25,629 bases of DNA, taken from positions 1 to 25,629 of the IMG/VR virus record IMGVR_UViG_3300025322_000149; one strand, written 5' to 3'. Source of the stretch: a virus. Positions within the stretch are counted from its first letter, which is position 1; every line of letters starts with the position of its first letter. The position numbers and the translations under genes were made by a program. Below the pieces are notes generated by a model. The model searched no databases. It saw only the letters and a program-made list of their open reading frames with translations, and was not told the DNA's origin. Positions 1 to 25,629 of this stretch are shown here, piece after piece.

Positions 1-1091
1 ACCCGGTAACCCGGCGGCGCTCGCAAGGCGTATCTCAAATGTCCGCGTCCGACAGGTTTTTCTGGAATGCGGGGTAGGTTCTGTGGGTTTATCCCATCGG
101 AGCCCCCGTACCTGCCGGTGTGGGCTGCGTAATACCGTATGGGCACCCTGAATACTGATCGCTTATGAGCGATGTTTAGAAGCCGTTCTGATCGTGTTTC
201 AGCGATAGTGGACTTAACTCCCAGCCTAGCTGCCAGAATTGGCCCCACTAAGGGGTCGTCCTCATATTGCTCCTGCAAGTCGATAAATTGGGGGTCGGTC
301 TTAGCGAATGCCAGTGTCTGTTTGCCAGTGGTAAGGGAGATTTTGATGGGTGGCTCAATCCCTAAATACTTAAGCAATTTGGCAAGCTTGACGTTCGACA
401 TTAAAATGTCTTTTGTTAGTCCTACTGGTAATTTACCGAGTAGTTCTTCTTTCTCTTTACGCGCCTTGGAAAGAACTTCCTGCAAAACGGCGGAATCTAG
501 CTGGAACTTTGGATCGAGATACATCCGCAGGGTCAAGTCAATAATGTATAGTTCTTCACGGGGGAAACCTCTTTTCATAAGGTCCACGAAAAGCTGGTAC
601 TCTCCTTCGCAGTCGTTGCGGCAATACTTCATGTACGTCTGTAGCTCTGTCAATGATAACGATTCCATTCTCCTGCCATCCATTAACAATACTGCGTCAC
701 CCTTCTGCACACCTAGTTCGGGTCTGCGTTTCAAACACGCAGCGAGCGCGACGCTTTTGTGGCGCGGCTTATCCATTGCTTGCGCCATGCCCATAGTGTC
801 GAGAAGCATAGGCGGAAGAAAGCCAAAACAATGTTGGGTAATAAAAGCATCGAATGCTGAATTGTGATGGAGGTTAGCGGCCTTATGCACGCCATGTTTT
901 ATTAAAAACCTTTTATATTCCTGCAATTCCAGCGCAGCATAAGAGATCGGTTTCTCGTTATTTATTTTGACTCCAACACACATAATCTGAAAGCGTGGAT
1001 CGGTAACGTAGTCCTCTATGGATAGAGTCTTGAGTGAGTATCCCGCCTTTGTGTCGTAGTATGTTTCGTAGTCTAAAGTGATTAAGTTCAC
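1..1091 (-). CDS. Family-A (Pol I-like) DNA polymerase, N-terminal part; runs off left edge
   Basis: Replicative phage DNA polymerase with a 3'-5' exonuclease domain; about 363 codons are inside the window and the polymerase palm is cut off. The reading frame is open from a GTG at 1091 to base 1. Exo I is LDYET (D7, E9), Exo II is HHNSAFDAFI (about residues 71-80) and Exo III is YCRNDCEGEY (about 158-167). The polymerase entry motif RYYAAHTGRYGGSDGINPQ followed by NLPR is near residue 325-347, as in phage family-A enzymes. The GTG is chosen because the protein then begins (M)NLITLDYETYYD, the usual start of this family, and because it overlaps the TGA of the upstream small ORF (GTGA), implying translational coupling. 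Family assignment is firm; the C-terminal half is not seen. Confidence 0.93.
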   Translation of the reverse strand, partial: MNLITLDYETYYDTKAGYSLKTLSIEDYVTDPRFQIMCVGVKINNEKPISYAALELQEYKRFLIKHGVHKAANLHHNSAFDAFITQHCFGFLPPMLLDTMGMAQAMDKPRHKSVALAACLKRRPELGVQKGDAVLLMDGRRMESLSLTELQTYMKYCRNDCEGEYQLFVDLMKRGFPREELYIIDLTLRMYLDPKFQLDSAVLQEVLSKARKEKEELLGKLPVGLTKDILMSNVKLAKLLKYLGIEPPIKISLTTGKQTLAFAKTDPQFIDLQEQYEDDPLVGPILAARLGVKSTIAETRSERLLNIAHKRSVFRVPIRYYAAHTGRYGGSDGINPQNLPRIPEKPVGRGHLRYALRAPPGYR

Positions 1092-1216
1092 GTTCCGTCC
1101 CGGTAATAAAGTGGCGTGTACTTCTTTCGGCGTTGATCTTTGATCTTGTCGTAACAGCCGGACAAAAGAATATAAACAGGCCACAGCCCAAACAGTATTG
1201 CTAGTACGTCAGCCAT
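1088..1216 (-). CDS. Small single-pass membrane protein (42 aa)
   Basis: Starts MADVLAILFGLWPVYILLSG, a hydrophobic segment over roughly residues 3-21, followed by a short, strongly basic tail (KIKDQRRKKY). This predicts an inner-membrane anchor with a cytoplasmic basic end. The TGA stop overlaps the GTG start of the DNA polymerase. The Shine-Dalgarno is weak. It is too short for most gene callers; support comes from the coupling and the clear membrane segment. Function unknown. Confidence 0.6.
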   Translation of the reverse strand: MADVLAILFGLWPVYILLSGCYDKIKDQRRKKYTPLYYRDGT

Positions 1217-1273
1217 GACCGCAATCTAGCCCATCTTTCGTTGTAACGCAAGCTGCTCGCGGAGGCGAAAAAA

Positions 1274-1303
1274 TAGCCCGCGAGGCTTTCGGGCCTGCGG
1301 GCT
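1274..1303. terminator. Rho-independent terminator, probably bidirectional
   Basis: TAGCCCGC pairs with GCGGGCTA around an AGGC/GCCT inner stem and a short loop. There is an A-run on the left and AAAA on the right, so both strands end in a T-run. It separates the 1327-2091 gene from the polymerase unit. The sequence resembles the terminator at 13229-13261. Confidence 0.7.
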
Positions 1304-1309
1304 AAAAAG

Positions 1310-1325
1310 TTACACACCTGTGTAA
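1310..1325. repeat. Dispersed palindrome, copy 1 (perfect 7+2+7)
   Basis: TTACACACCTGTGTAA. It lies directly after the stop codon of the 1327-2091 gene and just before the terminator at 1274-1303 in the direction of transcription. The arms are too short, and the loop too small, for an RNA hairpin; a dimeric DNA-binding protein site is the likelier reading. Confidence 0.85.
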
Positions 1326-1326
1326 T

Positions 1327-2091
1327 TTATTTCAGGTGAAGGTCATTGTCCCAATACTTGTGAGAGGTTACTGAAGTAGTGTCCGCAACCATAGAAAAGC
1401 CTACGATGGGATCTTCAGCATTTTCGTTCTTTTCTGGTTTGGTAAGTAACACAGTAGACAATATTAATTCATTGCACCATTGGTACATTTTCTGTCTTGT
1501 CGCCACTAAATCTTTGTATTCAGAATAAAGAGGCGACTGGTTTATTTTATTGTTCAAATCCGCCTTGCCTGTATCTGATGCATACGCCACCAAACTAGGT
1601 AGTATCCTTATTACCCTGCCCAAAGTGTGACATTCGTTTTTAAGCTGTTCCACTATAAGCAGCGTTAGGTGGTAGTGCTTGTGTAACAAACGTTCTCGAT
1701 CCAGCCATTTCTTTAGCGCCAACCTGTTCTTGTCGGGTAACTGAGAAGGCAATATTGTTTCGTGGCATATGCTTATATTGGGTATTACTATCTTTATGTA
1801 GTCTGGTATCCAGTCTTCGTGTTCTATAGCTATATCCTTAACTTTGATAGAAACTACATTCCCGTAACGAAACAGAGAGTCGTATTGGTGTTTTTTATCT
1901 CTTTCTCTTTCTCTAAGAAGTTTGTATGCCTCCCATTCTTGGGGGGTGAAGGCGTACCGATAGAAGTGGTGAATACTGTTAAACTTCCACGGGTTTAGTA
2001 TTCTGGACCTGCAAGATAGAGCATTACCTAATGATGTAGTTAAAATATCTAGTTCGGAGGGCCGGGAATTAAACCGTCTGCGTCGTCCCAT
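1327..2091 (-). CDS. Hypothetical protein of the AAA+/VWA cassette (254 aa)
   Basis: Not recognised as a named family. The protein has a basic N-terminus (GRRRRF), a charged RERERDKK stretch near residue 60-68 and a helix-rich middle. The central part (ICHETILPSQLPDKNRLALKK onwards to LPSLV) looks like a diverged relative of the equivalent part of its neighbour at 2095-2772 (ILCNHDIPFALDANNP onwards to WPELE). It is the last gene of the cassette before the terminator and sits 3 nt after the neighbour's stop. An adaptor or substrate-recognition partner of the VWA/AAA+ pair is inference from position only. Confidence 0.8.
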   Translation of the reverse strand: MGRRRRFNSRPSELDILTTSLGNALSCRSRILNPWKFNSIHHFYRYAFTPQEWEAYKLLRERERDKKHQYDSLFRYGNVVSIKVKDIAIEHEDWIPDYIKIVIPNISICHETILPSQLPDKNRLALKKWLDRERLLHKHYHLTLLIVEQLKNECHTLGRVIRILPSLVAYASDTGKADLNNKINQSPLYSEYKDLVATRQKMYQWCNELILSTVLLTKPEKNENAEDPIVGFSMVADTTSVTSHKYWDNDLHLK

Positions 2092-2094
2092 TGG

Positions 2095-2772
2095 CTAATC
2101 CTCCAGCCATGCGTCAACTTCTATGTCGGGCAGAATAATAGCTTTGGAGAGTAGTCTGTTTACGTTTTCCTGATGTGGTTTTATCTCTGCCTCATATACT
2201 TTTCTGTTCAAGCGCCGCACCCGCACCCGTTCTTTTACTAGTTTTTTGCGGGGGGGTTTGCACGTCTTAAGATTCGTATTTTCAATATAGAATGTTTCTA
2301 ACTCAGGCCAATATCGAAACGCTGTCTCTTTGTCGAAACAAACACCATTGACATACCTATGTACAGTCGAATTAATTAGATCCATCTCTGATTTAACACT
2401 CATCGCTAACTCATGCCACGCTAGAAGTTCTGCTCTATATGGATTATTGGCATCTAATGCAAACGGAATATCGTGATTACACAGTATTTCTGTTTCGCTG
2501 AGGAACCACATTTCTTTTTCGTCTGTAAGCTGAATTAAAACTTTTGTGCTAGTATTACCCGGAGCTACGCAGAGAATGAGGTTAGTAAATACTGTTGACC
2601 ATTTCTTCGACGGCAAAAAATATTCGGCGGGTAGTAAAGTTTTGATAAGCCCAGCCCGGTCTATAGTGAGCGGAGCAGAACGTTCAAGCCTGCTTGACAA
2701 AAGATATATTTTCTGAAAAATAGAGTCGCGCCATGCATTGAACACTTCTTTTTTGTATGTTTTCCACTTCAT
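2095..2772 (-). CDS. Hypothetical protein of the AAA+/VWA cassette (225 aa)
   Basis: No recognised domain. It begins MKWKTYKKEVFNAWRDSIF, has a beta-rich part with VLIQLTDEKEMWFLSE, a helical part ending in a FRYWPELETFY signature and a very basic tail region (KPPRKKLVKERVRVRRLNRK, about residues 175-193). Its ATG overlaps the stop of the VWA-metallopeptidase gene (ATGA), so the two are co-translated. The pattern of an LP/W/coiled segment followed by 'C..T/ET...WPEL' is shared in outline with the 1327-2091 product, suggesting an old duplication. Confidence 0.8.
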   Translation of the reverse strand: MKWKTYKKEVFNAWRDSIFQKIYLLSSRLERSAPLTIDRAGLIKTLLPAEYFLPSKKWSTVFTNLILCVAPGNTSTKVLIQLTDEKEMWFLSETEILCNHDIPFALDANNPYRAELLAWHELAMSVKSEMDLINSTVHRYVNGVCFDKETAFRYWPELETFYIENTNLKTCKPPRKKLVKERVRVRRLNRKVYEAEIKPHQENVNRLLSKAIILPDIEVDAWLED

Positions 2773-4013
2773 TCCTCCTTCTCCACAGGGATTCTAATTG
2801 TCTCCCCAAATTTCGCAACGAGGTCGCTGGTAGCACACCAGATAACCGGGTAGTCCGGTTCCTCGGGGAAATCTCCGTACATATCTGTCAAGTACACCAA
2901 CGCAGACGGACGGATGTCATTGTCGGCTACCCACTTGAATGGTGGCTTAAACGATGTACCGCCACCGCCTTTTAGCGGCGGGGGATTGTCTCTCAGATTA
3001 TCCCCTTGGACCAACAAGGTTGTGTCATGAATGGCAGCATCACACCCAAGCACCCATAGCTCCTTAGGTCTGGCGTCGGAGAGAATCCCATCGAGTTCGG
3101 ACATAAACCGGGTAAGTTCTTTTACCCCAATAGAACCAGATGTATCCACTGCTACCACAACAGTTCCTGCGCCAAAGCCTGTATAGCCGGGGAAGATAAT
3201 CCCCTGAGAAACAAACCGTCTTCGATGCAGCTTAGTCCACGTATGCGACTCTCTTGAGATAACCTTCTGCAACGAAAAACGCAGCTTCTCCTGCCACGGT
3301 ACAACAGGATTCAATAGTTCATCTACGAACCTACTGATCCCTGCTGGCATCTTGCCTTGGGCCTTCGCTGCATCAGCCGCAGACTTGACGGCGCGCTTCC
3401 ACTCAGCCTTCGATGTGCCATCTGTTTCCAGAATGTGAACATCAAATACTTTATTGTCCCCCTGTCCACCACTGTCATCGCTTTGGCCCTCTCTTTCTTC
3501 ACCATCCCCGCTACCGTCGCTGCTTTCTCCCTGTCCCTTTTCCTTATCTTTGCATTCTTTAACTAGGTCTTTGTACACATCCTCGACAAGCATACTGCCG
3601 CTGTACTTAGGGTTCAGCAATGCGCCTTTAGGGTGCTTACCTATTTTTGCTGTAACAAGCATATCATTAATAACAAAGTCAGCAGCTATGTTCCATAACA
3701 AAGGCACGAATTTATACTTGCCGTCTGGCCCTATTCCTGCATCAAGATACCGCTTGCCTCTGTCCATGTGCATCCACATAGCGTGAGCGATTTCGTGGCA
3801 TACCAAGAATACGGCCTCAACCAGCTTTAATGTTTTGAAGTAGTCTTCGTCTATGTAGATTATTTTCCCGTTGGTGCCTGCGGTATTGAATGGAGCGAGG
3901 ACTTCAAACTTGCCAATTTTCACAGCCATCTTATCGAGCAAGAGCGAAGCAAAGAACGGCATATACAAAAGTAGGGCCGTCTTTAATTCCGTATACGTAA
4001 TTGGTTTATGCAT
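2769..4013 (-). CDS. Putative metallopeptidase-VWA protein (DUF2201-like, 414 aa)
   Basis: Two domains are visible. The N-terminal zincin-like domain has HEIAHAMWMH (73-82) and a second conserved block WNIAADFVIND (107-117). An acidic, Ser/Gly-rich linker follows (about 155-188). The C-terminal von Willebrand A-like domain has the MIDAS motif DTSGS (290-294), GGGTSF (350-355) and a TD pair (376-377) in YLTDMYGD. This is the layout of the DUF2201 'metallopeptidase plus VWA-like' family, commonly paired with MoxR-type AAA+ ATPases. Whether it is an active protease is unknown: the HExxH is intact, but in the family it may be structural. It overlaps the 4006-4623 gene by 8 nt and is coupled to 2095-2772 downstream. 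Cytoplasmic; no signal peptide. Confidence 0.88.
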   Translation of the reverse strand: MHKPITYTELKTALLLYMPFFASLLLDKMAVKIGKFEVLAPFNTAGTNGKIIYIDEDYFKTLKLVEAVFLVCHEIAHAMWMHMDRGKRYLDAGIGPDGKYKFVPLLWNIAADFVINDMLVTAKIGKHPKGALLNPKYSGSMLVEDVYKDLVKECKDKEKGQGESSDGSGDGEEREGQSDDSGGQGDNKVFDVHILETDGTSKAEWKRAVKSAADAAKAQGKMPAGISRFVDELLNPVVPWQEKLRFSLQKVISRESHTWTKLHRRRFVSQGIIFPGYTGFGAGTVVVAVDTSGSIGVKELTRFMSELDGILSDARPKELWVLGCDAAIHDTTLLVQGDNLRDNPPPLKGGGGTSFKPPFKWVADNDIRPSALVYLTDMYGDFPEEPDYPVIWCATSDLVAKFGETIRIPVEKEE

Positions 4014-4623
4014 TGAGTTCTCTCAGTTCTGGATAGTGTTTTGTTTGTGGTGGCATACTACTAAATGGTATATGAATCGGCTCACATTCTCCTGAAGTCA
4101 ACCACCTGCAAACGTCGAGGCGTTCTTTTCTGTATTTATTAAGGAACGGCTTCACCAGCTTGCATATTGAAGGTGGAAGTTTGTCGCGTGTAGACATTCC
4201 GATAGCCACATGCCAGTCCCCTATTTTCTTTTCGCGTACTTCAAATCTTGAAGTTCGATAATCATGCGCGGAATTAACTACAGCAAACGGCTCAACAATA
4301 TGTAAGAATTCAGTACAGTCACCTCCAAACAACGGGAAACGAAACCTGTTGTAATAAAGCAAACCAGTTTCTAGTTTGTAGATCGGATTCATTATGCACA
4401 CAAACTCATAAATTGAGTAGAAAGAACTATTATCTGAGCTTCCGTATCCCCGCTTAATGTTCTTCACTAGCCGCTCGACTGTACTATCCGGCAATAGACT
4501 AAGGTCTACTACAGTTTCACCATGTATTTTAATTGGGTTGTGGGTGTTGCTCAAATTCCAGCGCGTGCCGTTGTTAAATCTATTAAGCCGCCGCGTTGCT
4601 GCGTAAGGATGTTCCGTTTCCAT
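4006..4623 (-). CDS. Hypothetical protein of the AAA+/VWA cassette (205 aa)
   Basis: Soluble protein with no named domain recognised. It starts METEHPYAATRRLNRFNNGT; the middle is aromatic-rich (SIYEFVCIMNPIY, LLYYNRFRFPLFGG) and the C-terminus has basic helices (NKYRKERLDVCRWL). It lies between the DUF3150-like gene (TAATG coupling at 4623) and the metallopeptidase-VWA gene (8 nt overlap), so it is almost certainly a member of the same functional unit. Function cannot be stated from sequence. Confidence 0.8.
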   Translation of the reverse strand: METEHPYAATRRLNRFNNGTRWNLSNTHNPIKIHGETVVDLSLLPDSTVERLVKNIKRGYGSSDNSSFYSIYEFVCIMNPIYKLETGLLYYNRFRFPLFGGDCTEFLHIVEPFAVVNSAHDYRTSRFEVREKKIGDWHVAIGMSTRDKLPPSICKLVKPFLNKYRKERLDVCRWLTSGECEPIHIPFSSMPPQTKHYPELRELNA

Positions 4624-5744
4624 TATTCACCTAGCGCGTTAAGATCATCGAGGATCTTCTTGGCTTCCGCAGCAAGATGCCGTCTCAGCGCATCATCCTT
4701 ACGAATATCCTTCACGTCGTGCATTGTCAGACCCTTCCGTATGCGCTCAGCGAACTGAGTAAGCCGCTTGTCACCAGTGACATTTAATTGTTCGAGGTCC
4801 TGCGCAGTCGCCTTCAACCTATCCATCATCGTGTAATGGAATGACGAATCTTTGTCACTGAGCCTAGCGTAAGCATGACTGACCGTCTTATACAACCTTT
4901 GCCAAAGTTCCTGCATGGCATTCTCCAGCATCGTATTGTTTTTCTTGTTGAGTGTATCCGCCAGCTTCTCAACCTGAGCATCGGCCAGACCAGTGAAGTC
5001 GCCACCCATGGGCACGGGATGGAAGTCAAAGCTAAGGTCGAAGTGCCCTCTAATAGAGTCAGTGTTGGGGTAGTCAGATATGTTAAACGCTGAACCTTGG
5101 CTTTTCTCTGCTATCTCTACCAACGTGGGGTATGCTTCTACCAGAACATCCAGAGCAGTTTCCATCTGCGCTTTATACGTCGCCATCTGTTCAATATATT
5201 CAGCAAACCTGACATTGGGCAGCATACGCCCACCCCGGCGTTTGCCTGCATCGTCCATAGACACAGTAGACCACGGCAAAGTCATAGCGTAGTGCGAAGT
5301 ACGTGCCTTGCCCATGATCTTATGTACCTTGTCCAGCTTCTCGTCTGCGCCAGCGAGCAAGTTCTTAGTCACGTTATATGTTTCGCTGTTCGCCCCTGCT
5401 GCAACGGCTGCTTCCATCGCTGCTTTGCGATCTTTAATCTTCGCGTGCCATTGTGCCGTATTCAACGTCACCAGTGTAGCGAACTGTCGCAGGTCAATAG
5501 CCTCAGCTATTTCGTCGCTGGAGAACACGACTTGCGGCAGGTAGCCGGGTACTGGTGCCTCGTCTAATATCTTTATTACTTCCTTGATCCGCTCGGAGTC
5601 TATCTCAGCCGTAACTTCCGCGACCGCCGGTTCGGGGTTACACACAGGTGTAACTATTACAGCGTCATCGTCACTGAGGACACTGTCCAGAATGTCATCA
5701 AGCTCATCACCTAGTACGTCTTTCAGATCATTTAATGTAGTCAT
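4623..5744 (-). CDS. DUF3150-like partner of the AAA+ ATPase (373 aa)
   Basis: Acidic N-terminus (many D/E in residues 1-30), then long alternating helices with an interior segment PWSTVSMDDAGKRRGGRMLP. FDLSFDFHPVPMGGD comes before further helices (KLADTLNKKNN). A protein of this size and helix-rich type between a MoxR-like ATPase and a VWA protein recalls the DUF3150 proteins of other phages and mobile elements; this match is by architecture, not alignment. It follows the ATPase by 3 nt and is TAATG-coupled to the next gene. Palindrome copy 2 lies inside its coding sequence, where it encodes V-T-P-V-C-N near residue 30-36. Confidence 0.82.
   Translation of the reverse strand: MTTLNDLKDVLGDELDDILDSVLSDDDAVIVTPVCNPEPAVAEVTAEIDSERIKEVIKILDEAPVPGYLPQVVFSSDEIAEAIDLRQFATLVTLNTAQWHAKIKDRKAAMEAAVAAGANSETYNVTKNLLAGADEKLDKVHKIMGKARTSHYAMTLPWSTVSMDDAGKRRGGRMLPNVRFAEYIEQMATYKAQMETALDVLVEAYPTLVEIAEKSQGSAFNISDYPNTDSIRGHFDLSFDFHPVPMGGDFTGLADAQVEKLADTLNKKNNTMLENAMQELWQRLYKTVSHAYARLSDKDSSFHYTMMDRLKATAQDLEQLNVTGDKRLTQFAERIRKGLTMHDVKDIRKDDALRRHLAAEAKKILDDLNALGE
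5638..5653. repeat. Dispersed palindrome, copy 2 (one arm mismatch), inside a coding region
   Basis: TTACACACAGGTGTAA. Six outer base pairs match; the inner pair does not. It lies near the 5' end of the DUF3150-like gene. It is the only copy deep inside a large gene, so it could be either a roadblock site or a chance survivor. Confidence 0.65.
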
Positions 5745-5747
5745 TCA

Positions 5748-6815
5748 TTACTCCATGTTGACCGAGTTCGCGCTCATCAGAAGGTCTTTGTTCTCTTTCA
5801 GCCACTTTGAAAATCCTATCGTGTTGACTAGCTGGGGAACCCGGCGCAATGTAGCCTTAAGGCCCGCGACTTGGAACTCTTTAGGCATACGCTGAAGGTA
5901 CTCAAACGCCGGTGCCGCCGTGTTTTTGTCAACCCGGTGAGCAACCATCTGCATAGTCGCATATTGTGCATCGGGCCTGTCAGAGTTAGGCAGCGGACAT
6001 TTTTGAGGGCTCTTCACAATATCCTCGAACGCCGGAATAGTCTCAGCCACTCTTAAGAACGCAATGAATTTTGCCCCGGTGCCTTCGCCTATGTATCCCG
6101 CTGCCGCTTCAGTCAGCAGGTCCATTGGCATAGCGTCAATGAGATAGCTGGTCTTCACTAATGTACGTGGTGTACAAAACGGACCGGACTTCTCGGGAAC
6201 ATCGAGACTGAATACTTCACCCGGAGAAATCTTGGCGAAGGCTATTGCAGCCCAGTGAATCCCCGCCTTCTCTGCCCACTCAACCCACGTATCCATATCA
6301 GGCTCAATGAGAATCTTCATACGCCTGTTGGATACGAAAGCTAGCTCTCGCTGTACCCCGGATCTGTGCTTCTCGCCGTTGCTGGCAGCCACCACCATCC
6401 ACGTAATAGGAAGCTTGCTCTCACCTACCCTGCCATTCAGCAGTAGCTCAGCAGCAGGCTTCTGTACATCGTGGTCGGCTTGCCTGAATTCATCCAGAAA
6501 CAGAATGCCATGCGGAGCCATGCCTACTCTTGGAGCCCACGGTGCCTTGGTAAACGTCATGATTTTGCTGCCGTCTGTGTCTATATCAGGCAGGCCATAT
6601 CCGCGTACATCAGGTTGCTCAAGCGTACTGAGAAAGAACGGATTGAACTGTACCGGAGAATTTATTTCTCTGGCAAGTTCATGTGCTACCTGCTCAACAC
6701 ACTCTGACTTACCGATACCGGGAACGGACTCAAGTTCAATCGAGAACCGGACGCCCGTCTCGATCTGTCGCTTGTACAGAATCTTGATTAACTTCTTCGC
6801 TTGTTTGATATTCAT
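5748..6815 (-). CDS. MoxR-type AAA+ ATPase (355 aa)
   Basis: ATP-driven remodelling ATPase of the AAA+ superfamily. The P-loop is SVPGIGKSE (30-38), Walker B LFLDEF (105-110), sensor 1 VVAASN (141-146), and a possible arginine-finger region is SNRRMK (162-167). The segment QPDVRGYGLPDID after the P-loop is typical of the MoxR/RavA-like group, which commonly works with VWA-domain proteins to activate or assemble target complexes. A good Shine-Dalgarno (AAAGGA) precedes the ATG. It heads the cassette with 4623-5744, 4006-4623, 2769-4013 and the two hypotheticals. The substrate in this phage is unknown. Confidence 0.92.
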   Translation of the reverse strand: MNIKQAKKLIKILYKRQIETGVRFSIELESVPGIGKSECVEQVAHELAREINSPVQFNPFFLSTLEQPDVRGYGLPDIDTDGSKIMTFTKAPWAPRVGMAPHGILFLDEFRQADHDVQKPAAELLLNGRVGESKLPITWMVVAASNGEKHRSGVQRELAFVSNRRMKILIEPDMDTWVEWAEKAGIHWAAIAFAKISPGEVFSLDVPEKSGPFCTPRTLVKTSYLIDAMPMDLLTEAAAGYIGEGTGAKFIAFLRVAETIPAFEDIVKSPQKCPLPNSDRPDAQYATMQMVAHRVDKNTAAPAFEYLQRMPKEFQVAGLKATLRRVPQLVNTIGFSKWLKENKDLLMSANSVNME

Positions 6816-7008
6816 TAACTACTGTCCTTTGATTGTCGTGAAACGCATGGGGATGTTTCATTGCTAACTCAGTAATATGTCTCTCTTTTATTTCGTTATT
6901 TGCTTTCAGCATATCTATGGTTTTCTGCTTCCTAATCCGTAAACTCATTAGCTTTATTTTCTTCCGCAGTTTCTTCTCCCGCCGACGCAGGATAGTGATT
7001 TCATTCAT
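6736..7008 (-). CDS. Small basic coiled-coil protein (90 aa)
   Basis: Residues 5-40 are almost all helix-forming and strongly basic (RRREKKLRKKIKLMSLRIRK), suggesting a nucleic-acid-binding coiled coil. A GGAG Shine-Dalgarno lies 7 nt before the ATG at 7008. The 3' end overlaps the AAA+ ATPase start by 80 nt, which is long for this genome and is the main reason for doubt. Palindrome copy 3 lies 15 nt upstream of the start. Confidence 0.55.
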   Translation of the reverse strand: MNEITILRRREKKLRKKIKLMSLRIRKQKTIDMLKANNEIKERHITELAMKHPHAFHDNQRTVVNEYQTSEEVNQDSVQATDRDGRPVLD

Positions 7009-7022
7009 GGGAACTCCAGAAG

Positions 7023-7038
7023 TTACACAGGAGTGTAA
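7023..7038. repeat. Dispersed palindrome, copy 3 (one arm mismatch)
   Basis: TTACACAGGAGTGTAA. It abuts the stop codon of the 7039-7497 gene and lies 15 nt upstream of the 6736-7008 start, a position that suits either an operator for the downstream gene or a roadblock after the upstream one. Confidence 0.75.
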
Positions 7039-7497
7039 CTAGGTTTTCAGCCAGCGTTTGGGTTTAGACGAGCTAGGTTCTGCATTTGTCCGGCTACTAA
7101 CTACACAACCTACGTACGCAGCTACACCTATTACTACGCGCCAGTCTTGGTCATCGAGCGGCGTGACTTTCCTATTGACATACTCAGCAATGCGCAGTAG
7201 TTCATCACCTGTCATGTTCCTTACTTTGGCAAAACAGATGATAACGCCATTGTCTTCCGTACCCCAATAGTCCGGTCGTGAACTCTCAGTGATCCATCCT
7301 GCAAATGCGCCCACTACTGTGCCTCGTGCCACTGCGTCAAACGCTTCTTTCTGCTCGGGTGTGGCTGTGTCGTAATATTTACGCGCCTGCGTAAGCGTGA
7401 CCGTAGCCTCACCGAATGGTGAAGCAGGAAACATAGGTACTGCTACGCCTATGGTGGCTGCGGCTGCAATCAGAATTATTGTAGTTTTGGCGAACAC
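7039..7497 (-). CDS. Secreted Rap1a/Tai-like protein (152 aa)
   Basis: The N-terminus (FAKTTIILIAAAATIGVAVP) is a typical signal peptide or anchor, so the product should be periplasmic. The mature part has GAFAGWITES, then ICFAKVRNMTGDELLRIAEY, then IGVAAYVGC. This layout, two spaced Cys around a helix and a final Gly/Ala helix, recalls the Rap1a/Tai family of secretion-system immunity proteins; the match is by pattern only. The start is a GTG at 7497 with no clear Shine-Dalgarno. A TATAAT lies only 8 nt upstream, so the transcript may be nearly leaderless. A protective, lysis-related or exclusion role in the periplasm is inference. Confidence 0.75.
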   Translation of the reverse strand: MFAKTTIILIAAAATIGVAVPMFPASPFGEATVTLTQARKYYDTATPEQKEAFDAVARGTVVGAFAGWITESSRPDYWGTEDNGVIICFAKVRNMTGDELLRIAEYVNRKVTPLDDQDWRVVIGVAAYVGCVVSSRTNAEPSSSKPKRWLKT

Positions 7498-7504
7498 AGG
7501 CAGT

Positions 7505-7532
7505 ATTATACCATAGGCGGATTACTTGTTAC
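7505..7532 (-). promoter_or_regulatory. Candidate promoter overlapped by palindrome copy 4
   Basis: On the minus strand a perfect -10 TATAAT (7510 to 7505) lies 16 bp after GTAACA (4 of 6 to the -35 consensus; 7532 to 7527). The -35 overlaps the palindrome at 7529-7544, so a bound protein would block RNA polymerase. It would serve the 7039-7497 gene and those downstream. Confidence 0.45.
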
Positions 7533-7956
7533 ACACCTGTGTAAATGTTTCCTCAGTCTCAGGTTCAGGGAGCACACAAACTATGTTTTCGGACACCACA
7601 GGGTTGGGTCTGGCAATCTTATTAAGACTGTAGTCTTTGTAGCCGCTGTAACCATCCATCCGCGCAACCATCGGAGATAGATACGTCAAAAGGTAATACG
7701 CATAGCCGGTAGCCAGCTTACTACCATCAAACTCGAACTCCTCTGCGTTTGTGTTTAATGCTTTTGTATACTCAGCACGCAGCCTCCAATAGCTCTTAAC
7801 ATCTACAGCCAGCTTAGGAAACCCACTATTTTCGGATCCCTGCACCGCATGGATTAATGAAGTGCCTAACTCATTTAAGGTTTCCTCTTGTTTTTTATGG
7901 TTGGCAATCAATTTATGGATGTTCTTACACGCCTCAATAATTTTCGATATGTCCAT
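7522..7956 (-). CDS. Hypothetical protein (144 aa)
   Basis: Soluble, helical protein: MDISKIIEACKNIHKLIANH at the start, a central WRLRAEYTKAL segment and a Tyr-rich stretch ATGYAYYLLTYL. No family recognised. It has a strong Shine-Dalgarno (GGAGG) ahead of the ATG at 7956 and overlaps the upstream gene by 23 nt. Its last codons (TQVCNK) are written by palindrome copy 4, so the palindrome constrains the C-terminus. Confidence 0.75.
   Translation of the reverse strand: MDISKIIEACKNIHKLIANHKKQEETLNELGTSLIHAVQGSENSGFPKLAVDVKSYWRLRAEYTKALNTNAEEFEFDGSKLATGYAYYLLTYLSPMVARMDGYSGYKDYSLNKIARPNPVVSENIVCVLPEPETEETFTQVCNK
7529..7544. repeat. Dispersed palindrome, copy 4 (perfect 7+2+7)
   Basis: TTACACACCTGTGTAA. 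It overlaps the last codons of the 7522-7956 gene and the -35 region of a candidate promoter for the next gene. Confidence 0.85.
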
Positions 7957-8176
7957 TGAAGTAATCCTCCAGTTGTGTGACTGCGTTCTTGCGGTTGTAT
8001 CTCCGCCTGATAATTTTCACGGTTTCTTCGTTAATGAAATGCTGGTTCTCTACACAACCAGTGGTAGAGATTACTACTTTGATGCCAAGGTGTTTTGTTG
8101 CCTGCATTAACTCAGAATATGCAGCCTCAAGATTGGCTGCATCTAATGAGACTGCACAGGGGAATGAGTACCTCAT
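7934..8176 (-). CDS. Hypothetical protein (80 aa)
   Basis: Starts MRYSFPCAVSLDAANLEAAY; contains a beta strand IKVVISTTGC and a basic helix IIRRRYNRK. The start at 8176 is chosen because the ATG overlaps the TAA of the upstream 23-residue ORF (TAATG); an in-frame extension to a TTG at 8254 would run through two small coupled genes and is rejected. No family recognised. Confidence 0.72.
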   Translation of the reverse strand: MRYSFPCAVSLDAANLEAAYSELMQATKHLGIKVVISTTGCVENQHFINEETVKIIRRRYNRKNAVTQLEDYFNGHIENY

Positions 8177-8247
8177 TATGAGAAGATCCAAACAAGGAAC
8201 GCAAACCATGCAACTACACAAATTACGAAAGCGGTGTTGTCGTCCAT
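8176..8247 (-). CDS. Tiny membrane peptide (23 aa)
   Basis: MDDNTAFVICVVAWFAFLVW followed by IFS: a single hydrophobic helix with an acidic N-terminus. It has a strong Shine-Dalgarno (GGAGAGG, 8 nt before ATG) and TAATG overlaps at both ends, with the 56-residue gene upstream and the 80-residue gene downstream. The spacing and coupling make it a convincing gene despite its length. A lysis- or membrane-associated regulator role is only a guess. Confidence 0.65.
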   Translation of the reverse strand: MDDNTAFVICVVAWFAFLVWIFS

Positions 8248-8417
8248 TAGTCAAACCTCTCCTCTATCCATGTTTTCTTGCCGACGATTTCCCTAAGCAA
8301 ATGGCAGTCGAACTGAGCGTCTTGTTTACTGGTTCGCCTGCCTTCCTCGACAACGGGTGCATCCATGCCCACTTGGGACATGACTGCATAAGCAACGATT
8401 TTCTTTGGGGGTTCCAT
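8247..8417 (-). CDS. Small hypothetical protein (56 aa)
   Basis: MEPPKKIVAYAVMSQVGMDA at the start, then a charged C-terminal half (LLREIVGKKTWIEERFD). It is an open frame below the usual size limit, placed exactly between two genes with TAATG overlaps at 8417 and 8247. No family recognised. Confidence 0.68.
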   Translation of the reverse strand: MEPPKKIVAYAVMSQVGMDAPVVEEGRRTSKQDAQFDCHLLREIVGKKTWIEERFD

Positions 8418-8608
8418 TAGTTAATCTCCTCTATGGATGTGATATGCCATCGTTCTTTGGGGATGTTGGGGAATGTAGTACGGAATAGCTGCTTCTTGGC
8501 TAGCCCTGCTGCTTCGCGGATAGAGTCACAGTTCACATCGACATGACCAGTGTGACGCTTCCACATATGGTGCCTTGGCGGCACTTCAAGATAAACCCTG
8601 TACCTCAC
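8417..8608 (-). CDS. Small hypothetical protein (63 aa)
   Basis: MRYRVYLEVPPRHHMWKRHT: a beta-strand start, then a His-rich loop, then a helix (IREAAGLAKKQLF) and a final strand (WHITSIEEIN). The strand-helix-strand layout resembles small phage proteins of unknown role. The ATG overlaps the stop of the 8605-8928 gene and its TAA overlaps the next ATG. Confidence 0.75.
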   Translation of the reverse strand: MRYRVYLEVPPRHHMWKRHTGHVDVNCDSIREAAGLAKKQLFRTTFPNIPKERWHITSIEEIN

Positions 8609-8928
8609 AGGTTTTTCTCAATCCACTTAGCAATCTGTTTGAACGAGTGTTTTTTGGTGCCGCAAGACCCGTCATTCATATCAATCAGGTGGTTTTCGTC
8701 GGCAGCGAGCCCGAAATATTCTTTGTTTTCCCAGCTAAACGTGCCTGAATTGTTTCCGTTCTGTTTCCACCTGTTAGTGACATTCAACAACACACCTAAG
8801 CAGCAGAAATAATCTTCTCCATTGCTATCGCTATCACTACAAAGCATCTGAGTGCCTTGGTTGTACTCGCCTTCAGGTGCCTGACCCCGCAGGGCCTTAA
8901 GCCATTTGTCTTTGATTGCTTTCTTCAC
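8605..8928 (-). CDS. Conserved phage hypothetical protein (107 aa)
   Basis: Carries the pattern of a widespread small phage family of unknown function: an N-terminal KWLKALRGQAPEGEYNQG, a CCLGVLLNV block, an LIDMNDG block and a C-terminal SFKQIAKWIEKNL. Length is usual for the family. It is coupled by ATGA to the Cys-rich gene upstream. Family membership is recognised from the motif order; no biochemical role is known to me. Confidence 0.8.
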   Translation of the reverse strand: MKKAIKDKWLKALRGQAPEGEYNQGTQMLCSDSDSNGEDYFCCLGVLLNVTNRWKQNGNNSGTFSWENKEYFGLAADENHLIDMNDGSCGTKKHSFKQIAKWIEKNL

Positions 8929-9254
8929 TTCTGTTCTCCATGTTTGAGTACATTACGCAGGAACCGTAGCTCTTTCTTAGCTGCCGCCATGCCTTTGTCC
9001 TTAGAGTATGGATCATATTCCATATACGGAGTGCCCGCACATCCACCACGTTCGGGGCCTTGATCTGGATCAAACACAGCCAGTGGGCAATTGCCACAAT
9101 TTAAAAAAGATACCATGTAGGCTTTACATAGCGGGCAATTATCGGGGCCTTCGTCTTCTATTGTGCCAGCTACGATGCCCTCCCATTTTTTGATTGACCC
9201 GCGCAATGCACGGGCCGCTTTCTTTGTCAGCTTCGGCCATACTATTTTCGCCAT
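8925..9254 (-). CDS. Cys-rich, probable zinc-binding phage protein (110 aa)
   Basis: The frame opens further upstream but the ATG at 9254 is chosen: AGGAGAAAG precedes it and the product then begins MAKIVWPKLTKKAARAL. NCPLCKAY is followed by NCGNCPL and GGC, the spacing of a zinc-ribbon-like small phage protein. The C-terminus is a helix (AAKKELRFLRNVLKHG). It overlaps the upstream gene by 13 nt. Confidence 0.78.
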   Translation of the reverse strand: MAKIVWPKLTKKAARALRGSIKKWEGIVAGTIEDEGPDNCPLCKAYMVSFLNCGNCPLAVFDPDQGPERGGCAGTPYMEYDPYSKDKGMAAAKKELRFLRNVLKHGEQK

Positions 9255-9511
9255 AGTTCTTTCTCCTGTGGTGTTGAGTAAATGACATTCAGTTCTGGAT
9301 ACCCGCACGCCTCTAACCATTTCCTGAGATTGAATGCGGGGTTGCGTGCCTCAAATACTTTCGCCAGTGCAAGCACTATTTTCAAATGGGTGGCGTAATC
9401 AGACTCCTCTTTAGTTACTTTCATCACATCAGCGGTCGTCTCAAACACTGCTTTTGTTAGTGGTGAATAAGAAAGCCCTGTTATAAATTGTCTATTGGGT
9501 CTATGGGACAT
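9242..9511 (-). CDS. Hypothetical protein (89 aa)
   Basis: Helical, soluble protein: TKAVFETTADVMKVTKEESD, then LKIVLALAKVFEARNPAFNL, then RKWLEACGYPE. No family recognised. Its ATG at 9511 lies inside the last codons of the 34-residue ORF at 9501-9605. Confidence 0.72.
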   Translation of the reverse strand: MSHRPNRQFITGLSYSPLTKAVFETTADVMKVTKEESDYATHLKIVLALAKVFEARNPAFNLRKWLEACGYPELNVIYSTPQEKELWRK

Positions 9512-9605
9512 AGTGCGTTACGCCTTCGTATCCATCAACCCGCCACCAAAGTAACACACCTGTGTAACCTGCCCATGTGCCATAGAATGTTGCACGATAA
9601 GTCAT
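9501..9605 (-). CDS. Small ORF containing palindrome copy 5 (34 aa)
   Basis: MTYRATFYGTWAGYTGVLLW at the start, then WRVDGYEGVTHYVP. A GAAGG Shine-Dalgarno is about 10 nt upstream, and the frame ends just past the ATG of the next gene. The palindrome forms codons for GYTGVL. Aromatic-rich, perhaps a small membrane-associated peptide. Real but modest support. Confidence 0.45.
   Translation of the reverse strand: MTYRATFYGTWAGYTGVLLWWRVDGYEGVTHYVP
9552..9567. repeat. Dispersed palindrome, copy 5 (one arm mismatch)
   Basis: TAACACACCTGTGTAA. It lies 41 nt upstream of the 9242-9511 start, inside the small ORF at 9501-9605. Confidence 0.72.
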
Positions 9606-9663
9606 TTTTAGCTGCCTTCTACGTGTTGTAAACAATCAACGCTAATGTTTATTTAAAGTAATG

Positions 9664-10164
9664 TCATCCCTTCCCCTCCGACGCTTCCTCTGTAAGTCGC
9701 TCAGCAGCTTCCAAAAATTGCGGGGCAACGAGTCCGTGCTGTGGAAATACCTTCTTCCACGCCTCCATCGCTGCCCGCAGCTTCTCAGATAGCGTCCGGC
9801 TCTCATCGAGGCGGCTGACAAGAAAGCGTGCATAGAATGTTGCTATTGACGACGACGTGGTGTCTGCAACTAATAGACGAGTGCTGGCCTCCATCTCATC
9901 ATTACAATCATCAATCTGCGACTGCTCGGCTACCTTCTCCATGTAATGGTCCCGCTGCTTGGTCATCTCTACGCAGTTGGGGCAGGGCGGATCGGGGCGG
10001 GCGAGGGCTGAGATCAGGTCCTTGATTACAGTGGCGGTACTATCCTGCTCCCGCTCCCAAGCCATTGTCCTGCCGTTGATACCGAATTCGCTACGTATCC
10101 ACAGCCTACGTTTTTCCAAAGTGGTTAGGCACTTCTCCGCCGCCTCTCGCACTGATTGGGTCAT
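9664..10164 (-). CDS. Hypothetical coiled-coil protein with a CPNC pair (166 aa)
   Basis: Mostly helical, Glu/Lys/Ala-rich: REAAEKCLTTLEKRRLWIRS at the start, a PPCPNCVEMTKQRDHYMEK hinge (about 59-77) and a long C-terminal helix (LSEKLRAAMEAWKKVF). The single CxxC pair could join another to bind zinc in a dimer. No named family. It is coupled by ATGA to 10161-10349. Confidence 0.72.
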   Translation of the reverse strand: MTQSVREAAEKCLTTLEKRRLWIRSEFGINGRTMAWEREQDSTATVIKDLISALARPDPPCPNCVEMTKQRDHYMEKVAEQSQIDDCNDEMEASTRLLVADTTSSSIATFYARFLVSRLDESRTLSEKLRAAMEAWKKVFPQHGLVAPQFLEAAERLTEEASEGKG

Positions 10165-10349
10165 AACTTCGCTCCCTTGAAGGTGATGGGGCGGACGCAG
10201 TAGTCTTTATATCGCGGGCGCGCCGCACGAGCATCGGTTCTACTGAAATAGATGCGTGGTATATATCTGCCTTCACTATCAAAAAACCCTACGAGACTTT
10301 TGTCGTCACTCCAGCACACCGCCCACAGTCTGTTTTTGGGTTTGGTCAT
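10161..10349 (-). CDS. Small hypothetical protein (62 aa)
   Basis: MTKPKNRLWAVCWSDDKSLV at the start, then GFFDSEGRYIPRIYFSRTDA. A compact beta-rich protein with a basic C-terminal region. ATGA overlaps at both ends place it in the small-gene operon. No family recognised. Confidence 0.7.
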   Translation of the reverse strand: MTKPKNRLWAVCWSDDKSLVGFFDSEGRYIPRIYFSRTDARAARPRYKDYCVRPITFKGAKL

Positions 10350-10537
10350 GAGTCTAACTTCTCACCAAGAACGTGTTGACAAAAGCGCCGCTCGGTGATC
10401 TCTTTGTTTTGTGGTTTCATAGCGCAGTGGAAACAGATGCGCTCACCATTAAGTCCATAAGGACGTAGTTCCTCTGTTTGCCCGCAGTATTCACAGGTAC
10501 TTTTGCACTCTCGCTCAATAACCCCGCGGCGGCTCAT
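10346..10537 (-). CDS. Small zinc-ribbon-like protein (63 aa)
   Basis: A CEYCGQ knuckle (residues 15-20) and ICFHC (35-39) give four Cys in a CxxC-14-CxxC layout, typical of small zinc ribbons. Further Cys lie near residues 11 and 53. Such proteins often bind nucleic acid or a host protein; the target is unknown. ATGA coupling on both sides. Confidence 0.75.
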   Translation of the reverse strand: MSRRGVIERECKSTCEYCGQTEELRPYGLNGERICFHCAMKPQNKEITERRFCQHVLGEKLDS

Positions 10538-10755
10538 GATTCCTGCTCCAGCTTGTTGATGGCGGCGAGTGCGTTCTTCAACCGCTTATCTGGTTTTTTG
10601 TTAACCTGCGGATAGGCGCTAATTGCCTCCCTGATCTCCTGCGCAGCCTCCACCAGTTTAATCATGCGCTCGTCAATACGTATTGAGAGACAGGTCGCAG
10701 GAAACCTTTCCAAATCTTCCCGCAGAATGCAGGCAACGTCGGTGAGTGTGGTCAT
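10534..10755 (-). CDS. Small helical hypothetical protein (73 aa)
   Basis: Begins MTTLTDVACILREDLERFPA and ends in Lys/Ala/Leu-rich helices (KRLKNALAAINKLEQ). No recognised domain. The ATG overlaps the stop of the two-span membrane protein upstream (ATGA). Confidence 0.68.
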   Translation of the reverse strand: MTTLTDVACILREDLERFPATCLSIRIDERMIKLVEAAQEIREAISAYPQVNKKPDKRLKNALAAINKLEQES

Positions 10756-10934
10756 GTTATTGATATCCCCATTCCTACCATTGTTACAAACACCGCCACC
10801 AGTGTGAACAGCACCCCAACGTAGAACTTTTGTTCTTTATTTAATGGGGTGTCCTCCCATACAAAACTAAAGAATGCTCCACCGAGCAGTCCTGTAATGA
10901 GTATGAGCCCTAGAGCAATGTAATCATGCGACAC
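10752..10934 (-). CDS. Small membrane protein with two spans (60 aa)
   Basis: Two hydrophobic segments, about residues 5-25 (YIALGLILITGLLGGAFFSF) and 37-58, joined by a charged loop (EDTPLNKEQK). The start is a GTG overlapping the stop of the upstream gene (TAGTG), with AGGAG upstream. The size and topology would suit a holin-like protein, but it lies in the early small-gene operon with no lysin nearby, so that reading is weak. Confidence 0.72.
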   Translation of the reverse strand: MSHDYIALGLILITGLLGGAFFSFVWEDTPLNKEQKFYVGVLFTLVAVFVTMVGMGISIT

Positions 10935-11200
10935 TATATTTGACTCCTACATAAGCATGTCACTTGTTCAATTTCGCCATTGGCGCGCTGCCACGTAATC
11001 CATCCACGGCCATTGCACTCAGAGCAGGACCTGTTGATGATAACGCGATCCTTACACTGCCTGCCTATCTTGGCAATTACTTCAGCGGTCTTGGGCATGG
11101 TGAGCGCAAGCTGGACAAGCTCCCCATTACGCGCTGTAACAGCCGGTTTTGTTTTAAGTCTGGGGCACCAGAGCCGGTTAAATAATTTACTTAGGTTCAT
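10934..11200 (-). CDS. DnaJ-knuckle-like zinc protein (88 aa)
   Basis: The C-terminal half has CSECNGRGWITW (about 59-70), the CxxCxGxG knuckle of DnaJ-type zinc fingers, followed by CLC. The N-terminus is basic (NLSKLFNRLWCPRLKTKP). A role in binding a client or nucleic acid is inferred from the knuckle. Palindrome copy 6 overlaps its upstream region and provides the GGAG about 11 nt before the ATG. Confidence 0.75.
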   Translation of the reverse strand: MNLSKLFNRLWCPRLKTKPAVTARNGELVQLALTMPKTAEVIAKIGRQCKDRVIINRSCSECNGRGWITWQRANGEIEQVTCLCRSQI

Positions 11201-11457
11201 TGGTGGTTACACTCCTGTGTAATTCTAGGGTTGACCCATGCGTTCAGCATTTTTACCATGGTTTTTGCTTCTTCAAACGATTCAAATTCTAGCATTGTAG
11301 ACACAATGTTTGTTGATTTCACAATTCTTTCCGAGTGACTGGGTAGCGCCCAAAATCTCGCTCGCCAGTACGCCATACTATTTGGATATTTATTCAGAAA
11401 ATCGTCAGTGTACATTACGACGGTCCATTTTTTTGTTATGCTCTTATGGTTTCTCAC
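11197..11457 (-). CDS. Hypothetical protein, paralogue of its upstream neighbour (86 aa)
   Basis: The start is taken as the GTG at 11457, because it overlaps the TGA of the previous gene (GTGA) and removes a 55 nt overlap that the longer frame needs. Visible parts: KKWTVVMYTDDFLNKYPNSM, RARFWALP and EFESFEEAKTMVKMLNAW. The last block matches FDSYEEAYALYCILNDW of the 11454-11741 product, and both begin with a Lys-Trp strand, so they form a tandem pair. The C-terminus (ITQECN) is written by palindrome copy 6. Function unknown. Confidence 0.72.
   Translation of the reverse strand: MRNHKSITKKWTVVMYTDDFLNKYPNSMAYWRARFWALPSHSERIVKSTNIVSTMLEFESFEEAKTMVKMLNAWVNPRITQECNHQ
11207..11222. repeat. Dispersed palindrome, copy 6 (one arm mismatch)
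   Basis: TTACACTCCTGTGTAA. Read on the minus strand it holds a GGAG that may act as the Shine-Dalgarno of the 10934-11200 gene, so binding would cover the translation signal region as well as the end of the upstream gene. Confidence 0.75.
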
Positions 11458-11741
11458 CTGCTTTTTGTGCCCCCTCGTTGGTTCGTTATGTCTGTGCCGG
11501 TATGCCATCCACAGCCATATTGGCTAACCCACCTCCATGCCTTTGTCGGGTGCCAGTCATTAAGTATACAGTACAGTGCATATGCTTCTTCGTAACTGTC
11601 AAATACTTGAATGCTATGAACATGCGGCCCTCTATAGTCTCGCTCATACTGGTTGGTAAGTGTAAACCTCACGTAACCTTTATGTAGCTCAAGTATTTCA
11701 TCATCCCAATGTAGCAAGTGCCATTTATCCGAGGTGACCAT
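11454..11741 (-). CDS. Hypothetical protein, paralogue of its downstream neighbour (95 aa)
   Basis: The ATG at 11741 (MVTSDKWHLLHWDD) is chosen over the longer frame, whose first codon is an ATT at 11789. A weak purine-rich Shine-Dalgarno (AAAAGAGAA) precedes the ATG. The VFDSYEEAYALYCILNDW block is shared with the 11197-11457 product. The C-terminus is Trp/Gly-rich (WRWVSQYGCGWHTG). No family recognised. Confidence 0.7.
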   Translation of the reverse strand: MVTSDKWHLLHWDDEILELHKGYVRFTLTNQYERDYRGPHVHSIQVFDSYEEAYALYCILNDWHPTKAWRWVSQYGCGWHTGTDITNQRGGTKSR

Positions 11742-11765
11742 TTCTCTTTTCTCGTCGAAAAAAGG

Positions 11766-11780
11766 TTGGTAGGGGGATAA
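11766..11780. repeat. Direct repeat copy A, TTGGTAGGGGGATAA
   Basis: An exact 15 bp copy of 11803-11817, 37 bp apart start to start, ahead of the 11454-11741 gene (25 nt upstream of its start). On the minus strand it reads TTATCCCCCTACCAA. A tandem operator or phage-specific promoter element is possible. Confidence 0.7.
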
Positions 11781-11802
11781 AGGGATCAATTAAAATTCAT
11801 CC

Positions 11803-11817
11803 TTGGTAGGGGGATAA
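11803..11817. repeat. Direct repeat copy B, TTGGTAGGGGGATAA
   Basis: Exact partner of 11766-11780; it lies between the 58-residue gene stop and the 11454-11741 start. Confidence 0.7.
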
Positions 11818-11842
11818 CTAGCGGGGTCATGCGATTTGGCCG

Positions 11843-12019
11843 TCATCTATATGTAACCTGCGATCTGGCAGGCTCGCACTTGAGCAGTCGGCCATTCTCA
11901 TTGACAGCCTGATAAGCGGCGACCCTACGGGCCTCTATCTCACTGGTCGCAGTCACCTTGCCAGTTCTGATGGACCCGTGGGTGCGGATTACAAACTGAT
12001 AGATCTGTTTGTGAAACAT
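11843..12019 (-). CDS. Small hypothetical protein (58 aa)
   Basis: MFHKQIYQFVIRTHGSIRTG at the start, then KVTATSEIEARRVAAYQAVN and a short tail. A strand-loop-helix protein with a basic character. CAGGAAAA precedes the ATG. It is below the usual caller limit, but the open frame has a Shine-Dalgarno and fills a gap in the operon. No family recognised. Confidence 0.62.
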   Translation of the reverse strand: MFHKQIYQFVIRTHGSIRTGKVTATSEIEARRVAAYQAVNENGRLLKCEPARSQVTYR

Positions 12020-12057
12020 TTGTTAGTTTTCCTGTGTTGATTTGTTAAGTGTTTGTG

Positions 12058-12073
12058 TTACACACCTGTGTAA
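12058..12073. repeat. Dispersed palindrome, copy 7 (perfect 7+2+7)
   Basis: TTACACACCTGTGTAA. It lies 39 nt upstream of the 11843-12019 start, in a non-coding stretch. Confidence 0.85.
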
Positions 12074-12210
12074 TAAAGCCGGTTGCGCGCCGGCGCAGAC
12101 AATAAAGCCAACCGAGTTCCCATTGGTGGGCGTGTGATTTGTTATACCTGCTACCAAATACAGGCGTCTTTGTCACACTATTTAGAAAGACTAATACAAA
12201 CACGCAACCG

Positions 12211-12300
12211 GATATGCAGGCACCTTGGCAGTCGGGCACAAGCACACAACACACAGGAGCACACAGGGAAAGCGCCTGAGTGCCTTGGTGCCTGCATATC
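12211..12300. repeat. Long inverted repeat, about 20 bp arms and 50 bp loop
   Basis: Left arm 12211-12230 and right arm 12281-12300 match at 18 of 20 positions (GATATGCAGGCACC pairs exactly with GGTGCCTGCATATC, then two mismatches, then GGCA/TGCC). The loop is CA-rich on the plus strand. It could be a structured RNA, an origin hairpin or a recombination site; no T-run follows, so a simple terminator is unlikely. Confidence 0.75.
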
Positions 12301-12348
12301 GAGTTACGCGAACCGGACATAGAAGCGGACATGCGGAGATTGGCAGGG

Positions 12349-12651
12349 TTATTCTCCGCTTGGCGGGTTGTCGGGGCGGTCAGGGTCATAAATACATTGG
12401 CCGCTGTTATGGTAGGTGATGAATTTCATTACACCTTCAGGAGTATCGTAGGGGGGCTTACCAAAACGGGGCCACTCTGTAGTCATGTCACAAAAAACAC
12501 AATGGAGGATGGTTTTACCGTCTTGGGGAATAGGCCCGACCGGCTGGTGTCTTTCCAGCTTTCTTGCTTTCTTGATTTGGGCAAAGAGTCCGGCTGGTTC
12601 GAGCAGGCCGTAGTAGAGATTGTATTTTCTGATGGGGCTGGACATATTCAT
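12349..12651 (-). CDS. Hypothetical protein with Cys/His pairs (100 aa)
   Basis: HCVFCDMTTEWPRFG (about 50-64) is followed by TYHNSGQCIYDP (about 79-90); the CxxC plus H/C spacing suits a small zinc-binding fold. A Pro-rich C-terminus (PDRPDNPPSGE) is typical of small phage proteins. The Shine-Dalgarno is weak, and ATG at 12645 is an alternative start. It is the first gene left of the probable origin. Confidence 0.62.
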   Translation of the reverse strand: MNMSSPIRKYNLYYGLLEPAGLFAQIKKARKLERHQPVGPIPQDGKTILHCVFCDMTTEWPRFGKPPYDTPEGVMKFITYHNSGQCIYDPDRPDNPPSGE

Positions 12652-12707
12652 TACCGCTTGTTTTAAAACCCTATTGGTTTTGTTTTTTGTGCCTCATGGC
12701 CGAGGTT

Positions 12708-12764
12708 GGACGTAGTGAAACAGCACTTTGGGGTTAATTATGGTGGGTCTACGGCACTACGTCC
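12708..12764. repeat. Inverted repeat GGACGTAGTG / CACTACGTCC
   Basis: The 10 bp arms at 12708-12717 and 12755-12764 are perfect. The right arm runs into CACGTCTAGGTCC, a degenerate iteron, so this is the outer edge of the iteron region. Confidence 0.75.
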
Positions 12765-12843
12765 ACGTCTAGGTCCATGTGGGCCTTTGGGGTTGGGTGC
12801 CTTGGTGCCGGAAAATCTATATTAGGGGTCAATGACTTACAAT

Positions 12844-12872
12844 CTCTACGTCCTCTACGTCCTCTAGGTCAG
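12844..12872. repeat. Iteron cluster 1 (9 bp period)
   Basis: CTCTACGTC is repeated with a 9 bp period and ends CTCTAGGTCAG. The last 20 bases (12853-12872) recur as an exact inverted copy at 12966-12985. Confidence 0.85.
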
Positions 12873-12965
12873 CCCTTTTGTGGAGAGAGAAGTATAGATA
12901 TAAAACCAAAAAACACATATCGGCACTGCTCCCAAAAATCGCCTATGGTTCGTTATTATTTTTGC

Positions 12966-12985
12966 CTGACCTAGAGGACGTAGAG
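12966..12985. repeat. Iteron cluster 2, inverted copy
   Basis: CTGACCTAGAGGACGTAGAG is the exact reverse complement of 12853-12872, 93 bp away, and directly borders the AT tract. Confidence 0.85.
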
Positions 12986-13025
12986 ATATATATATATAAA
13001 ATATCTTTATAATATATATATATAT
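12986..13025. other. 40 bp AT tract, candidate DNA-unwinding element
   Basis: Only one base of 40 is not A or T, with long alternating TA runs. It sits between an inverted iteron copy and the third iteron cluster, where an unwinding element would be expected. Confidence 0.65.
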
Positions 13026-13034
13026 GGAGGTTTT

Positions 13035-13187
13035 ATGTCGTCCAACTCAACGTCCTCTACGTCCTGTACGTCCTCTACGTCTGCCTTCTGTATAGCTGCT
13101 GATGATAACGCCCATCTAACCACTCCCATTCTCATTAATACCCACTGCCAAAACCCCAAGGCACGGCGGCATTACACACCTGTGTAA
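13035..13187 (+). CDS. Possible small ORF reading through the iterons (50 aa)
   Basis: The ATG at 13035 has a strong GGAGG 5 nt upstream. The frame stays open to a TAA inside palindrome copy 8. Its N-terminus is a Ser/Thr repeat (MSSNSTSSTSCTSSTS) produced by the iterons, so the frame may be a by-product of the repeat. It is the only plus-strand candidate in the left arm. Treat as doubtful. Confidence 0.3.
   Translation: MSSNSTSSTSCTSSTSAFCIAADDNAHLTTPILINTHCQNPKARRHYTPV
13050..13081. repeat. Iteron cluster 3 (9 bp period)
   Basis: ACGTCC units with TCT or TGT spacers, four units at a 9 bp period, in the same orientation as cluster 1. Confidence 0.85.
13172..13187. repeat. Dispersed palindrome, copy 8 (perfect 7+2+7)
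   Basis: TTACACACCTGTGTAA, between the iteron region and the terminator at 13229-13261. Its TAA would be the stop of the plus-strand ORF. Confidence 0.85.
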
Positions 13188-13228
13188 TCCACCATGAAAT
13201 TCTAAAGGTTGCTCGCGCAGACGTGAAA

Positions 13229-13261
13229 AAGGCCCGCAAGCTTATCAAGCCTGCGGGCCTT
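13229..13261 (-). terminator. Rho-independent terminator
   Basis: AAGGCCCGCA pairs with TGCGGGCCTT, with an inner GCTT/AAGC stem and a 3 nt loop. On the minus strand the stem is followed by further T residues. It ends transcripts from 13268 rightwards before they reach the origin region. Confidence 0.8.
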
Positions 13262-13267
13262 AGTGAT

Positions 13268-13384
13268 TTAGCGTGAGGTTCCGACTGACCATTCACCGGC
13301 AAGGCGTAGGACGTAGAACGTCCGGCCCATGACTGTCACTCCAACAAAGCGCGTGCTGCCGTCAGTCACATTATAGAATTTCAT
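13268..13384 (-). CDS. Small hypothetical protein (38 aa)
   Basis: MKFYNVTDGSTRFVGVTVMG at the start, then RTFYVLRLAGEWSVGTSR: three or four short beta strands. GGGAG lies 8 nt before the ATG. It overlaps the upstream gene's 3' end and is followed by the terminator at 13229-13261. No family recognised. Confidence 0.62.
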   Translation of the reverse strand: MKFYNVTDGSTRFVGVTVMGRTFYVLRLAGEWSVGTSR

Positions 13385-13529
13385 TTGCTCGCTCCCGTTG
13401 TGATAGTTCGATCTGGATGTCGAAATTGACACGCTCAAGCCACGCTATCTTAGCAACGAGCGAATCAAATGCAGCGATGGCGCGGTAAGAATTATCCAGC
13501 GCCGCTATTAAATCATTGTCGCATTCCAT
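13371..13529 (-). CDS. Small hypothetical protein (52 aa)
   Basis: MECDNDLIAALDNSYRAIAA at the start, then FDSLVAKIAWLERVNFDIQI: a helical protein, perhaps a short coiled coil. AGGAG lies 6-7 nt before the ATG. It overlaps the next gene by 14 nt. It follows the terminator-like hairpin at 13548-13584, so it may depend on read-through from the 13591-14154 gene. Confidence 0.66.
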   Translation of the reverse strand: MECDNDLIAALDNSYRAIAAFDSLVAKIAWLERVNFDIQIELSQRERANEIL

Positions 13530-13547
13530 AGTGATCTCCTGAAAAGG

Positions 13548-13584
13548 CACGGGATGATTACACAGTCTGTGTAACCATCCCGTG
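13548..13584 (-). terminator. Terminator-like hairpin with palindrome copy 9 as its core
   Basis: CACGGGATG pairs with CATCCCGTG outside the palindrome, giving a stem of about 17 pairs with one mismatch and a 3 nt loop. On the minus strand CCTTTT follows. It lies 7 bp after the stop of the 13591-14154 gene. Confidence 0.65.
13558..13574. repeat. Dispersed palindrome, copy 9 (7+3+7)
   Basis: TTACACAGTCTGTGTAA, the only copy with a 3 bp spacer. The 17 bp form the inner part of a longer inverted repeat. Confidence 0.85.
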
Positions 13585-13590
13585 TAAGTT

Positions 13591-14154
13591 TCACTCTGCC
13601 TTGCGGTTCACGTTCAGTATAAACCCGTTGACCGCCGCAAGCTTGGCGAGTGACTTTTTAAAGTCACGCGACAAGTGAGGCAGGCGAATGATCAGGTTCA
13701 TTGCCGCAGTGGCGCGGCCTTTCGCTTGCTTCGCCGTCGGGGTTTCCGCCTCGGCTCGCTTCGCGGTCTTGGCGCCGATGGCAAGCTTAACGGAAGCTTT
13801 GACGTTCCCCTTTGTCTTGCGCAATGTGCGCGCCAGTCGCAGGGCATCGCGCCAATCAAAAGTTTGGCAGTCCTTTTTGAAAAGCGTGATTGCCTCGGGC
13901 AACATGGCATACTGCGACAAGACCGCCCGGCACTCTGACTTGCGCACCTTCGCGCTTTCGTCGGACCATCCACGAATCACCGACACGCTATCGGTAATGA
14001 ACTTCAGATCCTTACCGGGGATCGCCGTTGAGCCGTAATTTTCCCGAGCGACCGCGAGACAATGCAAGAGAACATTACCGCTGTTCTCTACAGTCTCGAA
14101 TGCGCTCGCCATTTCCTTTGCGATAGCCTGCCGGCCATCTGATTGCTTCGCCAT
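13591..14154 (-). CDS. Candidate phage regulatory protein (187 aa)
   Basis: Basic, helical protein: MAKQSDGRQAIAKEMASAFE at the start, FDWRDALRLARTLRKTKGN near residues 98-116 and a Lys/Ala-rich region (AKTAKRAEAETPTAKQAKGR). No named family recognised, and no certain helix-turn-helix. AGGGAG precedes the ATG. The gene is flanked by palindromes, copy 10 upstream of the start and copy 9 just after the stop, and is the first gene of the leftward arm. That layout would suit an autoregulated DNA-binding protein, which is inference. Confidence 0.78.
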   Translation of the reverse strand: MAKQSDGRQAIAKEMASAFETVENSGNVLLHCLAVARENYGSTAIPGKDLKFITDSVSVIRGWSDESAKVRKSECRAVLSQYAMLPEAITLFKKDCQTFDWRDALRLARTLRKTKGNVKASVKLAIGAKTAKRAEAETPTAKQAKGRATAAMNLIIRLPHLSRDFKKSLAKLAAVNGFILNVNRKAE

Positions 14155-14179
14155 GATAGTTACTCCCTAGTGTGTTGAG

Positions 14180-14195
14180 TTACACAGATGTGTAA
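14180..14195. repeat. Dispersed palindrome, copy 10 (perfect 7+2+7)
   Basis: TTACACAGATGTGTAA, 26 bp upstream of the 13591-14154 start. With one flanking base each side it is a perfect 8+2+8 palindrome. Confidence 0.85.
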
Positions 14196-14364
14196 CCGGA
14201 TGTGTTGCTCTCATATATAGGCTGGTAGGACCGGCAGATGCGGGCGCGACGGGCCGGGGGGCACACCCGGGCATCAGGCCAAGGGGGTGGGGTGCCGCCC
14301 GGCGTCTTAGGGGGTCGATAAATATGAATTGCAAACTGGGATTTATGTGTGTTAGAGTCACACT
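14196..14364. other. Divergent intergenic region with GC-rich core
   Basis: The two arms of the window diverge here. The middle (about 14225-14310) is unusually GC-rich with runs of G and C. Leftwards, TATATA (14219 to 14214) could be a -10 box, placing copy 10 shortly after the transcript start. Rightwards, TTGCAA (14329-14334) followed 17 bp later by TTAGAG is only a weak promoter. Confidence 0.5.
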
Positions 14365-14670
14365 ATGAAAACTCTCTCATTAATGTTCGACACCGAGGCA
14401 CTAAACGACTACGGCATGTCGGCACTAATAGAAGAAGCCTGCGCGCTCGCTTACGGCCCCCCACCCCGAGACGGTTTTATGATGGAGAATGATTTGTATA
14501 GCTCGAATATGTTGTTTCATGTTCGCGGCAACGAAGCATACGAATATTTTTACGGTGTGCGTAGTTTCCTCTCGCGGCTGGCTGCTGGTGACTCACCAGA
14601 TTATCTAGCCGCCGGATTTATTATAAAACGCAACTCTATGGAGTCAAAAATGACTAGGAGACAAAAATGA
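14365..14670 (+). CDS. Hypothetical protein, first gene of the rightward arm (101 aa)
   Basis: MKTLSLMFDTEALNDYGMSA at the start; acidic helical N-terminus, aromatic middle (EYFYGVRSFLSRL) and a basic tail. No Shine-Dalgarno is visible, so translation may be leaderless or the start may differ. Coupled to the next gene by ATGA. Confidence 0.7.
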   Translation: MKTLSLMFDTEALNDYGMSALIEEACALAYGPPPRDGFMMENDLYSSNMLFHVRGNEAYEYFYGVRSFLSRLAAGDSPDYLAAGFIIKRNSMESKMTRRQK

Positions 14671-15086
14671 GCGAAGGCGTATTTCATCGACTGACTTGTG
14701 ACCGTTGCGGCGATAAACTGGAGCGGGAGGAGTCCGGGTATTCACAAATAAGAGAGCCTTCGGAACGGGCAGGCTGGACATCAATCAGCATAAAAACGAA
14801 CAAAGAAAAGGGTGTAGCTGTAGGGAAGCAAATCGACCTTTGCCCCATCTGCTCTGAATTTCTTGAGATCTTTTTCCCTGATAAAGGAACGCCGCTTCTG
14901 GATCCTAGTATGATTTATGGCCAGATGGATATAGAAGCGGCAATAAGATACCAGCGGGAGCATTTAGCTAAAACCAGCGGTGCAGTTGGTATGGCGCCGG
15001 TTATTGGTGGAATGGGTCAGGCTGTCGGTGGAATAGGCCCCGGTGCTGTTTGGTCTTCGGGCGATGGTTCTACCGGCCAGAAATAA
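14667..15086 (+). CDS. Cys-pair, probable zinc-binding protein (139 aa)
   Basis: CDRCGDKLE (10-18) and LCPICSEF (about 58-65) give two CxxC pairs, as in a treble-clef or ribbon. The C-terminal third is Gly-rich (GAVGMAPVIGGMGQAVGGIG), flexible and of unknown role. The start overlaps the upstream stop. The segment after its stop (15087-15120) contains a near repeat of its last codons (GGCCAGAA), a small local duplication. Confidence 0.75.
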   Translation: MSEGVFHRLTCDRCGDKLEREESGYSQIREPSERAGWTSISIKTNKEKGVAVGKQIDLCPICSEFLEIFFPDKGTPLLDPSMIYGQMDIEAAIRYQREHLAKTSGAVGMAPVIGGMGQAVGGIGPGAVWSSGDGSTGQK

Positions 15087-15137
15087 TGGTAATATCAGGC
15101 CAGAAGTGAATAACCATGCCGGTTAAGAAGTAATTTT

Positions 15138-15350
15138 ATGGCCGAGCCTGTGTATACCATCCACATTAGGATTGACCTTGTCCGTGAGAGTTCGGGTTAT
15201 GTTTTTACGGCAGATACATTAGTGGAAACAGCAATAGATGAGGTTGACTACGAAGTGCTTACCAGCGCAATTCATTCCGTGGCAGACGAAATTGGGATGG
15301 GTGTCAAAGAAAGCGCCACAGTGCCAGTAGGAGGATATGGTGAGGCGTGA
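15138..15350 (+). CDS. Small hypothetical protein (70 aa)
   Basis: MAEPVYTIHIRIDLVRESSG: alternating strands at the start, then an acidic region (ETAIDEVDYEVLTSAIHSVA). A small alpha/beta protein. It overlaps the next gene by 14 nt. No family recognised. Confidence 0.7.
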   Translation: MAEPVYTIHIRIDLVRESSGYVFTADTLVETAIDEVDYEVLTSAIHSVADEIGMGVKESATVPVGGYGEA

Positions 15351-15654
15351 TTTTGAAACTTCGCCGCCGCTATTTGCTAATCCCGATGTTGATCCTAAAA
15401 GTCGGGAGTTATATCCTGCGGTCCTGCTTGCCCTCGGGCCGATACCCAACGATGGATGGGGCTTTCATATGGGTGACGTAGAGTACCTAAACATCTATAG
15501 CGCCGACATGTACAATAAATATATCGACGTTATGGGGTTTTTTCGGGGTATAGGAGACTTCGACCTTGATGAGGTTAAAATTAAGGCAGAAGGGTTCTTA
15601 TGGTGGTATTGGGAAAAACGCAACGAGTTCATAAAGGAGAGTTGTCGTGCCTAA
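15337..15654 (+). CDS. Hypothetical protein (105 aa)
   Basis: Pro-rich start (ETSPPLFANPDVDPKSRELY), then an aromatic stretch (DVEYLNIYSADMYNKYIDVM) and a Trp-rich C-terminus (LWWYWEKRNEF). AGGAGG lies just ahead of the start; the next codon is a GTG that may be the true start given the short spacing. No family recognised. Confidence 0.72.
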   Translation: MVRRDFETSPPLFANPDVDPKSRELYPAVLLALGPIPNDGWGFHMGDVEYLNIYSADMYNKYIDVMGFFRGIGDFDLDEVKIKAEGFLWWYWEKRNEFIKESCRA

Positions 15655-15778
15655 AGCACTTGAAGAGAAACTTAAAAGACAGGCCGAGAAGAAGGGTTTT
15701 GGTAAGGCGCGCACTGGCGCGTATGTGTATGGAAATGAAACCATGCAAAAATACATGAAGAAGAAGCATAAAAAATGA
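15647..15778 (+). CDS. Small basic phage protein of the 'KxGxGKxRTGAYVYG' type (43 aa)
   Basis: Lys-rich helix MPKALEEKLKRQAEKKGFGK followed by ARTGAYVYG and a basic tail. The helix plus G-K-x-R-T-G-A-Y-V-Y-G motif is a frequent small phage protein, function unknown. The start is a GTG with AAAGGAGAG upstream; its stop overlaps the next ATG (ATGA). It is below the usual size limit but well supported. Confidence 0.75.
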   Translation: MPKALEEKLKRQAEKKGFGKARTGAYVYGNETMQKYMKKKHKK

Positions 15779-16128
15779 GCACGCGGCAAATTACAACGCT
15801 ATTTGCCAGACTTCCTTATACGGAAATGTGCAATCTGGCTTCGGCTATCGCCATCAAGTTTCCGGGTATTGAAATAGACCACATGGCCAAGGCGCTGGTT
15901 GAACTTGCGGACCAGAAGGCCCTTACCGAACTGGAAGAGATGGAACAGGGGCTACTGAAGAAAGTCTTCAATCGCAAACGAACAATTACAGTACAACAAC
16001 ACGGCATCGGGTTGTTTGTTATTTCCTGCCCGACGTTACATAATTGTTCGGTGTCTACCACAGATATCCGTAAAGGGCTCTCAGAATTGCTGGATCAGCT
16101 TGTAGCTTTAGAAACGATTCGTCACTGA
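15775..16128 (+). CDS. Hypothetical protein (117 aa)
   Basis: Helical N-terminus (MSTRQITTLFARLPYTEMCN), then a charged helix (LTELEEMEQGLLKKVF), a strand region with VISCPTLHNCSVS and a final helix. No named family. Coupled by ATGA to the small basic gene upstream. Confidence 0.72.
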   Translation: MSTRQITTLFARLPYTEMCNLASAIAIKFPGIEIDHMAKALVELADQKALTELEEMEQGLLKKVFNRKRTITVQQHGIGLFVISCPTLHNCSVSTTDIRKGLSELLDQLVALETIRH

Positions 16129-16129
16129 T

Positions 16130-16324
16130 ATGCCGCGCCCCAGTCTCAACGGCAAACGCTGCCACGTTATTCTTACGGCCCTACAGGTGCGCCGGATGGA
16201 GGCTATTTCTAAGCGGAACGGCTTGCAGTTTTCAGAATTGGTAAGACGAGCAGTGGATGAGTATTGTGACCACAGGGAGGATTTATGCCGAACTTTGAGC
16301 AATGTGAAAGACTCGACGAAGTAG
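16130..16324 (+). CDS. Ribbon-helix-helix (CopG/Arc-like) protein (64 aa)
   Basis: HVILTALQVRRMEAISKRNG plus LQFSELVRRAVDEYC reads as a short strand, helix, turn and helix, the standard ribbon-helix-helix layout. Such dimers bind palindromic or repeated operators. It is the clearest DNA-binding candidate in the window and a competing candidate for the palindromes of the left arm. It overlaps the next gene by 40 nt. Confidence 0.7.
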   Translation: MPRPSLNGKRCHVILTALQVRRMEAISKRNGLQFSELVRRAVDEYCDHREDLCRTLSNVKDSTK

Positions 16325-16587
16325 ATCTGGATTGGTTGAAAGACGCCGTTGACAGGGCGTGCGCTGTTGCGTATGACCATAGGCACGAAATAGCGTCGGC
16401 GGTGAATTGGGCTGATCTCGGGTGTATATCCGTCGAAGTGTACATGACGGACTCCGGCGAGAAAGGTTATCGGGCGTATATATCCGAGGCGTCACCTGAG
16501 TGCGATGCATTTAAGAAGTTCATCAATGAGTTTCTGGTGGGGCTGGATATAGCAGCCGACAATGTTGAAATTATTACGGAGTGGTGA
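16285..16587 (+). CDS. Hypothetical protein (100 aa)
   Basis: Acidic: MPNFEQCERLDEVDLDWLKD at the start, a Cys- and Tyr-containing strand region (GCISVEVYMTDSGEKGYRAY) and an acidic helix near the end. AGGGAGGA precedes the ATG, which is the reason for preferring this start despite overlap with the ribbon-helix-helix gene. Confidence 0.72.
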   Translation: MPNFEQCERLDEVDLDWLKDAVDRACAVAYDHRHEIASAVNWADLGCISVEVYMTDSGEKGYRAYISEASPECDAFKKFINEFLVGLDIAADNVEIITEW

Positions 16588-16766
16588 TGGAAAACAGATA
16601 CTACGCAATAGTTCTGGTCCCCAGAAAAGTTGAGATAGTTGGGGCCACAAATATTCTCTCCGCTGCCAAGATTGCTCACGACATGATCGAGCACATGGCC
16701 AGCGTGGATGAACACAAGACTAAATTACTTACGGTGAAACGGGAAGAGCCGCCGGAGGCCGCATAA
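16587..16766 (+). CDS. Small hypothetical protein (59 aa)
   Basis: MENRYYAIVLVPRKVEIVGA at the start; a strand-helix-strand pattern. The ATG at 16587 overlaps the upstream TGA (TGATG); two GTG codons just before it are less likely starts. Last gene before the hairpin at 16771-16790. Confidence 0.7.
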   Translation: MENRYYAIVLVPRKVEIVGATNILSAAKIAHDMIEHMASVDEHKTKLLTVKREEPPEAA

Positions 16767-16770
16767 AAAA

Positions 16771-16790
16771 GCCCCCTTGGAGCAGGGGGC
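16771..16790. terminator. GC hairpin, possible terminator
   Basis: GCCCCCT pairs with AGGGGGC around a 6 nt loop. The T-run is on the minus-strand side (six A residues precede it on the plus strand), while the plus strand after the stem lacks T residues. It marks the boundary before the glycan cassette but is a better terminator for minus-strand transcripts. Confidence 0.6.
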
Positions 16791-16797
16791 AAAGAGC

Positions 16798-17457
16798 ATG
16801 ACACACAGGGACGGCTATGAATTTATTGAAGCAACTATATTACATATTTTAAGAGAAAGTCAAATGAAAGTTTTTCTCGATGTGGGGGCGAATATAGGGC
16901 AGACGCTGGCAGCGGTGCAGGAAAAAGATTTTGATCGGATTTACTCGTTCGAGCCGTCCAAAAGGTGTTGGGGTGCTTTAGAGGCTATGGCTGATGAACG
17001 AACAACAATCGAGCGGTTTGGGCTGTGGAACAAGACAATACAGGCTGAAATAATTGATCCGGGGGCTAAAAGTGGGGGTATGTGGTTGAAGAGTAACCGC
17101 CGTGCCGATCTGCCAATAACGAAGGAACTGTGCGACTTTAGGCGAGCACGCGATTGGTTCCATGAAAATATCAAGGTTGGAGATCATGTATACCTAAAAC
17201 TGAACTGTGAAGGTTGCGAATGTGATGTTCTCGACGATCTACTTGATTCCGGTGAGTTTGAGAAGGTTACGTTCTGTTTGATTTGCTTCGATATCCATAA
17301 AATTGCCGGTATGGCGTATCGACGGGACGAAACAATTGTACGTCTGATGACATCTTATTCCTCCCCACGATTCATGTTTTCAACAGAGGCTTGTGTGGGT
17401 CCTACACACCGCGAACGAATCCATCATTGGTTGAATTTATTGCCATGCCCAATATAG
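16798..17457 (+). CDS. FkbM-family SAM-dependent methyltransferase (219 aa)
   Basis: Motif I is VFLDVGANIGQT (25-36), motif II IYSFEPSKRC (48-57) and the FkbM signature LKLNCEGCECDVL (133-145). In the usual FkbM motif an Asp stands where this protein has Asn (L-K-L-N), a point to check. FkbM enzymes methylate sugar hydroxyls, often on glycans. The ATG at 16798 is preferred over an earlier in-frame ATG at 16777 that would put the start inside the hairpin. The protein overlaps the next gene by 13 nt. First gene of the glycan cassette. Confidence 0.82.
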   Translation: MTHRDGYEFIEATILHILRESQMKVFLDVGANIGQTLAAVQEKDFDRIYSFEPSKRCWGALEAMADERTTIERFGLWNKTIQAEIIDPGAKSGGMWLKSNRRADLPITKELCDFRRARDWFHENIKVGDHVYLKLNCEGCECDVLDDLLDSGEFEKVTFCLICFDIHKIAGMAYRRDETIVRLMTSYSSPRFMFSTEACVGPTHRERIHHWLNLLPCPI

Positions 17458-18167
17458 TAGTGTGGAAATGGGAGGACCGTAAGCATGACCGTGGCAGAGA
17501 CTTTTTGCCTGAGTATTATAATATACTGTACGCAATGCTGGCCCGGAATATTACGGTTCCCGACTGGAAGCTTGTATGCGTTACAGATAATACTCACGGG
17601 CTCCGTAAAGAGATCGAATGCGTTACGCAGCCTGTAACTCTTGAACATGTCAGAAGTCTGCATGGAGAAGCGTTCCCCAGTTGCTATAGGCGGTTATGGA
17701 ACTTCTCCAGAGATGCAGGAAAGTTACTAGGCGACAAGTTTCTTGCAATAGATGTAGATGTCATCATCACAGGGAATATCGACAATTTCCTTCTGCGCGA
17801 GGAAAATTTTGTCGGATGGACAGATCCGGCATTTATTTGGAATAAAATTGCGGGTGGACTGTATTTTTTGGAAGCAGGTACGCGTCCTGATGTATGGGAT
17901 GATTTTGATGCTGAGCATTCTCTACCTATGGTTAGAGCCCTTGGTTTTTTTGGTTCCGATCAAGGCTGGCTATCATATAAACTTTATCCCCCCGCTGCGT
18001 CATTTACACGTAATGATGGGGCATATTATTCCAAATGGCTTACTGTTGACAAAAAAGGGGATATAAAACAGGAAGCGAAGATCATCAGCACCCCCGGCAA
18101 ACACAAGCCGTGGGATTTAGCATTTCAAAGGAAACACCCATGGGTCACAAAATACTGGAAACTTTAG
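17445..18167 (+). CDS. DxD glycosyltransferase-like protein, paralogue of 21359-22069 (240 aa)
   Basis: A strand leading to the acidic motif LAIDVDVIITG (D103-V-D105) is the usual metal/nucleotide-sugar site of GT-A folds. An FFGSDQGW block follows later in the chain, and the C-terminus has KIISTPGKHKPWD. The 21359-22069 product has the same order (SVDLDVVILGD, GSDQAW, KIVFFQGHVDPWD), so the two are clearly related. The start ATG at 17445 (MPNIVVWKWED) overlaps the upstream stop. Acceptor and donor are unknown. Confidence 0.75.
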   Translation: MPNIVVWKWEDRKHDRGRDFLPEYYNILYAMLARNITVPDWKLVCVTDNTHGLRKEIECVTQPVTLEHVRSLHGEAFPSCYRRLWNFSRDAGKLLGDKFLAIDVDVIITGNIDNFLLREENFVGWTDPAFIWNKIAGGLYFLEAGTRPDVWDDFDAEHSLPMVRALGFFGSDQGWLSYKLYPPAASFTRNDGAYYSKWLTVDKKGDIKQEAKIISTPGKHKPWDLAFQRKHPWVTKYWKL

Positions 18168-19114
18168 TAGATAAAACCGTTCTTGTTACGGGTGCGGGCG
18201 GATCTATCGCCACCGTGCTCTGTAAGCGGCTTGTTCAATATCCAATACGGAAGCTGAAGATGCTGAACGTTAGCGAGACGGCCATTTATAATCTCAAACG
18301 GATGTTCCAGAAACATAACGTTCCTGACAGCCGACTTGAATTCATCCTTGGGAATGTTACTGATGAAGAACTTCTTAGAGAACACCTGCCATGTACAGAT
18401 ATAGTTATTCATACTGCTGCCCATAAGCATGTTCCATTGTGCGAGGAGAATATTGTTCAGGCAGTGCTAAATAATGTGGTGGGTACAAAAAACCTTATAG
18501 GTATGGCTAATAGGTTCGGGGTTGAAAAATTTATTTTCGTATCTACCGACAAGGCGGTAAAGCCGTCTTCTGTAATGGGGATGACTAAGCGAGTAGGCGA
18601 GCTAATGACGTTGTATAAAGCAGGTAATATGTGGGCATCCATAGTGAGATTCGGAAACGTAAAAGGCTCTTCTGGAAGTGTTATCCCCCTGTGGATGGAA
18701 CAGATACAGGCCGGAAAAGCCATAACTCTCACTCATAAAGACTGCACCCGGTTCATGATGTCAATAGACGAAGCCTGTGAATTAATTCTCGTTGCTTTGT
18801 CATATAAGGACCAAGGATTGTATGTATTTGACATGGGCGAACCAGTGAAAATGGTTGATCTTGCAAATGAACTCATGCAGGAATTAGGTATTGGGGTCCC
18901 TATAGAGATTACTGGACTGCGCCCCGGCGAGAAGATCCATGAAGAACTTACTTATGGTGGAGTCCTCGATCCAACTTCGCACACGCGCATTAAGAAGGTA
19001 TATGAGGGTGCGGATAGTATGTGCCGGCTATCTATGTTGGATACGCTTACTCACGCCGCCGCCAGTCGCAACAAAGAACGCACGCTGGCAGCGTTGAAGG
19101 AGATGACGAGATGA
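18140..19114 (+). CDS. Short CapD/PseB-type nucleotide-sugar dehydratase (324 aa)
   Basis: Extended short-chain dehydrogenase fold: VTGAGGSIA (16-24) for NAD(P), HTAAHKHVPL (91-100), STDKAVKP (135-142) and MGMTKR (146-151). This matches UDP-GlcNAc 4,6-dehydratases of the CapD/WbpM/PseB group. The active-site Tyr of short PseB-type enzymes is replaced by Met here, as in the long WbpM-type enzymes, yet no membrane domain is present. The start ATG at 18140 has AAAGGAA upstream. It overlaps 17445-18167 by 28 nt and the next gene by ATGA. Likely makes a 4-keto-6-deoxy sugar nucleotide for the cassette; exact product unknown. Confidence 0.85.
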   Translation: MGHKILETLVDKTVLVTGAGGSIATVLCKRLVQYPIRKLKMLNVSETAIYNLKRMFQKHNVPDSRLEFILGNVTDEELLREHLPCTDIVIHTAAHKHVPLCEENIVQAVLNNVVGTKNLIGMANRFGVEKFIFVSTDKAVKPSSVMGMTKRVGELMTLYKAGNMWASIVRFGNVKGSSGSVIPLWMEQIQAGKAITLTHKDCTRFMMSIDEACELILVALSYKDQGLYVFDMGEPVKMVDLANELMQELGIGVPIEITGLRPGEKIHEELTYGGVLDPTSHTRIKKVYEGADSMCRLSMLDTLTHAAASRNKERTLAALKEMTR

Positions 19115-19752
19115 TATTTCACGAAGAAGCTAAATTGTGGCATCCGTCTATTATGACTGGCCCCGCTTCGTTTCTGCGTCGGTCAGGAGTGATTGAATAC
19201 GCACTAGGATTGTATAGTGGCCCGCGCCGTATTGTTGTGCAGGCAGGGGGACACATAGGCATTTGGCCACTGAAATTATCGGCTTCTTTTGAGTATGTTA
19301 TAACATTTGAGGCTACTCTGGAAAACTGGCTCTGCATGGTGCGGAATATCCCGTCGCAATCTGCGGCTCGTATATTTGGATCGGTTGGTAGTCGTGAAGG
19401 ATCGGTGTTCATGAGTAAAAATGAGCATAGCACTGGCGGCCATCACATTGCTGTGGATGATAGAAAGCGGTTCGCTGAAGTCCCGCAATATACGATTGAT
19501 TCCTTACCAGCCGCTGTCAAGAAAAAAATCGACGCTATATTTTTCGATATTGAGGGTTGGGAAATAGAAGCACTTCGCGGTGCTGTTGGTGTCATCGCTG
19601 CTAATCGCCCGTTGTTAGTATTGGAAGAGAATAGCGCCTGTCAACGTTACGGGCATAAAATAGGAGATCTTCAGAACTTTTTGCGGCCATGGGGCTACAA
19701 AAAAGTCGGTTCGATGGATGAAGATATTGTGTTTATTTCGGATCAAACATAA
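19111..19752 (+). CDS. FkbM-family SAM-dependent methyltransferase, second copy (213 aa)
   Basis: VVQAGGHIGIWPL (42-54) in the motif I position, ITFEATLENW (64-73) in the motif II position and AIFFDIEGWEIEALRG (142-157), which is the FkbM core. It is diverged from the 16798-17457 enzyme, so not a recent duplicate. The ATG at 19111 overlaps the stop of the dehydratase. A sugar O-methyltransferase of the cassette by context. Confidence 0.82.
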   Translation: MIFHEEAKLWHPSIMTGPASFLRRSGVIEYALGLYSGPRRIVVQAGGHIGIWPLKLSASFEYVITFEATLENWLCMVRNIPSQSAARIFGSVGSREGSVFMSKNEHSTGGHHIAVDDRKRFAEVPQYTIDSLPAAVKKKIDAIFFDIEGWEIEALRGAVGVIAANRPLLVLEENSACQRYGHKIGDLQNFLRPWGYKKVGSMDEDIVFISDQT

Positions 19753-21179
19753 TGGATTACAAACTGGAAAGGTTTGCACTTATTGTTCCGTATTACCGGA
19801 ATCCGACGATGCTTGGGTTCCAGATACGGGAATGGGAGAAGTACCCGCCAGAGGTTGAGCTTGTGCTTGTTGATGATGGTAGCCCTGAACCTGCTGAAGC
19901 AGTGTTGCGAGAAAAGGCTACGCCCGAGCTTCTAAAGCGGGTCAAACTGTATCGTATTGAAGATGATATTCCATGGAACCGTGGCGGAGCCCGCAACTTG
20001 GGCGCTCATGTTGCTGAATCCCCTTGGATATTGCATGTAGATATTGATCATGTCCTGCCAGCAGAATGTGTGCAGCCTTTACTTAATGCGACTATTTCTA
20101 CGGATAGTTGGTATAAATTTGAGCGGTATAGAGTTGGCAAGGCGGATGACACTAGACTTAAAGATGAGATACCGAACGATTTGGAATATGGGAAGATCAA
20201 GCCGCACATGGATTCCTACCTTATCTCCAAGCGTATGTATTGGGAGGCCGGAGGATACGACGAAGACTACTCTGGTTCTCTGGGTGGTGGCACTCCGTTC
20301 GTTAGGTATTTAGCTACTATCGGGCTATCCGCTATCATGTTGGGCGGAATGCATTTGCATGTATATACTAGATCAGTGGCTAAAGACGCTTCTGATTGGG
20401 CTCTGGATCGAAGCCATGACAGATATACTGAAATTAATAAACAGAAGCGTAAGAACGGGCATCCCAAAGGAGTTAATCCATTGCGGTTTAAGTGGAAAAG
20501 AATACGTGTGGGATATCCATCAGTAATTGGGGAGTTCGACACGGTTAGAAAACTGCTAGAGGGGAATTCTATTGCCAGATTTGGTGATGGGGAATTCAAA
20601 CTTATAGAGGGCGCAGCGCAAATCCGTGAACCAGCAAATAGGATGTTGGGGGACGAACTAAAAAGAATTATTCGTGTGAACGATGGACTGACATGCTTGC
20701 GCGGTATACCGACTATGGATGGACGCGGGGCTAAGTTTGTAAATTGGAGCAAGCATTACGAAAGGTTCTCTAGAAATCTCAATCCAAGAGCGCAGTATTA
20801 CTCTGCTTTTATATCGCGTCCTGACAGCGCGCAATGGATACATAACGTAGAATACGCTGAACTTCTAAGTCAGCTATGGAAGGACAAAGAAGTTGTAGTT
20901 GTTTCCGAGCCAACTAATAGCATGGTGAAAGTTCTAGAGTTGCAGGCAGCCAAAGTAATAAAGATCGAGTGCCCATCTTACGAAACATATGCTGTTATAG
21001 ATGAACTGGAGAAAGCAATACTAAAGACCGGCCTTAAAATAGCGTTTTTATGTTGCGGTCCAGCGGCTTCGTGTCTGGCCTATCGGCTAAGCAAACAAGG
21101 TGTGCAAACAATCGACGCCGGCAGTATGGGTGGGTTTGTTCTGAAATTATTGAAAACCAATGACAAAAAACATTCTTGA
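19752..21179 (+). CDS. Two-domain glycosyltransferase: GT2-type plus GT-D (DUF1792-like) (475 aa)
   Basis: The N-terminal half (about 1-215) is GT2-like: LIVPYYRNP (10-18), LVLVDDGSPEP (37-47), the DxD motif LHVDIDH (94-100) and GGYDEDYSG (167-175). The C-terminal half (about 255-470) has SIARFGDGEFKL (273-284), the DxE-type (D-G-E) motif of the GT-D fold, plus an AFLCCGPAAS segment (431-440). Two catalytic domains in one chain suggest sequential transfer of two sugars. The TAATG overlap with the methyltransferase and the tight cassette spacing support joint function. GT2 part firm; GT-D part likely. Confidence 0.85.
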   Translation: MDYKLERFALIVPYYRNPTMLGFQIREWEKYPPEVELVLVDDGSPEPAEAVLREKATPELLKRVKLYRIEDDIPWNRGGARNLGAHVAESPWILHVDIDHVLPAECVQPLLNATISTDSWYKFERYRVGKADDTRLKDEIPNDLEYGKIKPHMDSYLISKRMYWEAGGYDEDYSGSLGGGTPFVRYLATIGLSAIMLGGMHLHVYTRSVAKDASDWALDRSHDRYTEINKQKRKNGHPKGVNPLRFKWKRIRVGYPSVIGEFDTVRKLLEGNSIARFGDGEFKLIEGAAQIREPANRMLGDELKRIIRVNDGLTCLRGIPTMDGRGAKFVNWSKHYERFSRNLNPRAQYYSAFISRPDSAQWIHNVEYAELLSQLWKDKEVVVVSEPTNSMVKVLELQAAKVIKIECPSYETYAVIDELEKAILKTGLKIAFLCCGPAASCLAYRLSKQGVQTIDAGSMGGFVLKLLKTNDKKHS

Positions 21180-21366
21180 CGGCGTCCCTGCGCCCGAGCA
21201 GATAAAGACCGTACTTGCTGCGGTTGTTAACGAGGCTCTGCCTGAAGCTGAGCGGTATGCAGCGCGATCTCGCTTACGTGGGATGCTGGCTGTTACGCAG
21301 ACTATTCCCGCCCGGAAAAAACTCGCAGAAGTGATGCGCTATGTCTTGAGAAAAAACAATGCTTAG
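21160..21366 (+). CDS. Small helical protein of the glycan cassette (68 aa)
   Basis: MTKNILDGVPAPEQIKTVLA at the start, then an Arg/Ala-rich helix (AERYAARSRLRGMLAVTQ) and a basic C-terminus. No family recognised. It overlaps both neighbours (20 nt and 8 nt), so it is probably co-translated with the two glycosyltransferases. Confidence 0.68.
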   Translation: MTKNILDGVPAPEQIKTVLAAVVNEALPEAERYAARSRLRGMLAVTQTIPARKKLAEVMRYVLRKNNA

Positions 21367-22069
21367 AGTAGTGTGTTGGTTGTGGGAATCACAGCCGGGT
21401 TATAGAACAAAGTTTTGCGCAGACCATGTCAATACCTTCCGAAACATGGTGGACAGGAACTACCACAGACCTCACGAGGTTGTGTGCATTACTGATATTC
21501 CCGCTGGTATTGACAGTCGTGTTCGCATTGTTCCTCTGTGGAACGATTTTTCTCATTTGCAATCTCCTCATGGCCGTCTTCAACCGGCATGTTATCGGCG
21601 GATTAAAGCATTTGCGCCAGAGATGGCGGAAGTCATAGGCCCGAGATTTGTTTCGGTCGATCTGGATGTAGTGATACTTGGCGACGTAACTGGGATCTGG
21701 GATAGGCCCGAAGATTTTGTCATTTGGAATAGTCCGCTCAAAAAGACCCCCTACAATGGGTCTATGTGGATGATGAACGCAGGAGCCAGAAAGCAGGTCT
21801 ATGAGCAGTTCCACCCCATCATCTCCCCCGAGCGGGCCAGACGGGCTGGATTTCAGGGGTCGGATCAGGCATGGTTTTCGTATATACTTGGGGATAAGGA
21901 AGCTGTGTGGACCAATGCAGATGGGGTACTGGCGTGGACTGCTGACATCAGGCGTAGACGATTCCGCCTGCCGTCCCACGCTAAGATCGTTTTCTTCCAA
22001 GGACACGTAGACCCATGGGATGAGTTCGCCATCAAGAACGCACCATGGATAATTGACCATTACCGATAG
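21359..22069 (+). CDS. DxD glycosyltransferase-like protein, paralogue of 17445-18167 (236 aa)
   Basis: FVSVDLDVVILGD (97-109) is the acid-rich site; GSDQAWFSY (about 168-176) and KIVFFQGHVDPWD complete the pattern seen in the first paralogue. Each paralogue stands at one end of the cassette. Last gene before the virion-type genes. Donor and acceptor unknown. Confidence 0.75.
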   Translation: MLRVVCWLWESQPGYRTKFCADHVNTFRNMVDRNYHRPHEVVCITDIPAGIDSRVRIVPLWNDFSHLQSPHGRLQPACYRRIKAFAPEMAEVIGPRFVSVDLDVVILGDVTGIWDRPEDFVIWNSPLKKTPYNGSMWMMNAGARKQVYEQFHPIISPERARRAGFQGSDQAWFSYILGDKEAVWTNADGVLAWTADIRRRRFRLPSHAKIVFFQGHVDPWDEFAIKNAPWIIDHYR

Positions 22070-22079
22070 GAATATTTAT

Positions 22080-22361
22080 ATGGCTGGTAGCACAACCGCA
22101 GAAATTAATAAACGAGTAATCACGGATTTTCCACTCCACGCAAAAGCCGTGACTCCTAGTGCTAATGTTTTGACTGACTACGACGGGGACGTTCAGTGGA
22201 TGGTTATTTACGTCGGGGTTGCAGGGACTGTAACTGTTGTTCCGCTCGGTAATGATGACGCCGATACTGTCGTCTATACAGTGCCCGCTGGTGGGGTTGT
22301 ACCGTGTAGAGTACGTAAAGTTACTGCTGCTACTGCTGGTTCACTTGTGGGGCAGTGGTAA
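22080..22361 (+). CDS. Small beta-rich virion-type protein (93 aa)
   Basis: The ATG at 22080 (MAGSTTAEINKRVITDFPLH) has AGGA upstream and removes a longer extension. The region VYVGVAGTVTVVPLGNDDA... lies within a beta-rich core, then VPAGGVVPCRVRKV near the C-terminus, a layout seen in small phage tail or head decoration proteins. It lies between the glycan cassette and other virion-type genes and is coupled to the next gene by TAATG. Exact role unproven. Confidence 0.68.
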   Translation: MAGSTTAEINKRVITDFPLHAKAVTPSANVLTDYDGDVQWMVIYVGVAGTVTVVPLGNDDADTVVYTVPAGGVVPCRVRKVTAATAGSLVGQW

Positions 22362-22921
22362 TGGCTTTTGGTTGGGGGTTCGGATTTAATCTCTGGGAAC
22401 AGCTTCGCGTAAAAGCGATACCCGTTACAAATTTATCTATAGTCAGGGCGGCTTTGGGGACAAACGTACCCAGTTTTGGGTATTTTCCTAACGTGTTCAC
22501 GTTTGGTAATACAGACGGTACTGGTAAATATTATTTTGGAGCAAGTTTTGATAGTGTTACTGTACCACAGGGCACAACAATACTTAGCGCAACATTGGAT
22601 TTTACTATTCTCTTAGTAACAGGTACTGATGATGTTGATACTGATATTCATGCGGAAAAATCTACGTCTTCGGCTCTTGTAAGCGCGGCTAATTTACCTG
22701 AAAGTTGGGTATCTACTACAGCTACATATGATTTCCAAAATACAGAGGGTACTGGAGTTAAGTCTTTAGACGTTAAAGCTATAGTGCAGGAAATAGTCAA
22801 CCAAGGCGCATGGGCTTCTGGTGGTAGGATAAATATTGCTTTTATCGCTGGTGGTGCGGATACACTTAACCGTCGGTATTCGGGGTTGAATGCCGGACCA
22901 ACTTTAAACATTAGTTATTAA
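22361..22921 (+). CDS. DNRLRE-like beta-sandwich protein, probable virion component (186 aa)
   Basis: FDSVTVPQGTTILSATLDF (about 63-81) followed by DTDIHAEKS, then VKSLDVKAIVQEIVNQGAWA (about 132-151) and a final strand TLNISY. This alternation resembles the DNRLRE-type beta-sandwich domain found in phage virion and surface proteins. The ATG at 22361 overlaps the upstream stop. Could be a substrate of the glycan cassette, which is inference from position. Confidence 0.65.
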   Translation: MAFGWGFGFNLWEQLRVKAIPVTNLSIVRAALGTNVPSFGYFPNVFTFGNTDGTGKYYFGASFDSVTVPQGTTILSATLDFTILLVTGTDDVDTDIHAEKSTSSALVSAANLPESWVSTTATYDFQNTEGTGVKSLDVKAIVQEIVNQGAWASGGRINIAFIAGGADTLNRRYSGLNAGPTLNISY

Positions 22922-22923
22922 CC

Positions 22924-23244
22924 ATGTTCATTCTTAGCTATGAGTACAAAGAAGATGTTCTTGTTGGCCCAAAACTGGAGCCAGCCACAAAACCGCTTTT
23001 TTTCTATGTTCCAAGAGATGAGTTTACAAAACTCGACCAAGAAATTATGATTAACAAACCAGAAACCTATACAGAAAACACCCTTGAGATAGCTATTAAA
23101 TCCCTCGCTGCCTCTTATTTAGACGCCAAACTAGCTGCTGATCTTAAAAATATATTAATAGAAGCACTGGCTGGTTATATTTATTTCCCCCTTAACACAA
23201 GTAAGACTGCAACCGAGCCCATTACCGATGCCTCTCGATCCTAA
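22924..23244 (+). CDS. Hypothetical protein before the terminase (106 aa)
   Basis: MFILSYEYKEDVLVGPKLEP at the start, then FFYVPRDEFTKLDQEIMINK and an Ala-rich helix (SLAASYLDAKLAADLKNILI). It has no strong Shine-Dalgarno and overlaps the terminase by 17 nt. Its place just before the large terminase is where a small terminase may lie, but it lacks a visible DNA-binding motif. Confidence 0.7.
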   Translation: MFILSYEYKEDVLVGPKLEPATKPLFFYVPRDEFTKLDQEIMINKPETYTENTLEIAIKSLAASYLDAKLAADLKNILIEALAGYIYFPLNTSKTATEPITDASRS

Positions 23245-24646
23245 TCCTAGTGTAGTTACCTACATAACTCCCCCTACAGTTGGGAAATTTATGCTAGGCG
23301 ACTCGTTTGTGCGTCTGATTATGGGTCCTGTCGGTTCTGGTAAATCAGCGGGCTGCTTCATGGAACTTCTCCGCCGCGCCAAGATGCAGGTACCAAACGC
23401 TCAAGGCGTGCGCCAGACGAGATTCGCGATTATCCGTAATACTCTCCAGCAATTACGTCAAACCTGCTTGGCCGATATCCAGATGTGGCTAAGCCCTATT
23501 GCGCACTTCAAAGTTACCGATGCCACTATTCAGGTGCGAATCTCTCTTAACGACGGTACAAAGGTTGAGTCTGACTGGATGTTGATTCCGTTGGACACTA
23601 AAGAAGACCAGCAGCGGCTGTTGTCCCTTAACCTGACCGGCGCGTGGGTTTCAGAGTTCCGAGAGATAAAGCTTTCGATAATTGACGCTATTGCTGGCCG
23701 TCTCGGACGATATCCATCGAAGGCGGTGGCAGAGCCTTCATGGTACGGGATCATCGGGGAGTCTAATCCCCCGGATGAAGATTCCGACTGGTACTCGAAA
23801 CTTGAGATAAATCTTCCTCGCAACTGGAAGTTATACAAACAGCCCGGCGGTATGGAAGCAGGCGCCGAGAATATCGCCAACCTGCCAGATGGTTATTATG
23901 AAAATCTCGTAGCCAACAACAACCAAGACTGGGTTGATGTTCACGTCCACTCAAAATATGGCAAATCGCTCAGCGGCCAAGCCGTCTTCCGCGCCAGTTT
24001 TAAGCCGGATTTCCATATAACTGACAAGTTGATCGAGCCGGTAGAGAACTACCCGATCATGGTAGGCCAAGATTTCGGCCGCACCCCTGCTAGTTTATTT
24101 GGTCAGGTGGATAACCGTGGGCGGTTGGTGGTTATGGGAGAACTGACTTCCGTGGATATGGGGATTGAGCAGTTTGCTGTTTCCGAACTGCGCCCTGCTA
24201 TTTTTAGAAGTTATATGAACAAGCGCATATTTATGGTCGCAGACCCAACCGGGCAGCATAAAGGGCAAGTGGGGGAGGAGTCTCCGTTTGACTGTCTTAA
24301 ACGGCTTGGGTTTCAGGTGTACGCAGCACCGTCGAACGATGTAGACGCCAGACTTCGGGCGGTAGAGCAATTATTGTTACGGCAGTCGGATGGTGGACCC
24401 ATGCTGATTATCAGCAGTCAGGGATGCCCAACTCTGTGTCAGGCAATGCGGTATTGGTATAGATACCGCCGGAAAAATTCTGGTTCGCTGGAGGACAAAC
24501 CAGAGAAGACACATCCGTGGTCGGATTTGGCCGACTGTCTTCAGTATATGGCGTTGTGTTCTAACGCGGGATACATGGGTAGGGTGATGCACAGACTGGA
24601 AGGGAAGACGGCAAAGAAACCGATTTCAGTCAGGGCTTGGACATGA
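23228..24646 (+). CDS. terL: Large terminase subunit (472 aa)
   Basis: DNA-packaging motor. The Walker A is GPVGSGKS (33-40), the Walker B region GAWVSEF (138-144), with E143 in the catalytic position. The C-terminal nuclease has GQDFGRTPAS (280-289, with Asp282), VADPTGQ (337-343) and HPWSDLADCLQY (429-440). Full length for the family. The Walker B has Ser where many enzymes have Asp (VSEF), a variant seen in some terminases. Next gene on the plus strand is the portal, the standard order. Confidence 0.93.
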   Translation: MPLDPNPSVVTYITPPTVGKFMLGDSFVRLIMGPVGSGKSAGCFMELLRRAKMQVPNAQGVRQTRFAIIRNTLQQLRQTCLADIQMWLSPIAHFKVTDATIQVRISLNDGTKVESDWMLIPLDTKEDQQRLLSLNLTGAWVSEFREIKLSIIDAIAGRLGRYPSKAVAEPSWYGIIGESNPPDEDSDWYSKLEINLPRNWKLYKQPGGMEAGAENIANLPDGYYENLVANNNQDWVDVHVHSKYGKSLSGQAVFRASFKPDFHITDKLIEPVENYPIMVGQDFGRTPASLFGQVDNRGRLVVMGELTSVDMGIEQFAVSELRPAIFRSYMNKRIFMVADPTGQHKGQVGEESPFDCLKRLGFQVYAAPSNDVDARLRAVEQLLLRQSDGGPMLIISSQGCPTLCQAMRYWYRYRRKNSGSLEDKPEKTHPWSDLADCLQYMALCSNAGYMGRVMHRLEGKTAKKPISVRAWT

Positions 24647-25114
24647 TTCCCCTTCTATCACAATCCCACTCGGTTTCTCTTCTCCAGTCTGGATCTGGAT
24701 GTTTATGTTGAACCCGCTTGTAGCTGCTCCACCACCGTCCGCAGTTTTCTGCGTCCTGCCAGCGAGCATAGCTAGGGTTTTGACTCCATCAATTCGTTGG
24801 GCACTGGGTACTTCCCGGTCGTGGATCATCCCGTACAGGGTTGGGATTGAGTCTTCCAAGGCGATCTCCGACTTGACAGTTATCCGCCTGCCAGCATTCA
24901 TGTCTCCGGCAAACTTCTCCAGAGCTTCTTTAAGCATTTTCCGAAATACGTGGGACTTTCTGAGTAAATTCCACTGCTTGTCGTCGATGTTGTATTTCTT
25001 TTTGATCCCGTCGGCGTCTGATAGCCCCGCTGCTAGTTCTGCGCAAATTGAGGCCGATAAGTGCTTAAGTTCCAGATCGGCGTCGAAATTTGCTATTGTG
25101 ACTGCGGTTCCCAT
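24626..25114 (-). CDS. Candidate small terminase subunit, on the opposite strand (162 aa)
   Basis: Soluble, helical protein. The N-terminal part (ELAAGLSDADGIKKKYNIDD plus KQWNLLRKS) reads as a helix-turn-helix-like DNA-binding segment; a central oligomerisation-like helix region follows (ALEKFAGDMNAGRR), then SAQRIDGVKTLAMLAGR, and the tail has GFNINIQIQ. This order fits small terminase proteins with a Gly/Ala-rich end. It overlaps the terminase 3' end by 21 nt and faces it. Minus-strand placement between terminase and portal is unusual. Could instead be an unrelated DNA-binding protein. Confidence 0.65.
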   Translation of the reverse strand: MGTAVTIANFDADLELKHLSASICAELAAGLSDADGIKKKYNIDDKQWNLLRKSHVFRKMLKEALEKFAGDMNAGRRITVKSEIALEDSIPTLYGMIHDREVPSAQRIDGVKTLAMLAGRTQKTADGGGAATSGFNINIQIQTGEEKPSGIVIEGESCPSPD

Positions 25115-25149
25115 GATTACCTGCTTATACAGTAATTGACATTTTCCTG

Positions 25150-25179
25150 ATTATACTTGCAAAATATACCCTATGGCTA
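25150..25179 (-). promoter_or_regulatory. Candidate promoter for the minus-strand gene between terminase and portal
   Basis: TATAAT (25155 to 25150) lies 18 bp after TAGCCA (4 of 6 to the -35 consensus). It points leftwards to the 24626-25114 gene, the only minus-strand gene in the right arm, so a private promoter is expected. Confidence 0.4.
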
Positions 25180-25629
25180 CATCTGCGCTTCCCGTCCCAA
25201 CCAGAACCGGCACGTTGCTGCGGGTTGTATCAAACCAGCAGTTGAACGACTCTGCTAATGCTGCGGAAAAAGCGCGAGTAGCTGCTGAACAGGATTCCGC
25301 ACCAGTCTCACAATTGGCTCAGCATGTCCGAGCGCGCATGACCGATATGCGCAACTTTAGAAATGCTGAGGGAATTAGTGAAAGGCTATTAAGCGCGTTA
25401 AGAACCTATAGGGGCCAGTACGACCCCGCAGTTCTTTCCGCGATTAAGCAATTCAATGGTAGCGAGGTATACGCCCGCGTAACCTCAACCAAATGTAGAG
25501 CAGCTACTGCTCTGCTCAGAGACATCTATTTAGGCTCGGATCGTCCTTGGGATCTAGATCCAACTCCGTACCCACAGCTTCCTGAAGATATTGATCGTAC
25601 TATTCAGGACTTGGTTTCCATGGAGCTTT
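25173..25629 (+). CDS. Portal protein, N-terminal part; runs off right edge
   Basis: MATSALPVPTRTGTLLRVVS at the start, then SERLLSALRTYRGQYD (about 68-83) and ARVTSTKCRAATALLRDI (about 98-115). The DRPWDLDPTPYPQLPEDI segment (about 121-138) is typical of podovirus-type portal proteins. Some 152 codons are inside the window. It follows the large terminase, as expected. No Shine-Dalgarno is obvious ahead of the ATG. Confidence 0.83.
   Translation, partial: MATSALPVPTRTGTLLRVVSNQQLNDSANAAEKARVAAEQDSAPVSQLAQHVRARMTDMRNFRNAEGISERLLSALRTYRGQYDPAVLSAIKQFNGSEVYARVTSTKCRAATALLRDIYLGSDRPWDLDPTPYPQLPEDIDRTIQDLVSMEL

Follow-up and report, generated by a model that had tools for sequence, protein, structure and literature searches.

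Lineage-specific arrays of palindromic sites confined to one operon in apparently lytic phages

Introduction

Temperate phages are known to carry arrays of multiple repressor sites, which are explained by superinfection immunity. In the temperate phage phiC31, the conserved inverted repeats (CIRs) of the c repressor are about 18 palindromic sites of ~17 bp spread over the early region. As described, they resemble the array reported here in being scattered palindromes in the early region of one phage; we know of no CIR arrays that are rewritten by lineage and of no CIRs within coding sequences. In the cluster A mycobacteriophages (L5 gp71, Bxb1, and TipsytheTRex), many repressor sites occupy the short intergenic gaps among the lytic genes, one site lies in the repressor's own leader, and the motif and the repressor diverge together between genomes (PMC6550527, PMC9283540). 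These stoperators are asymmetric, 13 bp long, and aligned with the direction of transcription, and the repressor binds them as a monomer (PMC9283540). In SPbeta, copies of a 15-bp motif (SPBRE) are spread over the phage genome, and a single master regulator, MrpR (YopR), binds them (PMC10516654). Our literature search, made mostly outside subscription journals, found no operator arrays in lytic phages.

Here, we describe an array of palindromes in the 25.6-kb viral record IMGVR_UViG_3300025322_000149, the entire length of which was analyzed and is called the window, and corresponding arrays in related phages. As in cluster A, multiple copies of one site occupy the intergenic gaps of an operon, but the sites are two-fold symmetric, flexibly spaced, and without fixed orientation, and the proposed binder, unlike L5 gp71 with its helix-turn-helix (HTH) and second domain, has an unrelated orphan fold in which no HTH was recognised. 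SPBREs differ from the present sites in being located in promoter regions of what is a prophage, and MrpR has a tyrosine-recombinase-like fold that the models of our candidate do not match. In contrast to the temperate cluster A phages, neither a tyrosine integrase nor a serine recombinase was found among 14 records of the array-bearing phages (several of 58–66 kb, with completeness uncertified), so these phages look lytic from their gene content, and it is doubtful that they encode an immunity repressor of the kind known from lysogens. The resemblance to L5-like stoperators drawn in a preliminary description of this DNA therefore extends to a multi-site array confined to one operon, but not to the symmetry and lack of orientation of the sites or to the lifestyle.

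Results

Ten TTACACA-N2/3-TGTGTAA palindromes were distributed over the leftward operon from its start to its terminator, with none elsewhere in the window (Table 1). Our scan recovered all ten sites listed in the preliminary description, six of them perfect (1310, 7529, 12058, 13172, and 14180 with N2, and 13558 with N3) and four with one mismatched pair each (5638, 7023, 9552, and 11207). When up to three mismatches were allowed, the N2 pattern gave 10 matches against 1.15 expected from dinucleotide shuffles, a number reached in 0 of 100 shuffles, and the commonest spaced 6-nt arm in the window occurred nine times, against a shuffle maximum of two (20 shuffles). The reported absence of sites to the right of 14195 was also borne out, with zero palindromes there at ≤2 mismatches; the 3-mismatch sites at 17623 and 7379, one each, are at chance level. 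Within the window alone, the restriction of the array to the left 14.2 kb differed from random placement (p = 0.003). The record is probably part of a larger genome, so for the window phage the confinement applies to the sequence present in the record. Several sites coincide with other signals: site 13558–13574 is nested within a larger inverted repeat (CACGGGATG...CATCCCGTG), site 11207–11222 includes AGGAG on the coding strand, and site 7529–7544 overlaps a promoter-like −35 element with a matching TATAAT at 7510–7505 (−).

Table 1. Coordinates of the palindromic sites and associated features in the window
Feature	Position	Strand	Remarks
Intrinsic terminator GCCCGCAGGCCCGAAAGCCTCGCGGGCTATTTTTT	1268..1305	-	Operon end
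Palindrome site TTACACACCTGTGTAA	1310..1325	.	Directly after the operon's last stop codon (ORF 1327-2091), directly before the terminator
DUF2201 metallopeptidase/VWA-like protein	2769..4013	-	Same leftward operon
Conserved protein of unknown function	4623..5744	-	Carries the in-CDS site
Palindrome site in coding sequence of 4623-5744(-)	5638..5653	.	91 nt past ATG; reads V-T-P-V-C-N
Phage MoxR-type AAA ATPase (phrog_1297)	5748..6815	-	Query for finding relatives
Palindrome site, one mismatched pair	7023..7038	.	Directly 3' of the stop of ORF 7039-7497(-); 15 bp before ORF 6736-7008(-)
Palindrome site TTACACACCTGTGTAA	7529..7544	.	Near the 3' end of ORF 7522-7956(-)
Palindrome site, one mismatched pair	9552..9567	.	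41 bp upstream of ORF 9242-9511(-)
Palindrome site TTACACTCCTGTGTAA, one mismatched pair	11207..11222	.	Ends 7 bp before the ATG of ORF 10934-11200(-)
Palindrome site TTACACACCTGTGTAA	12058..12073	.	39 bp upstream of ORF 11843-12019(-)
Palindrome site TTACACACCTGTGTAA	13172..13187	.	
Palindrome site TTACACAGTCTGTGTAA (N3)	13558..13574	.	Lies between the operon's first two genes
First gene of the leftward operon	13591..14154	-	187 aa, all-helical orphan protein; proposed array binder, proposed autoregulation via 14180
Palindrome site TTACACAGATGTGTAA	14180..14195	.	26 bp upstream of the leftward operon's first gene
Ribbon-helix-helix (RHH) protein	16130..16324	+	Divergent rightward operon; disfavoured rival binder

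The orthologous operon of 18 related IMG/VR phages contained 5–12 such sites each, and the arm differed by lineage (TTACACA, TTAACAG, TTGCTAG, TTACAAC, TTACAAG, TTACACC, TTACTCA, TCACAC, ACACACA, and CCACACA). A consensus scan of relatives had been proposed beforehand, and in the larger ones (37–66 kb records) the arrays were likewise kept to a single interval of 8–13 kb, with a lone stray site in G013; the rest of the genome was without array sites in 13 larger records. The arrays of the relatives make the case for an operator/stoperator-like system much stronger than the window by itself would. The site within gene 4623–5744 was recast in frame with each motif (VTPVCN, VTQCVS, VNSLLT, VASLAT, VTTVVN, and VTSLVT), indicating that the DNA word, not the protein, is conserved. 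A megablast search of phage records with the window gave no match, no relative of the AAA gene was found in 84,980 species genomes, and the matches listed by a degenerate-pattern search of viral contigs were mostly background. A TTACCT-N4-AGGTAA array was found in a cultured relative, the isolate Rhizobium phage RHph_TM3_14A (MN988472), which, like the window phage, has sites where genes meet and ahead of the first early-region gene. Unlike the window phage, it has more sites (36 at ≤1 mismatch), the late region included, and homology of its first gene to the window-type first gene is undetectable by sequence.

Enrichment at the positions noted from the window alone, namely gene 3' ends, sequences before terminators, and sequences before starts, was seen in the window and its relatives together. 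Of the 138 sites, 28 were directly after a stop codon (4.7 expected) and 51 were located 8–30 bp before a start with a Shine–Dalgarno sequence (12.1 expected), and sites also gathered before the operon's terminator. The earlier view that no terminator stem is needed is true generally, but 11 of the 18 arrays examined had one or more sites directly ahead of an intrinsic terminator (17 sites in all). In records holding the operon start, a site was found either ahead of the first gene, at a distance of up to ~75 bp, or ~100 bp inside it; in G005, the leader had no site, and the only one there was inside the first gene. The sites were two-fold symmetric and had no fixed orientation to transcription, and asymmetric centres occurred in both orientations. 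The many copies across the replication-gene region, spaced at roughly 0.5–2 kb, would also suit sites that serve DNA organisation (partition, condensation, replication, or packaging) and not transcription. This reading is unlikely because the sites are strongly tied to stop codons, starts, and the terminator of the operon and, in the larger records, are missing elsewhere in the genome; incidental inspection noticed no ParA/ParB-like gene beside the array.

The array binder is probably best sought in the product of the first gene (13591–14154), a candidate DNA-binding protein and one of the two binders proposed at the outset, which is well supported as the specificity determinant by a divergence that tracks the motif. 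Homologues, recognized by sequence or position, directly follow the first site in most array-bearing relatives. When the AAA gene was controlled for, the divergence of the first gene was associated with that of the motif (partial Mantel r = 0.44, p = 0.0002), as it was when gene 4623–5744 was controlled for (r = 0.57, p = 0.0002), the tests being an association among 18 linked, partly saturated sequences and not proof of binding. The VWA gene was weakly associated with the motif as well (p = 0.02). Judged by the majority of its remaining operon genes, G006 stands about as close to L212 as to G007, but a BLAST match to its first gene was obtained only where the two motifs agree; two further fast genes of G006 likewise had no match in G007/L154. 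Between L211 and L215, the AAA proteins are 95% identical, whereas the first-gene identity is 32% and the motif is shifted. The first-gene product had no recognisable DNA-binding domain and belonged to no Pfam or PHROG family, and a tblastn search of phage records gave no match. Its AlphaFold2 model comprised nine helices (pLDDT 85.6), and Foldseek searches with such models returned nothing significant (two models against PDB, one against BFVD). The models of the TTACACA-type and TTAACAG-type proteins had an identical order of nine helices, with marginal sequence similarity.

The second proposed binder was the RHH protein (16130–16324) and its orthologues, in which case the first gene would merely be linked and fast-evolving. 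Phage operators are classic targets of RHH proteins, nearly all array-bearing relatives have an orthologue, and in a more distant clade (L159, L168, and L194) the RHH gene is itself preceded, at ~18 bp, by palindromes (TGTGTATACACA). However, the strand residues predicted to contact the bases (R-x-H-x-I/M) hardly vary across about nine motifs, with M for I only in L204, and RHH distance was uncorrelated with motif distance (partial Mantel r = −0.01). Furthermore, in the window clade as much as 7.5 kb separates the RHH gene from the array, and no array palindrome lies immediately before the gene. Because the contact residues barely change and the protein does not covary with the motif, we rejected the RHH protein, which is improbable as the binder. 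Binding by a host regulator, with a motif that varies because hosts vary, is very unlikely: the motif does differ among the phages, but the sites are restricted to one phage operon, and the motif tracks a phage gene and differs even between L211 and L215.

The symmetry of the sites indicates, as judged from mismatches and spacers, that they are recognised as double-stranded DNA. Single-pair mismatches on the coding strand comprised 10 G-U, 10 A-C, and 19 others, and perfect symmetry was retained with spacers of 0–1 bp. That the palindromes are RNA hairpins acting in the polycistronic mRNA as processing, translational, or antitermination signals, as their ability to fold and their location in intercistronic gaps beside Shine–Dalgarno sequences and terminators might suggest, is very improbable and was rejected, because G-U wobbles were no commoner than A-C mismatches and the symmetry reaches positions that cannot pair in a hairpin (spacers of 0 or 1 nt); the stems are also short and A/U-rich, and some sites are within coding sequence. 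Hairpin promoters of an N4-type virion RNA polymerase (vRNAP), considered because of the N4-like AAA/VWA pair, were rejected for want of a consistent orientation or common downstream sequence; the giant protein of G006 was DarB/lytic-domain-like, with no polymerase family among its matches. An activator role was also rejected because the sites are too near the start codons for a promoter to follow.

Discussion

We consider it reasonably probable that a sequence-specific DNA-binding protein encoded by the phage, and most likely by the first gene, uses the palindromes as its operators in an autoregulated roadblock system. The protein would be made early and, as a dimer, would bind two half-sites (TTACAC(A) in the window phage), tolerating 0–3 bp between them, a tolerance that is unusual and that we counted against the operator reading. 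It would repress its own leader via site 14180. The internal sites would be located where RNA polymerase has no closely following ribosome, that is, after stops, before Shine–Dalgarno sequences, and before the terminator, and when bound they would be elongation roadblocks that shut down the early/replication operon at a sufficient protein level. Because the specificities of the protein and the sites would change jointly, each lineage would have its own array.

More tentatively, and with somewhat less than even confidence, these phages may represent an apparently virulent lineage in which an early DNA-binding protein has a new fold, regulates itself, and has roadblock sites that tile a whole operon, and in which the pressure of cross-repression by co-infecting relatives repeatedly rewrites all the sites together with the protein, producing lysogeny-free "immunity groups". 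The operator arrays proposed here occur in a lineage without a detectable integrase, have a separate motif in each sublineage, and would be bound by a protein of no known fold, and the sites are kept even within a coding sequence. They raise the question of why specificity turns over so fast in such an array. The approximately ten natural pairs of protein variant and proposed cognate site would constitute a ready-made specificity code, and the isolate RHph_TM3_14A makes the role of an array in a phage that is apparently never a prophage directly testable.

Palindrome arrays in the window and its relatives

The ten palindromes of the form TTACACA-N2/3-TGTGTAA described preliminarily in the leftward operon, between 1310 and 14195, were all present and correctly described. 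With an N2 spacer and ≤3 mismatches allowed, the window contained 10 matches, compared with 1.15 in shuffled sequences. The preliminary description also placed no site to the right of 14195, which was borne out for sites with ≤2 mismatches. At one end of the array, a site lies 26 bp upstream of the first gene; at the other end, a site immediately follows the last stop codon, ahead of the terminator. The protein encoded beyond that terminator matches DNA_pol_A_exo1 weakly, below the cutoff. The 25,629-bp window, although a complete IMG/VR record, is probably a genome fragment.

Features of the leftward operon of the window
Feature	Position	Remark
Operon start	14154	leftward; first product is a 187-aa orphan protein
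Several small ORFs		
Phage MoxR-type AAA ATPase		phrog_1297
Conserved 373-aa protein	4623-5744	
DUF2201 metallopeptidase/VWA protein		
Further proteins		
Intrinsic terminator	about 1268-1305	closes the operon

In a non-coding gap at 12700-13085, a CTCTACGTC-type nonamer occurs eight times; the copies, both direct (9-bp spaced) and inverted, border an A+T-rich stretch (12986-13025); this iteron-like region is a possible replication origin. The rightward arm carries a sugar-related cassette (16777-22069) encoding FkbM methyltransferases, a polysaccharide-biosynthesis NAD epimerase, and a GT2/GT-D glycosyltransferase. A 162-aa protein (24626-25114, minus strand), encoded opposite the large terminase, whose 3' end it overlaps, is kept in relatives (41-52%) and is possibly the small terminase subunit.

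Related viral contigs (G and L handles) were retrieved with the AAA and DUF2201 proteins as queries. TTACACA arms were shared by five contigs, the window included; the spacer was 2 bp in the window and G008, mostly 1 bp in G004 and G005, and mostly 3 bp in G009. The remaining relatives lacked this word and carried a different palindrome, in 5-12 copies, in the orthologous interval.

Arm words in relatives without TTACACA
Arm	Contigs
TTAACAG	G006, L212, L218
TTGCTAG	G007, L154
TTACAAG	L206/L207
TTACAAC	L203, L204
TTACACC	L205
TTACTCA	L208
TCACAC	L209-L211, L217
ACACACA	L213/L215
CCACACA	L216/L219

In 13 larger records, a single interval of about 8-13 kb held the whole array, except for one stray site in G013. 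In the arrays tested, the commonest repeated arm occurred in 5-11 copies versus ≤3 in shuffles; L215 and L219, which have CA-repeat motifs, have no shuffle value because the complexity filter removed the motif itself. The isolate Rhizobium phage RHph_TM3_14A (MN988472) carries TTACCT-N4-AGGTAA at 36 sites with ≤1 mismatch, where we estimate that ~0.1 would be expected. Five copies of TTACCC/TACCC-N4-GGGTA(A) in L157 (2313-18629) resemble this motif and are a possible further array.

A search of 14 records found neither a tyrosine integrase nor a serine recombinase, and the AAA protein had no relative among 84,980 bacterial and archaeal species genomes; this evidence points to a lytic lifestyle for the array-bearing phages, although the completeness of the records is uncertain. 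The annotation of RHph_TM3_14A includes attL/attR and "integrase", as the annotator's labels alone. The giant protein of G006 (3130 aa; L140, 53-9445) resembles a lytic transglycosylase/endolysin at its N-terminus and DarB at its C-terminus.

Recognition and placement of the sites

Among single-pair mismatches, read on the transcript strand, RNA hairpins would be expected to show more G-U than A-C. The two were equally common (10 each, with 19 of other kinds), and arm symmetry persisted at 0- or 1-nt spacers, where a hairpin could not pair the inner bases. We therefore reject the hairpin reading and conclude, from sequence, that the sites are recognized as duplex DNA by a putative two-fold symmetric protein. 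Three different spacer lengths occur in the single genome of L211, which suggests that the DNA-binding units of such a protein may be flexibly joined.

Of 138 sites across 17 arrays, 28 immediately followed a stop codon, against an expected 4.7, and 51 lay 8-30 bp ahead of a start that has a Shine-Dalgarno-like sequence, against an expected 12.1. In 11 of 18 arrays, sites also preceded a terminator hairpin and T-run (17 sites of 143). Of 21 genomes checked, 15 had a site within the gene that follows the AAA gene, and in 12 of these 15 the site kept one codon frame; the encoded residues vary with the motif, indicating that selection acts on the nucleic-acid word.

Candidate binding proteins

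Two candidate binders recur: a ribbon-helix-helix (RHH) protein (16130-16324 in the window) and the product of the operon's first gene. The RHH protein has an orthologue in nearly all relatives, and the residues that we take to be its base contacts, by alignment to Arc, are near-invariant across them. Motif divergence was uncorrelated with that of the RHH protein (partial Mantel r = -0.01, p = 0.54). In a more distant clade (L159, L163, L168, and L194), clustered TGTGTATACACA palindromes, one of them about 18 bp upstream of the clade's own RHH gene in L159, L168, and L194, are probably a separate RHH operator system.

First-gene distance, on the other hand, tracked the motif both with the AAA gene as the control (r = 0.44, p = 0.0002) and with gene 4623-5744 in that role (r = 0.57, p = 0.0002). 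In the close pair L211/L215, the first gene was the most diverged (32% versus 47-95% for other genes). The G006 first gene had BLAST similarity to those of L212/L218, which have the same motif, and none to those of G007/L154, which have another; most other operon genes of G006 were equally diverged from both pairs. AlphaFold2 models of the TTACACA- and TTAACAG-type first proteins shared nine helices in identical order, and their profiles were collinear over 164 columns, albeit weakly (probability 12%). No solved structure matched either model, nor did any BFVD entry match that of the window protein.

Upstream of the first gene, the divergent control region keeps a G/C-run element, CCCCC-TTGGYCCGGTACC-CCCC, followed by a promoter-like TTCCTA-N9/10-TATGGTGAGAG, in L135, L136, L141, L149, L151, and L153; the window counterpart (about 14230-14300) has diverged.

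Comparison with known systems and proposed mechanism

Besides the stoperators of cluster A phages, the phiC31 CIRs are an analogue of the array. SPbeta SPBRE/MrpR is a further one (PMC10516654). In line with the resemblance to stoperators proposed earlier, cluster A stoperators act in outline as proposed for the array, and they likewise coevolve with their cognate repressors (PMC6550527, PMC9283540). The window array is nevertheless not a member of that system: a cluster A site is asymmetric, has a fixed orientation, and binds a monomeric repressor from a different family.

For the proposed binder, the first-gene product, we infer binding, dimerization, repression, and timing. As an autoregulated early protein, it would bind its own leader, and at internal sites it would form an elongation roadblock. 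RNA polymerase is known to pass obstacles more readily with a ribosome behind it, and the location of sites just after stop codons fits a roadblock. The site next to the terminator would stop or slow the polymerase ahead of it, insulating the next gene.
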